Origin: Burkholderia metallica
GTDB lineage: Bacteria; Pseudomonadota; Gammaproteobacteria; Burkholderiales; Burkholderiaceae
Length of the DNA stretch: 64,000 bases
Direction: 5' to 3'
Assembly (NCBI RefSeq): GCF_902832845.1
Contig: NZ_CADFDB010000001.1
Coordinates: 744,001-808,000 of the forward strand
The notes under the pieces were generated by a model. It searched no databases, was not told where the DNA came from, and worked only from the letters and a program-made list of their open reading frames with translations. A program made the translations under genes and the position numbers. Positions 1-64,000 of the stretch are shown here, piece after piece (position 1 is the stretch's first letter; each line of letters begins with the position of its first letter).

Positions 1-1
1 C

Positions 2-460
2 GGGATGAAGCCGCGCCACGCGGAACTGCTCGCGTCCGATCTCGACCTCGCCACGCTGGTGCGCTACATCGACCGTTTCCTGATGTTCTACGTGCGCACC
101 GCCGACCGGCTGCAACGCACCAGCGTGTGGCGTGACAACCTCGAAGGCGGCCTCGATTACCTGATCGACGTCGTCGTGCACGACAGGCTCGGGATCGGCG
201 CCGAACTCGAAGCCGACATGCAGCACGTGGTCGACACCTACGAGTGCGAATGGAAGCGCGCCGTGACCGATCCCGACACGCGCAAGCGCTTCCGCCACTT
301 CGTGAACAGCGACGCGCCGGACACGACCATCGAATTCGTCGAGACGCGCGGCCAGATCCGGCCCGCGACACCCGGCGAGCGCGCGGGCGGCAAGCCCGTG
401 CCGATTCCGGTCGTCGCTGCCGGCGCGACGCACACAGCAACCGAACCCGCAACCGTTTGA
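2..460 (+). CDS. nirB: Nitrite reductase [NAD(P)H] large subunit, C-terminal fragment
   Basis: This is the last roughly 150 residues of the large subunit of the cytoplasmic NAD(P)H-dependent assimilatory nitrite reductase, which reduces nitrite to ammonium with siroheme and an [4Fe-4S] cluster. Only the tail after the siroheme domain is present; the gene begins upstream of the window, so the ATG at position 5 is an internal methionine. The region from about Asp20 to Asp107, with the motifs RYIDRFLMFY and VDTYECEWK, is typical of NirB C-termini. It is followed 38 bp later by nirD on the same strand, which supports the assignment. A proline/alanine-rich, probably disordered tail ends the protein. 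Confidence 0.9.
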   Translation, partial: GMKPRHAELLASDLDLATLVRYIDRFLMFYVRTADRLQRTSVWRDNLEGGLDYLIDVVVHDRLGIGAELEADMQHVVDTYECEWKRAVTDPDTRKRFRHFVNSDAPDTTIEFVETRGQIRPATPGERAGGKPVPIPVVAAGATHTATEPATV

Positions 461-498
461 CCCTGACCGATACCCGCGTCTTTTTCAAGGAGCCCGTC

Positions 499-846
499 AT
501 GAACGATCGTCTTCCGCTGTCCTGGACCCGCGTGTGCGCGCTCGACGACATCGTGCCGAACACCGGCGTGTGTGCACTCGTCAACGGCGAGCAGGTCGCG
601 GTGTTTCACGTCGCCCATCCCGAGGAAGGCGGCGTGTTCGCGATCGACAACGTCGATCCTGTGTCGCGGGCGGCCGTAATGTCGCGCGGGCTGATCGGCA
701 GCCTCGGCGAGCGCGTCGTGGTCGCGTCGCCGCTGTACAAGCAGCACTTCGACCTGCGCACCGGCGAATGCCTGGAAGCGCCCGAGCAGTCGGTGAGTGC
801 GTATCCGTCGCGGGTCGAGGACGGCTTCGTGTGGGTCGCGGCCTGA
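499..846 (+). CDS. nirD: Nitrite reductase [NAD(P)H] small subunit
   Basis: A 115-residue small subunit of assimilatory nitrite reductase. NirD has a Rieske-like fold but lacks the cluster ligands, and none of the CxH/CxxH ligand pairs is visible here, as expected. The conserved segment around FAIDNVDPVSRAAVMSRGL and the following SPLYKQHFDLRTGECLE-type core place it in the family. The ATG at 499 follows AAGGAG (488-493) at a normal distance. It sits between nirB and the nitrate reductase and is evidently co-transcribed with both. Confidence 0.93.
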   Translation: MNDRLPLSWTRVCALDDIVPNTGVCALVNGEQVAVFHVAHPEEGGVFAIDNVDPVSRAAVMSRGLIGSLGERVVVASPLYKQHFDLRTGECLEAPEQSVSAYPSRVEDGFVWVAA

Positions 847-862
847 TCGTCACGGAGCACGC

Positions 863-3800
863 ATGAGCGCCACTCCCGTGAAGAGCGTGTGCCCGTACTG
901 CGGCGTCGGCTGCGGGGTGGTGCTGCACGTCGAGGATGGCGAGGTCGTCAAGGTATCCGGCGACGCCGAGCATCCGGCCAACTTCGGGCGGCTGTGCACG
1001 AAGGGCGCGTCGGCGCACGTCGCGCTGCGCCGCTCCGGGCGGCTCGACCGTGCATTCGTGCGCCGCGCGCGCGAGGACGACCTCGTGCCGCTGCCGGCGC
1101 GCGACGCGATCGCCGAGACCGCGCGCCGGCTGCGCGCGGTGCTCGACGCGCACGGCCCCGACGCGTTGTCGTTCTACGTGTCGGGGCAGATGTCGATCGA
1201 GGCGCAATACCTCGTCAACAAGCTCGCGAAGGGCTTCGTCGGCACCAACAACATCGAGTCGAACTCGCGTCTGTGCATGGCGAGCGCGAGCACCGGCTAC
1301 AAGCAGTCGCTCGGCGCGGACGGCCCGCCCGGGTCGTACCAGGATTTCGATCGCGCGAACCTGTTCTTCGTGATCGGCGCGAACATGGCCGACTGCCACC
1401 CGATCCTGTTCCTGCGGATGATGGATCGCGTGAAGGCGGGCGCGAAACTGATCGTCGTCGATCCGCGCCGCACCGGCACGGCCGACAAGGCCGACCTGTT
1501 CCTGCAGATCCGGCCGGGCACCGATCTCGCGCTGACCAACGGACTGCTGCACCTGCTGCACGCGAACGGCCGCACCGATCCCGCGTTCATCGACGCGTAC
1601 ACCGAAGGCTGGGACGCGATGCCCGCGTTCCTCGCCGATTACACGCCCGAGCGCGTCGCGGCGATCACGGGGCTCGCGGAAGACGACCTGCGCACGGCCG
1701 CGCAGTGGATCGGCGACGCGCAGGCGTGGACGAGCTGCTGGACGATGGGGCTCAACCAGAGCACGCACGGCGTGTGGAACACCAACGCGATCTGCAACCT
1801 GCACCTTGCGACCGGCAAGATCTGCCGCCCGGGCAGCGGGCCGTTCTCGCTGACCGGCCAGCCGAACGCGATGGGCGGGCGCGAGATGGGCTACATGGGC
1901 GCCGGGCTGCCGGGCCAGCGCTCGGTGGCCTCCGACGACGACCGCCGGTTCGTCGAGACCCTGTGGCGCGTGCCGGCCGGCACGCTGCGCCACGAGACCG
2001 GGCACGGCACGGTCGACCTGTTCGCGCGGATGGCGGCCGGCGACATCAAGGCATGCTGGATCATCTGCACGAACCCGGTCGCCACCGTGCCGAACCGGCA
2101 GAACGTGATCGCCGGGCTGCAGGCCGCGCAGCTCGTGATCGCGCAGGATGCGTTCCTCGATACCGAGACCAACCGCTACGCGGACATCCTGCTGCCGGGC
2201 GCACTATGGGCCGAAGGCGACGGCGTGATGATCAACTCCGAGCGCAACATGACGCTGATGCGCGCGGCGGTCGCGCCGCCCGGCGACGCGCTGCCCGACT
2301 GGCGCATCGTCGCGGAAGTCGCGCGCGCGATGGGTTTCGGCGACGCGTTCGACTACGCGTCGGCCGCCGACGTGTTCGACGAGATCGTCCGCTTCTCGAA
2401 TCCGGCGACCGGCTACGACCTGCGCGGCGCGAGCCATGCGGCGCTGCGCGACGGCCCGGTGCAGTGGCCGGTCGCGCCGGGCGCCGCGCGCGACCGGCAC
2501 CCGATCCGCTACCTGAACGACGGCGTGAGCCAGACGCTGCGCCCGGCCGCCGCCGGCAACGACGCGCCGCGCATCGCGTTCCCGACGCCGTCGGGCAAGG
2601 CGCGCTTCTTCGCGCGGCCGCACGTCGATCCGGCCGAGCTGCCCGACGACACGTTTCCGATCGTGTTGAATACCGGGCGCCTGCAGCATCAATGGCACAC
2701 GATGACGAAGACGGGCAAGGTCGCGATGCTGAACAAGCTCAACCCGCGCCCGTTCGTCGAACTGCATCCGGACGACGCGGGCGCGCTCGGCATCGCCGCG
2801 AAAGACAGCGTCGAGATCCGCTCGGCGCGCGGCCGCGCGGTGCTGCCGGCCGTCGTGACCGAGCGCGTGCGGCGCGGCAACTGCTTCGCGCCGATGCACT
2901 GGAACGACGTGTACGGCGACGACCTGTGCATCAACGCGGTGACGAACGACGCGATCGATCCCGAATCGCAGCAACCCGAGCTGAAATACTGCGCGGTCGC
3001 GCTGCGGCGCGTCGACACGGATGCGTTCGCGCGCGCCGACGCAGAAACGGCGCAGCCCGACGCACGCGCCGACGGCGCGCGGGCAGCGCCCGCGACGGTG
3101 CAGGCCGCTGCTTCACAGGAATCCGACATGGCAGACATCGACACTTTCGCGGCTGCGCTCGGCGTGGCCGACCTCGCGCCGCCGCCGTTGACCGACACCG
3201 AACGGCTGTACGTGGCGGGCCTCGTCAGCGGGCTGAAGGCGAGTGCCGGCCGGCGCGAAGGCGGCGTGCCCGTGCTGCCGGCCGCCGCGCCGTTGACGCC
3301 GCCGGTGCGAGTCTGGCTCGACGGGATGCTCGCGGGGCTGTTCAGCCGCTCGCTGCCCGCGAGTGTGCCGGGTGGCGCCGCGCCCGCGCTGGCGGCCGAT
3401 GCCGGCGCGGTGCGGATCGTGCGCGCGCGGCCGAAGGTCGTGCTGCTGTGGGCGTCGCAGACCGGCAACATCGAATCGTTGACCGAGGATTACGCGACGC
3501 AGCTGATGAACGCGGGCTTCGAGATCCGCACCGCGTGCATGTCCGATTATCCGGTCGCGTCGCTCGCCGGCGCCCAATACGTACTGCTGATGACGAGCAC
3601 GTTCGGCGACGGCGATGCGCCCGACAACGGCCGCGCGTTCTGGGACGCGCTGCAGGCCGGCAGCGCCGCGCGCCTCGACGGCGTGCACTTCGCGGTGCTC
3701 GCGTTCGGCGATCGCAACTACGACGCGTTCTGCGGCCACGGCCGCCGGCTCGACGCACGGCTCGCGGAACTCGGCGCGGCGCGGCTGTTCGCACGCGTCG

Positions 3801-5041
3801 ATTGCGACGTCGAATTCCAGCACGATGCCGACCGCTGGCTCGAACGCGTCGTCGCGCGGATCAAGGACGCCGATGCCACGCTGCACGCGGTGCCGTCCGG
3901 CGGGACGAGCCCGTCGGGGCTGCTGCCGACGAAGGCGCATCCGGCGCCGTCGAAGCTCGTCGCGAACCTGCGGCTCAACCGTCCGGGTGCGGCGAAGGAT
4001 ACGCGCTACGTGTCGCTGTCGACCGAAGGCGCGAACCTCGAATACGAAACCGGCGACGCGCTCGGCGTGTGGCCGACCAACTGCCCGGAGCTGGTCGACG
4101 AACTGCTGTCGGTCACCGCGCTGAAGGCCGATGCGCCGGTATCGATCGCGGGCGTCGGCGACATGCGCCTAGGCGATGCGCTCGCGCGTTACTTCGACAT
4201 CACGCGCCCGCATCCGGATACGCTCGCTTTCATCGCGTCGCGCAGCGCGAACGGGGCGCTGAAGTCGCTGCTCGGCGACGATCGCAAGGGCGACCTGAAG
4301 CAATGGCTGTGGGGTCAGCAGCTCGCGGACGTGCTGCACGAATTTCCGGTCGAGCTGTCCGGCGCGGAGCTGGTCGGCATGCTCAAGCGCATGCAGCCGC
4401 GCCTCTATTCGATCGCGTCGAGCCCGAGCGCGCATCCGGGCGAGATTCACCTGACCGTATCGGCCGTGCGCTATCACAACGGCCGGCGTGCGCGCAAAGG
4501 CGTCGCGTCGACGTTTCTCGCCGATCGCGCGGACGACGGCCGCGTGCCGGTGTTCGTGCAGAAGTCCGCGCATTTCCGGCCGCCGGTGAACGGCGACGTG
4601 CCGATCGTGATGGTCGGCCCCGGCACCGGCATCGCGCCGTTCCGCGGCTTCCTGCACGAGCGGCAGGCGCGCGGCGCGCGCGGGCGCAACTGGCTGTTCT
4701 TCGGCGAGCAGCATGCCCGGACCGACTTCTACTACGGCGACGAGCTGCGCGCGATGCACGACAGCGGCTTCCTGACGCGGCTCGATCTCGCGTTCTCGCG
4801 CGACCAGGCCGACAAGATCTACGTGCAGGACCGGATGCGCGAGCACGGCGCCGAGCTGTACGCATGGCTGGAGGAAGGCGCGCATTTCTACGTGTGCGGC
4901 GACGCCGCGAGGATGGCCAAGGACGTCGATACGGCGCTGAAGGCGGTGGTCGCCGAACACGGCGGGATGTCGAACGAAGCCGCGAACGACTACGTCGCGC
5001 GGCTTGCCAGCGCACGGCGCTACGTGCGCGACGTGTACTGA
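863..5041 (+). CDS. nasA: Assimilatory nitrate reductase fused to CysJ-type flavoprotein reductase
   Basis: A 1392-residue fusion expected to reduce nitrate to nitrite in the cytoplasm and to carry its own NADPH electron-input module. Residues 1-60 hold the [4Fe-4S] ligands Cys10, Cys13, Cys17 and Cys45. A molybdopterin oxidoreductase domain and a molydopterin-binding domain follow to about residue 720. After a variable Ala/Pro-rich linker, a flavodoxin domain starts near residue 857 (SQTGNIESL). A CysJ/P450-reductase-like FAD domain (RLYSIASSP) and an NADPH domain (GPGTGIAPFRGF) follow, ending in RYVRDVY as CysJ does. Usual NasA proteins are about 900 residues with no such C-terminus. The same fusion is known from other Burkholderia. 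ATG 863 is preceded by ACGGAGCAC; it lies 16 bp after nirD, completing a nirBD-nas operon. Confidence 0.92.
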   Translation: MSATPVKSVCPYCGVGCGVVLHVEDGEVVKVSGDAEHPANFGRLCTKGASAHVALRRSGRLDRAFVRRAREDDLVPLPARDAIAETARRLRAVLDAHGPDALSFYVSGQMSIEAQYLVNKLAKGFVGTNNIESNSRLCMASASTGYKQSLGADGPPGSYQDFDRANLFFVIGANMADCHPILFLRMMDRVKAGAKLIVVDPRRTGTADKADLFLQIRPGTDLALTNGLLHLLHANGRTDPAFIDAYTEGWDAMPAFLADYTPERVAAITGLAEDDLRTAAQWIGDAQAWTSCWTMGLNQSTHGVWNTNAICNLHLATGKICRPGSGPFSLTGQPNAMGGREMGYMGAGLPGQRSVASDDDRRFVETLWRVPAGTLRHETGHGTVDLFARMAAGDIKACWIICTNPVATVPNRQNVIAGLQAAQLVIAQDAFLDTETNRYADILLPGALWAEGDGVMINSERNMTLMRAAVAPPGDALPDWRIVAEVARAMGFGDAFDYASAADVFDEIVRFSNPATGYDLRGASHAALRDGPVQWPVAPGAARDRHPIRYLNDGVSQTLRPAAAGNDAPRIAFPTPSGKARFFARPHVDPAELPDDTFPIVLNTGRLQHQWHTMTKTGKVAMLNKLNPRPFVELHPDDAGALGIAAKDSVEIRSARGRAVLPAVVTERVRRGNCFAPMHWNDVYGDDLCINAVTNDAIDPESQQPELKYCAVALRRVDTDAFARADAETAQPDARADGARAAPATVQAAASQESDMADIDTFAAALGVADLAPPPLTDTERLYVAGLVSGLKASAGRREGGVPVLPAAAPLTPPVRVWLDGMLAGLFSRSLPASVPGGAAPALAADAGAVRIVRARPKVVLLWASQTGNIESLTEDYATQLMNAGFEIRTACMSDYPVASLAGAQYVLLMTSTFGDGDAPDNGRAFWDALQAGSAARLDGVHFAVLAFGDRNYDAFCGHGRRLDARLAELGAARLFARVDCDVEFQHDADRWLERVVARIKDADATLHAVPSGGTSPSGLLPTKAHPAPSKLVANLRLNRPGAAKDTRYVSLSTEGANLEYETGDALGVWPTNCPELVDELLSVTALKADAPVSIAGVGDMRLGDALARYFDITRPHPDTLAFIASRSANGALKSLLGDDRKGDLKQWLWGQQLADVLHEFPVELSGAELVGMLKRMQPRLYSIASSPSAHPGEIHLTVSAVRYHNGRRARKGVASTFLADRADDGRVPVFVQKSAHFRPPVNGDVPIVMVGPGTGIAPFRGFLHERQARGARGRNWLFFGEQHARTDFYYGDELRAMHDSGFLTRLDLAFSRDQADKIYVQDRMREHGAELYAWLEEGAHFYVCGDAARMAKDVDTALKAVVAEHGGMSNEAANDYVARLASARRYVRDVY

Positions 5042-5044
5042 GCG

Positions 5045-5077
5045 GGCGAGCGGCGGCGCGCTGCCCGCCGCTTCGCC
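5045..5077. terminator. Hairpin between convergent nas and SDR genes
   Basis: GGCGAGCGGCGG (5045-5056) pairs with CCGCCGCTTCGCC (5065-5077) with a one-base bulge and a short loop. It lies in the 42-bp gap between two convergent genes. There is no U-tract, so a terminator role on either strand is inferred from position only. Confidence 0.4.
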
Positions 5078-5083
5078 GGCCCG

Positions 5084-5860
5084 TTACTGCTGCCGCTCCC
5101 ACGCCCGTGCCTGTTCGGCACGCACGAACGCTTCCGACGAGGCCGGCAGCAGGTTGCGGAACGCGCCGCCGTCGCCGTCGATCACGTCGACCATCTTCGC
5201 GATCATTTCCTCCGGGTCGTGCTGCTCGAGCGGGAACGTCAGCCGCTCGGGCGTCACGGTATGCACGGCCGGATCGTGCCAGCGCCGCGTCGTTTCCATC
5301 ATCCGGTCGTTGAAGCCCGTGCGGTACGGACCGGGGTTCACGACCGCGACGCGGATGCCGTGCGGTGCGAGTTCCGCGTGCATTGCTTCGGCCACCGATT
5401 CGATCGCGTGCTTCGACGCGCAATAGGCGCCGGTGAACGGCCCGGTGATCAACCCCGCGATCGACGACACGAACACGATCTTGCCGTGCCGGCGCGCGAG
5501 CATCCCGCGCGCGACTTGCTGCGTGAGTTCGAGCGGCCCGAACACGTTGACGTCGAACAGCTCGCGGACGATCTCGACCGGCAGGTCGACCAGCGCGCCG
5601 GCTTCGCCGACGCCCGCGTTGTTCACGAGCACGTCGATGTCGAGATCGGCCGCGCGGGCGCGGTCGTGGGCCGACGTGACGTCGAGCTTGAGCGCGCGCA
5701 GTGCGGTGCCGCGCTGCGCGGCGGCGGCCGTCAGCGCGTCGATTTCGGCGGGGACGCGTACGCCGGCCGTCACGTCGTGACCGCGTTCGGCGAGCCGCAG
5801 CGCGACTTCGCGGCCAAAGCCGGTGCCCGCGCCGGTGATGAGGATGCGTTTCTGTGCCAT
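5084..5860 (-). CDS. Short-chain dehydrogenase/reductase (SDR)
   Basis: A 258-residue classical SDR, probably a cytoplasmic NAD(P)-dependent alcohol or ketone oxidoreductase of unknown substrate. The nucleotide-binding motif TGAGTGFG is near residue 9, NNAG near residue 84, the catalytic Ser in VFVSSIAG, and the Tyr/Lys pair in GAYCASKHA. The ATG at 5860 is chosen because translation upstream of it is not SDR-like, while the family starts directly with the Rossmann strand (AQKRILITG). It lies 4 bp downstream of a GlcG-type gene on the same strand and was probably transcribed with it, divergently from the LysR gene at 6395. Confidence 0.85.
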   Translation of the reverse strand: MAQKRILITGAGTGFGREVALRLAERGHDVTAGVRVPAEIDALTAAAAQRGTALRALKLDVTSAHDRARAADLDIDVLVNNAGVGEAGALVDLPVEIVRELFDVNVFGPLELTQQVARGMLARRHGKIVFVSSIAGLITGPFTGAYCASKHAIESVAEAMHAELAPHGIRVAVVNPGPYRTGFNDRMMETTRRWHDPAVHTVTPERLTFPLEQHDPEEMIAKMVDVIDGDGGAFRNLLPASSEAFVRAEQARAWERQQ

Positions 5861-5864
5861 GTGC

Positions 5865-6302
5865 TTACCTTGTGGAGTGGAACGTTGCCTGAAAGCGGTC
5901 GCGGCAGTGCTGCGCGATCGCGGTGTCTTCGTCGACGCTGCCGCCCGAGATGCCGATCGCGCCGACGCAGCGCCCGTCGCCGTCGACGAGCGGTTCGCCG
6001 CCGCCGAACGTGACGAGCCCGCCATGACTGTGCTCGATGCCGCGCAGCGGACCTGCGCCCGACATCGCGCCGAGCGCGGCGGTCGATGCACGGAAGCGGA
6101 TCGCCGTCAGCGCCTTGCGCTGGGCGAGATCGATTGCGCCGAGAAAGCATTCGTCGGTGCGCGCGAACGCGAGCAGGTTCGCGCCTGCATCGACGATCGC
6201 GATCGCGAGGCCGGCGACCTGCAGCGACGCGGCATGCGCCAGTGCCGCGTCGATCGTGCGGCGGGCGGCTGCGAGCGGCAGCGCGGCGGTGAGCGGATTC
6301 AT
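5865..6302 (-). CDS. GlcG/HbpS-family heme-binding-like protein
   Basis: A 145-residue protein of the GlcG/PduO-C/HbpS family. The family core is visible: an early helix, then LAIAIVDAGANLLAFAR, and a Gly-rich C-terminal segment (GAIGISGGSVDEDTAIA). Members bind heme or corrinoids or are of unknown role, and they often sit in operons for small-molecule oxidation. It is the first gene of a two-gene unit with the SDR downstream, and shares a 92-bp divergent promoter region with the LysR gene, which is its likely regulator. The exact ligand cannot be told from sequence. Confidence 0.8.
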   Translation of the reverse strand: MNPLTAALPLAAARRTIDAALAHAASLQVAGLAIAIVDAGANLLAFARTDECFLGAIDLAQRKALTAIRFRASTAALGAMSGAGPLRGIEHSHGGLVTFGGGEPLVDGDGRCVGAIGISGGSVDEDTAIAQHCRDRFQATFHSTR

Positions 6303-6394
6303 GCGGGGCTCCGGTGAGATGACGGCACCAGTTTAGGCTGTCCCGGTATATGGGAGAATCCATCTTCCGCTCGAAGGCATTTCAAGTTTTTTTA

Positions 6395-7312
6395 ATGATG
6401 AGCAGACGCGATCCGATGGCCGGACTCCACGTGTTCATGACCGTCGCCACGGCCGGCAACTTCACGCGCGCCGCCGCCGCGCTGGGCCTGACGCCGGCAG
6501 CCGTCAGCCTCGCGATCGGGCAACTCGAGGGCGAGCTGAACGTAAAGCTGTTCAACCGCAGCACGCGCGGCGTGAGCCTGACGGAAGCCGGGCAGCGCTA
6601 CTGGCGGCAGACGGAGCCGGCGTACCGGGAGGTCGTGCGGGCGCGCGACGAACTGAAGGACGTGCGCAGCGAGCCGAGCGGGGTATTGCGCGTGACCGCG
6701 CTGCCGCTGGCGCGCTCGCTCGTGATCGCGCCGGTGCTCGCCACGTTCCGCGAGCGCTATCCGAAAGTGCGGCTCGAGATTCACTACGAGAACGAACTGG
6801 TCGATATCGCGAAGGACGGGTTCGATGCGGGGATTCGCCTGGCCGACCGACTGCAGCCGGGGATGATCGGCGTGCGGATCGCGCCGGCGTTGACGTGTGC
6901 GCTGGTTGCGTCGCCCGATTATCTGGCGCGGTACGGCGAGCCGACGTCGATCGCCGGGCTCGAACGGCACGCGTGCATCCGGTTCCGGTTCTCGGAGAGC
7001 GGGCGACTGCACAAATGGCTGTTGCGCGACGGGCAGCGCGACGTCGATCTCGATCCGGAAGGCGTGTTCGTGACGAACGACGCCGACGCGGTGATCGATG
7101 CGGCGCGCGCGGGTGTCGGCATCGCGTTCGCGTTCATGCGCGAGCGGATCGAGCAGGACTTGCGCGACGCGACGCTCGTCGAGGTGCTGCCGGGCGTGTG
7201 CCGGACGCTGCCGCCGATGTGGCTTTACTACGTCAATCGCAAGCACGTGCCGGCCAAGCTGCGCGCGTTCATCGACGTGCTGCGCGAGCGGGAAGGCGCG
7301 GACGCGGCGTGA
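6395..7312 (+). CDS. LysR-family transcriptional regulator
   Basis: A 305-residue LysR-type regulator. An N-terminal winged helix-turn-helix (about residues 10-65, GNFTRAAAALGLTPAAVS) is followed by the periplasmic-binding-like effector domain from about residue 95 (SGVLRVTALPLARSLVIAP). It resembles the CrgA/DhcR-like branch by the conserved N-terminal GLHVFMTVA. The start is uncertain: ATGs at 6395, 6398 and 6416 are all possible and none has a convincing Shine-Dalgarno site. It is divergent from the GlcG-SDR pair, so that operon is its probable target. Confidence 0.88.
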   Translation: MMSRRDPMAGLHVFMTVATAGNFTRAAAALGLTPAAVSLAIGQLEGELNVKLFNRSTRGVSLTEAGQRYWRQTEPAYREVVRARDELKDVRSEPSGVLRVTALPLARSLVIAPVLATFRERYPKVRLEIHYENELVDIAKDGFDAGIRLADRLQPGMIGVRIAPALTCALVASPDYLARYGEPTSIAGLERHACIRFRFSESGRLHKWLLRDGQRDVDLDPEGVFVTNDADAVIDAARAGVGIAFAFMRERIEQDLRDATLVEVLPGVCRTLPPMWLYYVNRKHVPAKLRAFIDVLREREGADAA

Positions 7313-7395
7313 TGGCATCGGCCGGCGGCCGGCTGCAGCGATTTTCCCGTCGGCGCATGATGGCGGCTCCAGCCACGAAGCCATGGAGTCGCGTC

Positions 7396-7830
7396 ATGAC
7401 GGTATTCCCGCATTTTCCGATTCGAACCGTTGCCGTTGCCGCGATGCTGGCCGGTGCCGCGATCTGTAGCGCGCCGGCCGTCGGCCAGACGTCGACCGTG
7501 CCGACCGGGTCGGTTGCCGCGACGCCCGACAATGCCGTACTGCTGACGGTATTCCTCAAACACGACCAGTCACGCCCGCTCGCCGAACTGAATGCGCAAC
7601 TCGCGAAGCAGGGCTTTTACAAGGCGTTTCCGCCGCCGGGCGTCGAAGTCGTGAGCTGGACCGTGACGATGGGGATCGGCCAGATCGTCGTGCTGCGGCT
7701 GCCGGCATCGCGGCTGCGCGAGGTCAATCGCGTGCTCGAGGATACGGCGTGGGGCGCGTACCGGACGGAGTTCTATCCCACCTACGACTACAAGGCGATC
7801 GGGTTGGGGGAGCATGAGCGGGCGAAGTGA
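7396..7830 (+). CDS. Exported protein of unknown function
   Basis: A 144-residue protein with a clear Sec signal peptide (charged start, hydrophobic stretch about residues 9-24, cleavage near AVGQ). The mature part is short and has no motif recognised here; it contains LLTVFLKHDQSRPLAEL and ends with a Tyr-rich FYPTYDYKAIGLGEHE. It stands alone between a LysR gene and a long non-coding stretch. The ATG at 7396 is preferred because it directly precedes the signal peptide. Probably periplasmic; function unknown. Confidence 0.75.
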   Translation: MTVFPHFPIRTVAVAAMLAGAAICSAPAVGQTSTVPTGSVAATPDNAVLLTVFLKHDQSRPLAELNAQLAKQGFYKAFPPPGVEVVSWTVTMGIGQIVVLRLPASRLREVNRVLEDTAWGAYRTEFYPTYDYKAIGLGEHERAK

Positions 7831-8380
7831 TGCGCGCGCGGGGGGATTCAGTGTCTACCAGCCGTCGGGATTCCCGGCGGCATGGGTTACGTTCTGCTTT
7901 CAACCGACTGCGCAGTTTTAACGACAAGGATTCCGATTGCGGGGCAGAACGACGCACGGCTGCCGTCGGCTACGTCGCAAGAGGAGGGCCACGCGTCGCC
8001 AGGTCACCTGTCCCCATCCCCAAAAAGCCCTGCGAGCTTATGTATTTATCCTTGTCCGCGCGGGCCCGTCCGGCAGATTTCTCCAAAATGCATCACAAGT
8101 CATTCATCCGATGAAAAAACCCGTCCGGTTCCCGGTATGATGCGCACCTTGCGTTCGTGGGACGCTGTATTTTTTATGCGATTTTGATGTGCGAGACACC
8201 ACAAATCCGCACAAAGCGAACGTGAAAGATTTTGTAATATAAGTTCCGTATACTCGTAAGTTCTGATCCAGGCGTCGCTTGCCCCCGTCCTGGGCCGACC
8301 GCCCACGCAGAACAAACCCGATACGTCGCCGCCCGATCACCTCGCGCCGCGACTCGATATGCACCACCACTGAACAACTT
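7831..8380. other. Non-coding region upstream of mprF
   Basis: A 550-bp stretch with no convincing gene. The part at 8090-8260 is clearly more AT-rich than its surroundings and contains TATACT at about 8250, a plausible -10 element for mprF, but no good -35 hexamer sits at 16-18 bp. The long distance suggests regulatory sequence or a leader for mprF; no riboswitch or RNA gene was recognised. Confidence 0.4.
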
Positions 8381-10975
8381 ATGTCTTCCCGCCACTCTGG
8401 TTCGCCCGGCCGTGCCGCGGCGGTGATCGCCCGTGCCCGGGCGCTGATCCGCAACGAGCGCGTGCTGTCGCCGCTGCTCGCGCTCGGCATCGGCCTGCTG
8501 CTGATCGTGGTTTTCCAGCATCTGTCGGAATCCGTCGACTACCGGTCGGTGATCCGCCAGCTACGTCACATGTCCGTCGGCGAGTGGGGCGCGTCGCTGG
8601 CCGCGACCGCCCTCAGCTATCTCGCACTCGTCGCCCGCGACGCGGTCGGCCTGCGCTACGTCGCCGCGAAGGTGCCGCGCGTCGCATTGTGGATCGGCGC
8701 GATCGCCGGGTCCGCGCTCGGTAACGCGACCGGCTTCGGCGCGCTGACGGGCGGCGCGGTGCGCGCACGCGTGTACGGCGTGTCGGGCGTCACGCCCGCG
8801 CAGATCGGCCGGATGACGGTGTTTACGAGCGGCACGCTGGCGCTCGCGATGGTGTTGATGACGGCGGTCGGCATGGTCTGCGTGCCGGAGGCGCTCGCCG
8901 CGATGCTGCACGTCGCGCCCGGCGTGCTGACGTGGGCCGGCGCGGCGCTGCTCGTGGTGCTGGCCGCGATGGCGGCGATGTGCGGCAACACCGCGCGCCC
9001 GGTCGTCACGCGCTTCAAGTGGCTGTCGTTCGACGTGCCGGCGCGGCGCGATCTCGTCGCGCAGGTCGTTTATGCGGTCCTCGACGTCGTTGCCGCGGGC
9101 CTGACGCTGTGGGTGCTGCTGCCGGCCGCGCCGGTCGGCTTTCCGACCTTCATCACCGTTTACGCCGCCGCGTTGCTGCTCGGGATGATCGGCCATACGC
9201 CGGGCGGGATCGGCGTGTTCGAAGCCGCGATGGTCTTCACGCTCGGTCGCGAAGTGCCGCCGCATGCGATGGTCGCCGCGCTGATCGCGTATCGCGCGAT
9301 TTATTTCGGCGTGCCGCTCGTACTGTCGGCCGGCCTGCTGGCCGGTTTCGAAGGCCGCGCGCTGCGGCGCCGGCTCGTCACGCGTCAGGCCGTGCGCGTG
9401 TCGCAGCTCGCACCGGTGTTCCTGAGCCTCGTAACGTTCGCGGTCGGCGGGATGCTGGTGATCTCGAGCGCGACCCCCGCGTTCTGGCACCGGATCGCGA
9501 TCCTGCGCCACATCGTGCCGTTGTGGGTGCTCGAAGGCTCGCAGGTGATCGCCAGCGTGCTCGGCGTCGCGCTGCTGTTCGTCGCGCGCGGGCTGCTGCG
9601 CCGCCTCGACGGCGCATGGTGGATGACGTTCGCGCTGACGCTCGCGAGCCTCGCGCTGTCGCTGGCGAAGGGCCTCGCGTTCGTCGAGGCCGGCGTGCTC
9701 GGCACGCTGCTGGTGCTGCTGCTCGTCAGCCGCCGCCGCTTCAATCGCCACTCGTCGCTGTTCGCCGAGCGCTTCACGGTGAGCTGGTTCGTGTCGGTGG
9801 CGATGGTGCTGATGCTGGCCGTGTGGGTGCTGTTCTTCGCGTTCCGCGACGTGCCGTACACGCGCGAGCTGTGGTCGCATTTCTCGTTCGACGCGCGTGC
9901 GCCGCGTGCGCTGCGCGCGACGCTCGCCGCCGGCGTGTTCGTCGCGCTGTTCGCGCTGTGGCAACTGCTGCGCCCCGCGCCCGGCCGGTTCGTGAAGCCC
10001 GTGCAGCAGGATCTGCTCGACGCCGAGCGGATCATTCGCGCGCAGGAGTGCAGCGACGCGGGCCTCGCGCTGATGGGCGACAAGTCGTTTCTTTTCTCGG
10101 AGTCCCGCCGGGCGTTCCTGATGTATGCGAAGAACGGCCGCACCTGGGCCGCGCTGCACGACCCGGTCGGGCCGCGGGAAGAATGGCCGGCGCTGATCAG
10201 CAAGTTCATCGCGCTCGCGCACGCGCACAGCGGCCGCGCGGCGTTCTATCAGGTGCGTGCGAATGCGCTGCCGCTGTATCTCGACGCGGGGCTCACGCTG
10301 ATGAAGCTCGGCGAGGAAGCGCATATCGCGCTCGACGAGTTCGACCTGAAGGGCTCGAACCGCTCGCACCTGCGCTATGCGCTGCGCCGCGGCGACAAGG
10401 ACGCGCTGACGGTCGAGGTGATCGCGCCGAGCGACGTGCCGGCCGCGCTGCCGTCGCTGCGCGACATCTCCGACGGCTGGCTCGACAGCCGCGACGCGCG
10501 CGAGAAGAGTTTCTCGGTGGCCGCGTTCCACGACGGCTATCTCGCGACGCAGTCGGTGATGCTCGTGCGGCAGGCCGACAAGCCGATCGCATTCGTCACG
10601 TTCATGACGACCGACCTGAACACCGAGGCGACGGTCGGCGTGATGCGCCATCTGCCGGAAGCGTCGCCGTACGCGATGGAATATCTGTTTACGCAGCTCG
10701 CGCTGCATCTGAAGGAGGCGGGCTTCCGCAAGCTGAGCCTGGGCATCGCGCCGTTCTCGGGGATGGGGGCGGCGAAGATGCCGTCGCCGTTGCACCGGAT
10801 CGGCCTGATGGTCTGGCGCTTCGGCGGCCGCTTCTACAACTTCCGCGGCTTGCGCGCTTTCAAGAGCAAGTTCGAACCGCACTGGGAGCCGCGTTATCTC
10901 GCGGCCTCGGGCACGGTCGGCGTGTTCGTCACGCTTGCGGATCTGTCATTGCTGGCGGGAGGTCGGCGTTCATGA
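8381..10975 (+). CDS. mprF: Lysyl-phosphatidylglycerol synthase/flippase MprF
   Basis: An 864-residue membrane protein expected to transfer lysine from Lys-tRNA to phosphatidylglycerol and flip the product outward, which lowers surface charge and gives resistance to cationic peptides. The N-terminal two thirds (about residues 25-540) is a series of hydrophobic helices including the flippase core (GFGALTGGAVRARVYG, HTPGGIGVFEAAM). The C-terminal third (from about 545) is the soluble DUF2156 synthase domain with LMGDKSFLFS and GMGAAKMPSPLHRIGL. Length matches the family. The TGA overlaps the ATG of the next gene (ATGA), so the two are translationally coupled. Confidence 0.93.
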   Translation: MSSRHSGSPGRAAAVIARARALIRNERVLSPLLALGIGLLLIVVFQHLSESVDYRSVIRQLRHMSVGEWGASLAATALSYLALVARDAVGLRYVAAKVPRVALWIGAIAGSALGNATGFGALTGGAVRARVYGVSGVTPAQIGRMTVFTSGTLALAMVLMTAVGMVCVPEALAAMLHVAPGVLTWAGAALLVVLAAMAAMCGNTARPVVTRFKWLSFDVPARRDLVAQVVYAVLDVVAAGLTLWVLLPAAPVGFPTFITVYAAALLLGMIGHTPGGIGVFEAAMVFTLGREVPPHAMVAALIAYRAIYFGVPLVLSAGLLAGFEGRALRRRLVTRQAVRVSQLAPVFLSLVTFAVGGMLVISSATPAFWHRIAILRHIVPLWVLEGSQVIASVLGVALLFVARGLLRRLDGAWWMTFALTLASLALSLAKGLAFVEAGVLGTLLVLLLVSRRRFNRHSSLFAERFTVSWFVSVAMVLMLAVWVLFFAFRDVPYTRELWSHFSFDARAPRALRATLAAGVFVALFALWQLLRPAPGRFVKPVQQDLLDAERIIRAQECSDAGLALMGDKSFLFSESRRAFLMYAKNGRTWAALHDPVGPREEWPALISKFIALAHAHSGRAAFYQVRANALPLYLDAGLTLMKLGEEAHIALDEFDLKGSNRSHLRYALRRGDKDALTVEVIAPSDVPAALPSLRDISDGWLDSRDAREKSFSVAAFHDGYLATQSVMLVRQADKPIAFVTFMTTDLNTEATVGVMRHLPEASPYAMEYLFTQLALHLKEAGFRKLSLGIAPFSGMGAAKMPSPLHRIGLMVWRFGGRFYNFRGLRAFKSKFEPHWEPRYLAASGTVGVFVTLADLSLLAGGRRS

Positions 10976-12252
10976 TGTTGAAGAAGGGAATCGCGCGGGC
11001 GGCAGCCGCCTGCGCGGGAATGATGCTGGCCGGCGCCGCGTGCGCCGCGCAACCGGCCGCCGTGAAGGCCGAAACCGTGTCGGGCGGCCGTTACGGGCCC
11101 GTGACCGTGACCAAACCTGCCGGGCCGCTGCGCGGCTTCGTCGTGCTGTTCTCGCGCGAGGCCGGCTGGAATGCGGCCGACCAGCAGGCCGCCGATGCGC
11201 TCGCGAAGGCCGGTGCGATGACGGTCGGCGTCGATTCGGAGCGCTATGCGGCGAATCTTGCCGCGAAGCAGGAGACCTGCCACCACCTCGACGGCGACGC
11301 CGAGGCGGTCAGCCACCAGCTCGAACGCCTCGCGCAATCGTCGCGGTATTTCACGCCGATCGTCGCGGGCGTGGGCCAGGGCGGCGCGATCGCGAAGCAG
11401 ATTCTGGCGATGGCGCCGGAGAACACGATCGCCGGCGTCGTATCGGTCGATCCGGCCGCCAAACTCGATCCGCGCTTCAAGCCGTGCCCGCCCGATCCGA
11501 CGATCGTGCGCCGCGCGATGCCGGGATTCGTCGAAACGGCCGCGACGGGCGATTCCGCGAAGCTCGTGTCGCTCGTCTCGTCCCATCTGCGGGACACCAG
11601 CGGCGGCGACGAGCTCGACGTGTCGGACTTGCCGCTCGTCGAACTGCCGGCCAAGGGCGGCAGCGACCGGCTCGCGATCGTGATCTCGGGTGACGGCGGC
11701 TGGCGCGATCTCGACAAGACGATCGCCGAGGCGCTGCAACGCGACGGCGTGTCGGTGGTCGGCATCGACAGCCTGCGCTACTTCTGGAGCGAGAAGCCGC
11801 CGGCGCAGGTGAGCCGCGATCTCGCGCGCGTGATGCGGACCTACACGGCGCGCTGGCACGCGAACCGCGTGGCGCTGGTCGGCTACTCGTTCGGCGCGGA
11901 CGTGATGCCGTTCGCGTACAACCGGCTGCCGGCCGACCTGCGCGACAAGGTCGCCGTGATGTCGCTGCTCGGCTTCGCACCGTCGGCCGATTTCCAGATC
12001 CGCGTGACGGGCTGGCTCGGCATGCCCGCGAGCGACAAGGCGCTGAAGGTCGCGCCGGAAATCGCGAAGGTGCCGCCGCAGCTCGTGCAGTGTTTCTACG
12101 GCGCGGAAGAGAAGGACACGATGTGTCCGGCACTCGCGAACACGGGCGCCGACGTGATCAAGACGCAGGGCGATCACCACTTCGGCCGCGACTACATCGC
12201 GCTCGAGAAGAAGATTCTCGGCGCGTTCGGCAAGCCGGTGGCGGCGCGCTGA
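10972..12252 (+). CDS. acvB: AcvB/VirJ-type periplasmic serine hydrolase
   Basis: A 426-residue exported protein of the AcvB/VirJ virulence-factor family. A signal peptide occupies about residues 1-25 (AAACAGMMLAGAACAA). Two alpha/beta-hydrolase-like halves follow; the second has SGDGGWRDLD, the nucleophile elbow GYSFGAD with Ser306, and a C-terminal QGDHHFGRDY supplying the acid and His region. In Agrobacterium, AcvB lies beside the MprF homologue LpiA and hydrolyses lysyl-phosphatidylglycerol; here the start codon overlaps the mprF stop (ATGA at 10972-10975), which fits the same synthesis/turnover pair. The role here is inferred from that parallel. Confidence 0.87.
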   Translation: MMLKKGIARAAAACAGMMLAGAACAAQPAAVKAETVSGGRYGPVTVTKPAGPLRGFVVLFSREAGWNAADQQAADALAKAGAMTVGVDSERYAANLAAKQETCHHLDGDAEAVSHQLERLAQSSRYFTPIVAGVGQGGAIAKQILAMAPENTIAGVVSVDPAAKLDPRFKPCPPDPTIVRRAMPGFVETAATGDSAKLVSLVSSHLRDTSGGDELDVSDLPLVELPAKGGSDRLAIVISGDGGWRDLDKTIAEALQRDGVSVVGIDSLRYFWSEKPPAQVSRDLARVMRTYTARWHANRVALVGYSFGADVMPFAYNRLPADLRDKVAVMSLLGFAPSADFQIRVTGWLGMPASDKALKVAPEIAKVPPQLVQCFYGAEEKDTMCPALANTGADVIKTQGDHHFGRDYIALEKKILGAFGKPVAAR

Positions 12253-12301
12253 ACGCAGGCGCGCGCTTCGCGGCGCGCGCGGCCGGTTGCGGTTTATCGT
12301 T

Positions 12302-12332
12302 CGGGCGGCCTGCGGGCCGCCCGTTTCGTTTA
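12302..12332 (+). terminator. Rho-independent terminator after mprF-acvB
   Basis: A perfect 9-bp stem CGGGCGGCC / GGCCGCCCG with a TGCG loop is followed by TTTCGTTTA on the + strand. It lies 50 bp after the acvB stop and just before the end of the convergent gene at 12338. Confidence 0.75.
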
Positions 12333-12337
12333 CCGGC

Positions 12338-12736
12338 TTATGCGCCGTCGGCGTCGACGACGAGCGCCGGATCGAGCGCGCGGATGCGCTGGTCGACGAA
12401 GTAGCCGCCGGCTTCCTGATAGCGCAGGAACAGGCGGCCGCACGCGCGGCAGCGGTTGACGGTGCAGCGGTTGTACGGGAAATGGCGCAGCGCGATCGGC
12501 GCATCGTCCGATGCGTAGTGCGTGCCGGCCGGATGATGTTCGGCGTAGGTCGGCTCCGCATCGTCGGGCGGCGCGAGCGTGGCGACTTCGATCAGTTGTG
12601 CGTCCTGCAGCGACAGCGGCAGCGTCGTCCAGCCGGCGAGCGGCGTTTTCGTGCAGGTGCACGGCTGCGTGATGTGCGCGGCTTCAGCCGCCAGTTTCAA
12701 CAGCGCGTCGTGATCGAGGTAGGGCAGTCGACTCAT
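12338..12736 (-). CDS. Conserved hypothetical Cys-containing protein
   Basis: A 132-residue soluble protein not recognised beyond being Burkholderia-like. It carries two Cys clusters, PCTCTKT near residue 27 and NRCRACGR near residue 95, an arrangement that could bind a metal ion such as zinc. A HFPYNRCTVNRCRACGRLF stretch resembles small proteins of unknown function that hold a degenerate zinc ribbon. There is no signal peptide or membrane segment. It is transcribed towards mprF-acvB, with no operon partner visible; the MocR gene lies 97 bp upstream on the same strand. Confidence 0.7.
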   Translation of the reverse strand: MSRLPYLDHDALLKLAAEAAHITQPCTCTKTPLAGWTTLPLSLQDAQLIEVATLAPPDDAEPTYAEHHPAGTHYASDDAPIALRHFPYNRCTVNRCRACGRLFLRYQEAGGYFVDQRIRALDPALVVDADGA

Positions 12737-12833
12737 CGGAAATCGTGCAAGGCGGCGGGATCAGCACTGTAACCCGCGTGCGGATTGCATGCATGGCCGT
12801 GCCGCGGGCGGTGCACCGTGGGTACCGCGCGAT

Positions 12834-14267
12834 TCAACCGCCCTTGCGGACCGAAGGCTGCGCGACGAGCTCGCCGAGCACGCGGATCGCACGCTCGATG
12901 TCGCGGCTCCACGGATGGCCGAAGTTCACGCGCACGCAGCGCTCGAAGCTGTGCGCAGCCGAAAACAGCGGCCCCGGCGCGAAGCTGATGCCGCGCGCGA
13001 TCGCCTGGCGATGCAGCTCCATCGCGTCGATCGCGTCGGGAAACGCGAGCCACAGAAAGTAGCCGCCCTCGGGCCGCACCCATTCGACGCCGGCCGGCAG
13101 CCAGCGCCGAAGTGCGTCGTCCATCCGGTCGAGCTGCGCGTGCAGTGCGCCGCGCAGCTTGCGCAAGTGCCGGTCGTAGCCGCCGTGCTCGAGATAGTTC
13201 GCGATCCCGGCCTGCGCGGGAATGCTGGCAGACAGCGTCGTCATCAGCTTGAGCCGCTGCACTTTTTCCGCGAAGCGACCGGCGGCGGTCCAGCCGATCC
13301 GGTAGCCGGGCGCGAGCGTCTTCGAGAACGAACTGCAGTGCATCACGAGGCCCTGGCGATCGAATGCGCGCGCGGGCAGCGGATAGTCGGGGCCGAAATG
13401 CAGCTCGCCGTACACGTCGTCCTCGATCAGCGGCACGTCGTGCGCGGCGAGCAGTTCGACGAGCCTGCGCTTCTTGTCGGCGGTCAGCGTGACGCCGGTC
13501 GGGTTCTGGAAGTTGGTCATGAACCAGCACGCGCGGATCTTGTGCCGGTCGAGCGCGTTCGCGAGTGCGTCGAGATCGAGGCCCGTGCGCGGATCGACGG
13601 GAATCTCGACCGCGCGCAGGTCGAGCCGTTCGATCGCCTGGAGCGCCGCATAGAAGCCGGGCGCCTCGACGGCCACGACGTCGCCGGGGCGCGTGACGGC
13701 CATCAGGCACAGGTTCAGCGCTTCGAGCGCGCCGTTCGTGACGACGATCTCGTCGATCGACTGCGCGATGCCGGTGGCGAGGTAGCGCCGCGCGATCTGC
13801 TGGCGCAGCGCCTCGTTGCCGGGCGGCAGGTCGACGACCGTGCTCCACGGGCTCACGAGCCGCGTGGCCTGCGCGAGCGATTTCGCGAGACGCGGCAGCG
13901 GAAACAGTTGCGGCGCCGGGAAGGCGGAGCCGAGCGGCACGATGCCGGGTTGCGTCGCCGCATCGAGGACGGAGAACACGAGGTTGCTGATGTCGACCTT
14001 GCGCGTGGCGCCGGCGCGGCTGGCACGGCGTTGGGCCGCCGGGGCCGCTTGCGGCGTCGCACCCGGCGCGACGTAGTAGCCCGAGCGCTCGCGTGCGCGG
14101 ATCAGCCCCCACTGTTCGAGCAGGTAATACGCGCGAAACACCGTCGACTGACTCACGCCGTGCTGCGCGATGATCTGCCGCAGCGACGGCAGACGCGTGC
14201 CGACGGCGAGGTTGCCGTTGCGGATGTCGTCGGCGATCGTGTGGGCGAGGGTTTCGTAGCGTTTCAT
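12834..14267 (-). CDS. MocR-type regulator (GntR HTH + aminotransferase domain)
   Basis: A 477-residue MocR/PdxR-like transcription factor. Residues 1-70 form a GntR winged helix (LPSLRQIIAQHGVSQSTVFRAY). The rest is a fold-type I aminotransferase domain with the PLP-binding lysine Lys316 in SSFSKTLAPGYRIGW and the Asn/Asp/Tyr PLP contacts in FQNPTG and EDDVYGEL. These proteins use PLP adducts as signals and usually control a divergent or nearby gene; no clear partner is evident here, as the neighbours are a small hypothetical and the hexuronate transporter. ATG 14267. Confidence 0.88.
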   Translation of the reverse strand: MKRYETLAHTIADDIRNGNLAVGTRLPSLRQIIAQHGVSQSTVFRAYYLLEQWGLIRARERSGYYVAPGATPQAAPAAQRRASRAGATRKVDISNLVFSVLDAATQPGIVPLGSAFPAPQLFPLPRLAKSLAQATRLVSPWSTVVDLPPGNEALRQQIARRYLATGIAQSIDEIVVTNGALEALNLCLMAVTRPGDVVAVEAPGFYAALQAIERLDLRAVEIPVDPRTGLDLDALANALDRHKIRACWFMTNFQNPTGVTLTADKKRRLVELLAAHDVPLIEDDVYGELHFGPDYPLPARAFDRQGLVMHCSSFSKTLAPGYRIGWTAAGRFAEKVQRLKLMTTLSASIPAQAGIANYLEHGGYDRHLRKLRGALHAQLDRMDDALRRWLPAGVEWVRPEGGYFLWLAFPDAIDAMELHRQAIARGISFAPGPLFSAAHSFERCVRVNFGHPWSRDIERAIRVLGELVAQPSVRKGG

Positions 14268-14397
14268 CGGCGAGTGGGGCGCGCGCCGTCGCCGCGCGCG
14301 GGCCGGAGCGGCCGCCGCGCCGGCGGGCGCGGCTCATTGTCCGATGCGCGGCCCGAAAAGGAAAGCGCAGGCGGGGCGGCCGCGCTTTACGGCTTCG

Positions 14398-15708
14398 TCA
14401 GGCCGCGCTCGGCTCGACGTTCTGCCGGTTCGCACGGCCCCGCAGCGGCGGCAACGGCTCGACCTTGCCGACGACGAACAGGTACGACAGCGCGCCGACC
14501 ACGCACAGCGCGCCGGCCACCGCGAGCGGCACGACGAACGAGCCCTTCGTGATCGACAGCATCGCGCCCGTGAACGTCGTGATGAAGATGCCCGCGAGAT
14601 TGCCCGCGAAGTTCTGGATGCCGCCGAGCGACGCGACGTGCGCGGGAGTCGGTGCGACTTCGCCGACGAGCGTCCACACGTTGGCGCCCGCGAACGACAG
14701 GCTTGCATAGGCGAGCGCGAACAGGCCGAGGCATGCCCACACGTTTTCGACGAAGGCCGACAGCGCGATCGACGACGACAGCAGCATCCCGAGCACGAGG
14801 CAGGTCTTGCGCGCGGCGGTCGCGCTCCAGCCGCGCCGGAACAGGCTGTCCGACACGTAGCCGCCGAGCCAGCCGCCCGGAATCGCGAGCAGGGCGGGCA
14901 GCATGCCCCACGTGCCGAGCGACGCGAGCGAGAAGCCGCGCGACTGCAGCAGGTAGCTCGGGAACCACGTGATGAAGAAGTAGATCGCGAAGTTCAGGCA
15001 GAACAGGCCGATCATCATGCCCCACACGGTGCGATAGCGGAACAGGTCGAGCCACGACACCTTCGGGCCGTCGGTTGCGGCCGCAACGATCGGTGCGCCG
15101 CGCTGAGCGAGCAACGCGTCGACGGCATCGGGCGCGATCGCGCGATAGCGTTCCGGGTCGCGGTAGACGAACCACCACGCCAGTGCCCACACGATGCCGA
15201 TGCCGCCCGTGATCGCGAACGACCCGCGCCAGCCGACGATCGAGATCAGCCACGCGACGAGCGGCAGCGACAGCGCGGAGCCGACGCGCGAGCCGCTGTC
15301 GAAGATGCTGCTCGCGAGCCCCCGTTCGCTGCGCGGGAACCAGTTGAACGCGACCTTCGCGAACGACGGGATCGCGGCCGCTTCGCCGACGCCGAGCATC
15401 AGCCGCACGCCGACGAGCTGCGCGAGGCCGCGCGCGGCGCCCGTCGCGACGGTGAACACCGACCACCAGCCGACCGCGAGCGCGAGGCTCACGCGCACGC
15501 CGACCTTGTCGATGAACCAGCCGGCCGGCAGTTGCAGGAACGCGTAGGTCCAGAAGAACGCGCTCAGCACGAGCCCCATGCCGACCGCATCGAGGCCGAG
15601 GTCGGCGCGGATGCTGGGCGCGGCGATCGCGAGATTCGCGCGGTCGATGAAGTTGATGACGTTGGCCAGGAAGCACATCAGGATCATGGCCCATCGGATG
15701 CGTGGCAT
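14398..15708 (-). CDS. MFS transporter, anion:cation symporter family, probable hexuronate uptake
   Basis: A 436-residue inner-membrane permease with about 12 hydrophobic segments. The first helix contains the family signature NVINFIDRANLAIAAPSI, and the loop 2-3 motif GWFIDKVGVR is present. This is the ExuT/GudP-type branch that imports galacturonate, glucuronate or glucarate with protons. Substrate assignment rests on context: the gene follows uxuA by 71 bp in the same direction, beneath a control region with UxuR/ExuR-like operators. ATG 15708 precedes PRIRWAMILM. Confidence 0.85.
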   Translation of the reverse strand: MPRIRWAMILMCFLANVINFIDRANLAIAAPSIRADLGLDAVGMGLVLSAFFWTYAFLQLPAGWFIDKVGVRVSLALAVGWWSVFTVATGAARGLAQLVGVRLMLGVGEAAAIPSFAKVAFNWFPRSERGLASSIFDSGSRVGSALSLPLVAWLISIVGWRGSFAITGGIGIVWALAWWFVYRDPERYRAIAPDAVDALLAQRGAPIVAAATDGPKVSWLDLFRYRTVWGMMIGLFCLNFAIYFFITWFPSYLLQSRGFSLASLGTWGMLPALLAIPGGWLGGYVSDSLFRRGWSATAARKTCLVLGMLLSSSIALSAFVENVWACLGLFALAYASLSFAGANVWTLVGEVAPTPAHVASLGGIQNFAGNLAGIFITTFTGAMLSITKGSFVVPLAVAGALCVVGALSYLFVVGKVEPLPPLRGRANRQNVEPSAA

Positions 15709-15779
15709 AGAGTGTCTCCGCGCGGAATGTCGTGACGGGCGGCCGGCGATCCGCTGCGCCGGCCGCCTCGATGGGCGGG

Positions 15780-16844
15780 TTATCGTGCGGCGTGCGACGG
15801 CGTGCGGTCGAATTTCGCGAGTGCTTCCCACAGCCCGTTCAGGTAGACCGCGCCGAGCGCGCGGTCGTAGAGGCCGTAGCCGGGCTTGCCCGTCTCGCCC
15901 CAGATCATGCGGCCGTGGTCGGGGCGCACGTAGCCGGTGAAGCCGGTGTCGTGGTACGCCTTGACGATCGCGGCGATGTCGAGCGAGCCGCAGCTCGACA
16001 GGTGCGCGGTTTCCTCGAAGTCGCCGTTCGCGTCGACCTTCACGTTGCGGATGTGCGCGAAGTGGATGCGGCCCATCGCGCCGAATTCGCGCACGAGCGC
16101 CTCGACGTCGTTCTGCGGGCCCGCGCCGAGCGAGCCCGAGCACAGCGTCAGCCCGTTCGCGGGCGAGTCGACGATGCGCACGATCCGCGCGAGATCGTCG
16201 CGGTCCTTCACGATGCGCGGCAGTCCGAAGATCGGGCGCGGCGGATCGTCGGGGTGGATCGCCATCTTCACGCCGGCTTCCTCGGCGACGGGGACGATCG
16301 CCTTCAGGAAGTATTCGAGGTTCGCCCACAGCGCCGCTTCGTCGACGTCGCGATACTCGGCGAGCAGCGCCTTCAACTGTTCGGGCCGGTAGCTCGAATC
16401 CCAGCCCGGCAGCGCGATCCCGTCGTCCGGATCGATCCGGTCGACCGCGTCGGTGCTGAACGCGAGGCAGGTCGAACCGTCGTCGAGCGTCTTCGACAGA
16501 TCGGTGCGCGTCCAGTCGAACACGGGCATGAAGTTGTAGCAGACGACACGCACGCCGGCCGCGCCGAGATGGCGAATCGTCTGACGGTAGTGGTCGATCA
16601 GGCGGTCGCGGCCCGGCTTGCCGAGCTTGATGTCCTCGTGGACGGGCACCGATTCGACGACTTCGAACCGCAGGCCGGCGCGCTCGATCGTCGCCTTCAG
16701 CGCGTCGATCTTGTGCGCGGGCCAGACTTCGCCCACCGGTTCGTCGTAGATCGCGGACACGATATGCGTGACGCCCGGGATCTGGCGGATGTATTGCAGC
16801 GAGACCGGATCGGACTCGCCGTACCAACGGAAAGACATCTTCAC
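15780..16844 (-). CDS. uxuA: Mannonate dehydratase
   Basis: A 354-residue cytoplasmic enzyme that dehydrates D-mannonate to 2-keto-3-deoxygluconate in glucuronate catabolism. Family marks are the N-terminal [26 protein letters not shown], the metal-binding [14 protein letters not shown] and the C-terminal [11 protein letters not shown]. The GTG at 16844 is chosen as start because AGGAG lies 8 bp upstream, while the in-frame ATG at 16838 would be 14 bp away. It is the first gene of a two-gene unit with the MFS transporter and is divergent from the GntR regulator. Confidence 0.93.
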
Positions 16845-16925
16845 TGGAGCGGCTCCTGACTGGCGGTTGTGGCATCGGGCTGACGGGCGGCTGCATGCCG
16901 GCCGTCTCCGTTGACGGGATTATGA

Positions 16926-16936
16926 TTGGTATGCCA
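16926..16936. promoter_or_regulatory. UxuR/ExuR-like operator 1
   Basis: TTGGTATGCCA matches the TTGGTATACCAA operator of the UxuR/ExuR subgroup of GntR regulators with one change. It lies 82 bp upstream of the uxuA start, between uxuA and the regulator gene. Confidence 0.6.
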
Positions 16937-16950
16937 GTTGTGCGGGATAG

Positions 16951-16960
16951 TGGTTTACCA
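16951..16960. promoter_or_regulatory. UxuR/ExuR-like operator 2
   Basis: TGGTTTACCA is a perfect TGGT-N2-ACCA palindrome, 25 bp (about 2.4 helical turns) from operator 1, in the same divergent region. Confidence 0.62.
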
Positions 16961-17046
16961 GTTGACCGGGCGGCGATGACCGGTGCGGCGCCTCCGGCGG
17001 CGATCCGTGTCGCCGGCCGCGAGGGCATTCCGAAGGCGAGTTAGAA

Positions 17047-17059
17047 TTGGTGTACCATT
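17047..17059. promoter_or_regulatory. UxuR/ExuR-like operator 3
   Basis: TTGGTGTACCATT contains a perfect TGGT-N2-ACCA palindrome, 52 bp before the regulator's ATG. Its position suggests autoregulation. Confidence 0.62.
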
Positions 17060-17110
17060 TTGGCGATCCGGTGCCGCGACGGCGCCGGCCCGCCCGTTGC
17101 GAGCCTTTCG

Positions 17111-17833
17111 ATGACCGATCTTTCCAGCCTGCCTGCCAGCCGCGATACCGATGCCGCGGACCGCTCCTATATCGGCCTTGCGCGGCAGATTCACGCGATG
17201 GTGGCCACCGGCGCGTTCGAGGCCGGCGCACGGCTGCCGTCGGAGCGCAGCCTGGCCGACCAGTTCGGCGTGAGCCGCACGCAGGTGCGCGAGGCGATCA
17301 TCGCGCTCGAGGTGCAGGGGATCGTCGAGGTGCGGATCGGCTCGGGCATCTATGTATCGGCGGTCGATGCCGCGCGGCCGGTGACGTTCGAGGTGCCGCG
17401 CGGCCCGGGGCCGATCGAGACGCTGCGCGCACGCGGGCTGATCGAAGCGGAAGTCGCAGCGCTCGCGGCGACCGAGCGCAAGGATGCGGATCTCGACCGG
17501 CTGTTCTTCTCGCTGACGACGATGCGCGAGCAGATGCACGACAAGGCCGCGTACGACGCGGCCGATCGCCAGTTCCATCTGCGCATCGCGGAATCGACCG
17601 GCAACACGGTGCTGCTGCACATGGTCACCGCGATGTGGGACTGCGCGCGCAGCGATCCGGTGTGGGACAAGATCGAGGAGCATTTTCACTCGACCGCGCT
17701 GCGCGAGGCGTCGCAGGACGATCATCAGCGGATCTTCGCGGCGATCATGGCGGCCGATGCAGGCGCGGCACGCGATGCGATGCGCGCGCACCTGTCGCGC
17801 GTGATCGCGGAATTCACGCAGGCGTGGCGCTGA
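17111..17833 (+). CDS. GntR/FadR-family regulator of hexuronate use
   Basis: A 240-residue regulator with a GntR winged helix at about residues 20-85 (LPSERSLADQFGVSRTQVREAI) and a C-terminal FCD effector domain from about 105 (EAEVAALAA, DRQFHLRIAEST, DDHQRIFAAI). The length and FCD helices place it with UxuR/ExuR, which are released from DNA by fructuronate or mannonate-type intermediates. It is divergent from uxuA, and three TGGT-N2-ACCA palindromes lie between them. ATG 17111 is chosen because it begins the conserved protein; upstream in-frame sequence is not conserved-looking. Confidence 0.88.
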   Translation: MTDLSSLPASRDTDAADRSYIGLARQIHAMVATGAFEAGARLPSERSLADQFGVSRTQVREAIIALEVQGIVEVRIGSGIYVSAVDAARPVTFEVPRGPGPIETLRARGLIEAEVAALAATERKDADLDRLFFSLTTMREQMHDKAAYDAADRQFHLRIAESTGNTVLLHMVTAMWDCARSDPVWDKIEEHFHSTALREASQDDHQRIFAAIMAADAGAARDAMRAHLSRVIAEFTQAWR

Positions 17834-17984
17834 CGTTCGTTCCTTCGCACGGCGGCGGGCCGGCGTAGCGACGTTACGACGTCCGCCCGCACGAGCCGCC
17901 GTATACGGCTTCTTCCGATTGCGCGGCCGCAGGTTTTATGGTCTCGTTGCGGGATATCGCATCGACTCGAAAAAGGACAGTCGA

Positions 17985-19115
17985 ATGCAGCCGGGCGATT
18001 TACGCAAAGTCCGATTGATCAGGGGAATCGGCGCACGTATGCGCGTACGGAACGCCGTGCGTGGGCTGCTTATCATTCTGACGGCGAGCTTACTCGCCCC
18101 TGCGTTCGCGGTATTCGCCGCCTCTCCCGAAGCCGTCAATGACAACGTGCTGCGCGTGCTTGCATGGCCCGGCTATGCGGACAGCGATGTCGTCAGCGCG
18201 TTCGAGGCGCAATTTCATGTCCGGGTCGAAGTGACGTTCGTCGATTCCGACGAAGCGCTGTGGACGCGCATGCACAGCGCGGCGCCGCCGCCATTCGACG
18301 TGCTGGCCGCGAACACGGCCGAGATCCAGCGCTATGCGCACGATCGTCTGCTCACGCCGATCGACCTGTCGCGCATCCCGAACCGGCGTCGGCAGTTGCC
18401 GAATTTCCAGCAGCTCGCGACGATCGACGGGCTCGTGGAACAGGGCGCCGTGTATGCGATTCCGTTCACGTATTCGTCGATGGGGCTGATCTACGATCGC
18501 AAGCAGGTTCCGGCCGCGCCGCGCTCGATGCGGGAGCTGTGGAATCCGCGCTACCGCGGCAAGGTGCTCGACTTCAACAGCGCGCAGCACAATTTTTCGT
18601 TCACGGCGCTGGCGCTCGGCTACCCCGATCCGTTTCGCCTGTCGCCCGCGCAGACGGTCGCCGTCGCGCACAAGCTGATCGACCTGCGCCGCAACCTGCT
18701 CACGTATTACACGCTTCCTGAAGAAGCCACCGCGCTGTTCGTCCAGCATCGCGCGGCGCTGATGTTCGGCAACTACGGCACGCAGCAGGTCGAACTGCTG
18801 CGGCGTGCCGGCGCGGACGTCGGCTACGTGATCCCGGACGAAGGCGCGCTCGCGTGGCTCGACTGCTGGGCCGTCACGCGCGGCGCGCCGCATCCGGAGC
18901 TTGCGCTGGCATGGATCAACTACATGCTCGAACCGGAGATCGGCGCGCTGCTGACCGAGCGCCAGGGCCTCGCGAACACGCTTGCACCACCGCCGGGCCT
19001 CGATGCCGGGCACCGGCGTCTCGTCTGGCTTCAGCCCGTCGAGGACATCGAGCGGCGCGAAGCGCTGTGGAGCCGCATCGTGTCGGGCGACCGTCCGGAG
19101 CGGTTCGGAAAATGA
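17985..19115 (+). CDS. PotD/NspS-like periplasmic polyamine-type binding protein
   Basis: A 376-residue extracellular solute-binding protein of the PotD/PotF family. A signal segment lies at about residues 24-50 after a charged leader. The mature protein starts with LRVLAWPGYADSDVVSAFE, matching the PotD ligand-binding start, and later has SSMGLIYDRKQ and DCWAVTRGAPHPELALAW. No permease or ATPase gene adjoins it. Instead its stop overlaps the ATG of a membrane diguanylate cyclase (ATGA at 19112), the arrangement of V. cholerae nspS-mbaA, where the binding protein is a polyamine sensor. A sensing role is therefore inferred. ATG 17985 has AAGGA 8 bp upstream. Confidence 0.85.
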   Translation: MQPGDLRKVRLIRGIGARMRVRNAVRGLLIILTASLLAPAFAVFAASPEAVNDNVLRVLAWPGYADSDVVSAFEAQFHVRVEVTFVDSDEALWTRMHSAAPPPFDVLAANTAEIQRYAHDRLLTPIDLSRIPNRRRQLPNFQQLATIDGLVEQGAVYAIPFTYSSMGLIYDRKQVPAAPRSMRELWNPRYRGKVLDFNSAQHNFSFTALALGYPDPFRLSPAQTVAVAHKLIDLRRNLLTYYTLPEEATALFVQHRAALMFGNYGTQQVELLRRAGADVGYVIPDEGALAWLDCWAVTRGAPHPELALAWINYMLEPEIGALLTERQGLANTLAPPPGLDAGHRRLVWLQPVEDIERREALWSRIVSGDRPERFGK

Positions 19116-20914
19116 TCCGCCTCGGGCTCACGTCGAAACTGTCGGTGCTGTTCGCCTGCGTCGGCGTGATCGCGTCCGGTACGACCGGCTATTACGCGTA
19201 TCGTGCGAACCGCACGATGCTGGTGCAGGAAGCGCAGCACAGCCTGCTGATGTCGACGCAACTGCTCGGGCAGCGCTTCACCACGGCGCTGTCCGACGTC
19301 GCGGACGATGCGCTCGTGCTCGCGCAGTTGCCGTCGTGCGCGTCGGTCGCGCGCGGCGACAACCGGGACACCGCGCCGCGCGCGCGGCTCGAGCAGGTGT
19401 TCTACAGCTTCATGAGAAACCACCCGGAGTACCTGCAGGTTCGCCTGATCGCGCGCGCGGAGTTCGGGATCGAGCGCATTCGCGTCGATCGCGATGCGCA
19501 CGGCATCGTCGTGCTGCCGGACAGCGCGTTTCAGGAAAAAGGACAGTTCTCCTACGTATTCGACACGCTCGCGACGGCGCCCGGGCATATCTACCTGTCG
19601 CCGATCGTGATCAACCACGAGACGGGATCGCACGCGGCCGAAGGGCTGCCGATCCTGCGCGTGGGCACGCCGGTCGTCGACGCCACCGGCCAGACCGTGG
19701 GCGCGCTCGTCGTCGACGTCGAGCTGTCGCGCGTGTTCGACCGGCTCGAACGCGATCTGCCGGACGACTATGCGGTGTATCTCGCGAACGAGTGGGGCGA
19801 TTTCCTCGTGCACCCCGATCCGTCCCAGACGTTCGGTTTCGATCGCGGCCGGCGCGTGCTGATGCAGGACCGCTTTGCCGTCACGCGCGCGCTGTTCGAC
19901 GGCGCGCGCACGAACGTGACCCTCAATGGCCTTGCCGATCCCGCCGCGGCGCCGGGCCAGATGTTCGCGTTCGTGCGCACGCCGTTCGGACACGACGAAG
20001 GCAACCGCGTCGTCGTGCTCGGGATGGGGCGCCCGCTCGCGGACGTGCTGGCGCCGGCCGGCATGCTCGGCGAACGGATCGTGCGGATGGTATTCGTGTC
20101 GAGTGTGCTGGCGGTGATCCTCGCGATCCTGTTCGCGCGTGCGATCACGCGGCCGCTGCAGACGCTCGCGCGCGCCGCGACGCACGTGTTCGACGATCCG
20201 GCCGCCGAGCGGTTGCCGGTCGGGCGCGCCGACGAGATTGGCGTGCTCGCGCGCTGTTTCGACAGCATGCGCGTCGAGATCCGCACGCAGGTCGCGATGC
20301 TGCATGCGAAGCAGCTGGAGCTCGCGCACCTCGCCGGCCACGATGCGCTGACGGCGCTGCCGAATCGCCTGCTGTTCATGGAGCATCTCGATACGGCGAT
20401 CCGCCGCGCGGCCGCGCTGCAGGAAGGGCTCGCGGTGATGTTCGTCGATCTCGACCGCTTCAAGCAGATCAACGACCAGCACGGGCATTCGGCCGGCGAC
20501 CGCGCGCTCGTCGCGGTCGCGAAGCGGCTGAGCCTCGTGCTGCGCGCCGGCGACATGGTCGCGCGGCTCGGCGGCGACGAATTCATCGTGCTGATCGCGG
20601 ACGTGCGCTCACCGGCGGTGATCGGCGACGTCGCGTCGCGCATCCAGCTTGTGATGGCCGAGGAACTGGAGTTCGGCGACCGGCGCGTGGCCGTCGGCGC
20701 GAGCATCGGCGTCAGCGAGTTTCCGGCCGACGGTGCGTCGGCCGAGGAACTGCTCGTCAAGGCGGATGCGGCGATGTACGCGGCGAAGGCGTCCCCGCAG
20801 TGCGCGTACGTGCGCTATCAGGAACTGGTCGGCAGCGGTGTGGGCAGCGGCACGGGTGCCGGCGCCGGGATGGACGAAGCGGCCGGGCGTATCGCGTCGG
20901 GCGGCAGCCGCTGA
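19112..20914 (+). CDS. Membrane diguanylate cyclase with periplasmic sensor domain
   Basis: A 600-residue inner-membrane protein. A first membrane helix at about residues 8-30 is followed by a large periplasmic region of the dCache type (about 35-320, with VGALVVDVELSRVF and a YAVYLANEWGDFLVHPD strand). A second helix at about 330-350 leads into a HAMP-like segment (ITRPLQTLARAA, ADEIGVLARCFDSM). The GGDEF catalytic domain has an intact GGDEF at residues 487-491 and the RxxD inhibitory site (RAGD, 478-481), so it should make c-di-GMP and be product-inhibited. There is no EAL domain, unlike MbaA. Translational coupling to the PotD-like gene suggests that protein supplies the signal. Confidence 0.9.
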   Translation: MIRLGLTSKLSVLFACVGVIASGTTGYYAYRANRTMLVQEAQHSLLMSTQLLGQRFTTALSDVADDALVLAQLPSCASVARGDNRDTAPRARLEQVFYSFMRNHPEYLQVRLIARAEFGIERIRVDRDAHGIVVLPDSAFQEKGQFSYVFDTLATAPGHIYLSPIVINHETGSHAAEGLPILRVGTPVVDATGQTVGALVVDVELSRVFDRLERDLPDDYAVYLANEWGDFLVHPDPSQTFGFDRGRRVLMQDRFAVTRALFDGARTNVTLNGLADPAAAPGQMFAFVRTPFGHDEGNRVVVLGMGRPLADVLAPAGMLGERIVRMVFVSSVLAVILAILFARAITRPLQTLARAATHVFDDPAAERLPVGRADEIGVLARCFDSMRVEIRTQVAMLHAKQLELAHLAGHDALTALPNRLLFMEHLDTAIRRAAALQEGLAVMFVDLDRFKQINDQHGHSAGDRALVAVAKRLSLVLRAGDMVARLGGDEFIVLIADVRSPAVIGDVASRIQLVMAEELEFGDRRVAVGASIGVSEFPADGASAEELLVKADAAMYAAKASPQCAYVRYQELVGSGVGSGTGAGAGMDEAAGRIASGGSR

Positions 20915-20940
20915 CGGCCGCTGATACGCGCGATGCAAGC

Positions 20941-20972
20941 GCAACGAGCCCGTCGCGGGACGGGCTCGTTGC
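20941..20972. terminator. Perfect long hairpin between convergent genes
   Basis: A perfect 14-bp stem (GCAACGAGCCCGTC with its complement) around a GCGG loop, 26 bp after the cyclase stop and 37 bp before the end of the convergent DUF4148 gene. No U-tract follows on either strand, so it is terminator-like by position and stability. Confidence 0.6.
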
Positions 20973-21009
20973 CGGTGCGGACGGCGCGCGAACGCGCGCC
21001 GCCGCGGGC

Positions 21010-21309
21010 TTAGTGGCCGAAGTAGATCGAGTCGCGCGGGCTCTGCACCTTCGCGGCCGGTGCGCCACCCTCGACGGTCGCGGCCGGCTGTGCGCCGTAG
21101 CCGCTGTTGTCGGCAGCGTGCACGCGGGCTTGCGCGGCCTGGATGTCGGCCGGGTAGTACGGGCTCGACTGGCTCGGCTTGTAACCGGCGCTTTCGAGCT
21201 GGACCAGTTCGTTGCGCACCTGGGCGCGGGTCACGGTGCTTTGGGCGAACGCGCCGAACGAAGCGGACAGGGCGACAGCGGCGACGACTGCGGAAACGAG
21301 CGATTTCAT
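21010..21309 (-). CDS. Small secreted DUF4148-type protein
   Basis: A 99-residue protein with a signal peptide (MKSLVSAVVAAVALSASFGA, cleavage after AFA). The mature part has the DUF4148 pattern TRAQVRNELVQLESAGYKPS followed by YYPADIQAAQARV. Such small periplasmic proteins are abundant and multi-copy in Burkholderia; their role is unknown. Start 21309 is supported by GGAGG five bases upstream. It stands alone, with 282 bp of non-coding sequence above it. Confidence 0.88.
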   Translation of the reverse strand: MKSLVSAVVAAVALSASFGAFAQSTVTRAQVRNELVQLESAGYKPSQSSPYYPADIQAAQARVHAADNSGYGAQPAATVEGGAPAAKVQSPRDSIYFGH

Positions 21310-21591
21310 GATGACCTCCGATGTTTTTGGCTTTCCGCGTTCGACACCATGTCGTAAGCGGTTGATTACATCGTAGGCGTCGGTGGACCTAGGGTAAACG
21401 TGAGATTTGGCGAAAGATCGTTGCAAACAGGGCAATAATTTCTGGATAAACGCTTTCGTCCCCTATTCGATGTTGCCGGATTCGCAACGGCGGGGCGGTC
21501 GCAGGCGCGGTGCACGGAGGGTCTGCACAGTCGGACGCCCGGCGGCGGATGCGCGGGCAGAAGGCGGCGGCCCGGCGGCGACGCAGCCGGG

Positions 21592-21846
21592 TCAGAGGTC
21601 GTCGTCGATTTCCTTGCGCTCCCGGCGCTCCTCGTTGCCGCGGCGCGCGCGCAGGCGCTGGCGCGACAGCACGGCGATCACCTGCTGGGTCGGCGCGCCG
21701 GACGGCAGTTCGTTGCGGATGCGATCGGGCACCATCGGCAGGCCGGCGCGCTGCCGGCGCAGCGCCTTGGCGATTGCCCGGCGGCATTCGTCCCCGTGGC
21801 AATCCCATTCATCGCGGATTCTCTGGCAATAACGGCATTGTTCCAT
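21592..21846 (-). CDS. Small Cys-containing hypothetical protein
   Basis: An 84-residue, strongly charged protein. The N-terminus holds MEQCRYCQRIRDEWDCHGDEC, four cysteines that could bind a metal, followed by Arg-rich helices and an acidic end (KEIDDDL). No family was recognised. No Shine-Dalgarno site is visible before ATG 21846, and another open frame overlaps it, so it could be spurious; the clustered Cys and the high-GC third positions argue for a real gene. Confidence 0.5.
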   Translation of the reverse strand: MEQCRYCQRIRDEWDCHGDECRRAIAKALRRQRAGLPMVPDRIRNELPSGAPTQQVIAVLSRQRLRARRGNEERRERKEIDDDL

Positions 21847-22172
21847 CGAAACAGTCTAACCCGTCTTCGGGAACGAGGCTGGACGCCGGCCTGGCCGCGG
21901 CGAGCGTTCTCGCATGAGTCCGGAAGCAGCGGTGTTCTTTCGGCGACACCGGCGAGCCGCCCGTCGCGGAGGTGACGTGCGTCGACCTGCTGCACGACGC
22001 CGCGCCGTGCAGTGACGCACCCAGCGGAAGCCCGCACGGGTAGTGGAGACCGCCGGACGGATGAATCGGAGTGCGAACTGACTGGATGACGAATACGGAC
22101 GCAAACGACGATTTCCTGTCCGTCTCCCTACGGATTGCTTGCGCGTGGCGCGCGTGGACGGGCCGGCGAGCG
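21847..22172. other. Non-coding stretch
   Basis: A 326-bp region between two minus-strand small genes. No coding pattern, promoter or structured element was recognised here. Confidence 0.4.
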
Positions 22173-22253
22173 TTACTTGAGCTGCCAGATTCCCCAGATC
22201 GCGATCAACAGGCCAAGGCCGAATCCGCAGCCGAGCAACACATAGGTTTCCAT
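22173..22253 (-). CDS. Possible 26-residue single-helix membrane protein
   Basis: A short frame from ATG 22253 to TAA 22173. It encodes one hydrophobic helix with small-residue spacing (GCGFGLGLLIAIWGIW) ending in Gln-Leu-Lys, the shape of known bacterial micro-membrane proteins. AAAGG lies about 8 bp upstream of the ATG. It is too short for usual gene finders. Nothing in the neighbourhood indicates a partner; the TauE-type permease gene begins upstream on the same strand with 164 bp between. Confidence 0.45.
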   Translation of the reverse strand: METYVLLGCGFGLGLLIAIWGIWQLK

Positions 22254-22417
22254 TTCATGCCTTTGAAAGCGTGCGGTGCCGATGCGCGCATCCGCGCGCG
22301 AAGCACAGTCGGTGACGTACCGCCCGCACCGTCGGGCGGGGCGATACGCCGGATCCGCGAATACTACGCCCGGCAGCTTTCAGAACGCATGCGCGCCCGA
22401 TGGCGGTGTGTCGCCTG

Positions 22418-23266
22418 CTAGTTGTTGCCCGTGTGCGCGGTGCCCGTCTGGACGGCGTGCGATCCGCCGTGCCGGAACACGCCCGATTTCCAGATCATCT
22501 GCGACGCCGCGACGAGCACGAACAGCAGCACGACGATCCGGAAGATCCGCGGCGACATCTTGTCGCGCAGCGGGCGAACGAGCCACATGCCGGCAATGGC
22601 GGGCAGGCTGGCCGCCGCCGAGATCGCGAGGTCGGCGCCGCTCGCGTGCGCGGCGCCGCTGAACGTCGTGATCAGCGTGACGATCGACACCACGAGGATG
22701 ATCGCGATCTGCTTCGTGAACACGCGTCCGGTGGCGCCGGACGAAATCAGGTAGGTGGCGAGCAGCGGGCCCGGAACCGACGCGATGCTCTCCATCAGCG
22801 CCGCACCGAAGCCGAGCACGAATCCGACGGGCTGTCGCCATGCGTCCGGCAGGTTGAGCTTCGGCGCGGCGAGCATCAGCGTCGCGGCGACGATCAGCAG
22901 CGCGCCGGATGCCGCCTGCGCATGACCGGGATTGAGCGCGAGCAGGATCGCGACGCCGACGATATTGCCGATCACGGTACCCGCGATCGGCGCGGCGATC
23001 TTGCGTGCCGTCGCCAGCACCTGGCCGCCTTCCAGCGCCTGCGGAATGTTGCCGAGGATGATCGGCATCGACAGCAGCAGCACCGCATGCCGGATCGGCA
23101 GGAACTGGCTGAGGATCGGCATCGCGATCAGCGGGACGCCGATGCCCGTGATCCCTTTGGCCATGCCGCCCAGGAACAGCGCGATGGCGATGCCGGCCAG
23201 GTCGAACGCGCCGAGCCCCTGCAGGCTGGAGACCAGCACCCCTTCAGTCGGATTGATAGACATCAT
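22418..23266 (-). CDS. TauE/SafE-family membrane permease
   Basis: A 282-residue inner-membrane protein with about 8 hydrophobic helices. The TauE/SafE signature is visible as GGMAKGITGIGVPLIAMPIL early and the repeated motif in the second half (FVLGFGAALMESIASVPG). The family exports sulfite, sulfoacetate or related organic anions, but many members have unknown substrates. It is divergent from a LysR gene, its likely regulator. The start is set at ATG 23266; an in-frame GTG at 23359 would add 31 residues that do not look like a membrane-protein start. Confidence 0.83.
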   Translation of the reverse strand: MMSINPTEGVLVSSLQGLGAFDLAGIAIALFLGGMAKGITGIGVPLIAMPILSQFLPIRHAVLLLSMPIILGNIPQALEGGQVLATARKIAAPIAGTVIGNIVGVAILLALNPGHAQAASGALLIVAATLMLAAPKLNLPDAWRQPVGFVLGFGAALMESIASVPGPLLATYLISSGATGRVFTKQIAIILVVSIVTLITTFSGAAHASGADLAISAAASLPAIAGMWLVRPLRDKMSPRIFRIVVLLFVLVAASQMIWKSGVFRHGGSHAVQTGTAHTGNN

Positions 23267-23569
23267 CGAATGGCATGTCGCGGCTGGTGCGGCAGCGGGC
23301 GCTGCCGACAGCGCCCGCACGCATGTGTTCCGGATTCGCGTGAACCGATAGTCGATCACGTGGCGCCGTCCCGTTGTGCGGCCGGGGCCGCAGGTAATCG
23401 CCGCGCGGTTCGAGCGTGCATCTTACCTGAGCGTTGCGCAACGCATTCGGCGCTGGCTGTGACGCGCCATCCGCATCGGCCGCATGGTCATTTCGCCGGT
23501 TCAATATAATTCATGACGATGTAATGCTTCATGCATGACTTACATACTCTTCTTGAACAAGGAGGCCGG

Positions 23570-24466
23570 ATGACACTGGCGCAGTTGCAGGCCCTGGCGG
23601 CCGTGGTCGAACTCGGCTCGCTCACGGCCGCCGCCGACCGGTTGAGCCGCAGTCAATCGGCGATCAGTCACGCACTGAGCGAGCTGGAAGCTGTCACGGA
23701 GGTCAAGCTGCTCTGGCGCGATCGGCAGCCGGTCGTCCTGACCGCGGCGGGCGAGCGCCTGTGGCCGTACGTTCAGAGCGTGGTGCGGGAAGCGCAACTG
23801 CTGCGCCAGCAGTTCAGCCTGTCGCGCGGCAAGCTCGAAGGCAAGCTGGTGGTTGCGTCGCTGCCGAGCGTGTCGCTGGCGTTCGTCGTGCCGGCGCTCG
23901 AGGCGTTGAAGGAGATGCACCCGGGCGTGTCGGCGGTGCTGCTCGAAGGCACGGACAGCGAAGTCGAGGGGTGGATCGACGACGGTACGGCCGACGTCGG
24001 CGTGGTGGCCGGCACGAAGACGTTCGCACACAATCTGCCGCTGCTCGACGAGGATTTCGTGGCGGTCGCGGCGGACGACATGTTCGCGGGCCGCAAGAGC
24101 GTGTCGGCGAAGCAGTTGACCGCGGCGCCGTTCATTTTCTCGAAAGCAGGATGCGGGCCGGTGATCGCGGATTACTTCGCGCGCAGCGGCGCGCCGCTGC
24201 AGGCCGCGTTCAACGTGGTCGAGATGCGCACCATCCTGTCGATGGCGGAGGCCGGCATGGGCGTGTCGATCGTTCCGCGCATCACGCTCACGTACACGCC
24301 GTTCGGCGGCCGCGTGCTGCCGCTGTCGCCGAAGCTGCATCGTTCGGTGCGGCTGTCGTGGAGCGCGTCCGGCAACGCGATCACCGACGCGTTCGTGCGG
24401 CTCGTCGACGCGCAACGCGCGAAGGCGGCGAAGGCGATCCACGCGCGCGCGAGAAAGGGCCGGTAG
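23570..24466 (+). CDS. LysR-family transcriptional regulator
   Basis: A 298-residue LysR regulator. The helix-turn-helix is at about residues 5-60 (LGSLTAAADRLSRSQSAISHAL); the effector domain begins near residue 88 (EGKLVVASLPSVSLAFVVPAL). ATG 23570 is chosen because AAGGAGG (23559-23565) lies four bases upstream; an upstream in-frame ATG at 23531 lacks this. The TauE-type permease is divergent with about 300 bp between, the usual LysR/target layout. Confidence 0.88.
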   Translation: MTLAQLQALAAVVELGSLTAAADRLSRSQSAISHALSELEAVTEVKLLWRDRQPVVLTAAGERLWPYVQSVVREAQLLRQQFSLSRGKLEGKLVVASLPSVSLAFVVPALEALKEMHPGVSAVLLEGTDSEVEGWIDDGTADVGVVAGTKTFAHNLPLLDEDFVAVAADDMFAGRKSVSAKQLTAAPFIFSKAGCGPVIADYFARSGAPLQAAFNVVEMRTILSMAEAGMGVSIVPRITLTYTPFGGRVLPLSPKLHRSVRLSWSASGNAITDAFVRLVDAQRAKAAKAIHARARKGR

Positions 24467-24589
24467 CGAACCGTCGAGGCGATGAACGGCGCTCATGAGC
24501 GGCTTGCAGTTTATTCATGCCGATGGCCGCGGGGATGCAATACATTGTGCGGGCCGCCACCCGCGCATTGCATTCACAAGGAGATCACC

Positions 24590-25219
24590 GTGCCGGCCGT
24601 ACCCACCTTGCTTGCTTTCGCACTCGTGTCGCTCGGAATGGTGCTGACGCCCGGGCCGAACATGATCTACCTGGTTTCGCGCTCGATCTGCCAGGGCCGC
24701 CGGGCCGGGCTGGTATCGCTCGGCGGCGTCGCGCTCGGGTTCGTCGTCTACATGGTGTGCGCGGCGCTGGGCATCACAGCTCTGGTGATGGCCGTGCCGT
24801 ATGCGTACGACGCGTTGCGCTTGGCCGGTGCGCTCTATCTCGCGTACCTCGCGTGGCAGGCGCTGAAGCCGGGCGGCCGCTCGGCGTTCCAGGTCAGGCA
24901 GTTGCCGCACGACAGCCGCGCGAGGCTGTTCACGATGGGCTTCGTCACGAACCTTGCGAATCCGAAGATCGCGGTGATGTATCTGTCGCTGCTGCCGCAA
25001 TTCATTTCGCCGGGGCACGGCAGCGTGCTCGCGCAATCGCTGGTGCTCGGCTGCGTGCAGATCGCGGTGAGCGTCAGCGTGAATGCGCTGATCGCCTGCA
25101 TGGCCGGCGCGATCGCGGGTTTTCTGGCGGGGCGGCCGGTCTGGGCGTCGGTTCAGCGCTGGCTGATGGGCACGGTGCTGGCCGGACTGGCCGTGCGTAT
25201 CGCGCTGGAATCGCGCTAG
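24590..25219 (+). CDS. LysE/RhtB-family amino-acid exporter
   Basis: A 209-residue inner-membrane protein with six hydrophobic helices. The family signature is complete: TPGPNMIYLVSRSICQGRRAG in loop 1-2, then GALYLAYLAWQALKPGG and FTMGFVTNLANPKIAVMY. It probably exports a neutral or basic amino acid or a homoserine-lactone-type compound; the substrate is not predictable. The GTG start at 24590 is fixed by AAGGAG six bases upstream. It is convergent with yddG. Confidence 0.88.
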   Translation: MPAVPTLLAFALVSLGMVLTPGPNMIYLVSRSICQGRRAGLVSLGGVALGFVVYMVCAALGITALVMAVPYAYDALRLAGALYLAYLAWQALKPGGRSAFQVRQLPHDSRARLFTMGFVTNLANPKIAVMYLSLLPQFISPGHGSVLAQSLVLGCVQIAVSVSVNALIACMAGAIAGFLAGRPVWASVQRWLMGTVLAGLAVRIALESR

Positions 25220-25292
25220 CGTGAGCGGTTGACGGCTTGCCGGCCCGACGCGAGGCCGTCGAACGACATCGCGGCGAAAGCATCCGGCAGCG

Positions 25293-26237
25293 TCAGCCCT
25301 GGCAATGGCCCGGCGCTTCGTGGCGGGCTCGAACGGGCGCCTTTTTTTCGCGGCGCCGGCCGCGCGTCGCGAGCCAGCACAGGATCGACCCGCCGCACAC
25401 CATCGATGTGCCTTGCCAGAATTCGATCGACAGCGGCGCATGCAGCAGCGTCGCGGCGAGCAGCGCGGCGAGCACCGGCGTGAAGTACGACGCGCCGACG
25501 ATGATCGTCACGTTGCCGTGCATGATGCCGGTGTTCCAGGCCGCGTAGCCGAAGCCCAGCGCCGACGCAGCCAGCACGATGTAGATGGCCGCATGCAGGC
25601 TGAACGTCATGCCGCCGCCGCCTTCGATCGCGAACTTGATCCAGAGCGCGAGCGCCACCAGCATGAAGAACGGCGTGACGCCGTTCTTGCCGTCGGCGAT
25701 GCGTGCGGTCACCGTGCAATAGCCGGCCCAGATCAGCGCGCCGACGAACGCGAGGCCGTAGCTCAGCGGATTGTCCGCGACGTTGTGCAGCATGCCGGCC
25801 GGGTCGAGCCCCTGGTCGCCGCCGAGCACGCGGCCGATTCCGAGCATCGACAGTACGACGCCGGGCACGACCAGCAGGTTGGCGCGCTGCCGGTTGAACA
25901 CGATCGCCGCGACCAGCGTGAAGCTCGGCCACAGATAGTTGACCATCGCCACTTCGATCGCCTGCCGGCCGTTGCTTGCATAGCCGATCGACAGCGACAG
26001 GCACACCTCGTACGCAACGAACAGCAGCCCGCCCCAGAGCAGATAGTTTTTGGGGAATCTGCTGAGATCGGGGAAGCCGATCGTAAACAGCAGCAGTACG
26101 GATGCGACCGTATAGATCATCGCGGCGCCGCCCGTCGCGCCGAGGCTTTCGCTGACTCCGCGAACGAGGGCGACCACGGAGGCCCACAACAACACCGCGC
26201 CGAGCCCGGCGAGCGTTGCCTTATTCTTGCGCTTCAT
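25293..26237 (-). CDS. yddG: Aromatic amino-acid exporter, DMT superfamily
   Basis: A 314-residue membrane protein with two EamA repeats and ten helices. The N-terminal ATLAGLGAVLLWASVVALVRGVSE and the segment ANYLWP-like VAMVNYLWPSFTLV, together with GYAAWNTGIMHGN, match YddG, which exports aromatic amino acids and paraquat-like compounds in enterobacteria. The C-terminus is Arg/Lys-rich. ATG 26237 is preferred; ATG 26258 (seven residues longer) is possible, and neither has a strong Shine-Dalgarno site. Confidence 0.83.
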   Translation of the reverse strand: MKRKNKATLAGLGAVLLWASVVALVRGVSESLGATGGAAMIYTVASVLLLFTIGFPDLSRFPKNYLLWGGLLFVAYEVCLSLSIGYASNGRQAIEVAMVNYLWPSFTLVAAIVFNRQRANLLVVPGVVLSMLGIGRVLGGDQGLDPAGMLHNVADNPLSYGLAFVGALIWAGYCTVTARIADGKNGVTPFFMLVALALWIKFAIEGGGGMTFSLHAAIYIVLAASALGFGYAAWNTGIMHGNVTIIVGASYFTPVLAALLAATLLHAPLSIEFWQGTSMVCGGSILCWLATRGRRREKKAPVRARHEAPGHCQG

Positions 26238-26740
26238 GCTTCGTGCCTGTTTCAACATTCAAATTCGATTTCGGGTGAGACGGGGCCGTCGCGCGCGTGC
26301 TGACGCCGCAAACGGAAAACCCGGTTGCGGCGCGCTGCGCGAGGCGGCGGCTGCAACCGGCCATGCAAAGCGGCGCATTTACATGGGGGGGCGCCGGGAC
26401 GTCGATCCAGATGGCCTTGATCTCGGTGTACGGAGCGTGCGCCCGCGCGGACTGGTCGCAGTCGCCGGATTCTTGCGGCGGCACTCTAGCACGATGCGCT
26501 TCAGACTGGATTCCGCCGCGTACGTGAGGCGCTTCCGCCCGGTATCAGCCCACCCGGTGAAGCTCACCCTGTCGACGCCCGCGTGACGGCCGAGCGGCGC
26601 GTGAGCAACGGGTGGCATGCCGGTCGCGGTGCGCGACGACGGTCCTGTCGCCATGTGCATCAGACGCGTGCGCCCGTCGCGGTATAGTCACGCAGCCGTC
26701 GCCGCATGCATCGAATCCCATAAGACCAACCAGAGGCGCC
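26238..26740. other. Non-coding region with a possible aldehyde dehydrogenase remnant
   Basis: About 500 bp without a working gene. On the minus strand near 26390-26440 one frame reads PYTEIKAIWIDVPA, which resembles the last strand of aldehyde dehydrogenases; the sequence before it does not, so at most a tiny relic survives. Nothing else was recognised. Confidence 0.3.
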
Positions 26741-27103
26741 ATGTCGAACCGCTCAATGCTTGTCGTTTCAGCCGCCACCTTCGCCGCCTTCGCGCTTTCC
26801 GGCGTCGCGCATGCCGAAGCGCCCTACGTCCAGGCAAGCGAAGTCGCGCGCTGCACCCGGATCGATTCCCGCGACGTCCCGTATCCATCGAGTGCGCGCC
26901 GGGCCGGGCAGAGCGGGGAGGTGACGGTCGGCGGCGTCGTGCTGCCGGACGGGACGGTGTCGGACGTGACGTTGCTGGAGAGCAGCGGTCATGCGGAGCT
27001 CGACGCGGTGGTGACAGCGGCGTTCACGCGCATTCACTGTAGCGCCGACGGCGGCGCACAGCCGATTCGCATGAAGCAGAAGGTCACGTTCTCGTTGATG
27101 TAG
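26741..27103 (+). CDS. Exported protein with TonB C-terminal-like domain
   Basis: A 120-residue protein. A signal peptide covers about residues 1-25 (LVVSAATFAAFALSGVAHA). The mature part matches the TonB C-terminal fold: YPSSARRAGQSGEVTVGGVVL, DGTVSDVTLLESSGHAELDAVV, and a terminal beta strand (MKQKVTFSLM). It has no N-terminal anchor helix or Pro-rich spanner, so it is not a classical TonB; such free periplasmic TonB_C proteins have unknown roles. AGAGGCG precedes ATG 26741. Confidence 0.85.
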   Translation: MSNRSMLVVSAATFAAFALSGVAHAEAPYVQASEVARCTRIDSRDVPYPSSARRAGQSGEVTVGGVVLPDGTVSDVTLLESSGHAELDAVVTAAFTRIHCSADGGAQPIRMKQKVTFSLM

Positions 27104-27139
27104 CCAACTGTCCACATCGCGCTTTCAGAGAGGAAAGCC

Positions 27140-27751
27140 ATGAAAGAAGTGCCGTATTTCTCGCAATGGGAATCGTCGCACCTGGTCTCACGGTTCGTGT
27201 CCCGCGAGCTGCGTTCGGAGGACGACCCGTTGTGGCATCGCTCCGGTGCGCGCACGCCGGAAGAATATGCGCAGTGGAGCCCGAACATTTGCGGCATCGC
27301 GTGCCTGAAGATGCTGCTCGCGTACCGCTCGAACACGATCGTGCCGTTGCTCGAACTGGTTCGCGAAGCCGTCGGGTTCGGCGTGTACCGGCCGGAACTC
27401 GGCGATACCGGCAAGCGCCTGCATTACCGGCCCTTCGTGCACTGGGTGCGCGAGCGGTACGGGATCGACGGCGACGTCGTCGAAGATATCGATTCGGCCG
27501 CACTCGAATCGAAGCTCCATGACGGCCACATGCTGATGGCGTCGGTTCATCCCGGCATCCGGCACGACGGGTTCGAGCCGCCGTCGCGCGGCGGGCATCT
27601 GGTGCTCGTGTTCGGCGCGAACCGCGACACCGGCGACTGGCTGTTCCACAACCCGTCCGGATTCGACGTGCGCACGCAGCAGGGCGTCGCGATGCCGCGC
27701 GCGACGTTCGACCGTTATTTCGCGAACCGCGGCATCCTGATCGCCCCGTGA
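27140..27751 (+). CDS. C39-like cysteine peptidase family protein
   Basis: A 203-residue protein of the Peptidase_C39-like (papain-fold) type. Cys51 in NICGIACLKMLLAY is the probable nucleophile, and His153 in RGGHLVLVFGAN is the probable base, followed by the Asn/Asp region HNPSGFD. The family includes bacteriocin-leader peptidases and uncharacterised hydrolases; no ABC transporter or peptide substrate gene is nearby, so function is open. There is no signal peptide. AGAGAGGAAAGCC precedes the ATG. It is convergent with the phosphatase gene. Confidence 0.75.
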   Translation: MKEVPYFSQWESSHLVSRFVSRELRSEDDPLWHRSGARTPEEYAQWSPNICGIACLKMLLAYRSNTIVPLLELVREAVGFGVYRPELGDTGKRLHYRPFVHWVRERYGIDGDVVEDIDSAALESKLHDGHMLMASVHPGIRHDGFEPPSRGGHLVLVFGANRDTGDWLFHNPSGFDVRTQQGVAMPRATFDRYFANRGILIAP

Positions 27752-27787
27752 CGTTGCGCACGCAACCAATCGTTCGATGAAGCATCA

Positions 27788-27809
27788 GGCGCCCGCCGCA
27801 ACGGGCGCC
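27788..27809. terminator. Hairpin between convergent genes
   Basis: GGCGCCCG and CGGGCGCC pair perfectly around a CCGCAA loop, between the C39-like gene end (27751) and the phosphatase gene end (27817). No U-tract. Confidence 0.45.
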
Positions 27810-27816
27810 CGCGCGA

Positions 27817-29502
27817 TCACCGGCCGTTGCGCTTCTTGCTCAGCTCGATCGTCTCGAACAGCACGTAGTCGGCGCTCGGGTGCTGGTCGGCGCCCGGCGC
27901 GTGGTAGTAGCGCATCGTGATCGTCGTGCGGCCGCCCGGTTTGCCCGGATCGTGGTCGAACACGGCGATCCCGTAGCCGGTGCCCGTATCGCGCCGCGCG
28001 GACCAGATCGCATCCTCGAGTGCGTCGGCAGGCTGGCGCACGAACGTATTCGGCGCCGTGCCGGGCACCGGCCGGTTCGGCTTCGTGAACACCTTCGCCT
28101 GCGCAAAGCCGGTCGCCGGGTTCTCGCCGTACACGTCGAGCGGCGCGCTGGTGCCGCCGCCGCCGAGGATCAGGTGGATCGTGCCGTGGCTCGTGTCGAA
28201 CGTCGTGCGATCCGGATCGTTCGAGCCGACGGGGCGCGGCTGCAGCGTCTCGACGACTTCGCCCGTCTTCGCATCGACGCCTGCGCGGTGATTGCAGCCG
28301 CGCACCGGGTAGCTGCGCTCGTAGTCGTGATCGTGGCCGCACAGCACGAGATCGACGCCGTAGCGGTCGAACAGCGGCAGCCATGCTTCGCGGATGCCCT
28401 TGTCGGAGCCGTTGCCCGTCTTCGATGAACTGAGCGCGTCCTGGTGCATCTGCACGACGATCCAGTCGATGTCGTCGTCGTGCGCGGCATGACGCAGCGT
28501 GTGTTCGAGCCAGCGCGTCTGCTCGCCGTTGCTGTAGCCGCGCACGTAGAACGACGTGCCGGGCTCGATCGGCGCGCGGCCGGTGCTCGCGGCCGGCACG
28601 AGCGGATCGGGGCCGCCGACGAACGCGGCGGCGTCCTGGTACACGACGTCGTCGGCGTCGAGCGACACGAACAGCACCGAGCTCACGCGGAAGCTGTACC
28701 AGCGGCCCGGGAAGCGCGTGCCGTTCTCCGGCAGCGTATAGCGCGCGAGATACGAGTCGAGCCCCTGTGGGCCGTTGTTGAACTCGATCTCGTGATTGCC
28801 GGGGCAGGGCATCCACGGACGGTTGGCGGCCGACGTCTGGTTGTTGTTGCCGAAATCGCGCCACACCTCGGGCTGGTGCGCGGGGTTCAGGTTCGCATAG
28901 CAGAGGTCGCCGTTCAGCAGGTGGAACAGCGGCTGGAACTGCTCGACGGCCTGCACCGCGAAGCGGCTCTGCGGCGACGACAGCACCCAGGCGCCGTTCG
29001 GCGTCGCGAGGTCGCCATAGCTCGTGAAGCGGAACGGCGCGCGGCCGCGCGGCGCCGTCGAGAAATTCGCGGAGAACGGCTGTGCGGCGTTGCTGTCGTT
29101 GTCGGCCGTGATCTCGTAGCGGTAGCGCGTATTCGGCTTCAGCCCATGCACGCGCGCGTGGTACGCGAATACGGTCTCGCCGTTCAGGCCGTCGGTGTAC
29201 AGGCGCTGCACGCCGTGCACGGTGCGCGCGGGCTCGCCGTCGGCGACGATGCGCGCGCGCGGATTGACGGCCGGCGCGAGCGAGGCCCACGAGATCACGA
29301 CTTCCGACGTCGGGTCGTTGCCCCACGTCAGATGGACCTGTTCGGGCGTGCCGTCCGGGTTCGACGCGGCCGCCCGGGCCGCCGCGAGACTACCGGCGGC
29401 GGTGGCGAGGCCGGATACGCCGGCGAGTTTCAGGAAGCCGCGGCGCGAGACGGACGCGGCCGGCTCGTTCGGCTGGATCGGAGAGGTGTCCTGGTTCGAC
29501 AT
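27817..29502 (-). CDS. Purple-acid-phosphatase-like metallophosphoesterase, Tat-exported
   Basis: A 561-residue exported enzyme. The N-terminus carries a twin-arginine signal (SRRGFLKLAG near residue 20). A fibronectin-like purple acid phosphatase N-domain follows (about 50-165), then a metallophosphatase core with all five metal-ligand motifs in order: YGDLAT, NGDLCYANL, PGNHEIE, VVQMHQD and CGHDHDYERS. It should hydrolyse phosphomonoesters or related esters in the periplasm with a dinuclear metal centre. ATG 29502 is the first Met before the Tat signal; no strong Shine-Dalgarno is seen. It is monocistronic. Confidence 0.88.
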   Translation of the reverse strand: MSNQDTSPIQPNEPAASVSRRGFLKLAGVSGLATAAGSLAAARAAASNPDGTPEQVHLTWGNDPTSEVVISWASLAPAVNPRARIVADGEPARTVHGVQRLYTDGLNGETVFAYHARVHGLKPNTRYRYEITADNDSNAAQPFSANFSTAPRGRAPFRFTSYGDLATPNGAWVLSSPQSRFAVQAVEQFQPLFHLLNGDLCYANLNPAHQPEVWRDFGNNNQTSAANRPWMPCPGNHEIEFNNGPQGLDSYLARYTLPENGTRFPGRWYSFRVSSVLFVSLDADDVVYQDAAAFVGGPDPLVPAASTGRAPIEPGTSFYVRGYSNGEQTRWLEHTLRHAAHDDDIDWIVVQMHQDALSSSKTGNGSDKGIREAWLPLFDRYGVDLVLCGHDHDYERSYPVRGCNHRAGVDAKTGEVVETLQPRPVGSNDPDRTTFDTSHGTIHLILGGGGTSAPLDVYGENPATGFAQAKVFTKPNRPVPGTAPNTFVRQPADALEDAIWSARRDTGTGYGIAVFDHDPGKPGGRTTITMRYYHAPGADQHPSADYVLFETIELSKKRNGR

Positions 29503-29823
29503 GGTCGGTGTTTTCGTGGGTGGAGACGCGAGATGCGGAACCGCCCGGCCGCGCGCGAACGTGGCCGGGGCATGAGCCGGAAACGAGCGGGATCCCGGTG
29601 GCGAACATTGTCGAAGGGCAGTTTTGCCGGGTTGTGACAGCACGGCAACCCCGTTGGGCGTGGGCGATTGCCCGGACGGGCGGATCGCCGCTTCCGGGCT
29701 GCGGCGACGCACGTCCGGTTCGACCGAAATTTATTTGCCGGCATCGCGACGGATTTTTTCCTCAGCGCCGTTTAACGCATGAACGGCCGCTTCCGGTCGA
29801 TACCTGCTATTTCGGAGTCTTAC
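29503..29823. other. Non-coding divergent promoter region
   Basis: 321 bp between the divergent phosphatase gene and the tryptophan-rich protein gene. It contains an AT-rich patch around 29728-29760 likely to hold a promoter for the + strand gene; no clear -35/-10 pair or operator was found. Confidence 0.35.
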
Positions 29824-30123
29824 ATGAAGCTTTCCATTCCATTGCGGTTCGCCACGGCATGCGTGGCCGCGCTGGCTGCGTCCGCCGCGTTCGCGCAGGC
29901 CGTCATCGTCGCGCCTTATGCGCCGCCGCCGCCCCGCGTCGAAGTGATGCCGGCGCCGCGCGCGGGCTACGTGTGGGATCAGGGCCACTGGCACTGGCGG
30001 CAGGGCCGCTACGTGTGGATTCCGGGCCACTGGCAAGTGGTTCGCGTCGGCTATCACTGGGTGCCGGGTCACTGGGCCGCGCGTGGGCCGGCATGGCGCT
30101 GGATTCCCGGCCACTGGGCCTGA
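29824..30123 (+). CDS. Exported YXWGXW-repeat protein
   Basis: A 99-residue secreted protein. A signal peptide (about residues 1-23, ending AAFAQ) is followed by a Pro-rich linker and four tandem Trp/His-rich units of the form G-x-W-x-W-x-P-G-H-W (GYVWDQGHWHW, YVWIPGHWQV, YHWVPGHWAA, WRWIPGHWA). This is the YXWGXW repeat family, common in Burkholderia and probably located at the cell envelope; its function is unknown. A second, shorter relative is at 36170. A tiny lipoprotein gene follows 67 bp downstream. Confidence 0.85.
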   Translation: MKLSIPLRFATACVAALAASAAFAQAVIVAPYAPPPPRVEVMPAPRAGYVWDQGHWHWRQGRYVWIPGHWQVVRVGYHWVPGHWAARGPAWRWIPGHWA

Positions 30124-30190
30124 TGCGCACGCCGCCGCCCGGCACGCGATGCCGGCGCGCGGCGCCTTCGCCACATCATGAGTCGCAGCC

Positions 30191-30304
30191 ATGCCTTTTC
30201 GAACCGTGCTGATACTGGCGGCCGCAGCCATCGTGCTGGCCGGCTGTGTCGTGGTGCCGGCGCGCCCGGCCTATTACCGGCCCGCGCGCGTCGTCGTATA
30301 TTGA
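30191..30304 (+). CDS. Small lipoprotein, 37 residues
   Basis: A short frame MPFRTVLILAAAAIVLAGC continues for 18 residues rich in Val, Pro, Tyr and Arg. The first 18 residues are a textbook lipoprotein signal with the lipobox LAGC (Cys19). The same type of Tyr/Pro-rich mini-lipoprotein often accompanies YXWGXW proteins, as here. It is shorter than typical gene-finder limits. Confidence 0.65.
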   Translation: MPFRTVLILAAAAIVLAGCVVVPARPAYYRPARVVVY

Positions 30305-30463
30305 GCGCGCCGGCCGCCGCTCGCGCGAACGCGACCGGGCGGCCGGCCTCCGGTCGACCCGATCGCCATGCGGCCTGAAACGGATACCGATGAAACGGAT
30401 CTTGCCGATCCCGTGCGCGATGCGCACGATGATTCCGAACCGCCGGTGTGGCGGGGCCGGGTA

Positions 30464-31132
30464 ATGACACGGCGCACGCAAGGAGAACACGACGATGAGC
30501 TTCGGTCTGCCGGCGGGCGCACCTACGATCGCGCCGCGGCACAGACGCGCGACGCGCTGGAGCGCCCCGCGTTGAGCGGCGGCGATCCGGACGCCGAGCT
30601 GGTGGCGCGGGTCGGCGCGCGCGACGCGTCGGCCGTGCGCGCGCTCGTCGCGCGCAAGCTGCCGCGGCTGCTCGCACTCGCGACGCGCATGCTCGGCGAC
30701 CGCACGGAAGCCGAGGACGTCGCACAGGAGACGTTCTTGCGGATCTGGAAACAGGCGCCGGGCTGGCGCGAAGGCGACGCACGGTTCGACACGTGGCTGC
30801 ATCGCGTCGTGCTGAATCTGTGCTACGACCGCTTGCGCGGCCGCCGCGAGGAACCGATCGACGTATTGCCCGACGTACCCGACCCGCAGCCGGAGCCGGC
30901 CCTGCGCGCGCAGGCCCGCGCGCGCGACGCGCGCGTGCGGCAGGCGCTCGCGGCGCTGCCGGCGCGGCAACGCGAAGCGCTGGTGCTCCAGTACTATCAG
31001 GACCTGTCGAACGTGGAGGCGGCCAACCTGATGGGCATTTCCGTCGACGCGCTGGAAAGCCTGCTTGCGCGTGCGCGACGAAACTTGCGCGCGCAACTGG
31101 CCGGCGATTCACCTAGCGAGGACATCCGATGA
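30464..31132 (+). CDS. ECF-type RNA polymerase sigma factor
   Basis: An extracytoplasmic-function sigma factor. Region 2 is clear (RKLPRLLALATRMLGDRTEAEDVAQETFLRIW) as is region 4 (ALPARQREALVLQYYQDLSNVEAANLMGISVDALESLL). The start is problematic. ATGs at 30368 and 30464 are in frame but poorly placed, and the only strong Shine-Dalgarno (AAGGAG, 30480-30485) serves an ATG at 30495 in another frame. The conserved protein probably begins near SGGDPDAELVARVG (30572). Its stop overlaps the next ATG (ATGA at 31129). It forms an operon with a membrane anti-sigma-like protein and a metal-sensor-like protein, the layout of CnrH-type systems. Confidence 0.8.
   Translation: MTRRTQGEHDDELRSAGGRTYDRAAAQTRDALERPALSGGDPDAELVARVGARDASAVRALVARKLPRLLALATRMLGDRTEAEDVAQETFLRIWKQAPGWREGDARFDTWLHRVVLNLCYDRLRGRREEPIDVLPDVPDPQPEPALRAQARARDARVRQALAALPARQREALVLQYYQDLSNVEAANLMGISVDALESLLARARRNLRAQLAGDSPSEDIR
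30495..30575 (+). pseudogene. Out-of-frame start of the sigma gene, or a 26-residue leader ORF
   Basis: AAGGAG at 30480-30485 lies nine bases before ATG 30495. The frame MSFGLPAGAPT... stops at TGA 30573-30575, whose bases overlap a TTG (30572-30574) in the sigma frame. Third-position GC is high in this frame at first and then in the sigma frame from about 30520 on, as if one base had been lost within a single original gene. Alternatively it is a leader peptide coupled to a TTG start. Confidence 0.4.
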
Positions 31133-31545
31133 CACCCGAACGATTTCGTACCATCGTCGCCGCGTACGGCTCCGATGCGCGGCGCTGGCCGGACGGCGAG
31201 CGCGCGGCCGCCGAGGCGTGGGCGCACGCGCATCCGGGCGATGCGCTGGCGGCGCTGGACGAGGCCGCCGAACTCGATGCGTGGCTCGCCGACGATACGG
31301 TCGCACCGCCCGCGCCGTTGCTCGTCGAGCGCATCGTCGCGACGGCGCCGGCCCCGCGCCGCGCGCGGCGGCGGGGTGCCGTGTGGTGGTCGGGCGCGGC
31401 ATTCGCGGGCGTGGGCCTGGCCGGGGCGCTCGCGGGCGCGGTGGCCGTGTCGATGCTGATGCTCGGCAGCGTGCCTTCTTCGCATGAGCCGGGCTATCTG
31501 ACAACGACGTTCGGCGGGCCGAGCGTGGACTGGAGCGATGAATGA
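31129..31545 (+). CDS. Putative anti-sigma factor, single membrane span
   Basis: A 138-residue protein with an acidic/Ala-rich cytoplasmic N-terminal part (residues 1-80), an Arg cluster (RRARRRG) and one membrane helix (about residues 88-112), then a short periplasmic tail. It shows no zinc-binding anti-sigma motif. Position decides the call: it overlaps by 4 bp the ECF sigma gene upstream and the metal-sensor-like gene downstream, matching sigma/anti-sigma operons. It could also be an unrelated membrane protein. Confidence 0.7.
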   Translation: MTPERFRTIVAAYGSDARRWPDGERAAAEAWAHAHPGDALAALDEAAELDAWLADDTVAPPAPLLVERIVATAPAPRRARRRGAVWWSGAAFAGVGLAGALAGAVAVSMLMLGSVPSSHEPGYLTTTFGGPSVDWSDE

Positions 31546-32045
31546 GCGAGCGCAGCTGGAAATTCATCCTCGTCGGTTCGGTCGTGCTGAACGTATTCAT
31601 GCTCGGCGCGATCGGCGGCGGCGCGTATCAGTGGTTCTCGACGCATCGCGACCTGCGGGCCGCGGGCGTGCCTGCGTCGCGCACCGCATTGCGTTTCGCC
31701 GCGGACGAATTGCCCGAGTCGCGCCAGCAGGCATTCGTCGCGGCGCTGAAGGCTGCGCGCAAGGACGGTCGCGATTTCGCGCGGGAAGGGCGTGACGGCC
31801 GGATCACCGTGCTGGATCTGCTCGCCGCGCCGCAACTCGACCGTACCGCGATCGACGCCGCTCTCGATCGCACGCGGGCGGCCGATACCGCGCTGCGTGC
31901 GCAGGTCGAGCGCAGCGTCGTGGATTTCGCGGCGACGCTGACGCCGGACGAACGCATGAAGTTCGTCGACGGGTTGCGGCATAGCGGTAACTGGCGGTTG
32001 CCGCCGAAGTTGCAGAAGCAGCAGGACGACTCGGCGAGTCGGTAA
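31542..32045 (+). CDS. Periplasmic heavy-metal-sensor-like protein
   Basis: A 167-residue protein with an N-terminal membrane anchor (about residues 8-27, FILVGSVVLNVFMLGAIGGG) and a helical periplasmic domain of the CnrX/Spy-like 'heavy-metal sensor' type (LRFAADELPESRQQAFVAAL, then LDRTRAADTALRAQVERSVV and LTPDERMKFVDGLRHSG). No His/Met-rich metal site is obvious. Its ATG overlaps the stop of the anti-sigma-like gene. In CnrYXH-type systems such a protein passes an envelope or metal signal to the anti-sigma factor. Confidence 0.78.
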   Translation: MSERSWKFILVGSVVLNVFMLGAIGGGAYQWFSTHRDLRAAGVPASRTALRFAADELPESRQQAFVAALKAARKDGRDFAREGRDGRITVLDLLAAPQLDRTAIDAALDRTRAADTALRAQVERSVVDFAATLTPDERMKFVDGLRHSGNWRLPPKLQKQQDDSASR

Positions 32046-32181
32046 ATCGGTTAGCACACGCCGCGCGGGCGACGGGCGGCGGCGTGCAACGCGTACGCGG
32101 AGTGTCGATCGACAACGCTTGCAGGCACGCTTCAGCGAAGCGTCGCGAGGCAACTGCGACGGCGCTACGCTGCGCGCACGT

Positions 32182-32988
32182 TCAACGTGCAAGCATCCAC
32201 GCGGAGATCGAGTCGACCACGCCGCTCTCCAGGCCATTGAAGCCGTGATAGGCAAATGCTTCGCACGGATCGCCCCGGGACGTGCCGCCCGACACGATCA
32301 TCAGCTCGGCTTTGGGCGACGCATCCAGTTTCTTCATCAGCGCATCCGTTTCGGACACCGGACAATGTTTGCAGCCGTCATTCTCGTGGTGAACGACGAG
32401 CACCGGAATTCTGAGGCTGGCAAGGTTCATGTCCGTGACCGCGGTGCCGCCTCGATCTTCGCGGAGGATGGTGGATGTCAGCACGATACCGTCGGGCCCG
32501 CCGCCGCCGGCCAGCGCGATCGCAATGGCAGCGGCGGACTGGGTGCCGCGGCTCGTCCCGACCAGCCAGACAGGTACGTGCAGTTGCTCCCGCAACCACG
32601 CGATCACGGCACGCGCGTCGTCGGCGTGTTCCTTCGAGAGTCGAAAGCCGTTGAGGTAGGGCGCGGATTGCCGGTCGCTCGGTGCGTCGATGACCGCGAC
32701 GGCGATGCCGTCCTTCACGAACAACTGCCTGGTTCGGACGAGAAAGTTGCCTGCGCCCCATCCGAACCGTCCGGACGGCTCCAGTTGCAGCCCGCCGTGT
32801 CCGCCGGCATAGAGAATGGCCGCGGCCTTCGGTGCTTCCGGCGCGATGAAGAGAAACCGCTGAGTCACGCCGGGACGGGTCGGGATGTCGACCACCCTGG
32901 GCGGGTTCTGCGCATGTGCCGGATAGCCGTGTAGCGTCAGCGTGACCGCAAGCAGCCACGCGCGGGTCCAGTGCGAGGGCGCACGCAT
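32182..32988 (-). CDS. Exported alpha/beta hydrolase
   Basis: A 268-residue secreted protein. The start at ATG 32988 gives a normal signal peptide (MRAPSHWTRAWLLAVTLTLHG, cleavage after AHA); ATG 33039 would add 17 residues in front of it. The hydrolase fold shows YAGGHGG (oxyanion loop), the nucleophile elbow VGTSRGTQSAA and LVVHHENDGCKHC with the acid residue; the terminal His lies in FAYHGFNGLE. Substrate unknown, possibly an esterase or dienelactone-hydrolase relative. It is convergent with the sigma operon. Confidence 0.75.
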   Translation of the reverse strand: MRAPSHWTRAWLLAVTLTLHGYPAHAQNPPRVVDIPTRPGVTQRFLFIAPEAPKAAAILYAGGHGGLQLEPSGRFGWGAGNFLVRTRQLFVKDGIAVAVIDAPSDRQSAPYLNGFRLSKEHADDARAVIAWLREQLHVPVWLVGTSRGTQSAAAIAIALAGGGGPDGIVLTSTILREDRGGTAVTDMNLASLRIPVLVVHHENDGCKHCPVSETDALMKKLDASPKAELMIVSGGTSRGDPCEAFAYHGFNGLESGVVDSISAWMLAR

Positions 32989-33554
32989 CGAGCCGAAGCA
33001 AAGAAACTGCGCACGCAAGCTGACGGGAAGAGTGGGCATCGTAGCGGTGGCCGGCGCAATTCGTCGTGGCAGGCGGGAATGCGGCGGCTTCTCCTGGTCA
33101 ATGTAGTGGCGCCACGTCGACGCGAGGCGAGGCGTGGCGAGCGGTGGCTGAATGAACGGTCGCTTTCCTTTCGACGCGCGACGCCCAATGCGATTCGATG
33201 AACCGAACGATTTCGCTGTTATTGCGCTCGAGGGCGCGCGCGTCGTCTTTCATGCGAACGCCGTTACACGAGTCTAGGTCGCTTTCCGCGAAGGGCAAGC
33301 GCCTGGCGGCTTCGACGCGGCAAGCGGTGATTCGCAGATTTGGGCATCCGCCGGCGAGCATGCCGATCCGAGCCGGTCGGGTTGGTGAAAAGTGAAAAGA
33401 TTCGTTGCAACCTTCAGTCGAATTCGTGATTGAAATTCGAGCGGCAACACGCACGCATTCAAGGCCGCGAGACAAACCCGAAATATTTGCGTTCCGCGCG
33501 ACGGATTTGCCGCCGGCCAGCGTTAAACACGGGTACGCATCGCGAGAACCCGTC
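32989..33554. other. Non-coding region before the DUF1800 gene
   Basis: About 560 bp between divergent genes with no gene of convincing codon use. Composition drops in GC around 33190-33500. No defined promoter or repeat was recognised. Confidence 0.35.
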
Positions 33555-34949
33555 ATGGACCACCCGAACGACATCACACCGGCCGCCATTGCGCTGAACC
33601 GCTTCGGCCTCGGCGCGCGGGCCGACGACGCGCCGCCCGCCGACCCGAAGGCGTCGCTCGTCGCCCAATTCGACCGCTACGACCCACGGCCGCCCGCGTG
33701 GGCCGGCGAGCCCGACGCGGTGGCGCTCGCCACGCGCTTCGCGAACGCGCGCAATGCGATGACCGGCAACGATCCGGCCAAGAAGCGCGCGACCGAGCAA
33801 TCGATCCGGCGCGACGGTTACGACACGTATCGCAGCGCCGTCGTCGCGCGGATGAACAGCGCGCTGGGCACGCCCGCGCCGTTCGTCGAGCGGCTCGTGC
33901 ATTTCTGGGCGAACCATTTCGCGGTGTCGGTCGACAAGGGCCCGGTGGCGGCCTATGCGGGCGCGTTCGAACGCGACGCGATCCGCCCGCACGTGCTCGG
34001 CCATTTCGAGGACATGCTGGTCGCCGTCGAACAGCATCCCGCGATGCAGCTCTTTCTCGACCAGGCGCGCTCGGTCGGCCCCGACAGCCCGGCCGCGCTG
34101 CGTGCCGAAGCCCGCAATCCGTCGGCCAAGCGCGGGCTCAACGAGAACCTCGCGCGCGAAATCATGGAACTGCACACGCTCGGCGTGCGCACGGGCTACA
34201 CGCAGGCCGACGTGACGGAATTCGCGCGCGCGCTGACCGGCTGGAGCATCGCCGGCGGGCGCGGCCCGCAACCGGGCGATGCGGCGCCCGGCGCGTTCGT
34301 GTTTCGCCCGAAACTGCACGAGCCTGGCGTGCGGATCGTGATGGGGCGCCGCTACGAGCAGCCCGGCGAAGCGCAGGCGCGCGCGATCCTGCACGACCTC
34401 GCGCATTCGGAGGCGACCGGCCGGCATATCGCGTTCCAGCTGGCGCGCCATTTCGTCGCCGACAATCCGCCGCCCGCGCTGACCGATCGGCTCGCCCGCG
34501 CGTTCGACGCGAGCGGCGGCGATTTGCCGACCGTCTATCGCGCGCTCGTCGAGGCGCCCGATGCGTGGGCGCCGGTCAACCGCAAGTTCAAGACGCCGTG
34601 GGAGTGGGCCGTGTCGTCGCTGCGCGGCCTCGGCTGGCGCGACACGGGCGACCTGAAGGTCGCACCGCTGCTCGCGCAGCTCGGCCAGCCGGTGTGGCGG
34701 CCCGGCTCGCCGGCCGGTTACGACGACGTTGCCGCGAGCTGGGCCGCGCCTGACGCGCTCGTGCGCCGCGTCGAGCTCGCGCAGCGGCTGGCCGCGCGCA
34801 CGGGCGACCGGCTCGACCCGCGCACGCTTGGCAACACGCTGCTCGCCGGTTCGTTGAGTGCGCCGACGGCCACCGCGCTGTCGCGCGCCGAAAGCGCGAC
34901 CACGTCGCTCGCGCTGCTGCTCGTTTCGCCCGATTTCCAACGGAGATGA
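33555..34949 (+). CDS. DUF1800 family protein
   Basis: A 464-residue protein of the DUF1800 family. Conserved features are AIALNRFGLGARADD at the start, LVHFWANHFAVS near residue 113, NLAREIMELHTLGV and FARALTGWSI, and the C-terminal SPDFQRR. These proteins are nearly always encoded next to a DUF1501 protein, as here, where the next gene begins within 3 bp. The pair is thought to be exported or envelope-associated, but the reaction is unknown. ATG 33555 begins the conserved region. Confidence 0.88.
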   Translation: MDHPNDITPAAIALNRFGLGARADDAPPADPKASLVAQFDRYDPRPPAWAGEPDAVALATRFANARNAMTGNDPAKKRATEQSIRRDGYDTYRSAVVARMNSALGTPAPFVERLVHFWANHFAVSVDKGPVAAYAGAFERDAIRPHVLGHFEDMLVAVEQHPAMQLFLDQARSVGPDSPAALRAEARNPSAKRGLNENLAREIMELHTLGVRTGYTQADVTEFARALTGWSIAGGRGPQPGDAAPGAFVFRPKLHEPGVRIVMGRRYEQPGEAQARAILHDLAHSEATGRHIAFQLARHFVADNPPPALTDRLARAFDASGGDLPTVYRALVEAPDAWAPVNRKFKTPWEWAVSSLRGLGWRDTGDLKVAPLLAQLGQPVWRPGSPAGYDDVAASWAAPDALVRRVELAQRLAARTGDRLDPRTLGNTLLAGSLSAPTATALSRAESATTSLALLLVSPDFQRR

Positions 34950-34951
34950 CC

Positions 34952-36109
34952 ATGGCACTGTCCCGCCGACAATTCCTGAGCGTGGCCGCCGCCGGCGCGG
35001 GCGCGATCCTCGTTGCGCCGCGGATCGTGTTCGCGAACGTCGAGACCGATCGACGCTTCGTGTTCGTGATCCAGCGCGGCGCGGCCGACGGCCTGAACAT
35101 CGTCGTCCCGTATGCGGAGCCCGCGTATGCGTCATTGCGCGGCCCGCTGGCGATCGACACGTCGGCCGCGACGCGGCTCGACGGCACGTTCGCGCTGCAT
35201 CCGTCGCTCGTGCAGACCGCGCAGTTGTACCGCGACGGGCACGCGTTGTTCGTTCATGCGATCGCGTCGCCGTATCGCGACCGCTCGCATTTCGACGGCC
35301 AGAACGTGCTGGAGACGGGCGGCCGCGCGCCGTACCAGGTGAAGGACGGATGGCTGAACCGGCTCGCCGCGCTGCTGCCGGCGTCGCGCGAAAACGCGAT
35401 CGCGTTCGCGCCGACCGTGCCGCTCGCGTTGCGCGGCACCGTGCAGGCCGCGTCGTACGCGCCGTCCGGCTTGCCCGCCGCGCCGGACGACCTGCTCGCA
35501 CGCGTGTCGGCGCTTTACGAAGCCGATGCGCAGCTCGGCCCGCTGTGGCAATCGGCGATGGATGCGCGCGGCCTCGCCGGCGACGCGCATGCGCGGCAGG
35601 ACCCGGCGGGTGTCGGCAAGCTCGCCGCGACGTTTCTCGCGCGCGACGACGGCCCGCGCATCGCGATGATCGAGACGGGCGGCTGGGACACGCACAGCGC
35701 GCAGAACGCGCGGCTCGCGAATCAGTTGAAGGCGCTCGATACGATGCTCGCCGCGCTGCGCGACGGCCTCGGGCCTGCGTGGCAGCAGACCACGGTGCTG
35801 GTCGCAACGGAGTTCGGCCGCACGGCGGCCGCGAACGGCACGGGCGGAACCGATCACGGGCAGGCGTCGGTCGCGATGCTCGCGGGCGGTGCGGTGGCCG
35901 GCGGCCGCGTGATCGCCGACTGGCCCGGTTTGCGGCCGGGCGACCTGTACGAAGGGCGCGACCTGAAACCGACCGCGTCGCTCGACGCGCTGATCTCGGG
36001 CGCCGCCGCCGAAAGCCTGCGGCTCGATCCGCATCGCACCGCGTCCGCGCTGTTCGCGGAAAGCGGTGTGACGCGGCCGATGAGCGGACTGGTGCGCGGA
36101 ACCGCGTGA
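34952..36109 (+). CDS. DUF1501 family protein, Tat-exported
   Basis: A 385-residue protein of the DUF1501 (sulfatase/alkaline-phosphatase-like) family. The N-terminus has a twin-arginine signal (SRRQFLSVAAAGAG). Core motifs are FVIQRGAADGLNIVVPY, YRDRSHFDGQNVLETG, METGGWDTH-like IETGGWDTHSAQN and TEFGRTAAANGTGGTDHG. The start is set at ATG 34952: GGAG at 34942-34945 lies six bases upstream, while ATG 34946 would directly touch it. It follows the DUF1800 gene and probably works with it in the periplasm. Confidence 0.88.
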   Translation: MALSRRQFLSVAAAGAGAILVAPRIVFANVETDRRFVFVIQRGAADGLNIVVPYAEPAYASLRGPLAIDTSAATRLDGTFALHPSLVQTAQLYRDGHALFVHAIASPYRDRSHFDGQNVLETGGRAPYQVKDGWLNRLAALLPASRENAIAFAPTVPLALRGTVQAASYAPSGLPAAPDDLLARVSALYEADAQLGPLWQSAMDARGLAGDAHARQDPAGVGKLAATFLARDDGPRIAMIETGGWDTHSAQNARLANQLKALDTMLAALRDGLGPAWQQTTVLVATEFGRTAAANGTGGTDHGQASVAMLAGGAVAGGRVIADWPGLRPGDLYEGRDLKPTASLDALISGAAAESLRLDPHRTASALFAESGVTRPMSGLVRGTA

Positions 36110-36169
36110 CGCGCGGCGTGGCCGCTTCTGCACCGAATCCATCCACAACACGACAAGGGAGAATCCACG

Positions 36170-36391
36170 ATGTCGAAGATCCGAACCGTTTCGCTCACCG
36201 TACTGGTTGCGGCCAGTGCGGCGCTGATGTCCGCATGCGTGGTCGAACCCGCGCGGCCGCCGCAGCCGGCGCCCGTCGTCGAGGTGCCGCCTCCAATGCC
36301 TGCGCCGGGCTATCGCTGGGCGAAGGGGCATTACCGGTGGGCCGGCAATCACTGGGCCTGGGTGCCCGGGCACTGGGTGGGCGTGTACTGA
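36170..36391 (+). CDS. Small YXWGXW-type lipoprotein
   Basis: A 73-residue lipoprotein. The signal ends with the lipobox LMSAC (Cys23). A Pro-rich linker leads to two Trp-rich units (YRWAKGHYRWAGNHW, AWVPGHWVGVY) of the YXWGXW type seen in the protein at 29824. Probably anchored in the outer membrane; function unknown. AAGGGAG precedes the ATG by nine bases. It lies 60 bp after the DUF1501 gene but need not share its function. Confidence 0.8.
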   Translation: MSKIRTVSLTVLVAASAALMSACVVEPARPPQPAPVVEVPPPMPAPGYRWAKGHYRWAGNHWAWVPGHWVGVY

Positions 36392-36542
36392 TCGACGGGA
36401 CGTGCCGAGCGTTCCGGTCGACTGGCAGGTGAAAAGCGACCGCGCAAAATGTCGCGGCAACGGCGGCCTCGGCGGGCTCGATCTCGCTCACTGAGCGCGG
36501 ACCTATGGCGCGAGTCCGGGGCTCCATCAGATCGGTACGCGC

Positions 36543-37736
36543 CTACCACCCGATGCGATGCTTCTCCTCCGTCTCGCGATGCCGCCAGTCGTCGTCCGCG
36601 TGCAGGTACTGGCTCGTCGTCGTGAGCGACGCATGGCCGAGGTTGTCGCGCACGAGCCGCAGGTCGACGCGGCCGTCGGCCATGTGCGAGCCCGCGCTGT
36701 GGCGCAGCCAGTGCGCGGACGCCTGTTCGAGCACGCGCGCCTGCTGTTCGCCGGCTTCGCCGTGCGCGCGCAGCCGGTCGGCCGCGTGCCGGAACACCTG
36801 CTTCACGATCCGGTGCAGCGCCGCGCGCGTGAGCGGCTTGCGCGCGTGGCCGACCGGCAGCACGAGCGGCGTGGGCTCGCCGTCGGACGGCAGCGCGGGC
36901 AAACCATGCGCGCGCCGGTAGCGCGCCAGCTCGGCCATCATTTCGTCGGTGGCCGGCACGAGCCGTTGCCGGCCGCCTTTGCCCGTCACGTCGAGCCACC
37001 AGCGGTCCCGCCCGTCCGCATCGCGCCGGCAGAAGAACTGGCCCATCGTCGTATCGGCCGCTTCGGTGATGCGCAGCCCGCCGAGATACAGCAGCGTGAA
37101 CAGCCAGCGCGCGCGATCCGCATGGAAGCTCGCGCGTGCGTCGTCGCGCGGCATCGCGGCGATCGCGTCCTTGACCGACTGCCACAGCGGCTGCCCGAGA
37201 TGGCGCGTGACGCGCGGCGCGGGCCGGCGCTGCCGCTGCCGCGACAACGCGAGCGGATTGCCGGCGAGGTAGCCGGCCTGCACGAGCCACGAGAACATCA
37301 CGTTCAGGATCACCAGTGCCTGCCGCTGGCTGGCCGCCGACAGCGGCCCGTAGAACGGCCGCCAGCGCGGATCGTCGCGCGGATGCTTGCGCCCGCCGTT
37401 CGCGCACCACAGCTCGGCCGGCTCGGGGGCGAGCAGGAACTGCCGGTAGACGATCAGGTCTTCGTGCGTGAGCGACGACAGCGGCTTGCCGCACGCGATC
37501 ACGGCCCACAGCAGCAGCCGTTCGGCTTCCTTCCGGTAGTTCTGGAACGTGGTCGGCGTATCGACGAAGCGGGCGAGCCACGCGCGCACCGCGTCGAGAT
37601 CGTTGGTCGCGGCAATCTGCGGATGCGCGCCGTTCGAGCGGTTGGTGCCCGCGCGTCCGTCGAGCGCGGCCGGCACGGTCAGCGCATCGATCGGCAGCGG
37701 GCGCAGCGCGGGGGCGGACGGAACGGGTGAGGTCAT
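36543..37736 (-). CDS. Tyrosine-type site-specific recombinase/integrase
   Basis: A 397-residue tyrosine recombinase. An N-terminal SAM-like DNA-binding domain (about residues 65-175) precedes a catalytic domain holding all expected residues: Arg in GLRITEAAD, Lys in GKGGRQR, His/Arg in AHWLRHSAGSH, His in LGHASL and the nucleophile Tyr in TTTSQYLH. No phage, conjugative or integron genes adjoin it and no att-like repeat was seen, so it may be a stand-alone chromosomal recombinase or a relic of an element. The start is uncertain; ATG 37736 is used, with ATG 37805 possible. Confidence 0.87.
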   Translation of the reverse strand: MTSPVPSAPALRPLPIDALTVPAALDGRAGTNRSNGAHPQIAATNDLDAVRAWLARFVDTPTTFQNYRKEAERLLLWAVIACGKPLSSLTHEDLIVYRQFLLAPEPAELWCANGGRKHPRDDPRWRPFYGPLSAASQRQALVILNVMFSWLVQAGYLAGNPLALSRQRQRRPAPRVTRHLGQPLWQSVKDAIAAMPRDDARASFHADRARWLFTLLYLGGLRITEAADTTMGQFFCRRDADGRDRWWLDVTGKGGRQRLVPATDEMMAELARYRRAHGLPALPSDGEPTPLVLPVGHARKPLTRAALHRIVKQVFRHAADRLRAHGEAGEQQARVLEQASAHWLRHSAGSHMADGRVDLRLVRDNLGHASLTTTSQYLHADDDWRHRETEEKHRIGW

Positions 37737-37874
37737 GCGAAGCGGGGTGCGCCGGGCGGATCGCACGCACGTGAAAGAGCGGACGAACGCAGCGCGATCG
37801 GGCATATCGGGAAGCGTCGATGGTACACGATCGCCGCGCGGTGAACCGCTGCCGTGACGACGGCAGCGCGCGTG

Positions 37875-39050
37875 TCACCCCAGTGTCAGCACGCTGTTGA
37901 GCAACGTCCTGACGAGCGTCGCCTGCCGCGTGACACCCGTCTTCGAAAAGATCGCACGCAAATGCGAGCGCGCTGTGTTCTTGCTGATCGCGAGCGCGTC
38001 AGCTGCTTCCTCGAGCGTCTGCCCGTTGACGAGCGCGAGCGCCAGCGCGGTTTCGGCCGGCGTGAGATCGAACAGCTTGCGCACGATGTCGTGCGATGCC
38101 TGCGACTTGCGCTCGGCATCGCGGATGAAGATCGCGCACGCCGGCCGGCGCGGATTGTCCTCGGACCATTCGCTGAGCGGTACCGCGCGGATCAGCACGC
38201 CGAGCGGCGGCTTGCCGGACGGGCGCGGCACGGCGATCGCCTGCGCGACCGACGGTGCGCCGCCCGCGCGCTCCGCAAGCACCTGCCGGATCAGCTTCTG
38301 CAGCTTGCGGTCCTCCAGCGGATACGACGCTTCGAGCGCGTCGCCGCGCACGCGCAGGCCGTCGCATTCGGCGAAGATTTCGTCCGCGACGCAGTTGGTC
38401 TTCATGATCGCGCCGCGCTCGTCGAGAATCGCGGTGGCGACGAGCATGCGGTCGATCGCGCTCGCGTACAGCGTGCGCTCGGATTCGACCACCCCGAACT
38501 TCGCGTGCAGCCGCACCGCGCGCTTCAGATGCGGCAGCAGCGCGTTGCACACGGCCTTGTCGGTCGCCGTGAACGCGCGGCCGCGATGCGGGCGGCACAC
38601 GCGGAAGCGGCATTCGATGCCGTCGGACGTGCGCAGGTCCGCGCCCATCAGGTACCCGACGTCGAACGGCTCCAGAAACTCGCGATACATCGCGCTGCCG
38701 CGCCAGACGCTGATGCCGAGCAGCTCGTCGACGGTGACGACGCGATCGCTCGGCAGGTTCACGAACGGATCGAGCGCGTAGTAGTAGGTGTTGTACGACG
38801 CGACGCCCGACAGCGGCGCACTCGCGTCGGATGCGTTGATCATCAGCCCCGCGTGGCCGTCGGCCGGCCAGCGCAGGATCATCGTCACGTAGTTCGCGTG
38901 CAGGTGCATGCGGATCTGCTCGAGCGCGGCGCCCCACGGCACGTCTTCGAGCGGGCCTTCGTAGAGGGTCGTGAGCAATGCGTCGAACTGCTCGAGCGTC
39001 AGTTTCGACTGGGCAAGGTGCGGCGGCAGGGCCGCGGGCGCCGTGGTCAT
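37875..39050 (-). CDS. LuxR-type HTH transcriptional regulator
   Basis: A 391-residue regulator with a C-terminal LuxR helix-turn-helix (about residues 320-380: LTPAETALALALVNG, EEAADALAISKNTARSHLRAIFSKTGV). The N-terminal 300 residues have a PAS/GAF-like sensory look (YYYALDPFVNLPSDR, MLVATAILDERGAIMKTN) but no autoinducer-binding signature or receiver domain. Target and signal are unknown; no neighbour is an obvious partner. ATG 39050 has AGGAG nine bases upstream. Confidence 0.85.
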   Translation of the reverse strand: MTTAPAALPPHLAQSKLTLEQFDALLTTLYEGPLEDVPWGAALEQIRMHLHANYVTMILRWPADGHAGLMINASDASAPLSGVASYNTYYYALDPFVNLPSDRVVTVDELLGISVWRGSAMYREFLEPFDVGYLMGADLRTSDGIECRFRVCRPHRGRAFTATDKAVCNALLPHLKRAVRLHAKFGVVESERTLYASAIDRMLVATAILDERGAIMKTNCVADEIFAECDGLRVRGDALEASYPLEDRKLQKLIRQVLAERAGGAPSVAQAIAVPRPSGKPPLGVLIRAVPLSEWSEDNPRRPACAIFIRDAERKSQASHDIVRKLFDLTPAETALALALVNGQTLEEAADALAISKNTARSHLRAIFSKTGVTRQATLVRTLLNSVLTLG

Positions 39051-39273
39051 CCGGGTTGTCTCCTGTTGCGGCCGCCGGGTCGCAAGGCGCCCGGCGTGCA
39101 GGTTCGGACCGTCGGCGGCGATGCGCGCGGCGGACCCGGAACACGGTAACGTGTCGGGGCGTACCGGACATCCCACGAATGAGGGTGGTCGAGCGTGTTT
39201 TGTAAGGTATTTGTGAACTTTCGAGCCGTGCCGATCGTCTAACCGGCCCTCCAACGCTCCAGAGGAATCTCCG

Positions 39274-39654
39274 ATGATTCACACAACCCGAATGCTGCTC
39301 GGCGCGGCCGTCATCGCCGGCAGCACGCTCGTCGCCGGATGCCAGACCGACGCAGCCGCCACGGCGCCGAACGCGGCGCGCCCGGCCGACGGCAAGCCGG
39401 TGACCCGGACCGTCTACGTCGCGCCGCAATCCGCGCGCTGCACCGGCGTCGCGCCGATGGAGTGCCTGCAGGTGCGCAGCAGTCCGAACGAGCCGTGGAG
39501 CCTGTGGTACGCGGGCATCGAAGGCTTCGCGTACCAGCCCGGTTACCTGTACACGCTGGAAGTCGACGAATACCGCGTCGCGCAACCGCCGGCCGACGGT
39601 TCGTCGATCCGCTGGGTGCTCAAGCGCGTCGTCGAGCGCCGTCCGGCGAACTGA
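39274..39654 (+). CDS. DUF4377-type lipoprotein
   Basis: A 126-residue lipoprotein with lipobox VAGC (Cys23). The mature part matches DUF4377: YVAPQSARCTGVAPMECLQV, then WSLWYAGIEGFAYQPGYLYTLEV. Such domains occur with HslJ/META proteins in the envelope; the role is unknown. AGAGGA lies seven bases before the ATG. Its stop is nine bases from the end of the convergent MFS gene. Confidence 0.85.
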   Translation: MIHTTRMLLGAAVIAGSTLVAGCQTDAAATAPNAARPADGKPVTRTVYVAPQSARCTGVAPMECLQVRSSPNEPWSLWYAGIEGFAYQPGYLYTLEVDEYRVAQPPADGSSIRWVLKRVVERRPAN

Positions 39655-39663
39655 CGGCCGCGC

Positions 39664-41052
39664 TCACGCGGATGGGCGCGCCGCCGCCCCGGCCGGCGGC
39701 GCGGCCGTATCGATGCGCCGGAACACGGCGGACGACAGCAGCGTCACCGTACCCATGCACACGAACGACAGCATGAACCCGTGTGCCATCGAGCCCCGCC
39801 AGGCGCCGAACAGGTTGACGAGGCCGCCGCCGATCGACACGCCGAGCCCCATCGCCAGCATCTGCATCATCGTGAACAGGCTGTTGCCGCTGCCGGCGTC
39901 GGCATGCGACAGCCCCTTGAGCGTCACGCCGTTCATCGCCGCGAACTGCATCGAGTTCGCGGCGCCGAACACGATCAGCAGCGCGCCTTCCAGCACCGGC
40001 GCGGGCCGCGCCGACACCAGTGCGAACCCCGCGATCGCGCCACCGACGATCGCCGTGTTCACGACCAGAAATGCCGCGTAGCCGAAGCGCTTCACGAGCG
40101 GCGCGATCCATCTTTTCGCGATGACGCCCGCGATCGCGGCCGGCAGCATCATCAGCCCCGACTGCAGCGGCGTATAGCCCAGCTGCACCTGCATCAGCAG
40201 CGGCAGCATGAACGGCACCGAGCTCGTGCCGATCCGGCACAGCAGGTTGCCGAGCAGCCCCGACCCGAAGTTCGGCTCGCGGAACAGCCCGAGCCGGAAC
40301 AGCGGCTGCGCGCGCCGCCGCGCGTGCGGCAGGTACGCAAGCGCGCTCGTCAGGCCGAGCACGGCGAGCCCGGTCGCCCACGCGGCGCGATGCGCAGGCA
40401 TCGGCGGGTCGATCGCGAGCGACAGCGCGATCATCGAGACCGACAGCAGCGCACAGCCGACGAAGTCGAACGGCGGCGGCTGCTGCGCTTGGTCGTGCGG
40501 CAGGTAGCGCTGCACGGCGAGGAAGCCGACCACGCCGACCGGCACGTTGACGATGAACACCCAGTGCCACGAAATCGCCTGCGTGAGCCAGCCGCCGAGC
40601 GTCGGCCCGACGATCGGGCCGAGCTGGCCGGCGATCGACACGAACGCGATCGCCGCGACGTACTGTTCGCCCGGCACGCGCCGCAGCACGGCGAGCCGCC
40701 CGATCGGCAGCAGCATCGAGCCGCCGATGCCCTGCAGCGCACGCGCGGCGACGAGCTGACCGAGCGTATGCGACGCCGCGCAGCCGATCGACGCGAGCAC
40801 GAACACGAGAATCGCGAGCGAGAACACGCGGCGCGTGCCGAACCGGTCGGCGAGCCAGCCGGACGCCGGCGTGAGCATCGCCATCGTCAGCGTATAGACG
40901 ACCACGACGGGCTGCATCGCGAGCGGCGACGCGTGCAGGCTTTGTGCGATCGAAGGCAGCGCGGTGTTGACGATCGTCGTGTCGAGCGACTGCATGAAGA
41001 ACGCAGCGGCGACGATCCAGAGCAGCGCGGAATGTGTGGGTTCCCGGGACAT
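39664..41052 (-). CDS. MFS multidrug transporter, DHA2 (14-TMS) type, MdtD-like
   Basis: A 462-residue inner-membrane drug:H+ antiporter-like protein. Motifs are SLDTTIVNTALPSIA (motif D1 of the DHA2 family), GWLADRFGTRR (motif A) and GPIVGPTLGGWL (antiporter motif C). The sequence around MQPVVVVYTLTMAMLTPASG matches MdtD. It lies divergent from a LysR gene with 168 bp between, and is its probable target. Confidence 0.87.
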   Translation of the reverse strand: MSREPTHSALLWIVAAAFFMQSLDTTIVNTALPSIAQSLHASPLAMQPVVVVYTLTMAMLTPASGWLADRFGTRRVFSLAILVFVLASIGCAASHTLGQLVAARALQGIGGSMLLPIGRLAVLRRVPGEQYVAAIAFVSIAGQLGPIVGPTLGGWLTQAISWHWVFIVNVPVGVVGFLAVQRYLPHDQAQQPPPFDFVGCALLSVSMIALSLAIDPPMPAHRAAWATGLAVLGLTSALAYLPHARRRAQPLFRLGLFREPNFGSGLLGNLLCRIGTSSVPFMLPLLMQVQLGYTPLQSGLMMLPAAIAGVIAKRWIAPLVKRFGYAAFLVVNTAIVGGAIAGFALVSARPAPVLEGALLIVFGAANSMQFAAMNGVTLKGLSHADAGSGNSLFTMMQMLAMGLGVSIGGGLVNLFGAWRGSMAHGFMLSFVCMGTVTLLSSAVFRRIDTAAPPAGAAARPSA

Positions 41053-41189
41053 GGCGAATTCGGTGGTGCAAAGGCCGGCGCGGGAGGCATCGTTACGGCC
41101 GTTACGCGATCGTGCGGCGCCTGCCGGTCTTCGAGCGCTCGATGGTACCGATTCCGGTGGTCATCGGGAAGCTGCCTCAAGTCGTTGAC

Positions 41190-41212
41190 TGTCATCGGCA
41201 ATGCCGATGACA
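41190..41212. promoter_or_regulatory. Perfect inverted repeat upstream of LysR gene
   Basis: TGTCATCGGC-AAT-GCCGATGACA is a perfect 10-bp inverted repeat, ending 8 bp before the LysR start codon. It overlaps a TTGACT hexamer (41185-41190). In the MFS/LysR divergent region this is a good candidate operator for autoregulation. Confidence 0.6.
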
Positions 41213-41220
41213 ATGCCGGC

Positions 41221-42081
41221 ATGCTCAATCCCGTCTGGCTCAAGACGTTCGCGACCGTCACGAACTGCCGCAGCTTCACCGAAGCGGGGCGGCAGCTCGG
41301 GCTCAACCAGTCGAGCGTCAGCGAACACATCCGTCGTCTCGAGGAGAGCGTCGGCCGGCGGCTGTTCGTGCGCGATACGCATTCGATCGCGATGACGGCC
41401 GACGGCGAGGCGCTGCTCGTGCATGCGAACGTGATCCTGCAGGCGCTGAACCGCGCGGAATCGCAATTCCGCAAGCCGCGGCTGCAGGGGCGCGTGCGGC
41501 TCGGCGCGTCGGACGACCTCGCGCTCGTCGCGCTGCCGGACGTGCTGGCCGGGTTCCGCGCCGCGCATCCGGACGTCGCGCTGGAGATCACCACCGGCAT
41601 GACGAGCCGGCTCTACGAACTGATGGATGCGGGCGCGCTCGACCTGATGATCGGCAAGCGGCGGCTCGGCGAGCGGCGCGGCACGCCGTTGCTGCGCGCA
41701 CGGCTCGAATGGGCCGCGCGGCCGGGCACCGTCGTCGATCTCGAGCGGCCGTTGCCGCTCGTGCTGGTGGCCGAGCCGAGCGTCACGCGCGCGGTGGTGC
41801 TGAACGCGCTCGCGGAAAAGGGGATCGGCTGGGAAGTCGTGTGTTCGAGCAGCAGCCAGCCGGGCTGCATCGCGGCCGCGCGGGCCGGGCTCGGGCTGAC
41901 CGCGACGTCGCAATACCTGTCCGCGCGCGGCCTGGCGCCGCCCGTGAACGTCGACGGGCTGCCCGCGCTGCCGGACGTCGAATTCATCGCGCTGGCCGCG
42001 AAACGGCTCAGCCAGCCGGCCGGCACGCTGCTCGAACTGCTGGAAACCAGCGACCTGCGCGCGTCCGGCGAGGACGTTTGA
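41221..42081 (+). CDS. LysR-family transcriptional regulator
   Basis: A 286-residue LysR protein. The DNA-binding helix is at about residues 10-60 (TNCRSFTEAGRQLGLNQSSVSEHI); the effector domain starts near residue 90 (QGRVRLGASDDLALVAL). ATG 41221 begins the conserved MLNPVWLKTFATV. There is no Shine-Dalgarno site and a perfect inverted repeat ends only 8 bp upstream, so the leader is very short. The divergent MFS exporter is the probable regulated gene. Confidence 0.88.
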   Translation: MLNPVWLKTFATVTNCRSFTEAGRQLGLNQSSVSEHIRRLEESVGRRLFVRDTHSIAMTADGEALLVHANVILQALNRAESQFRKPRLQGRVRLGASDDLALVALPDVLAGFRAAHPDVALEITTGMTSRLYELMDAGALDLMIGKRRLGERRGTPLLRARLEWAARPGTVVDLERPLPLVLVAEPSVTRAVVLNALAEKGIGWEVVCSSSSQPGCIAAARAGLGLTATSQYLSARGLAPPVNVDGLPALPDVEFIALAAKRLSQPAGTLLELLETSDLRASGEDV

Positions 42082-42118
42082 CGCCGGGTGCGCAGGCGCC
42101 GCATGCGGCGTGCGTGCG

Positions 42119-42469
42119 TCACGTCGCCCGTTTCTGGGAAATCACGAGCAACGCGCCGTTTTTGTCCTCCAGCACCGCGCGGTATTCGTGCGGGCCGGCC
42201 TGCACGGGCACGCGCACCGAAGCACCGGCCTTCACGACCCGCGCCATCGCCGCATACAGATCGTCGTCCTCGTCGACGCGCAGCGTGAGCGCCGCGCGCT
42301 CGACGATCTGCTCGTCGCCCGCGACCAGTGCGATCGTCAGCGGGCCGCCGTCGAGCGCGCAATAGCGATCGCCGTCGCGGAACTTCACGTTCAGGCCCAG
42401 CCCGTCGACGAACAGCGGCAGCGCCGTGTCGATGTCGTCGACCGGATACAGCAGCATCGAAACCTTCAT
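42119..42469 (-). CDS. VOC/glyoxalase-superfamily protein
   Basis: A 116-residue single VOC domain (MLLYPVDDIDTALPLFVDGLGL, then AMARVVKAGASVRVPVQ and YRAVLEDKNGALLVIS). Usual metal-binding His/Glu positions are not clear, so a catalytic role is uncertain; many short VOC proteins are resistance or lyase-type enzymes. GAGAGAGGGA precedes ATG 42469. It is divergent from the flavin oxidoreductase gene at 42728. Confidence 0.8.
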   Translation of the reverse strand: MKVSMLLYPVDDIDTALPLFVDGLGLNVKFRDGDRYCALDGGPLTIALVAGDEQIVERAALTLRVDEDDDLYAAMARVVKAGASVRVPVQAGPHEYRAVLEDKNGALLVISQKRAT

Positions 42470-42727
42470 TCCCTCTCTCCGTTGTCGTTGGCCGGCGCGC
42501 GCAACGCGCCGCCGTTCGATGCTAGCGCGGCGTTCGCCGCGTCACGCAGTCCGATCGGATGACGGTGAAACCCCTCTGTCCGCGCACCCGTGCCGGTACT
42601 CCGAACAGACGATGCCTGCGCCCGTCCGCGCGCCGACACTTCCATTCGTGGACCGTCGCGCTTCGTCCGTATCGTGCGGGCGGGCTGCACGACCCCGACT
42701 CGTCCAACATACATGGAGACGCACGCA

Positions 42728-43867
42728 ATGAAGTTTTCCCTCATCTACGAAGCCCAGACCACCGACGCATCGCGCGAGGGCGACCACCGGGTATTCAAGG
42801 AGACGGTCGAACAGGCGCTGCTCGCCGAGCAGGTCGGCTTCGACACGATCTGGTGCGTCGAGCACACGTCGCTGACCAACTATGCGCACATGAGCGCGCC
42901 GGAAACCTTCCTTGCCTACCTGGCCGGCCGCACGACGCGCATCGGCCTCGGCCACGGGGTCGTGTGCCTGCCGCCGGCGATGAACCACCCGATCAAGGTC
43001 GCGGAACGCGTCGCGCTGCTCGACATCCTGTCGGGCGGCCGCGTGCACTTCGGCGTCGGCAAGGGCGGCAGCCAGCAGGAAGCCGGCGCGTTCGGCTACG
43101 ACCTCAACGAACTGCAGCCGATGATCGACGAATCGATGTACCTCGTGCCGAAGATGTTCGTGCAGGACGAGATCGAGCACGACGGCAAGTACATCAAGAT
43201 CCCGAAGCGCCCGATCCACCCGAAGCCGTTCCAGGACCCGCACCCGCCGATGTATCTCGCGTGCACGAACACCGATGCGCTGCTGCGCGCCGGCCAGCGC
43301 GGGATGGGCGCGCTGGTGCTCGGCTTCGGCGGCCCCGACGAAGTCGCGAAGAAGAATGCCGTGTATCGCGAAGCGTGGGCGAACCGCAAGCCGGAAGACC
43401 AGGTCGGCTTCCGGCCGACCCAGCACCTCGCGGCGCTGTGCCCGACGGTCGTGATGGCCGACGGTCAGGCGGCCCGCAAGATCGGCATCCGCGGCCAGCG
43501 CTACTTCATGGAATCGCTCGCGTACTGGTACACGGGCGGCGAGCGTCCGGACCCGGCGAAGTGGGGCGACGATCTCGTGCAGGCCGACACCGGCGAGATG
43601 GTGATCCGCTCGCGCTTCGCGTCGGAGGAAGTCGTGGTCAATTTCGCCGACCCGGCGCTCGCGATGATGAACCCGAACCACGCGTACGGCACGGTGGACG
43701 ACTGCATCGGCTACGTCGGCCGCCTGCAGGAAGCCGGCGTCGACGAAGTGCTGTTCCTGTGCCAGATGGGCACGGTGCCGCACGACGCGCAGATGGAGAC
43801 GATCCGCAACATCGGCGAGCACGTGATCCCGTACTTCAACCGCGAGAAGGCGCGCGCCTGCGCGTGA
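42728..43867 (+). CDS. LLM-class (luciferase-like) flavin-dependent monooxygenase
   Basis: A 379-residue TIM-barrel enzyme of the bacterial luciferase family. Features are EQVGFDTIWCVEHTS, the FMN-binding region GRTTRIGLGHGVVCLPPAMNHPI and VHFGVGKGG. These enzymes oxidise small molecules with FMNH2 and O2, sometimes as Baeyer-Villiger or desulfonating enzymes. It heads the ring-catabolism cluster (next gene after 163 bp) and may act early on the same substrate, which is inference. ATG 42728 is chosen over 42713 because GGAG (42715-42718) lies upstream of it at nine bases. Confidence 0.83.
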   Translation: MKFSLIYEAQTTDASREGDHRVFKETVEQALLAEQVGFDTIWCVEHTSLTNYAHMSAPETFLAYLAGRTTRIGLGHGVVCLPPAMNHPIKVAERVALLDILSGGRVHFGVGKGGSQQEAGAFGYDLNELQPMIDESMYLVPKMFVQDEIEHDGKYIKIPKRPIHPKPFQDPHPPMYLACTNTDALLRAGQRGMGALVLGFGGPDEVAKKNAVYREAWANRKPEDQVGFRPTQHLAALCPTVVMADGQAARKIGIRGQRYFMESLAYWYTGGERPDPAKWGDDLVQADTGEMVIRSRFASEEVVVNFADPALAMMNPNHAYGTVDDCIGYVGRLQEAGVDEVLFLCQMGTVPHDAQMETIRNIGEHVIPYFNREKARACA

Positions 43868-44030
43868 TGCATGCGGCCGCGGCCGTCGTCCGGTCGGACG
43901 ATGCGGCGCGCTCGCGCGAAGCCGACCATCGGGGGTGGCGAGCATCGCCCGCGGCCCGGCCGCACCGAACCATTTTGAACGAGAGCGGGAAAGGCGCCGC
44001 GGCGCATCACCCGCTTCACAGGAGACATTC

Positions 44031-45224
44031 GTGCATCGCGACAACGATTCGAACGCACTGGCCGCCACGCTGATCGCCCGCGCCGAGGCGCTCGCGCCGA
44101 CGCTGGCCGCCCGCGCCGCGCAGGCGGAAGCACAGGGCCGCATCCCGGCCGAGACGATCGCCGACATGCAGGCCGCCGGCTTCTTCAAGGTGCTGCAGCC
44201 GAAGCGCTACGGCGGCTACGAGCTCGATCCGCAAGCGTTCTTCGACATCCAGATGGCGCTGGCGCGCGGCTGCATGTCGACCGCGTGGGTGTACGGCGTC
44301 GTCGGCGTGCACAACTGGCAGCTCGCGCTGTTCGATGCGCGCGCGCAGCAGGACGTATGGGGCAACGACCCGGCCACGCTGATCGCGTCGACCTACATGC
44401 CGGTCGGCCGCGTGACGCCGGTCGACGGCGGCTTCCGCCTGTCGGGCCACTGGAAGTTCTCGAGCGGCAGCGAACTGTGCGAATGGGTGTTCCTCGGCGC
44501 GCTGGTGCCGCCGGCCGAAGCCGGCCAGCCGCCCGAATACCGCACCTTCCTGCTGCCGAAATCCGACTACCGGATTCAACAGGACTGGGACGTGCTCGGC
44601 CTGCGCGCGACGGGCAGCCACGACATCGTCGTCGACGACGTGTTCGTGCCCGCATACCGCACGCACAAGGCGATCGACGGGATGATGGGCACGAGCCCGG
44701 GCCTCGCCGTCAACGATGCGCCGCTGTTCAAGCTGCCGTTCGCGCAGATCTTCGTGCGCGCGGTGTGCACGTCGTGCATCGGCGCGCTGCAGGGCGCGCT
44801 CGACGATTTCACCGGCTATGCGGCCACCCGCGTGTCGGCCAACAGCGGCGCGAAGACGACCGACGATCCGGGGGCGCAGAACGCGTGCGCGAACGCGGCC
44901 GTCGCGATCGACGAGATGAAGGTGCTGCTCAAGCGCAATTTCGCGGAACTGATGGCGTCGGTCACCGGCGGTCCGGCCGTGTCGATCGAGCGCCGCGTGC
45001 ATTTCCGCTACCAGTCCGCGCAGGTCGCCGAGCGCTGCGCGCAGGCCGCGAACGCACTGCTGCGCTACGCGGGCGGTAACGGCATCTATCACCGCAATCC
45101 GCTGGTGCGCCGTTTCCTCGACCTGCATGCGGCCCGCGCGCACTACGCGAACAACGTGGATCGTTTCGGCCAGAACCTCGGCGCCGTGATGCTCGGCCGC
45201 GAGAACACCGACTTCTTCATCTGA
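44031..45224 (+). CDS. hsaA: HsaA-like flavin-dependent monooxygenase, oxygenase component
   Basis: A 397-residue protein with the acyl-CoA dehydrogenase fold but of the two-component monooxygenase type (HsaA/HpaH group). The N-terminal GFFKVLQPKRYGGYELDP and the segment VVGVHNWQLALFDARAQ closely recall HsaA, which hydroxylates 3-HSA in ring-A cleavage of steroids using reduced flavin from HsaB. GTG 44031 has AGGAG six bases upstream. It is followed by a KstD-like gene and a flavin reductase gene, its probable partner. Confidence 0.85.
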   Translation: MHRDNDSNALAATLIARAEALAPTLAARAAQAEAQGRIPAETIADMQAAGFFKVLQPKRYGGYELDPQAFFDIQMALARGCMSTAWVYGVVGVHNWQLALFDARAQQDVWGNDPATLIASTYMPVGRVTPVDGGFRLSGHWKFSSGSELCEWVFLGALVPPAEAGQPPEYRTFLLPKSDYRIQQDWDVLGLRATGSHDIVVDDVFVPAYRTHKAIDGMMGTSPGLAVNDAPLFKLPFAQIFVRAVCTSCIGALQGALDDFTGYAATRVSANSGAKTTDDPGAQNACANAAVAIDEMKVLLKRNFAELMASVTGGPAVSIERRVHFRYQSAQVAERCAQAANALLRYAGGNGIYHRNPLVRRFLDLHAARAHYANNVDRFGQNLGAVMLGRENTDFFI

Positions 45225-45234
45225 CGAGGCCGCA

Positions 45235-46995
45235 ATGAACGACCCGCAAGCACAGCAATACGTGTTCGACGTGGTGGTCGTCGGCTCGGGCGCGGGCGCG
45301 CTGCTCGCCGCGTGCCGCGCGGCCGACCACGGCCTGGCCGTCGTCGTGATCGAGAAGACGGCGCTGTACGGCGGCACGTCGGCCGTCTCGGGCGGCGGCA
45401 TCTGGGTGCCGTGCAATCACCATATCGCCGAGCTGGGCGCGACCGATTCGCGCGAGGCCGCGCGCGGCTATATCGAAGCCTGCGTGGCCGGCGAATCGAC
45501 GCCCGAGAAAATCGACACGTATCTCGACCGCGCGCCGGAAATGCTGCGCTACCTGGAATCGAACACGCCCGTGCGTTATCAGGCGCTGCCGAAGTACGCG
45601 GACTATTTCCAGAAGGTGCCGGGCGCGATGCCGGGCTATCGCGCGCTCGATCCGCTGCCGTTCGACGGCGCGCTGCTCGGCGACGAGTTCGACCGGCTGC
45701 GGCCGCCGTCGCCCGGCACGCTGATCGGCGGGCGTGTCGCGGTGACGTCGAAGGAGGCGCATACGCTGTTTTCGCGCGGGCCCGGCTTCATGAAGCTCGC
45801 GCTCGCACAGTTCGGCCGCTACTGGCTCGATATCGGGATGCGCCGCCGCACGCGGCGCGACCGGCGCCTGACGCTCGGCAACGCGCTGATCGGCGGGCTG
45901 CGCCGCGCGCTGCTCGACCGCAACGTGCCCGTGTGGCTCGACACGCCGATGCGCGACCTGCTCGACGACGACGGCCGTGTGACGGGCGTGCGTGCGCAGC
46001 GCTTCGGGCAACGCGTGACGATCGTCGCGCGGCGCGGCGTGATCCTCGGCGCGGGCGGTTTCGAGCGCAACCAGCCGATGCGCGAGCGCCATCTGCCGCA
46101 GCCGACGCAGTCGCAATGGAGCGCGACACCGCCTGCCAACACCGGCGACGCGATCGCCGAAGGCCACCGGCTCGGCGGCGCGCTCGCGCTGATGGAGCAC
46201 GTGTGGGGCGCGCCGACGGTCGGCGTCGCCGGCGAGGAGAAGCAGCGCGCGCTGTTCGTCGAACGCAACCTGCCCGGCTGCGTGATCGTGAACCGCCTCG
46301 GCAAGCGCTTCGTCAACGAAGCCGCGCCGTATTCCGAATTCGTGCCGGCGATGTATCGCGACCATGCGCGTACCGGCGCGAACGTGCCGGCGTGGATGGT
46401 GTTCGACGCGCGGTTTCGCCGCAAGTATCCGTGCGGGCCGATCATGCCGGCGTCGATGATGCCCGATGCGCGGATTCCGGCCGAATTCCGCGACGTGCTC
46501 GTGAAGGCCGACACGGTCGACGCGCTGGCCGCGCGCATCGGCGTCGATGCGGCCGGCCTGCACGATACGCTGCGCGACATGGCGCGCTATGCGGCAACCG
46601 GCGTCGACGAAGCGTTCGGCAAGGGCGACAACCTGTTCGACACGTACTACGGCGATCCGCGCAACGAGCCGAACCCGTGCCTGGGGCCGGTCGACCAGGC
46701 GCCGTTCTACGCGGTGCGGATCGACGCGGGCGACATCGGCACGAAGGGCGGGCTCGTCACCGACGCGCACGCCCGCGTGCTGCGCGCCGACGGCGAGCCG
46801 GTCGACGGGCTCTACGCGATCGGCAACACCAGTGCCTCGATGATGGGCGCGAGCTACCCCGGCGCGGGCTCGACGCTCGGTCCGGCGATGACCTTCGGGT
46901 ATCTCGCCGCCGACCACCTGGCTGCCCGCGCAGCCGACGCCGAAGGCCGCCTCGCCCGGCGATCCACGACTGAACCCGACGGAGTCCGATCATGA
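45235..46995 (+). CDS. KstD-like FAD-dependent 3-ketosteroid dehydrogenase
   Basis: A 586-residue flavoprotein of the fumarate-reductase/KstD family. The FAD-binding start is VVVVGSGAGALLAACRAA; the C-terminal SMMGASYPGAGSTLGPAMTF matches the KstD active-site region, with Tyr541 in the position of the catalytic Tyr. KstD introduces the C1-C2 double bond in 3-ketosteroids; related members are 4-ene dehydrogenases, so the exact bond is unsure. It is 10 bp after the hsaA-like gene and overlaps the reductase gene by 4 bp. Confidence 0.83.
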   Translation: MNDPQAQQYVFDVVVVGSGAGALLAACRAADHGLAVVVIEKTALYGGTSAVSGGGIWVPCNHHIAELGATDSREAARGYIEACVAGESTPEKIDTYLDRAPEMLRYLESNTPVRYQALPKYADYFQKVPGAMPGYRALDPLPFDGALLGDEFDRLRPPSPGTLIGGRVAVTSKEAHTLFSRGPGFMKLALAQFGRYWLDIGMRRRTRRDRRLTLGNALIGGLRRALLDRNVPVWLDTPMRDLLDDDGRVTGVRAQRFGQRVTIVARRGVILGAGGFERNQPMRERHLPQPTQSQWSATPPANTGDAIAEGHRLGGALALMEHVWGAPTVGVAGEEKQRALFVERNLPGCVIVNRLGKRFVNEAAPYSEFVPAMYRDHARTGANVPAWMVFDARFRRKYPCGPIMPASMMPDARIPAEFRDVLVKADTVDALAARIGVDAAGLHDTLRDMARYAATGVDEAFGKGDNLFDTYYGDPRNEPNPCLGPVDQAPFYAVRIDAGDIGTKGGLVTDAHARVLRADGEPVDGLYAIGNTSASMMGASYPGAGSTLGPAMTFGYLAADHLAARAADAEGRLARRSTTEPDGVRS

Positions 46996-47510
46996 GCGAT
47001 CTCACCACCCATCCGCTGCGCACCGACATGCTGCTCGCGATGCGCCGTCTCGCGCGCTCCGTCACGGTCATCAGCAGCGCGCACGACGGCCGGCGCTACT
47101 CGATGTCCGCGACGGCGGTCGATTCGCTGTCGACCGATCCGCCTTCGCTGCTGATCTGCATCAACCGCAGCGCATCGCTGTATCCGCCGCTCGACGCGGG
47201 CGCGGGGTTCTGCGTGAACGTGCTGTCGGCGGCGCACGAAGGCATCGCGATCGACTGCAGCGGCCGCCTGAAGGGCGAAGCGCGCTTCACGACCGGCGAC
47301 TGGCAGGCGTCGGCGCACGGCGTGCCGTATCTGCGCGACGCGCAGGCGAGCCTCGTGTGCGAGCAGGACGGCCGCTTCGAATACGGCACGCATACGGTGT
47401 TCATCGGGCGCATTCGCGAGGTGCTGATGAGCGGCGACGTCGATCCGCTCGTCTATCTCGACGGCGCGTACACGACGCCGGGCGCGCCGGTGAGCCGCGC
47501 GGCCGCGTGA
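46992..47510 (+). CDS. hsaB: HsaB-like flavin reductase
   Basis: A 172-residue flavin reductase (FMN-binding split-barrel). Family marks are LARSVTVISSAHDGRRYSM, SATAVDSLSTDPPSLLICIN, FCVNVLSA and the Gly-His-like HTVFIGRIREV. It should supply reduced flavin to the HsaA-like oxygenase. Its ATG overlaps the KstD-like stop (ATGA at 46992), and the operon order oxygenase / dehydrogenase / reductase supports the pairing. Confidence 0.85.
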   Translation: MSDLTTHPLRTDMLLAMRRLARSVTVISSAHDGRRYSMSATAVDSLSTDPPSLLICINRSASLYPPLDAGAGFCVNVLSAAHEGIAIDCSGRLKGEARFTTGDWQASAHGVPYLRDAQASLVCEQDGRFEYGTHTVFIGRIREVLMSGDVDPLVYLDGAYTTPGAPVSRAAA

Positions 47511-47545
47511 CGCGCGTGTTTCATCGCACCGGAAAGAGACGACAC

Positions 47546-47725
47546 ATGACACGCAGACTGAACCGCGACCACACGAACGATGCGCACACCACGATCCTGC
47601 AAGCACTCGCGAGGACGATCGGCGGCGCGAGCGCGCACGTGCTGAATGCGTTTGCGTGCGTCGCGCCGGCGCTGGCGTCGACGCAAGCGTATCGCGCTGC
47701 CGGCGACACGGCCGGCGCGGCATGA
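47546..47725 (+). CDS. Small 59-residue hypothetical protein
   Basis: A short frame starting MTRRLNRDHTNDAHTT with GGAAAGAGAC upstream. It has an Ala-rich C-terminal half (ACVAPALASTQAYRAA) that may form a helix, and one Cys. No family was recognised. It sits between the flavin reductase and the ferredoxin reductase in the same direction, so if translated it belongs to the operon. Its codon use is acceptable for this genome, but it may be non-coding spacer. Confidence 0.4.
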   Translation: MTRRLNRDHTNDAHTTILQALARTIGGASAHVLNAFACVAPALASTQAYRAAGDTAGAA

Positions 47726-47735
47726 GGAGCGGGCG

Positions 47736-48770
47736 ATGAGCGATTCCCGTTTTCACCGGCTGACCGTGGCCGACGTGATCGCAGAAAGCGACGACGCGTG
47801 CTCGTTCGTGTTCGACGTGCCGGCTGCGTTGCGCGACGCGTTCGCGTACCGGCCCGGGCAGTTCCTGACGCTGAACGTGCCGTGCGCGGATGCGAGCGTC
47901 GCGCGCTGCTATTCGCTGTCGAGCGCGCCCGGTATCGACGCCGCGCCGAAGATCACCGTCAAGCGCGTACGCGACGGCCGCGCGTCGAACTGGCTGTGCG
48001 ACCGCGTGAAGGCGGGCGACACGCTCGACGTGCTGCCGCCGGCCGGTGTGTTCACGCCGCGCACGCTGGACGGCGACCTGCTGCTGTTCGCGGGCGGCAG
48101 CGGCATCACGCCGGTGCTGTCGATCCTGAAATCGGCGCTCGTGCACGGTCGCGGGATGCTGACGCTGATCTACGCGAACCGCGACGAGCGTTCGGTGATT
48201 TTCCGCGACGAACTGCAGCAGCTCGCGCACCGTCATCCGGGCCGGCTGCGCGCGATTCACTGGCTCGACAGCGTGCAGGGCATCCCGCAGCAACGCCATC
48301 TCGAGGAACTCGCGCGGCCGTTCAGCAGGCAGGAGACGTTCATCTGCGGGCCCGCGCTGTTCATGGAGAACGCGCTCGCCGCGATGCTCGGCCTCGGGCT
48401 GCCGCGTGCGCGGGTGCACGTCGAGCGGTTTGCGTCGTTGCCCGATGCGCCGGCGCAGGCCGATCCGTCCGCGACGGCAGCCGAGGCCGGCGACGGCGCG
48501 GCGATCGAGACGGTCCTCGACGGCGACGCGTTCGCGTTCGACAGCGCACCCGGCGAAACGCTGCTCGACGCGATGCTGCGCGCGGGCGTGCCGGCGCCGA
48601 ATTCCTGCCGGATGGGGCAGTGCGGCGCATGCATGTGCCGGATCGAGCGTGGTGAAGTCGCGCTCGACAGCAACCACGTGCTCGACGACGACGAGATCGC
48701 GGCCGGCTGGACGCTCGCCTGTTGCGCGCGGCCCGCGAGCGACGCGCTGCGCGTGGTGTTTCCCGACTGA
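47736..48770 (+). CDS. KshB-type ferredoxin-NAD(P)H reductase
   Basis: A 344-residue electron-transfer protein. An FAD domain (RCYSLSSAPG) and an NAD domain (LLLFAGGSGITPVLSIL) precede a C-terminal plant-type [2Fe-2S] domain whose ligands are Cys in SCRMGQCGACMCRI and CC near the end. This is the layout of the reductases for Rieske oxygenases, such as KshB of 3-ketosteroid 9-alpha-hydroxylase. The matching oxygenase (KshA) is not in the window. ATG 47736 follows GAGGAGCGGGCG. Confidence 0.82.
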   Translation: MSDSRFHRLTVADVIAESDDACSFVFDVPAALRDAFAYRPGQFLTLNVPCADASVARCYSLSSAPGIDAAPKITVKRVRDGRASNWLCDRVKAGDTLDVLPPAGVFTPRTLDGDLLLFAGGSGITPVLSILKSALVHGRGMLTLIYANRDERSVIFRDELQQLAHRHPGRLRAIHWLDSVQGIPQQRHLEELARPFSRQETFICGPALFMENALAAMLGLGLPRARVHVERFASLPDAPAQADPSATAAEAGDGAAIETVLDGDAFAFDSAPGETLLDAMLRAGVPAPNSCRMGQCGACMCRIERGEVALDSNHVLDDDEIAAGWTLACCARPASDALRVVFPD

Positions 48771-48809
48771 GCCGCGGCGCGCCGGCGGCGCGCACGGCCA
48801 CCCTGATCT

Positions 48810-50396
48810 ATGACGATGGACAACGAAATCCTGACCACGCCCGCGCTGATCGCACGGGCAGCCGCGCGCCACGGCGCGCATCCGGCGATCGAGTCGGAAC
48901 ACGGCCGGCTGACCTACGCGGAACTCGATGCGGCGCGCGTCGACGCGGCCCGCGCGCTGCTCGCGAGCGGCATCGACGCGGGCGACCGCATCGCGGTGTG
49001 GGCGCCGAACCTGCCGCAGTGGATCGTCGCGGCGCTGGCGATCCACACCGTCGGCGCGATCCTCGTGCCGGTCAATACGCGAATGAAGGGGATGGAGGTG
49101 GGCGGCATCCTGCACGACGGCGGCGTGCGGCTGCTGTTCTGCTGCGGCACCTTCCTCGGCGAATCCTATCCGGCGATGCTCGCGCCGCACCGGCCCGCGA
49201 CGCTCGAACGCGTGGTCGTGTTCGACGGCGAGCCGCCCGCCGGCGCGTGCGACGAGACCTGGAACGCGTTCCTCGCGCGCGGCGCCGCGGTGCCGCTGGC
49301 GGCGGTGCGGGTACGCGAGGCGCAGGTCACGCCCGACACCGTGATGGACCTGATGTTCACGTCCGGCACGACGGGCCGCCCGAAAGGCGTGATGACCGCG
49401 CACGGCCAGAACCTGCGCGCCGCGCAGGCGTGGGCGGCGATCGCCGGCGTGCGCGCCGACGACCGCTACCTGATCGTCAATCCGTTCTTCCACACGTTCG
49501 GCTACAAGGCCGGCTGGCTCGCGGCGCTGTCGAGCGGCGCGACCGTGCTGCCGCATCTCGTGTTCCAGCCGGCCGACGTGCTGCGGCGCGTGGCCGACGA
49601 TCGCGTGTCGGTGCTGCCCGGGCCGCCGACGCTGTACTACGCGCTGCTCGACGCACCCGATCGCGCGCGGCACGACCTGTCGTCGTTGCGGATCGCGGTG
49701 ACGGGGGCGGCTGCGATCGCGCCGAGCCTGATCGAGCGGATGCGCGCGGAGCTCGGCTTCGAGACGGTGCTGACCGGCTACGGGCTGACCGAGTCGTGCG
49801 GTTTCGCGACGCTGTGCCGGCAGGGCGACGATGCCGAGACGGTCGCCTGTACGTCCGGCCGGCCGATGCCGGACGTCGAGCTGCGCATCGCGGGGCCGGG
49901 CGGCGCGCCGCTCGGGCCGGACGAGACCGGCGAGATCTGGGTGCGCGGCTACAACGTGATGCGCGGCTACTTCAACCAGCCGGACGCGACGCGCGAGACC
50001 GTCGATGCCGACGGCTGGCTGCATACGGGGGATCTCGGCTGCGTCGATGCGAACGGTAACCTGAAGATCACCGACCGCATCAAGGACATGTTCATCGTCG
50101 GCGGCTTCAACTGTTATCCGGCCGAGATCGAACGGCTGCTCGCCGCGCATCCGTCGATCGCGCAGGTGGCGCTGGTCGGCGTGCCCGATCCGCGGCTGGG
50201 CGAAGTCGGGCACGCGTATGTCGTGCTGCGGCCGGGCGCGCATGCCGACGCGGACGAACTGAACGACTGGGCGCGCCGCAACATGGCGAACTACAAGGTG
50301 CCGCGCTATTTCACGTTCGTCGAGCAGCTGCCGACGAGCGCCGCCGGCAAGGTGCTGAAGTACCGCCTGCGGGCGCAGACCGAGGCGGCGGCCTGA
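48810..50396 (+). CDS. fadD3: FadD3-like acyl-CoA synthetase
   Basis: A 528-residue AMP-forming acyl-CoA ligase. The ATP/AMP motif LMFTSGTTGRPKGVM is near residue 180, with VNPFFHTFGYKAGWLAALS and GPPTLYYALLDAP after it and the hinge ITDRIKDMFIVGGFN and C-terminal Lys in AAGKVLKYRL. These segments closely resemble FadD3, which activates the steroid C/D-ring intermediate HIP. Two in-frame ATGs (48810, 48816) are possible. It follows the ferredoxin reductase and precedes an SDR gene. Confidence 0.83.
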   Translation: MTMDNEILTTPALIARAAARHGAHPAIESEHGRLTYAELDAARVDAARALLASGIDAGDRIAVWAPNLPQWIVAALAIHTVGAILVPVNTRMKGMEVGGILHDGGVRLLFCCGTFLGESYPAMLAPHRPATLERVVVFDGEPPAGACDETWNAFLARGAAVPLAAVRVREAQVTPDTVMDLMFTSGTTGRPKGVMTAHGQNLRAAQAWAAIAGVRADDRYLIVNPFFHTFGYKAGWLAALSSGATVLPHLVFQPADVLRRVADDRVSVLPGPPTLYYALLDAPDRARHDLSSLRIAVTGAAAIAPSLIERMRAELGFETVLTGYGLTESCGFATLCRQGDDAETVACTSGRPMPDVELRIAGPGGAPLGPDETGEIWVRGYNVMRGYFNQPDATRETVDADGWLHTGDLGCVDANGNLKITDRIKDMFIVGGFNCYPAEIERLLAAHPSIAQVALVGVPDPRLGEVGHAYVVLRPGAHADADELNDWARRNMANYKVPRYFTFVEQLPTSAAGKVLKYRLRAQTEAAA

Positions 50397-50428
50397 GCGC
50401 CGCCGCGACACACGAACGGGGTGAACGC

Positions 50429-51202
50429 ATGAACGACAACGGGTTTCCGCAGGGGGCGGTACTGGTGTTCGGCGGCAGCGGCGGGATCGGGCAGGATGTC
50501 GCGCGCGAGTTCGCGCGGGCCGGCGTGCCGGTCGCGGTGGGATACCGCAGCAAGGCCGACGTGGCCGAGCGCGTCGCACGCGACATACGCGACGAAGGTG
50601 TCGCGGCCTCCACGCACCGCGTGGACGTGACCGATCCCGCGCAGGTCGACGCCGCGCTCGCGGCTGCGATCGGCGCGCATGGCCGCGTGCATACGATTGT
50701 GTGGGCGGCCGGGCCGTTCGTGAACCAGCGCCATATCGGTGACATGACGCACGACGACTGGCGCCGTGCGATCGACGTCGAGACGGTCGGTTTTTTCAAC
50801 GCGGCGAAGGCCGCGTTGCCGCATTTCCGCGCGTCGGGCGGCGGATCGTTCGTCACGCTCGGCTCGGCCGGGCACCTGCGCTGGCCGGATCGCGACGGGC
50901 TGTCGGTCGCGCCGAAGGCGGCCAACGAGGCGCTGGTCAAGGGGCTCGCGCGCGAGGAAGGCCGGCACGAGATCCGCGCGAATTCGATCCTGGTCGGCGT
51001 GATCGAGGCCGGGATGTTTCCGGTGCTGCTCGAACAAGGGCAGTTCGACCAGGCGTGGATCGACGAGACGCAGAAGATGCTCGCGCTCAAGCGCTGGGGG
51101 AAGGCGCCCGATATCGGGCGGGCGGCGGTGTTTCTCGCGTCGGATCGGGCGAATTACATCACCGGGCAGCAGTTGAATGTGTCGGGCGGGTATGGGTTGT
51201 AG
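50429..51202 (+). CDS. SDR-family protein lacking the catalytic tyrosine
   Basis: A 257-residue protein with an intact SDR fold: GGSGGIG at the nucleotide site, AAG in the Asn-Ala-Gly position, catalytic Ser146 in TLGSAGH and Lys163. The residue that should be Tyr is Ser159 (DGLSVAPKAA), exactly 13 residues after Ser146 and 4 before Lys163. It may have a changed mechanism or be a non-catalytic or isomerase-type member. It ends the first part of the cluster, with a hairpin terminator 11 bp downstream. Confidence 0.82.
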   Translation: MNDNGFPQGAVLVFGGSGGIGQDVAREFARAGVPVAVGYRSKADVAERVARDIRDEGVAASTHRVDVTDPAQVDAALAAAIGAHGRVHTIVWAAGPFVNQRHIGDMTHDDWRRAIDVETVGFFNAAKAALPHFRASGGGSFVTLGSAGHLRWPDRDGLSVAPKAANEALVKGLAREEGRHEIRANSILVGVIEAGMFPVLLEQGQFDQAWIDETQKMLALKRWGKAPDIGRAAVFLASDRANYITGQQLNVSGGYGL

Positions 51203-51212
51203 CGAGTGCGAA

Positions 51213-51238
51213 GACGCCTGCTCGGACGAGCAGGCGTC
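51213..51238. terminator. Strong hairpin between cluster and accessory segment
   Basis: A perfect 11-bp stem GACGCCTGCTC / GAGCAGGCGTC around a GGAC loop, 11 bp after the SDR stop and 19 bp before the convergent lipoprotein gene. No U-tract, but probably a two-way terminator. Confidence 0.6.
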
Positions 51239-51256
51239 GGCGTCGCTTGAGCCGCG

Positions 51257-52165
51257 TCAATTGTCTTGAACGTTAACATCGCCGGTTTGGGCGATCTTCG
51301 TCAGAACGCGCTTCTGATACGCATACCACGATGTCAGACATTCCTTGTCGCGACAATTTTTCTCACGAAAATTCCATTGTTTGCGTGTCCGCTCAACAAA
51401 GGCAGCCTTGTCGATGACGGCGTCTTTCGCTTGTTGGTAAGTCGCGGCCAGATCTCGATCTGAAGCCGCAAGATCGGGATCGTGACAGATCAAAAATTCC
51501 GGAATGGACTTGGCTTTAGCACAGTCGAAGCTGGTTTGTTGCAGGGGGGAGGCTGCAGCGTCGCTTGCGGGTTGATTTGCCACTGGCTGCGCAACAGGTA
51601 AATTCGATGGTGGCGAGAGCGTCGTAGTCGCTGATTGTTGAGACTGGGGCAACGTTGCCGTGCGTTGACCATAGGGCGTCAGCTGCCCTGACATCGCGTC
51701 TTCGATCATTGCGCCGATCAGCGAATTGGGTACAACCCGTATGGTTTCAGTTTTTACAACCGAATCGCCGGCCATGGTTTGCGACTTGGCGAAATTGCAC
51801 GGGGCTGAACACGTAATGCGATTCGAAATATTCGGATTGTCTTCATCGACCAGGAGCAGAATATAGCTTCCATCCCTCAGGCCCACATAGCGCATCATGA
51901 CAAGCGCCTTCGTGGCCTTTCCTGCTCTCACGTCGTCTTCACTAAGTGCAGGCTCGTAACCATACGTGCCATCTTGGCTCATTGCGTAGTTGTGTGAAGG
52001 GGGCGGAGGCGCAGGGGCCACCACTGGGGGCGGTTGCTGCGGCGTGGAAGTGTCGCTGGATGAATTGGGACTTGTCGTTGACGACTGAGCACTGTTGTCG
52101 GATTGTTTCGAATTGCAAGCAGCAACAGTGGCTGCAACCAACAAAAGAATTGCGATGTGTTTCAC
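51257..52165 (-). CDS. Lipoprotein with C-terminal LprI/DUF1311-like domain
   Basis: A 302-residue lipoprotein (lipobox VAAC, Cys17) with a low-complexity Ser/Thr/Pro-rich region. The C-terminal 95 residues match the DUF1311/LprI lysozyme-inhibitor type: SFDCAKAKSIPEFLICHDPDLAASDRDLAATYQ, then RKQWNFREKNC and ECLTSWYAYQKRVL, with four conserved Cys. The middle (70-200) is unrecognised. The GTG start at 52165 has GGGGA just upstream. Base composition is lower in GC than the flanking operons, with more A/T third positions, a sign of acquisition. Confidence 0.78.
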   Translation of the reverse strand: MKHIAILLLVAATVAACNSKQSDNSAQSSTTSPNSSSDTSTPQQPPPVVAPAPPPPSHNYAMSQDGTYGYEPALSEDDVRAGKATKALVMMRYVGLRDGSYILLLVDEDNPNISNRITCSAPCNFAKSQTMAGDSVVKTETIRVVPNSLIGAMIEDAMSGQLTPYGQRTATLPQSQQSATTTLSPPSNLPVAQPVANQPASDAAASPLQQTSFDCAKAKSIPEFLICHDPDLAASDRDLAATYQQAKDAVIDKAAFVERTRKQWNFREKNCRDKECLTSWYAYQKRVLTKIAQTGDVNVQDN

Positions 52166-52965
52166 ATTTTCCCCGCTAGTCGATTTGTCTTATAAATTGC
52201 CGATGGTTGCCGCGGATGTTCGAGGTGAGGTGCGTCGCCTGCAATTTTCCGTTTGCCGGATTGATTTATAAATCGGATCGGTCTTGGTTGATGGATTGTA
52301 TCAAGGGGCTCCGTTCGGATGGTGATCTAGAAAGCCAATAAATCTTAAGTATTAGATACCCGCCGGCATCCGTATTCACCCTGCATCGCCACGCGCGATC
52401 GCGCATCGGCCTCGCGCTCGACGGGCGCGAGGTCACATTCTTGCAACGCATTCTTCGATGCGTTGCGTCACACACCCTTGACGGCAACGGCGACTCCCGA
52501 CCGCTGAAGGCCGTTCAGCCTCGTTCCGCGCGCATTGCGGCCTCGATGGACGGCGCGGCAGGTCGCGTGTGCCGGCATCGCTCGCCGAATCACGATGCGT
52601 TCCTGAAACATTTCCTCCGATGACAAGCCGCGTGACCGCCCGTGTTCGGCGCTCACGCTTGTCGCGCTTCGGTTTGCGTCGCATGGCATGCGCTTTGCGG
52701 TTGACCCGGTGCCGCCGGTGCGAACGAAATGGGCAACCACGATGAACGCATCGCCGGCATGCAACGACATCGAAACAAACGGGGAATCGGATCGGGCCGC
52801 GGGCGCCGCGCATGTCGTATCGGTCATGCGCGCGGGGCAACGCGTTCCCGATCCGTAGAACGGCAAGCGTGCTTGCAAGGTGTCGTGTCGGGGTTCGCAA
52901 CGCGCAGGCGGCGCAGGCCGCATGCGTTGGCGACGCGCGCCCGGCACATGTCGGGGGAGGCGCCC
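52166..52965. other. Non-coding, AT-richer region
   Basis: About 800 bp between divergent genes. The segment 52200-52400 is markedly AT-rich and probably holds promoters. At 52443-52466 GCAACGCAT and ATGCGTTGC form a perfect 9-bp hairpin with a TCTTCG loop. No gene with convincing codon use was found. Confidence 0.4.
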
Positions 52966-53625
52966 GTGAAAATGACGGTGAACCAATGGGCAGCGGTCGC
53001 GGCGATGTGCGCGGCTAGCGCGCACGCGCAGGAGATCTACCTGCAGGGCGGTACGCAGGGCGTCGGCATCGGCGCGGCCGTGAGCTTCAATTCGATGCTG
53101 GGGGCGCACGCGGATTTCAATGCGATCGATCTGACGCATGATTTCACGGTGGCAGGCAATCGCTATCAGGACGACCTGAAGTTGCGCCAGGGCGGCTTGT
53201 ACGCCGATGTCTTTCCGTGGCGAGGCAGCGGCTTCCGGGCGACGCTCGGGTTGCGTTTCAACGACGACGAGCTTCACGGCGTATCCGTGCCGACCAACGG
53301 CACCTATGTGTTCGGCGGCAAGCGTTATCCGGCGCTGCCGGGAATGTACGCGGTGGCGGAAGCGCGCTATCCGACCGTGATGCCGTACTTCGGGATCGGC
53401 TACGGGCATCGGCCGGCGTCGAAGGGGCTGGGTTTCGTTGCCGACCTCGGCGTCGCGTACGGGATACCGAAATGCTCGTACACGCTGTCGCCGGAACTGG
53501 CAGCCGCGGCCGGGCCGGCGAAGAGCCAGATCCTGGCCGCGAGCGGGCTGGATTCGCTGCGGCAGGTGATGTCGCGCTATCGGTGGTACCCGGTGCTGCA
53601 GATCGGGATTTCGTATCGGTTCTGA
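52966..53625 (+). CDS. Outer-membrane beta-barrel-like protein
   Basis: A 219-residue exported protein. The GTG at 52966 is the chosen start because GGAGG lies five bases upstream; a short signal peptide (ending SAHAQ) follows. The mature protein shows alternating hydrophobic beta strands (IYLQGGTQGVGIGAAVSFN, DFNAIDLTHDFTVAG, LYADVFPW) and ends in YRF, the C-terminal aromatic typical of outer-membrane barrels. About eight strands can be counted. No family name was recognised. It is alone in the segment. Confidence 0.68.
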   Translation: MKMTVNQWAAVAAMCAASAHAQEIYLQGGTQGVGIGAAVSFNSMLGAHADFNAIDLTHDFTVAGNRYQDDLKLRQGGLYADVFPWRGSGFRATLGLRFNDDELHGVSVPTNGTYVFGGKRYPALPGMYAVAEARYPTVMPYFGIGYGHRPASKGLGFVADLGVAYGIPKCSYTLSPELAAAAGPAKSQILAASGLDSLRQVMSRYRWYPVLQIGISYRF

Positions 53626-53940
53626 GTGGTTCCGCTGGCGTCGCGTGTGCCGGGGAGGGCGACGCCGGCATCGCCGATACGGGCGTGGCAACGCTCGCCG
53701 ACCGACGACCGTTGCGAGCACGGCGCGCGGCGGCGGTGAATGCAGCCGCCTCGCTGCGGTTTGCGTGCGCCTCCACAAGACGGGGTGAATAGTCGATCGG
53801 CCGTCTTTCCGTTCCGATCCGGCTTACCTTGCTAACAGCAATTCGACCCGTCGGGCGAGCGGCGCATGCCGAGACGATTCATGCGGCTCGTTATCGTTCG
53901 CCGACGCCAATCACTGTCCTCTTTCCGCCGATGGCGATGA
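53626..53940. other. Non-coding stretch
   Basis: About 315 bp between the barrel protein and the antitoxin promoter. No gene, repeat or RNA element was recognised. Confidence 0.35.
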
Positions 53941-53977
53941 TTGCAGTTCGCAGTCGCGGCGCTATCATTGATATCAA
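53941..53977 (+). promoter_or_regulatory. Promoter and operator of the FitA-like antitoxin
   Basis: A TTGCAG -35-like hexamer (53941-53946), 16 bp, and TATCAT (53963-53968) form a plausible promoter. The palindrome TTGATATCAA (53968-53977) overlaps its end, where an antitoxin would bind to repress. Confidence 0.5.
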
Positions 53978-53995
53978 ACCAGGATGGAGGAACTT

Positions 53996-54232
53996 ATGGC
54001 AAATCTACTGGTGCGTAACGTGGATGACAGTATCGTTCAGAGCCTGCGCGAGCAGGCTGCGGCAAATGGCCGGAGTGCCGAGGCCGAACACCGGGCCATT
54101 CTGGCCGATGCGCTCGGCCGGCCGAAGCGAAAGACATTTGCGCAGGTGCTGATGAGCATGCCTGATGTTGGCGACGACGCGGATTTTCAACGTGTTCAGG
54201 ATTCCGGCGGGGCCACGCGTGTATTTGATTGA
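53996..54232 (+). CDS. FitA/VapB-type antitoxin, ribbon-helix-helix
   Basis: A 78-residue antitoxin. The ribbon-helix-helix N-terminus (ANLLVRNVDDSIVQSLREQA, then GRSAEAEHRAILADAL) is typical of FitA, which binds both DNA and its PIN-domain toxin. The C-terminal part (about 45-78) would wrap the toxin. GGAGG five bases upstream decides for ATG 53996 over ATG 53984. The gene ends GTA-TTT-GAT-TGA, where a partner toxin's GTG normally overlaps. Here the toxin reading frame breaks off after four residues, and the rest of a matching toxin lies 2.2 kb downstream. Confidence 0.82.
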   Translation: MANLLVRNVDDSIVQSLREQAAANGRSAEAEHRAILADALGRPKRKTFAQVLMSMPDVGDDADFQRVQDSGGATRVFD

Positions 54233-54299
54233 AGCATTCGATCGGATGACAGCCCTTGTCGCCGAAGGGCGTGTTCAGAACTTGTTCAGAATTCCTTAA
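54219..54299 (+). pseudogene. 5' stub of the FitB/VapC toxin gene
   Basis: Overlapping the antitoxin's end, GTG 54219 starts Val-Tyr-Leu-Ile, the usual beginning of a FitB/VapC toxin (VYLIDTNVIS), but then continues as unrelated sequence to a stop at 54297. The missing continuation is present at 56457. Confidence 0.6.
54222..54232. repeat. Left junction copy, TATTTGATTGA
   Basis: TATTTGATTGA is repeated as TATCTGATTGA at 56457-56467 (10 of 11 identical), bracketing the inserted segment. Confidence 0.6.
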
Positions 54300-54363
54300 G
54301 AACCCAGCTTTACCCGAAGAGACTCAATCCCTCGCGCAGCCCGACGAGACGAGCGACATCACG

Positions 54364-54750
54364 TTACGGTTGCGCAGGCAGTCGCTCGATCAGTTCGTCA
54401 ACCGGCACGGAGAGCGCGCTGGCGATCTTGGACAGCACGTCGGTAGTGCCGACGCGTTGACGCGTTTCGATCTGACTGAGATACGGTTTGCTGATGCCCG
54501 CTGCTGCGGCGAGAGCATCTTGTGTCATACGCAGATGATTGCGCCACGCGCGAACGGGATGATCGCCAGCCAGTTCCGCGTCAAGCACGGCGGCCGGGAT
54601 GCGGTGGCCGTCGTCGCTTGCCTTTGCGCGTGCATACAGCGCTTCGTCTTCGAGGTCTTCGAGCAGATCCTTCACGCGGTCCCACAGTTCGATGGGGACC
54701 ACCGCAAAGGCCCGGTGGCCGTCCTGCTCGATAAATTGAACTTCGGTCAT
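54364..54750 (-). CDS. HTH-type antitoxin partner of RelE
   Basis: A 128-residue protein. The N-terminal part (VQFIEQDGHRAFAVVPIELWDRVKDLLEDLEDE) is of the kind found on antitoxins facing RelE-family toxins. The C-terminal part is an XRE helix-turn-helix (RMTQDALAAAAGISKPYLSQIE). It follows the toxin gene with a 4-bp overlap (ATGA), the toxin-first order of higBA. GGAGG lies upstream at about ten bases. It should neutralise the toxin and repress the pair. Confidence 0.83.
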   Translation of the reverse strand: MTEVQFIEQDGHRAFAVVPIELWDRVKDLLEDLEDEALYARAKASDDGHRIPAAVLDAELAGDHPVRAWRNHLRMTQDALAAAAGISKPYLSQIETRQRVGTTDVLSKIASALSVPVDELIERLPAQP

Positions 54751-55019
54751 TTGTAGGCACCTCCACGGGGTTTGACGGCCAGCACAACGATCACAACGCG
54801 GCCGTCTTCGATTTCGTACAACACACGCCAATCGCCAACTCGGAGCCGGTAGCCGGGCTGGCCTGCCAACTTCTTCGCGTTCGGATTCGGTGCGTAGGGA
54901 TCGGCAGCCAGTGCATCGATCTTTTCCCGAATCGTCACCGAAATGTTGCGCGGCATTGCCTTGAGGGCTTGGGCGGCTTGTTTGGGGATTCGATTGAGTG
55001 CATGAACGTATGTTTGCAA
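54747..55019 (-). CDS. RelE/ParE-family toxin
   Basis: A 90-residue mRNA-interferase-type toxin. Conserved parts are IPKQAAQALKAMPRNI, REKIDALAADPY, KKLAGQPGYRLRVGDWRVLYEI and the terminal GGAYK. The best start is the TTG at 55019, because homologous toxins begin right there and no ATG or GTG in frame is well placed; no Shine-Dalgarno is visible, so expression may be low. It is the first gene of the pair with the HTH antitoxin. Confidence 0.78.
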   Translation of the reverse strand: MQTYVHALNRIPKQAAQALKAMPRNISVTIREKIDALAADPYAPNPNAKKLAGQPGYRLRVGDWRVLYEIEDGRVVIVVLAVKPRGGAYK

Positions 55020-55425
55020 AGTGCTAATGGATTTGCAAATAAAGTTAGCGGAAGTTGGAAGAGGCACCTCGCCCGACGAAGCCCAGCAAACACCGACGAT
55101 GCAGCGCGCTCGTCGCGGACGGTAAGATGCACCGCGACCAGCAAGCGTGGCGATCAACATGCCTATCCAGCAGCACAATATCTTGTCCGTTTCCGGTTTC
55201 ATGGCATGTCTTTGCATGCTCTACGGCCTGGAATATGACGGGTGGGGATGTTTTGCCCAGAACACCATTGATCAACGAATCCCTGGCACGTTGGCGGCCA
55301 TCTCGTCATATGTACGTATGTGAACGCCGTACGATGACGCACACCCGACGGGATATGTCAGAAGAATAATTTCGCGGATACCGAGGAATATTAGTTTAGA
55401 CGTCTTGACCCTATAATCACATTCC

Positions 55426-56289
55426 GTGAATAACTACGAAGACGGGGTCGTGATGCCGCTGTATGAGGATCGGATGTGTCGACACGGCAAGATGCTGTTT
55501 AATTCGAATGATGAGTTTGTCGGTCGCAGCCTGTCGTTGTATGGGGAGTGGTCGGAGCCGGAAGCATTCCTGTTTATGCAGATGGTTCGGCAGGGCGACA
55601 CGGTTGTCGAGGCCGGGGCGAACATCGGTTCGCATACTGTCATGCTCTCCAAAACAGTTGGCGATAACGGAACGGTATTCGCGTTCGAACCACAGCGGCA
55701 CACGTTTCAATTGCTGAATGCGAATCTCGCGCTGAACGAGCGGTTGAACGTGCGTGCATTTCAGTATGCGGTTGGCGACGTCGACGAGACTGTCGAGTTT
55801 CCGATCGTGGACCCGCGATTGCCGAACAATTTCGGCGGATCATCGCTACTGATGAGTCATGCCGTGGCCGAACAGGTGCCGTTGCGCACGATCGATTCGT
55901 TGCGGCTGCCGAGACTCGACTTCCTGAAAGCCGACGTCGAAGGTTTCGAAATTCAAACCATTCGCGGCGCGCAGGATTCAATCCGGACACTGCGTCCGAT
56001 CGTGTATCTCGAATACCTCAACCACTACACGGGAGACAGTTCGAAGTCGTTTCTCGAGTACTTCGCGCCGCTTGGCTATCGCGTCTGGTATTTCATTACA
56101 CCGGTGTACAACCGTCTGAACTTCCGCGGCAACCCGGAGAACGTATTCGATGGGATATGGTCGTTCGATCTCGTATGCGTTCCGCGTGAGCGCGGCGAAA
56201 TGCACGGGCTCGTCGAGGTGACGCCGGACAACGAGGGCGTGTGTCGCGATCCGGACGCATGGCGGCGCGTTCGGTTCGTGCCTGCGTAG
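55426..56289 (+). CDS. FkbM-family methyltransferase
   Basis: A 287-residue SAM-dependent methyltransferase. The SAM site is VEAGANIGSHTVML, followed by FAFEPQRHTFQLLNANLALN and the FkbM signature DFLKADVEGFEIQTIRGAQ. Members O-methylate sugars, polyketides or glycans; no biosynthetic genes are near. The GTG at 55426 has no Shine-Dalgarno; TATAAT lies 8 bp upstream (55412-55417), so the message may be nearly leaderless, or translation may begin at ATG 55453. It has visibly lower GC than the catabolic operon, consistent with transfer. Confidence 0.83.
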   Translation: MNNYEDGVVMPLYEDRMCRHGKMLFNSNDEFVGRSLSLYGEWSEPEAFLFMQMVRQGDTVVEAGANIGSHTVMLSKTVGDNGTVFAFEPQRHTFQLLNANLALNERLNVRAFQYAVGDVDETVEFPIVDPRLPNNFGGSSLLMSHAVAEQVPLRTIDSLRLPRLDFLKADVEGFEIQTIRGAQDSIRTLRPIVYLEYLNHYTGDSSKSFLEYFAPLGYRVWYFITPVYNRLNFRGNPENVFDGIWSFDLVCVPRERGEMHGLVEVTPDNEGVCRDPDAWRRVRFVPA

Positions 56290-56372
56290 GCGACGTCGAA
56301 GGGGGCGATGGATAGGCCGCAAGTCGACTGGAAGACGGTCGAGGGTAAGTGCTTGATTCTCACGGCGGCAAG

Positions 56373-56870
56373 ATGGACACTCCAGCAAGTGTTTTTTCGC
56401 CGAAATGTGCCTCTAACCAATTGAAAGCAAAAGAAAACGCGTCGAATCGTCAAGCCTATCTGATTGATACGAACGTCATCAGCGAAATCAGGAAGGGCAA
56501 GCGAACCAACCGCGGCGTGCGGGCATTCTTCAAGCAAGCAGCGGCCGACGCGAGCCCGCTTTACCTGTCCGTCGTAACGGTTGCTGAACTTCGCCGCGGC
56601 GTCGACCTGATCCGTCATCGCGGCGATACGCGCCAGGCGTCGATGCTCGAGGCCTGGATGGCGACCATCCTGTCCGGCTATGCGCCGAACATCCTGCCGG
56701 TCGACATCGAGATCAGCCAGATGTGGGGGCATTTGCGCGTGCCCGATCCGACCCACGAACTCGACAAACTGATCGCGGCCACCGCGCTGATCAACGATCT
56801 CACGGTCGTCACGCGCAACGTCGACGATTTCGCCCGTACCGGCGTCAGGCTGCTGAACCCGTTCGACTGA
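56373..56870 (+). CDS. FitB/VapC-type PIN-domain toxin with replaced N-terminus
   Basis: A 165-residue protein containing a complete PIN ribonuclease domain from YLIDTNVIS (residue 29) to LLNPFD. Acidic catalytic residues are in LIDTN, VAELRRGV, HELDKLIAAT and RNVDDF. Normal family members start at VYLIDTN; here a foreign-looking 28-residue leader (MDTPASVFSPKCASNQ...) precedes it and the usual GTG is lost. No antitoxin gene lies directly upstream; a FitA-like antitoxin is at 53996. The start is uncertain (GTG 56349 or ATG 56373), and it may not be expressed. Confidence 0.78.
   Translation: MDTPASVFSPKCASNQLKAKENASNRQAYLIDTNVISEIRKGKRTNRGVRAFFKQAAADASPLYLSVVTVAELRRGVDLIRHRGDTRQASMLEAWMATILSGYAPNILPVDIEISQMWGHLRVPDPTHELDKLIAATALINDLTVVTRNVDDFARTGVRLLNPFD
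56457..56467. repeat. Right junction copy, TATCTGATTGA
   Basis: Matches TATTTGATTGA at 54222-54232 in 10 of 11 bases; it marks where the toxin frame resumes. Confidence 0.6.
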
Positions 56871-57022
56871 CCCGGATTGCCGCACCGCGGCAACCTTTCC
56901 CTGCGCCCCGTTTCCTCCCGCAAGCCCGGCCCGTCGCGCCGGGCTTGCGCGCGCGCCTGCGCCGCTTCGATTCCCCGCCGCCTCTCGTCCCAACAGACGA
57001 TGTAACGCCACCCCCGACCGGC

Positions 57023-57051
57023 CAGAATCCTTTCACGAACAACGGATTCTG
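57023..57051. promoter_or_regulatory. Inverted repeat upstream of the hsaC-like gene
   Basis: CAGAATCC (57023-57030) and GGATTCTG (57044-57051) form a perfect 8-bp inverted repeat with 13 bp between, 18 bp before the start codon. It is a candidate operator for this half of the cluster. Confidence 0.5.
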
Positions 57052-57069
57052 AACCAGGAGGAGGCCGAC

Positions 57070-57966
57070 ATGATCGATGTCCGTGCGCTTGGCTATGTCG
57101 TCGTCGAGGCGACGCGCGTCGATGCGTGGCGCCGCTACGCGGAAGACGTGCTGGGCATGCAGGCGCTCGACGCGCCCGACGGCGCGCTGTACCTGAAGAT
57201 GGACGAGCGCGATTTCCGCTACGTGATCGTCCCCGGCTCGACCGACCGCTATTTCGCGTCGGGCTGGGAACTGCCCGATGGTGCCGCGTTCGACGCCGCG
57301 CTCGCGGCGCTGCAGCGTGCGGGCGTCGAGCCGGCGCGCGCGAGTCGCGACGAAGCCGCGCTGCGCCGCGTGCAGGCGATGGCGTGGTGCACCGACCCGT
57401 CCGGCAACCGCCACGAGCTGTACTGGGGCGCGCGCTGCGACTTCCGCCGCTTCGTGTCGCCGCTGGGCGTCGCGCGCTTCGTCACCGGCGACATGGGGCT
57501 CGGCCACGCGGTGCTGCCCGCGCCGCAGTTCGATGCGACCGACGCGTTCGTGCGCGGCGTGCTCGGCTTCGAGCTGTCCGACATCTATCGCGTGAAGTTC
57601 ACGCCCGATCCGGCCGAACCCGAGAAACGCATCCATTTCATGCACTGCCGCAACGCGCGCCATCACAGTCTCGCGTTGTTCGAGATGGCCGTGCCGTCGG
57701 GCTGCGTGCATGTGATGGCCGAAGTCGACTCGATGGACGAAGTCGGCCGCGCGCTCGACCGGGTCGCCGCGCACGACGTGAAGATGTCCGCGACGCTCGG
57801 CCGGCACTGCAACGACCAGATGATTTCGTTCTACATGAAGACCCCCGGCGGCTTCGATCTCGAATACGGCTTCGGCGGCCTCACGGTCGACTGGTCGAAA
57901 CATGCGGTGTTCGAGGCCACGAAGGTGAGCCAGTGGGGCCACGATTTCAGCATCGGATACCGGTAA
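57070..57966 (+). CDS. hsaC: HsaC/TesB-like extradiol ring-cleavage dioxygenase
   Basis: A 298-residue two-domain type I extradiol dioxygenase. The iron ligands are His146 (GLGHAVLP), His199 (RHHSLAL) and Glu265 (DLEYGFGG), matching the BphC family. The segments YMKTPGGFD and SATLGRHCNDQMISFY, and the C-terminal SQWGHDFSIG, closely recall HsaC, which cleaves the catechol-like A ring of 3,4-DHSA in steroid degradation. AGGAGGAGG precedes the ATG. It starts the second half of the cluster. Confidence 0.87.
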   Translation: MIDVRALGYVVVEATRVDAWRRYAEDVLGMQALDAPDGALYLKMDERDFRYVIVPGSTDRYFASGWELPDGAAFDAALAALQRAGVEPARASRDEAALRRVQAMAWCTDPSGNRHELYWGARCDFRRFVSPLGVARFVTGDMGLGHAVLPAPQFDATDAFVRGVLGFELSDIYRVKFTPDPAEPEKRIHFMHCRNARHHSLALFEMAVPSGCVHVMAEVDSMDEVGRALDRVAAHDVKMSATLGRHCNDQMISFYMKTPGGFDLEYGFGGLTVDWSKHAVFEATKVSQWGHDFSIGYR

Positions 57967-57975
57967 GCCAGCACG

Positions 57976-58869
57976 ATGACGATGAAACCTCTCGACAAGA
58001 CGATGTCCGCGCGCGACGTGGTCGCGCAACTCGCCGACGGCATGACGATCGGCATCGGCGGATGGGGGCCGCGGCGCAAGCCGATGGCGCTGGTGCGCGA
58101 AATCGCGCGCTCCGACCTGAAAGACCTGACGGTCGTCGCGTACGGCGGCGCCGACGTCGGCCTGCTGTGCGCGGCGGGCAAGGTGCGCAAGGTGGTGTTC
58201 GGCTTCGTGTCGCTCGACGTGATCCCGCTCGAACCGCATTTCCGGCGCGCGCGCGCGCAGGGCCGCGTCGACGTGCTCGAACTCGACGAAGGGATGCTGC
58301 AGCTCGGCCTGCGCGCGGCCGCCGCGCGGCTGCCGTTCCTGCCGACGCGCGCCGGGCTCGGCACCGCGCTGCTCGATCACGCACCGCAACTGCGCACCGT
58401 GCAGTCGCCGTACGACGACGGCGAAACGCTGCTCGCGATGCCCGCGCTCGAACTCGACGTCGCGCTGCTGCACGTGAACGCAGCCGACCGGATGGGCAAC
58501 ACGCGCATCGACGGCCCCGATCCGTTCTTCGACGCGTGGATGGCGCGCGCCGCGCAGCGCTGCTACGTGTCGGCGGAAAAGGTCGACGCATCGATCGCGA
58601 CCGAAGACCTCGACGCCGCGAAACGCAACCCGTTCGAGCGCTCGCTCGTCACGGGCGTCGTGCACGCGCCGGGCGGCGCGCACCCGACGTCGTGCGGGCC
58701 GGCCTACGGCTGGGACCTGCCGCACCTGCGCGCGTACTGCGCGAGCGCGGAGGACGACGCGAAGACGGCGGCCTACCTGCGCGACGTGGTCGGCCAGGAC
58801 GAACGTCAGTACCTCGAAGGCGTCGGCGGCCTGTCGCATGTGACGACGCTGCCGTTGCCGATTCTGTAA
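57976..58869 (+). CDS. ipdA: IpdA-like CoA-transferase/hydrolase alpha subunit
   Basis: A 297-residue class I CoA-transferase-fold alpha subunit. The start DGMTIGIGGWGPRRKPMALV and the segments VAYGGADVGLLCAAGKV, FGFVSLDV and LPFLPTRAGLG closely resemble IpdA, which with IpdB hydrolyses the last carbocyclic ring of steroids (COCHEA-CoA). It lies 9 bp after the dioxygenase and 10 bp before the beta subunit gene. ATG 57976 or 57982 can serve as start. Confidence 0.85.
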   Translation: MTMKPLDKTMSARDVVAQLADGMTIGIGGWGPRRKPMALVREIARSDLKDLTVVAYGGADVGLLCAAGKVRKVVFGFVSLDVIPLEPHFRRARAQGRVDVLELDEGMLQLGLRAAAARLPFLPTRAGLGTALLDHAPQLRTVQSPYDDGETLLAMPALELDVALLHVNAADRMGNTRIDGPDPFFDAWMARAAQRCYVSAEKVDASIATEDLDAAKRNPFERSLVTGVVHAPGGAHPTSCGPAYGWDLPHLRAYCASAEDDAKTAAYLRDVVGQDERQYLEGVGGLSHVTTLPLPIL

Positions 58870-58879
58870 AGGAGCGCCT

Positions 58880-59677
58880 GTGAGCGAATCTCTTGACCAT
58901 TCCCTCGCGGAACTGATGATCGTCGCGTCCGCGCGACTCTGGCGCGACGACGGCGAAGTGCTGGCGACCGGCATCGGCACGGGCCCGCGGCTCGCGGCCG
59001 GCCTCGCACGGCTCGCCTACAACAACGGACTGCTGTTGACCGACGGCGAAGCGTATCTCGTCGAGGAGCCGGTGCCGCTCGGCCCGCGCCCCGACGGCTA
59101 TCGCGTGAAGGCGAGCGGCTGGATGACCTACGAGCGCGTGTTCGACTGCCTGTGGCACGGCCGCCGTCATGCGCTCGTGATGCCGACGCAGATCGACCGT
59201 TTCGGCCAGGCCAACATCTCGTGGCTCGGCGACGACTACGCGCGCCCGAAAACCCAGCTGCTTGGCGCGCGCGGCTTCCCCGGCAACACGACGAACCACG
59301 CGAACTCGTTCTTCGTCAGCGGCCACGGCAAGCGCACGTTCGTCGCGGGTGAAGTCGACATGGTGTGCACGGTCGGCTACAACCCGGTGCGCCGGCTGCC
59401 GGGGATGAAGACCTTCGTCGACCTGCGCAGCATCGTCACCGATCTGTGCGTGATGGATTTCGGCGGCCCCGACCACGCGATCCGCGTGCGCTCGCTGCAT
59501 CCGGGCGTGAGCTTCGACGAGGTACAGGACGCGACCGGTTTTCCGCTGATCGCCGCGCCGGACCTCGGCACGACGGCCGCGCCGGACGCGGAAGACCTGC
59601 GCATCGTGCGTGCGCTCGACCCTCACAACCTGCGCGCGACGATCGTGCGCAACAATCCGGCGCCGCGCCGCGGATGA
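58880..59677 (+). CDS. ipdB: IpdB-like CoA-transferase/hydrolase beta subunit
   Basis: A 265-residue beta subunit of the IpdAB type. It contains ELMIVASARLWRDDGEVLATGIG, LTDGEAYLVEEP, MPTQIDRFGQANISWLGDDY and MVCTVGYNPVRRLPGMKTF, as expected for this family. It should pair with the adjacent alpha subunit to open the final steroid ring. GTG 58880 is fixed by AAGGAG six bases upstream. The enoyl-CoA hydratase gene starts 8 bp after its stop. Confidence 0.86.
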   Translation: MSESLDHSLAELMIVASARLWRDDGEVLATGIGTGPRLAAGLARLAYNNGLLLTDGEAYLVEEPVPLGPRPDGYRVKASGWMTYERVFDCLWHGRRHALVMPTQIDRFGQANISWLGDDYARPKTQLLGARGFPGNTTNHANSFFVSGHGKRTFVAGEVDMVCTVGYNPVRRLPGMKTFVDLRSIVTDLCVMDFGGPDHAIRVRSLHPGVSFDEVQDATGFPLIAAPDLGTTAAPDAEDLRIVRALDPHNLRATIVRNNPAPRRG

Positions 59678-59685
59678 GGCCCGAC

Positions 59686-60612
59686 ATGGAAGCGACCCAG
59701 GTGACCTTCGGCGACGGTGTCGTCGACTACGCGGTCGAAGGCGGCATCGCGACGATCACGATGAACCGTCCCGAGTATCACAACGCGCAGAACTCGAAGA
59801 TGACGTATGCGCTCGACGCGGCGTTCCGGCGCGCGGCGCACGACGACGCGGTGAAGGCGATCGTGCTCGCGGGCGCCGGCAAGCATTTCTCGGCGGGTCA
59901 CGACATCGGCACGCCGGGCCGCGACATCCACGAGTCGTTCGACCGCGCGTCGCTGTGGTACGACCACGTCGACAAGGAAGGCGGCGAATTCCTGTATGCG
60001 CGCGAGCAGGAGGTGTACCTCGGGATGTGCCGGCGCTGGCGCGACCTGCCGAAGCCGACGATCGCGATGGTGCACGGCGCGTGCATCGCAGGCGGGCTAA
60101 TGCTCGCGTGGGTGTGCGACCTGATCGTCGCGTCGGAGGATGCGTTCTTCGCCGATCCGGTCGTGCGGATGGGCATTCCGGGCGTCGAGTATTTCGCGCA
60201 TGCGTACGAGCTGAACCCGCGCATCGCGAAGGAGTTCCTGTTTCTCGGCGAACGGATGCCGGCCGAGCGGGCGTACCAGATGGGGATGGTCAACCGCGTG
60301 GTGCCGCGCGAACGGCTGCGCGACGCGACCTACGCGATCGCCGCGAAGATCGCGACGATGCCGCGCCTCGGACTCACGCTGACCAAGCAGGCGCTGAATC
60401 ACGTCGAGGAACTGCAAGGCAAGCGCGCGGCGATGGACGCGGCGTTCGCATGGCATCACTTCGCGCATGCGCACAACGAGCTGGTGAGCGGCGATCGTCT
60501 GGGCGGCTACGACGCGCGCAGCATGGCCAGTTCGCAGCGTCAGCCGAACGGCGCGGAGCGAAGCGACACGCAAGCGCCGGCGCCGGTCGCCGTCAACGGA
60601 GCCGCCGCATGA
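59686..60612 (+). CDS. Enoyl-CoA hydratase/isomerase family protein
   Basis: A 308-residue crotonase. The CoA-binding oxyanion motif is AGAGKHFSAGHDIG and ACIAGGLMLAWVCDL; the C-terminus (last 30 residues) is Gln/Ala-rich and non-conserved. It probably hydrates an enoyl-CoA in the ring-derived pathway, perhaps side-chain or HIP intermediates. ATG 59686 is chosen over ATG 59674 because GAGG lies six bases before it. Its stop overlaps the next ATG (60609). Confidence 0.85.
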   Translation: MEATQVTFGDGVVDYAVEGGIATITMNRPEYHNAQNSKMTYALDAAFRRAAHDDAVKAIVLAGAGKHFSAGHDIGTPGRDIHESFDRASLWYDHVDKEGGEFLYAREQEVYLGMCRRWRDLPKPTIAMVHGACIAGGLMLAWVCDLIVASEDAFFADPVVRMGIPGVEYFAHAYELNPRIAKEFLFLGERMPAERAYQMGMVNRVVPRERLRDATYAIAAKIATMPRLGLTLTKQALNHVEELQGKRAAMDAAFAWHHFAHAHNELVSGDRLGGYDARSMASSQRQPNGAERSDTQAPAPVAVNGAAA

Positions 60613-61697
60613 GCACGACGCTGCATACGCCGTTGTGCGACCTGCTCGGCTGCCGCTATCCGATCGTACAGACCGCGATGGGCTGGGTGGCCGATGCACG
60701 GCTCGTCGCGGCCACGAGCAACGCGGGCGGCTTCGGCTTCCTGGCCGGCGCGACGCTGGACCCGGAGCAGGTCGAAGCCGAGATCCTGAAAGTGAAGTCG
60801 CTGACGGATCAACCGTTCGGCATCAACTTCCACATGTTCCAGAAGAACGCGCAGCAGGTCGTCGAGCTGGCGATCAGGCACCGGCTGCGCGCGGTGAGCT
60901 ACGGCCGCGGGCCCGATGCGAAGACGATCCGCCGCTTCAAGGACGCCGGCATCGTCTGCATGCCGACCGTCGGCGCGCCGAAGCACGCGGCGAAGGCGGT
61001 CGAGCTCGGCGCGGACATCGTGACGGTGCAGGGCGCGGAAGGCGGCGGCCACACGGGCGCGGTGCCGACCACGCTGCTGCTGCCGAAGGTACTCGACGCG
61101 GTGCAGGTGCCGGTGGTCGCGGCAGGCGGCTTCTTCGACGGGCGCGGGCTGGCCGCCGCGCTCGCGTACGGCGCGGCCGGCATCGCGATGGGGACGCGCT
61201 TCCTGATGAGCGCCGAATCGCCGGTGCCGCGCGCGACGCTCGATCGCTATGTGGCCGTGGGCGACCCGGCACGCATCCGCGTGTCGGATGCGCTCGACGG
61301 GCTGCCGCAACGGATGATCGACAACCCGTATCTGCTGAAGCTCGAACGCTTCGGCCCGCTGCGCCGCACGTGGTTCGCGCTGAAAACCGCCGAAGCGTGG
61401 CGGCGCCGGAACGGCCTGAGCACGGCCGACATGCTGGGCCTCGCGCTCAGGGCGCTGCGCTCGCACGACTACACGGCCAGCCAGACGCTGATGGCCGCGA
61501 ACGCGCCGTTCCTGATCCAGCGCGCGATCGTCGAGGGGCGTCCGGACGAAGGCGTGCTGCCGAGCGGCCAGGCGGCCGCGATGATCGGCGCGATCGAATC
61601 GTGCGACGCGCTGATTGCGCGCATCGTCGCGCAAGCCGGCGAGCGGCTCGACGCGCTGGCCGCGCTGCGCGGCGCGCCGGCCGCCGAGGCCGCGTGA
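60609..61697 (+). CDS. ipdC: IpdC-like nitronate-monooxygenase-fold oxidoreductase
   Basis: A 362-residue FMN-dependent TIM-barrel enzyme. The N-terminal LGCRYPIVQTAMGWVADARL, the motif QGAEGGGHTGAVPTTLLLP, and AAGGFFDGRGLAAALAYGAA match IpdC closely; IpdC acts on HIP-CoA-derived double bonds in mycobacteria. The long C-terminal part (from about 230) is also shared. It overlaps the preceding hydratase gene by 4 bp and lies between it and an echA20-like gene. Confidence 0.86.
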   Translation: MSTTLHTPLCDLLGCRYPIVQTAMGWVADARLVAATSNAGGFGFLAGATLDPEQVEAEILKVKSLTDQPFGINFHMFQKNAQQVVELAIRHRLRAVSYGRGPDAKTIRRFKDAGIVCMPTVGAPKHAAKAVELGADIVTVQGAEGGGHTGAVPTTLLLPKVLDAVQVPVVAAGGFFDGRGLAAALAYGAAGIAMGTRFLMSAESPVPRATLDRYVAVGDPARIRVSDALDGLPQRMIDNPYLLKLERFGPLRRTWFALKTAEAWRRRNGLSTADMLGLALRALRSHDYTASQTLMAANAPFLIQRAIVEGRPDEGVLPSGQAAAMIGAIESCDALIARIVAQAGERLDALAALRGAPAAEAA

Positions 61698-61722
61698 ACA
61701 CAATCACAGGGAGGCAGAGGAG

Positions 61723-62532
61723 ATGACAGCAACCCACCAACCGGCCGGCGCGATGCCGTTCCGGATCGATCGCGCAGACGGCATCGCCGAACTGGTGATC
61801 GCCCATCCGCCCGTGAACGCGCTCGACGCGCAGGGCTGGCACGCGCTTGCTCGCGCGCTCGACGCGCTCGGCGAGGACGACGACGTGCGGGTGATCGTCG
61901 TGCGCGGCGAGGGCCGCGGCTTCTGCGCGGGCGTCGACATCAAGGAGCTGGCCGCGCATCCGGAGCGGATCGTGTCGGTCAACGCAGGCAACTACGAGAC
62001 GTTCCGCGCGGTGCACCGCAACCCGAAGCCCGTAATCGCGGCCGTACACGGCTTCGTGCTCGGCGGCGGGATCGGCATCTGCGGCGCGGCGGACATCGTC
62101 GTCGCGGCCGACTGCGCGCGCTTCGGCGTGCCCGAGATCGATCGCGGCGCGATGGGCGGCGGCGCGCATCTGCAACGGCTGTTCGGCGTGCAGAAGGTGC
62201 GCACGATGTATTTCACCGGCGACATGATCGACGCGGCCGAAGCGTACCGGCTCGGCGCGCTTGAGCAGGTCGTGACGCGCGACGCGCTGCGCGACGCGGC
62301 GCTCGCGATCGCCCGCCGGATCGCGGAGAAGAGCCCGGCGATGGTGCGGCTCGCGAAGGAGGCGCTGAACGGCGTCGAAGACGGCGATCTCGAGGACAAG
62401 TACCGCTGGGAGCAGGGCTTCACGCTGCAGGCGTACATGACGAACGATTCGACCGAAGCGCGCGCCGCGTTCGTCGAAAAGCGCGACGCGCGCTTCGATG
62501 CGCAGGCCGCTGCCGGGGAGGCCCGCGCATGA
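61723..62532 (+). CDS. echA20: EchA20-like crotonase
   Basis: A 269-residue crotonase. Key parts are HPPVNALDAQGWHALARAL, RGEGRGFCAGVDIKEL, GFVLGGGIGICGAADIVVAA, EIDRGAMGGGAHLQRLF and EQGFTLQ, closely recalling EchA20, which opens the D ring in HIEC-CoA. GGGAGG lies eight bases upstream of ATG 61723. The stop overlaps the ATG of the following acyl-CoA dehydrogenase. It is distinct from the hydratase at 59686. Confidence 0.86.
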   Translation: MTATHQPAGAMPFRIDRADGIAELVIAHPPVNALDAQGWHALARALDALGEDDDVRVIVVRGEGRGFCAGVDIKELAAHPERIVSVNAGNYETFRAVHRNPKPVIAAVHGFVLGGGIGICGAADIVVAADCARFGVPEIDRGAMGGGAHLQRLFGVQKVRTMYFTGDMIDAAEAYRLGALEQVVTRDALRDAALAIARRIAEKSPAMVRLAKEALNGVEDGDLEDKYRWEQGFTLQAYMTNDSTEARAAFVEKRDARFDAQAAAGEARA

Positions 62533-63698
62533 ACCTGACCTATACGCCGCAACAGCAGGCGTTTCGCGCGGAGATCCGCGAATGGCTCGCCGCGCACGTG
62601 CCGCGCGAGCGGCTGCCGAGCTTCGACACCGAGGAAGGCTTCGCCGCCCACCGCGACTGGGAGCGCACGCTGCACTCGGGCCGCTGGAGCATGGTCACGT
62701 GGCCGCGCGAACTCGGCGGGCGCGGCTGCGACCTGATCGAGTGGCTGATCTTCGAGGAAGAGTACTGGCGCGCGGACGCGCCGATGCGCGTGAACCAGAA
62801 CGGCATCTTCCTGCTCGGCCCGACGCTGATGGATTTCGGTACCGCGGAGCAGAAGGCGCGCTTCCTGCCCGCGATGGCGGCCGGCGAGCACGTGTGGGCG
62901 CAGGGCTGGTCGGAGCCGAACGCGGGTTCGGACATGGCCGCGATCCGCACGACGGCGGCCCGTATCGGCGACGAATACGTGCTGAACGGCCAGAAGATCT
63001 GGTCGACGCGCGCGGTGTGGGCGGACTGGCTCTTCGGCCTGTTCCGCAGCGATCCCGACTCGTCGCGCCACCACGGGCTCACGTTCCTGATGGTGCCTCT
63101 GTCCGCGCCGGGCATCACGGTGCGGCCGATCCGGCAGTTGAACGGGCAGACCGGCTTCGCGGAAATCTTCTTCGACGACGTGCGCGTGCCGGTCGGCAAC
63201 CGGCTCGCGGCCGAAGGCGCGGGCTGGCAGGTCGCGATGGCGACGGCCGGTTTCGAGCGCGGGCTGATGCTGCGTTCGCCGGCACGGTTCCAGCGCACCG
63301 CGCAGGCGCTGCGCGACCTGTATCTCGCGCACCGCGACAGCGCGGACCGCGACCCGACGCTGCGCGAGCGCGTGGTGCAGGCGTGGATGGATGCGCAGGC
63401 GTATGCGCTGTCGACGTATGCGACCGCGAGCCGGCTGCTGAAGGGCGGCCATATCGGCGCGGAGTCGAGCACCAACAAGGTGTTCTGGTCGGAACTCGAT
63501 CTGCGCATGCACCAGACCGCGCTCGACATCCTCGGCGCGCACGGCGAGGTCGTTCCGCAGACGGCCGCGCAGCACGCGACGCTCGGCCACTGGCTCGACG
63601 GCTTCCTGTTCGCGCAGGCCGGCACGATCTACGCGGGCACCAACGAGATCCAGCGCAACATCGTCGCCGAACGGATGCTCGGCATGCCGCGCGCGTAA
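62529..63698 (+). CDS. Acyl-CoA dehydrogenase, FadE30-like
   Basis: A 389-residue acyl-CoA dehydrogenase. Conserved segments are YSEP-like GWSEPNAGSDMAAIRT, LNGQKIWSTRAVWADW, and the C-terminal IYAGTNEIQRNIVAERMLG; the N-terminal AEIREWLAAHVP and WPRELGGRG fit the FadE30 type, linked to HIP-CoA oxidation. Such enzymes often work as heteromers with a second subunit, encoded next. The first ATG overlaps the echA20-like stop. Confidence 0.84.
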   Translation: MNLTYTPQQQAFRAEIREWLAAHVPRERLPSFDTEEGFAAHRDWERTLHSGRWSMVTWPRELGGRGCDLIEWLIFEEEYWRADAPMRVNQNGIFLLGPTLMDFGTAEQKARFLPAMAAGEHVWAQGWSEPNAGSDMAAIRTTAARIGDEYVLNGQKIWSTRAVWADWLFGLFRSDPDSSRHHGLTFLMVPLSAPGITVRPIRQLNGQTGFAEIFFDDVRVPVGNRLAAEGAGWQVAMATAGFERGLMLRSPARFQRTAQALRDLYLAHRDSADRDPTLRERVVQAWMDAQAYALSTYATASRLLKGGHIGAESSTNKVFWSELDLRMHQTALDILGAHGEVVPQTAAQHATLGHWLDGFLFAQAGTIYAGTNEIQRNIVAERMLGMPRA

Positions 63699-63734
63699 CG
63701 GCGCCGGCGCCCCCCCTCACTGAACGGACATCGT

Positions 63735-64000
63735 ATGGATTTCGTATTCGATGAAGACCAGGAAGCGCTCGCGGACAGCGTGAAGCGCCTGCTGATGACC
63801 GAGATGACGCCCGAGCTGATCCGCGAGCTGTGGGCCACGCCGACCGGGCGCTCGGACGACCTGTGGGCGCTGTTCGCGTCGCAGGGGCTGACCGCCGTGT
63901 CGGTGCCCGACACGCACGGCGGCGTCGGCCTGACCGAAGCGGAATGGGCGCTGCTCGCGCAGACCTACGGCTATTTCGGCAGCCCCGAGCCGCTGCTCGA
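63735..64000 (+). CDS. Acyl-CoA dehydrogenase, N-terminal fragment
   Basis: The first 88 residues of a second acyl-CoA dehydrogenase that runs past the window end. It starts MDFVFDEDQEALADSVKRLL and has the N-terminal helical domain with VPDTHGGVGLTEAEWALLA. Position directly after the FadE30-like gene suggests a heteromeric partner of the steroid type. The C-terminal catalytic part is not available. Confidence 0.8.
   Translation, partial: MDFVFDEDQEALADSVKRLLMTEMTPELIRELWATPTGRSDDLWALFASQGLTAVSVPDTHGGVGLTEAEWALLAQTYGYFGSPEPLL

What the first reader, a model, noticed from the sequence alone, without database searches (positions are those of the whole stretch)
44031..64000. Candidate steroid-ring (androstane/HIP) catabolic cluster in a Burkholderia-like genome
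The sequence shows, in one direction, proteins resembling HsaA, KstD, HsaB, KshB-type reductase, FadD3, HsaC, IpdA, IpdB, IpdC, EchA20 and a FadE30-type dehydrogenase. In Mycobacterium and Comamonas these names mark rings A/B cleavage and C/D-ring (HIP) degradation of steroids. Several signature stretches match remembered family sequence closely (HsaC iron ligands, IpdA GWGPRRKPMA, FadD3 VNPFFHTFGYKAG). KshA and HsaD are not in the window, so completeness and the true substrate (steroid, bile acid or another terpenoid) are unknown.
Basis: partly seen in the sequence, partly recalled or inferred. Interest (0 to 1): 0.75.

Follow-up and report, generated by a model that had tools for sequence, protein, structure and literature searches.

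The report
Steroid-degradation gene cluster in Burkholderia
This stretch of a Burkholderia chromosome carries most of the genes for breaking down steroid hormones, a pathway already predicted for this genus; less expected is that a small toxin-antitoxin pair in its middle serves as a landing site for bacterial viruses and can stay behind when the pathway is lost.

Summary
Window 44031-63698 encodes, on one strand, intact HsaA, KstD, HsaB-like, KshB-like, FadD3, HsaC, IpdA, IpdB, IpdC and EchA20 homologues. The two missing enzymes lie downstream in the same genome: KshA at C1:819516-820595 (three best PDB hits are KshA) and an HsaD candidate at C1:830959-831795. From ipdA on, enzyme classes follow the published Comamonas C/D-ring gene order; by that order the window's 'FadE30' is FadE31. 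No side-chain genes were identified in the cluster, so C19 steroids (testosterone type) are the likely substrate. Such clusters were predicted in Burkholderia in 2016 (PMC4810484): the finding is ordinary. Not found in my literature searches: a 5.87-kb island with a FitAB-like toxin-antitoxin pair splits the cluster; the antitoxin-toxin overlap is a prophage attachment site (elements of 24, 53 and 55 kb in three relatives; a 2.2-kb remnant here). IpdA orthologues occur in 35 of 65 genus genomes. In nine cluster-less genomes picked for having the toxin gene, the pair sits at this same locus; four of ten cluster-less loci read keep broken hsaC. So loss explains at least part of the patchiness.

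The parts
42713..43867 (+). Luciferase-like (LLM) flavoprotein, first gene upstream of hsaA; role unknown
   Evidence: LLM-class families, best TIGR03619 123 bits, below its 167-bit cut-off. Seen upstream of HsaA in L033, L049 and L066 of the 80 loci searched; the other fetched stretches show no LLM match, many because they end at or short of this point.
44031..45224 (+). HsaA/TesA2-type 3-HSA monooxygenase oxygenase
   Evidence: NF045629 395.9 bits (cut-off 450); best PDB hits 2rfq, 3afe; best HsaA match in genome (396 bits, next 155).
45235..46995 (+). KstD, 3-ketosteroid delta1-dehydrogenase
   Evidence: 7p18 649 bits; PRK07843 3-oxosteroid 1-dehydrogenase 588 bits (cut-off 788).
46992..47510 (+). 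Flavin reductase at the HsaB place
   Evidence: RutF 107 bits, HsaB model 67 bits (cut-off 230); overlaps kstD by 4 bp.
47736..48770 (+). KshB-like FAD/2Fe-2S reductase
   Evidence: best PaaE 252 bits (cut-off 421); 2Fe-2S ferredoxin-type cysteine pattern (pattern recalled).
48810..50396 (+). FadD3/ScdA, HIP-CoA synthetase
   Evidence: NF005801 824 bits over cut-off 657.
50429..51202 (+). SDR oxidoreductase following fadD3
   Evidence: SDR families only, none over cut-off among those shown. Full-length in 15 of the 20 Burkholderia loci; not beside fadD3 in the 13 Paraburkholderia-like loci.
51257..52165 (-). Putative lipoprotein, island gene
   Evidence: no Pfam match; low GC.
52963..53625 (+). 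Putative outer-membrane protein, island gene
   Evidence: no Pfam match; the name is from reading the ORF; same ORF cluster in the window and in 15 of the 20 Burkholderia loci.
53996..54232 (+). FitA-like ribbon-helix-helix antitoxin; its stop codon lies in the left attachment core
   Evidence: PF22513, 61 bits, cut-off 27.
54222..54232 (+). Left attachment core (antitoxin stop / native toxin start)
54233..56456 (.). 2.2-kb remnant between the attachment cores, without integrase
   Evidence: Its first ~105 and last ~110 bp lie 24, 53 and 55 kb apart in G008, G051 and G009; no integrase of this subfamily in this genome.
54364..54750 (-). HTH antitoxin of a second toxin-antitoxin pair, inside the remnant
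   Evidence: PF01381 46 bits.
54747..54983 (-). RelE/ParE-type toxin of the second pair
   Evidence: PF05016 40 bits.
55426..56289 (+). FkbM-type methyltransferase, inside the remnant
   Evidence: PF05050 70 bits.
56373..56870 (+). PIN-domain toxin (FitB-like); its start region is supplied by the inserted element
   Evidence: PF01850 43.5 bits; same in-frame extension in L101 and L104, and a 173-aa open frame also in G009. The first possible start is a GTG at 56349.
56457..56467 (+). Right attachment core (10 of 11 bases as in the left core)
57070..57966 (+). HsaC/TesB extradiol dioxygenase
   Evidence: best PDB hit 2zi8 251 bits (next 180); NF045631 312 bits (cut-off 450), first of 3 families; extradiol signature (pattern recalled).
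57976..58869 (+). IpdA/ScdL1, COCHEA-CoA hydrolase alpha subunit
   Evidence: 6co6 260 bits, next family (1poi) 94.
58880..59677 (+). IpdB/ScdL2, COCHEA-CoA hydrolase beta subunit
   Evidence: 6con 183 bits, 6co6 177, next family 47; no NCBIfam match.
59686..60612 (+). Crotonase at the ScdN place
   Evidence: NF006140 468 bits (cut-off 280); order.
60609..61697 (+). IpdC/ScdK, FabK-like flavin enzyme
   Evidence: FabK family first; FabK is also the characterised best hit of IpdC in PMC5380842 Table 1.
61723..62532 (+). Crotonase at the EchA20/ScdY place
   Evidence: NF005925 387 bits (cut-off 260); order; no chain named EchA20 among the 20 PDB hits.
62529..63698 (+).
   Evidence: acyl-CoA dehydrogenase families, none over cut-off; CNB-2 numbers in PMC5380842 Table 1.
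63735..64000 (+). Acyl-CoA dehydrogenase at the FadE32/ScdM2 place; continues to C1:808802
   Evidence: PF00441, PF02771.

Best explanation
[quoted passage not shown] Inferred route: KstD and KshAB open ring B and give the phenol 3-HSA; HsaAB hydroxylates it; HsaC cuts ring A; HsaD releases HIP and 2-hydroxyhexa-2,4-dienoate, which HsaEFG degrade. FadD3 makes HIP-CoA, which the acyl-CoA dehydrogenases, SDRs, MaoC hydratase, IpdC, EchA20-type crotonase, IpdAB and thiolases degrade by opening rings D and C. Shown here: gene content, order, open frames, family membership of the key enzymes and their conservation as a unit across species. Inferred: every reaction and the substrate. The cluster was probably present at this locus before several cluster-less species lost it. 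A FitAB-like toxin-antitoxin pair sits between its two arms, and the antitoxin-toxin overlap is the attachment site of a prophage family, of which this window holds a remnant.
For: Family and PDB sequence hits. KshA and an HsaD candidate in the same genome. Enzyme classes of 14 successive genes from IpdA to the second thiolase agree with the TA441 scd list and the CNB-2 gene numbers. IpdA and KshA co-occur: 35 genomes with both, 1 with KshA only, 29 with neither, of 65; their spacing is 17,517-17,909 bp in 35 of 35. No bile-acid CoA synthetase over cut-off in the genome and one OB_ChsH2_C match, on another contig. Published: Burkholderia predicted and lacking most cholate side-chain genes; Cupriavidus necator grew on testosterone but not cholate (PMC4810484, passages). 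Prophage site. Loss scars.
Against: HsaA, KstD, HsaB, HsaC and HsaD all score below the curated NCBIfam cut-offs. HsaD's best PDB hit is BphD. HsaB and KshB are assigned by place, not by best hit. No regulator was identified: no TetR match within the fetched 204 kb, but only 150 of 258 candidates were scored, and other regulator types were not searched. A 5.87-kb island separates the two arms. No growth, expression or enzyme data. Loss was read in 10 of 30 cluster-less genomes, 9 of them picked for having the toxin gene; 6 of the 10 show no clear hsaC remnant, so prior absence is not excluded for them. The prophage site rests on three genomes, and right-end-like pieces also occur in G054 and G026, which lack the cluster.
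Confidence: 0.88

Rival explanations
1. The cluster serves bile acids or sterols with a side chain, not only C19 steroids.
For: The same ring enzymes serve cholate in C. testosteroni (PMC13101464, passages). Genes elsewhere in the genome could shorten a side chain: 31 matches to the CasG model exist, the best 299 bits, and one OB_ChsH2_C domain exists.
Against: None of the CasG matches passes the 750-bit cut-off, and 12 of 14 control genomes also ring (none over the cut-off). The one OB_ChsH2_C match is on contig C2, away from the cluster, and 5 of 14 controls pass that cut-off. The published survey found that all Burkholderia with the pathway lacked most cholate side-chain genes (PMC4810484).
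Confidence: 0.1
2. It is an aromatic-compound or terpenoid meta-cleavage cluster that only resembles steroid genes.
For: HsaD's best PDB hit is BphD; the flavin reductase and the KshB-like reductase score best with RutF and PaaE models.
Against: KshA, KstD, HsaA, HsaC, IpdA and IpdB hit steroid enzymes first (three of these identities recalled) and the 14-gene C/D-ring order matches Comamonas.
Confidence: 0.03
3. The steroid genes are intact but the pathway is poorly expressed or silent in this strain, because the island separates the hsaA-fadD3 arm from hsaC onward.
For: 5,867 bp with genes on both strands lie between the arms; in 12 of 13 Paraburkholderia-like loci fadD3 and hsaC are only 104-164 bp apart.
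Against: All 19 Burkholderia loci in which it could be measured (of 20) have a gap of 1.6-8.0 kb, yet steroid-gene matches there run at 80-100% identity (matches over at least 40% of the query), so the split arrangement is widespread.
Confidence: 0.12

Closest known systems
Comamonas testosteroni TA441/CNB-2 tes-scd steroid cluster (PMC13101464: abstract and passages seen; PMC5380842: abstract and passages with Table 1 seen; PMC6895838: passages seen)
   Same: [quoted passage not shown] CNB-2 gene numbers agree where given.
   Different: CNB-2 numbers 1284-1285 have no counterpart here (48 bp between thiolase and SDR). The side-chain block chsE1E2H1H2ltp2, steABCD and TesR were not identified here; of these only the ChsH2 domain was searched by model.
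Burkholderia and Cupriavidus steroid pathways predicted by Bergstrand et al. 2016 (PMC4810484, passages seen) and Holert et al. 2018, which lists B. cepacia GG4 among its KshA/HsaC references (PMC5790920, passages seen)
   Same: Same genus or family; testosterone-type, without most cholate side-chain genes.
   Different: The passages I saw do not mention the toxin-antitoxin island, the prophage site or the loss scars.
Mycobacterium tuberculosis / Rhodococcus KstR and KstR2 regulons
   Same: HsaA, HsaC, KshA, KstD, FadD3, IpdABC, EchA20, FadE30-33 and FadA6 counterparts (partly by place only).
   Different: No KstR/KstR2-type TetR gene seen nearby (not all candidates scored); cholesterol side-chain and Mce4 genes were not identified in the cluster and not searched for by model.
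FitAB/VapBC-family type II toxin-antitoxin pairs
   Same: RHH antitoxin (PF22513) followed by an overlapping PIN toxin (PF01850) in relatives.
   Different: In this window the pair is separated by 2.2 kb and the toxin has an element-supplied start region.
Prophages with a lambda-type integrase
   Same: Integrase with PF00589 and PF09003 next to the left end; terminase, portal, tail and endolysin genes.
   Different: Attachment core lies in a toxin-antitoxin overlap; the nearest named-phage integrases listed are about 34% identical.

Membership tests
[quoted passage not shown]
   KstD (7p18, 649 bits), though below the NCBIfam cut-off; KshA (4qdf/4qdc/2zyl first, next hit 70 bits); Rieske and iron-ligand patterns (patterns recalled).
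[quoted passage not shown]
   Right domain type and place, but best model is PaaE, below cut-off.
[quoted passage not shown]
   Best PDB and best NCBIfam hits, though below NCBIfam cut-offs.
[quoted passage not shown]
   RutF model scores above HsaB.
[quoted passage not shown]
   NCBIfam HsaD first (199 against BphD 183); PDB BphD first (172 against 152); best HsaD match in the genome.
[quoted passage not shown]
   FadD3 over cut-off; IpdA, IpdB.
[quoted passage not shown]
   Order by enzyme class against PMC13101464 and PMC5380842; the class of ScdJ was not read.
[quoted passage not shown]
   Needs culture.
Cholate-type pathway (side-chain degradation) | Steroid-24-oyl-CoA synthetase and ChsH2-type OB protein in the cluster | tested here: not met
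   No CasG match over cut-off; the only OB_ChsH2_C match is on another contig.
FitAB/VapBC toxin-antitoxin | RHH antitoxin plus PIN toxin, adjacent | tested here: met
   for both domains; adjacent in 16 of 20 Burkholderia loci, separated by the insert in the window.
FitAB/VapBC toxin-antitoxin | Toxin activity blocked by the antitoxin | not tested
   No bench work.
Site-specific integrated prophage (G008, G009, G051) | Integrase at one end, phage genes, matching ends, unoccupied site in relatives | tested here: met
   Ten phage-looking proteins were tested; whether each element is a complete phage was not. The right core of G009 was aligned but not found by the pattern search.
Site-specific integrated prophage (the window's 2.2-kb insert) | Integrase present | tested here: not met
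   0 matches in G000 at E 1e-50: at most a remnant.

The most novel reading that the evidence does not exclude
In Burkholderia the steroid pathway is an old chromosomal trait being eroded from both sides of a toxin-antitoxin pair at its centre: the pair outlives the pathway and at the same time serves as the docking site of a prophage family, which splits the cluster and re-supplies the toxin's start region. Patchy steroid degradation in this genus would then reflect repeated loss around an addiction module more than repeated horizontal gain.
Probability: 0.5. Interest if true: 0.5.

Novelty: new member of a known kind. Interest (0 to 1): 0.35.

Why it matters
The cluster itself supports, with a nearly full gene set, what was predicted for the genus and corrects two points (the FadE30 label, and the missing KshA and HsaD). 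The side results matter more: they suggest that the patchy spread of steroid degradation in Burkholderia owes something to deletion, with readable scars, and they show a toxin-antitoxin overlap used as a prophage attachment site inside a catabolic cluster, so lysogeny changes the layout of a degradative pathway.

Tried and rejected
Rejected: an aromatic or terpenoid cluster (most best hits and the gene order speak against it; HsaD does not). Rejected: a genome without KshA and HsaD (both found). Rejected as first choice: a bile-acid or sterol pathway. Rejected: the FadE30 label for 62529-63698. Considered: the SDR at 50429-51202 as the recently named 9-alpha-hydrogenase ScdB of TA441 (PMC13101464, abstract and passages); not tested, because no ScdB sequence was at hand, and it is missing beside fadD3 in the 13 Paraburkholderia-like loci. 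Considered: the insert as a plain transposon; set aside because its two ends bound large phage-gene-bearing elements elsewhere. Not pursued: structure prediction, plasmid and E. coli searches, promoter scans, Rfam.

Literature searches on the side results: 'prophage', 'steroid degradation gene cluster', 'integrase' (1 paper, PMC3630121, read by passages, unrelated); 'Burkholderia', 'steroid', 'toxin-antitoxin', 'catabolic gene cluster' (none); at least four of 'prophage', 'attB', 'toxin-antitoxin', 'FitAB', 'integration site' (49 papers, 10 listed; one, PMC7371117, read by passages: fitAB there is cargo of an integrative element, not its site; the other nine seen as listing only, 39 not seen). 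The library holds open-licence papers only, so this is no proof of absence. A search for 'scdM1' with 'FadE32' found none.

Weak points: the toxin-gene tree rests on 402 bp (30 sequences, L108 dropped as partial, loci without a hit absent) and holds one genome twice (L027 and L104 share contig length and place). The 65 genus genomes and the 20 named loci overlap. The Paraburkholderia-like group of 13 (L035-L047) includes L045, labelled Burkholderia sp. Ax-1719, at 82% identity. The search for related loci kept 80 of 214 confirmed loci. The ends of the large elements were matched over about 105 and 110 bp. In one search, 26 of 65 genomes matched some part of the insert; most of these are pieces of the methyltransferase or of the second toxin-antitoxin pair elsewhere, or short scraps. 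The nine toxin-bearing cluster-less loci were chosen among the 15 by higher toxin similarity.
Full report
WHERE IT IS. The window is C1:744001-808000 of a 7.55-Mb genome in 37 contigs, 100% complete; the window is 68% GC. IpdA matches in named records put it in Burkholderia, cepacia-complex type: loci L016-L034 and L064 are Burkholderia records at 91-97% identity. I fetched 140 kb of flanks and two overlapping stretches.

THE GENES. On the + strand from 42713: an LLM flavoprotein, HsaA, KstD, an HsaB-like reductase, a KshB-like reductase, FadD3 and an SDR; then 5,867 bp; then HsaC, IpdA, IpdB, a crotonase, IpdC, a second crotonase, an acyl-CoA dehydrogenase, and from 63735 a second dehydrogenase, a thiolase, an SDR, two dehydrogenases, an SDR, a MaoC hydratase, a thiolase, a YCF48-type protein, an RND transporter and KshA (coordinates; domains; the start of the fourth dehydrogenase was not settled). 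Spacing inside each arm is -4 to 225 bp. On the - strand at C1:824029-826772 lie genes at the HsaF, HsaG and HsaE places; the aldolase and hydratase pass their NCBIfam cut-offs, the dehydrogenase was only read as an ORF. Two ORFs at C1:826889-829877, which I take from memory for DUF1329 and DUF1302 proteins, were not scanned. HsaD is on the + strand at C1:830959-831795.

HOW SURE EACH NAME IS. Against the PDB: HsaA hits 2rfq, 3afe and 2or0 first; HsaC hits 2zi8 with 251 bits against 180 for the next; IpdA hits 6co6 with 260 bits against 94 for the next family; KshA hits three KshA sequences at 375-395 bits against 70; KstD hits 7p18 with 649 bits; IpdB hits 6con with 183 bits against 47 for the next family. 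That 2zi8 is HsaC and that 6co6 and 6con are IpdAB is recalled. FadD3 has no chain named FadD3 among the 9 PDB hits listed but passes the curated FadD3 model (824 bits, cut-off 657). Against these names: HsaA, KstD, HsaB, HsaC and HsaD do not reach the curated NCBIfam cut-offs; HsaD's best PDB hit is BphD, 172 bits against 152; the HsaB-like and KshB-like proteins score best with RutF and PaaE models; EchA20 and IpdC find only general family members in the PDB; IpdB has no NCBIfam match.

GENE ORDER. The Fig. [quoted passage not shown] the text gives ScdD as MaoC-type, ScdY and ScdN as crotonases and ScdG as an SDR. A legend in PMC6895838 gives scdC1C2 as acyl-CoA dehydrogenase, scdE as dehydrogenase and scdF as CoA acetyl transferase. 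Table 1 of PMC5380842 numbers the CNB-2 genes ipdA 1276, ipdB 1277, ipdC 1279, echA20 1280, fadE31 1281, fadE32 1282, fadA6 1283, an SDR 1286, fadE33 1287, fadE30 1288, ipdF 1289. The 14 genes from IpdA to the second thiolase here follow this order by class; CNB-2 1284-1285 have no counterpart, and the class of ScdJ was not read, so the last place is by position only. It follows that the dehydrogenase at 62529 is the FadE31 counterpart and FadE30's counterpart is the fourth dehydrogenase, ending at C1:813321.

SUBSTRATE. PMC4810484 (passages) reports that all Burkholderia, Ralstonia and Cupriavidus with the pathway lacked most cholate side-chain genes, and that C. necator grew on testosterone and not on cholate or cholesterol. 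In this genome no CasG match passes the cut-off (31 matches, best 299 of 750 bits; 12 of 14 controls also ring) and the one OB_ChsH2_C domain is on another contig (5 of 14 controls pass). C19 steroids are therefore the best guess; no activity was measured.

REGULATOR. A genome search for TetR_N found 48 matches, none in C1:684001-888000, but 150 of 258 first-look candidates were scored. A LysR-type ORF at about window 41212-42081 (by reading) lies next to an opposite-strand MFS gene and need not belong to the cluster.

CONSERVATION. Of 65 genus genomes, 35 have an IpdA match of 88% identity or more (all 65 'match' at E 0.001 because of other CoA transferases) and 36 have a KshA match of 85% or more. 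All 35 have both, G024 (480 contigs) has KshA only, 29 have neither; the distance between the two genes is 17,517-17,909 bp in 35 of 35. Eleven genomes have further KshA-like genes at 37-61% identity.

THE ISLAND. Between the SDR and hsaC, GC of 500-bp windows is 0.51-0.67 against 0.64-0.74 around it. The island encodes a putative lipoprotein and outer-membrane protein (no Pfam match), a FitA-like antitoxin, an HTH/RelE pair, an FkbM methyltransferase and a PIN toxin. In 16 of 20 Burkholderia loci the FitA-like antitoxin and PIN toxin are adjacent and essentially full-length; L019 and L020 lack both, L021 has fragments, L027 has the toxin only. The fadD3-hsaC distance is 1.6-8.0 kb in 19 of these 20 (not measurable in L027) but 104-164 bp in 12 of 13 Paraburkholderia-like loci (L041: 3.7 kb). 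In Cupriavidus loci it is also long where measurable (1.7-8.9 kb), so a long gap as such is not peculiar to Burkholderia.

THE ATTACHMENT SITE. In the window the antitoxin and toxin are separated by 2,224 bp, with an 11-bp core at both ends (10 of 11 bases alike). A genus-wide search with the insert found its two ends far apart in three cluster-bearing genomes: about 24 kb in G008, 53 kb in G051, 55 kb in G009. Each has, just inside the left end, a 359-360-residue integrase with lambda-type arm-binding and catalytic domains. Ten phage-looking proteins of these elements were scanned in pieces and all ten hit phage families: terminase, portal, tail sheath, tape measure and baseplate in G051, a different terminase and tape measure in G009, tail fibre, endolysin and anti-repressor in G008; completeness was not tested. 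This integrase subfamily (92% identity or more) occurs in 3 of 65 genomes, each time at this site; a fourth, partial 54% match with a stop lies elsewhere in G034. G000 has none, so the window's insert is at most a remnant. G018 has the left end and a toxin missing its first part. Right-end-like pieces also occur in G054 and G026, which lack the cluster. At the right end the element supplies an in-frame start region to the toxin: the open frame is 173 residues in the window, L101 and L104 and also in G009, against 159-160 in many genomes with an uninterrupted pair.

LOSS SCARS. A toxin orthologue is present in 46 of 65 genomes at E 1e-30: 31 of 35 with IpdA, 15 of 30 without. I read 9 of those 15 loci, chosen for higher similarity, plus G059. 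In 9 of 9 the pair is followed, within 0.2-5.5 kb, by the cold-shock gene that follows kshA here (C1:820735), and no full-length steroid gene of the two arms was matched between; the upstream MFS gene (C1:783664) is near in 6 of 9 and outside the fetched stretch or absent in 3. Broken genes remain in 4 of the 10: the hsaC 5' part fused to the kshA 3' end in G002 and G059, at different points; hsaC, a thiolase scrap and the kshA end in G026; an hsaC scrap and the region after kshA in G036 (HsaC residues 1-138 in G026 and 1-226 in G059; 75 residues in G002). Of the other six, G039 has an 83-bp scrap of the RND gene, G041 a weak 95-bp match upstream of hsaC, G025 the last bases of kshA, and G010, G054 and G062 nothing; for these six prior absence is not excluded. 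On a 402-bp toxin-gene tree the cluster-less loci fall in several places: L111 inside a clade of otherwise cluster-bearing loci (support 0.98), and L113, L116 and L117 with L022 (0.92). Together this supports more than one independent loss; a full count was not made. Six toxin-positive and fourteen toxin-negative cluster-less genomes were not read.

VERDICT. What was not found in the library searches is the toxin-antitoxin pair between its arms, its use as a prophage site, and the deletion scars.

Noticed in passing
window 53996-56870: FitA-like antitoxin and PIN toxin separated by a 2.2-kb prophage-end remnant; the overlap of the pair is a prophage attachment site in G008, G009 and G051.
   Followed up: yes
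L110-L119 (cluster-less Burkholderia genomes): Scars at the same locus, four of ten with broken hsaC and kshA-region remnants; the toxin-antitoxin pair is kept in the nine loci that were chosen for having it.
   Followed up: partly
window 42713-43867: LLM flavoprotein directly upstream of hsaA, also in Ralstonia loci L049 and L066 at 75% identity; role in the pathway unknown.
   Followed up: no
window 50429-51202: SDR directly after fadD3, full-length in 15 of 20 Burkholderia loci; an untested candidate for the 9-keto reductase step (ScdB).
   Followed up: partly
C1:815953-819448 (L098:9953-13448): YCF48-type and RND transporter genes between the second thiolase and kshA; possible steroid transport.
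   Followed up: no
C1:684001-888000: No TetR-type regulator match in or near the cluster (nearest on C1 at 502600 and 953573; not all candidates scored); regulation unexplained.
   Followed up: partly
G005, G009, G012, G019, G029, G032, G051, G053, G055, G056, G058: Additional KshA-like genes, 37-61% identical, in 11 of 65 genus genomes.
   Followed up: no
window 54364-54983: Second toxin-antitoxin pair (HTH and RelE/ParE type) inside the remnant; 86-90% similar DNA in G036, G038 and G060 and 78% in G015, away from this site.
   Followed up: no
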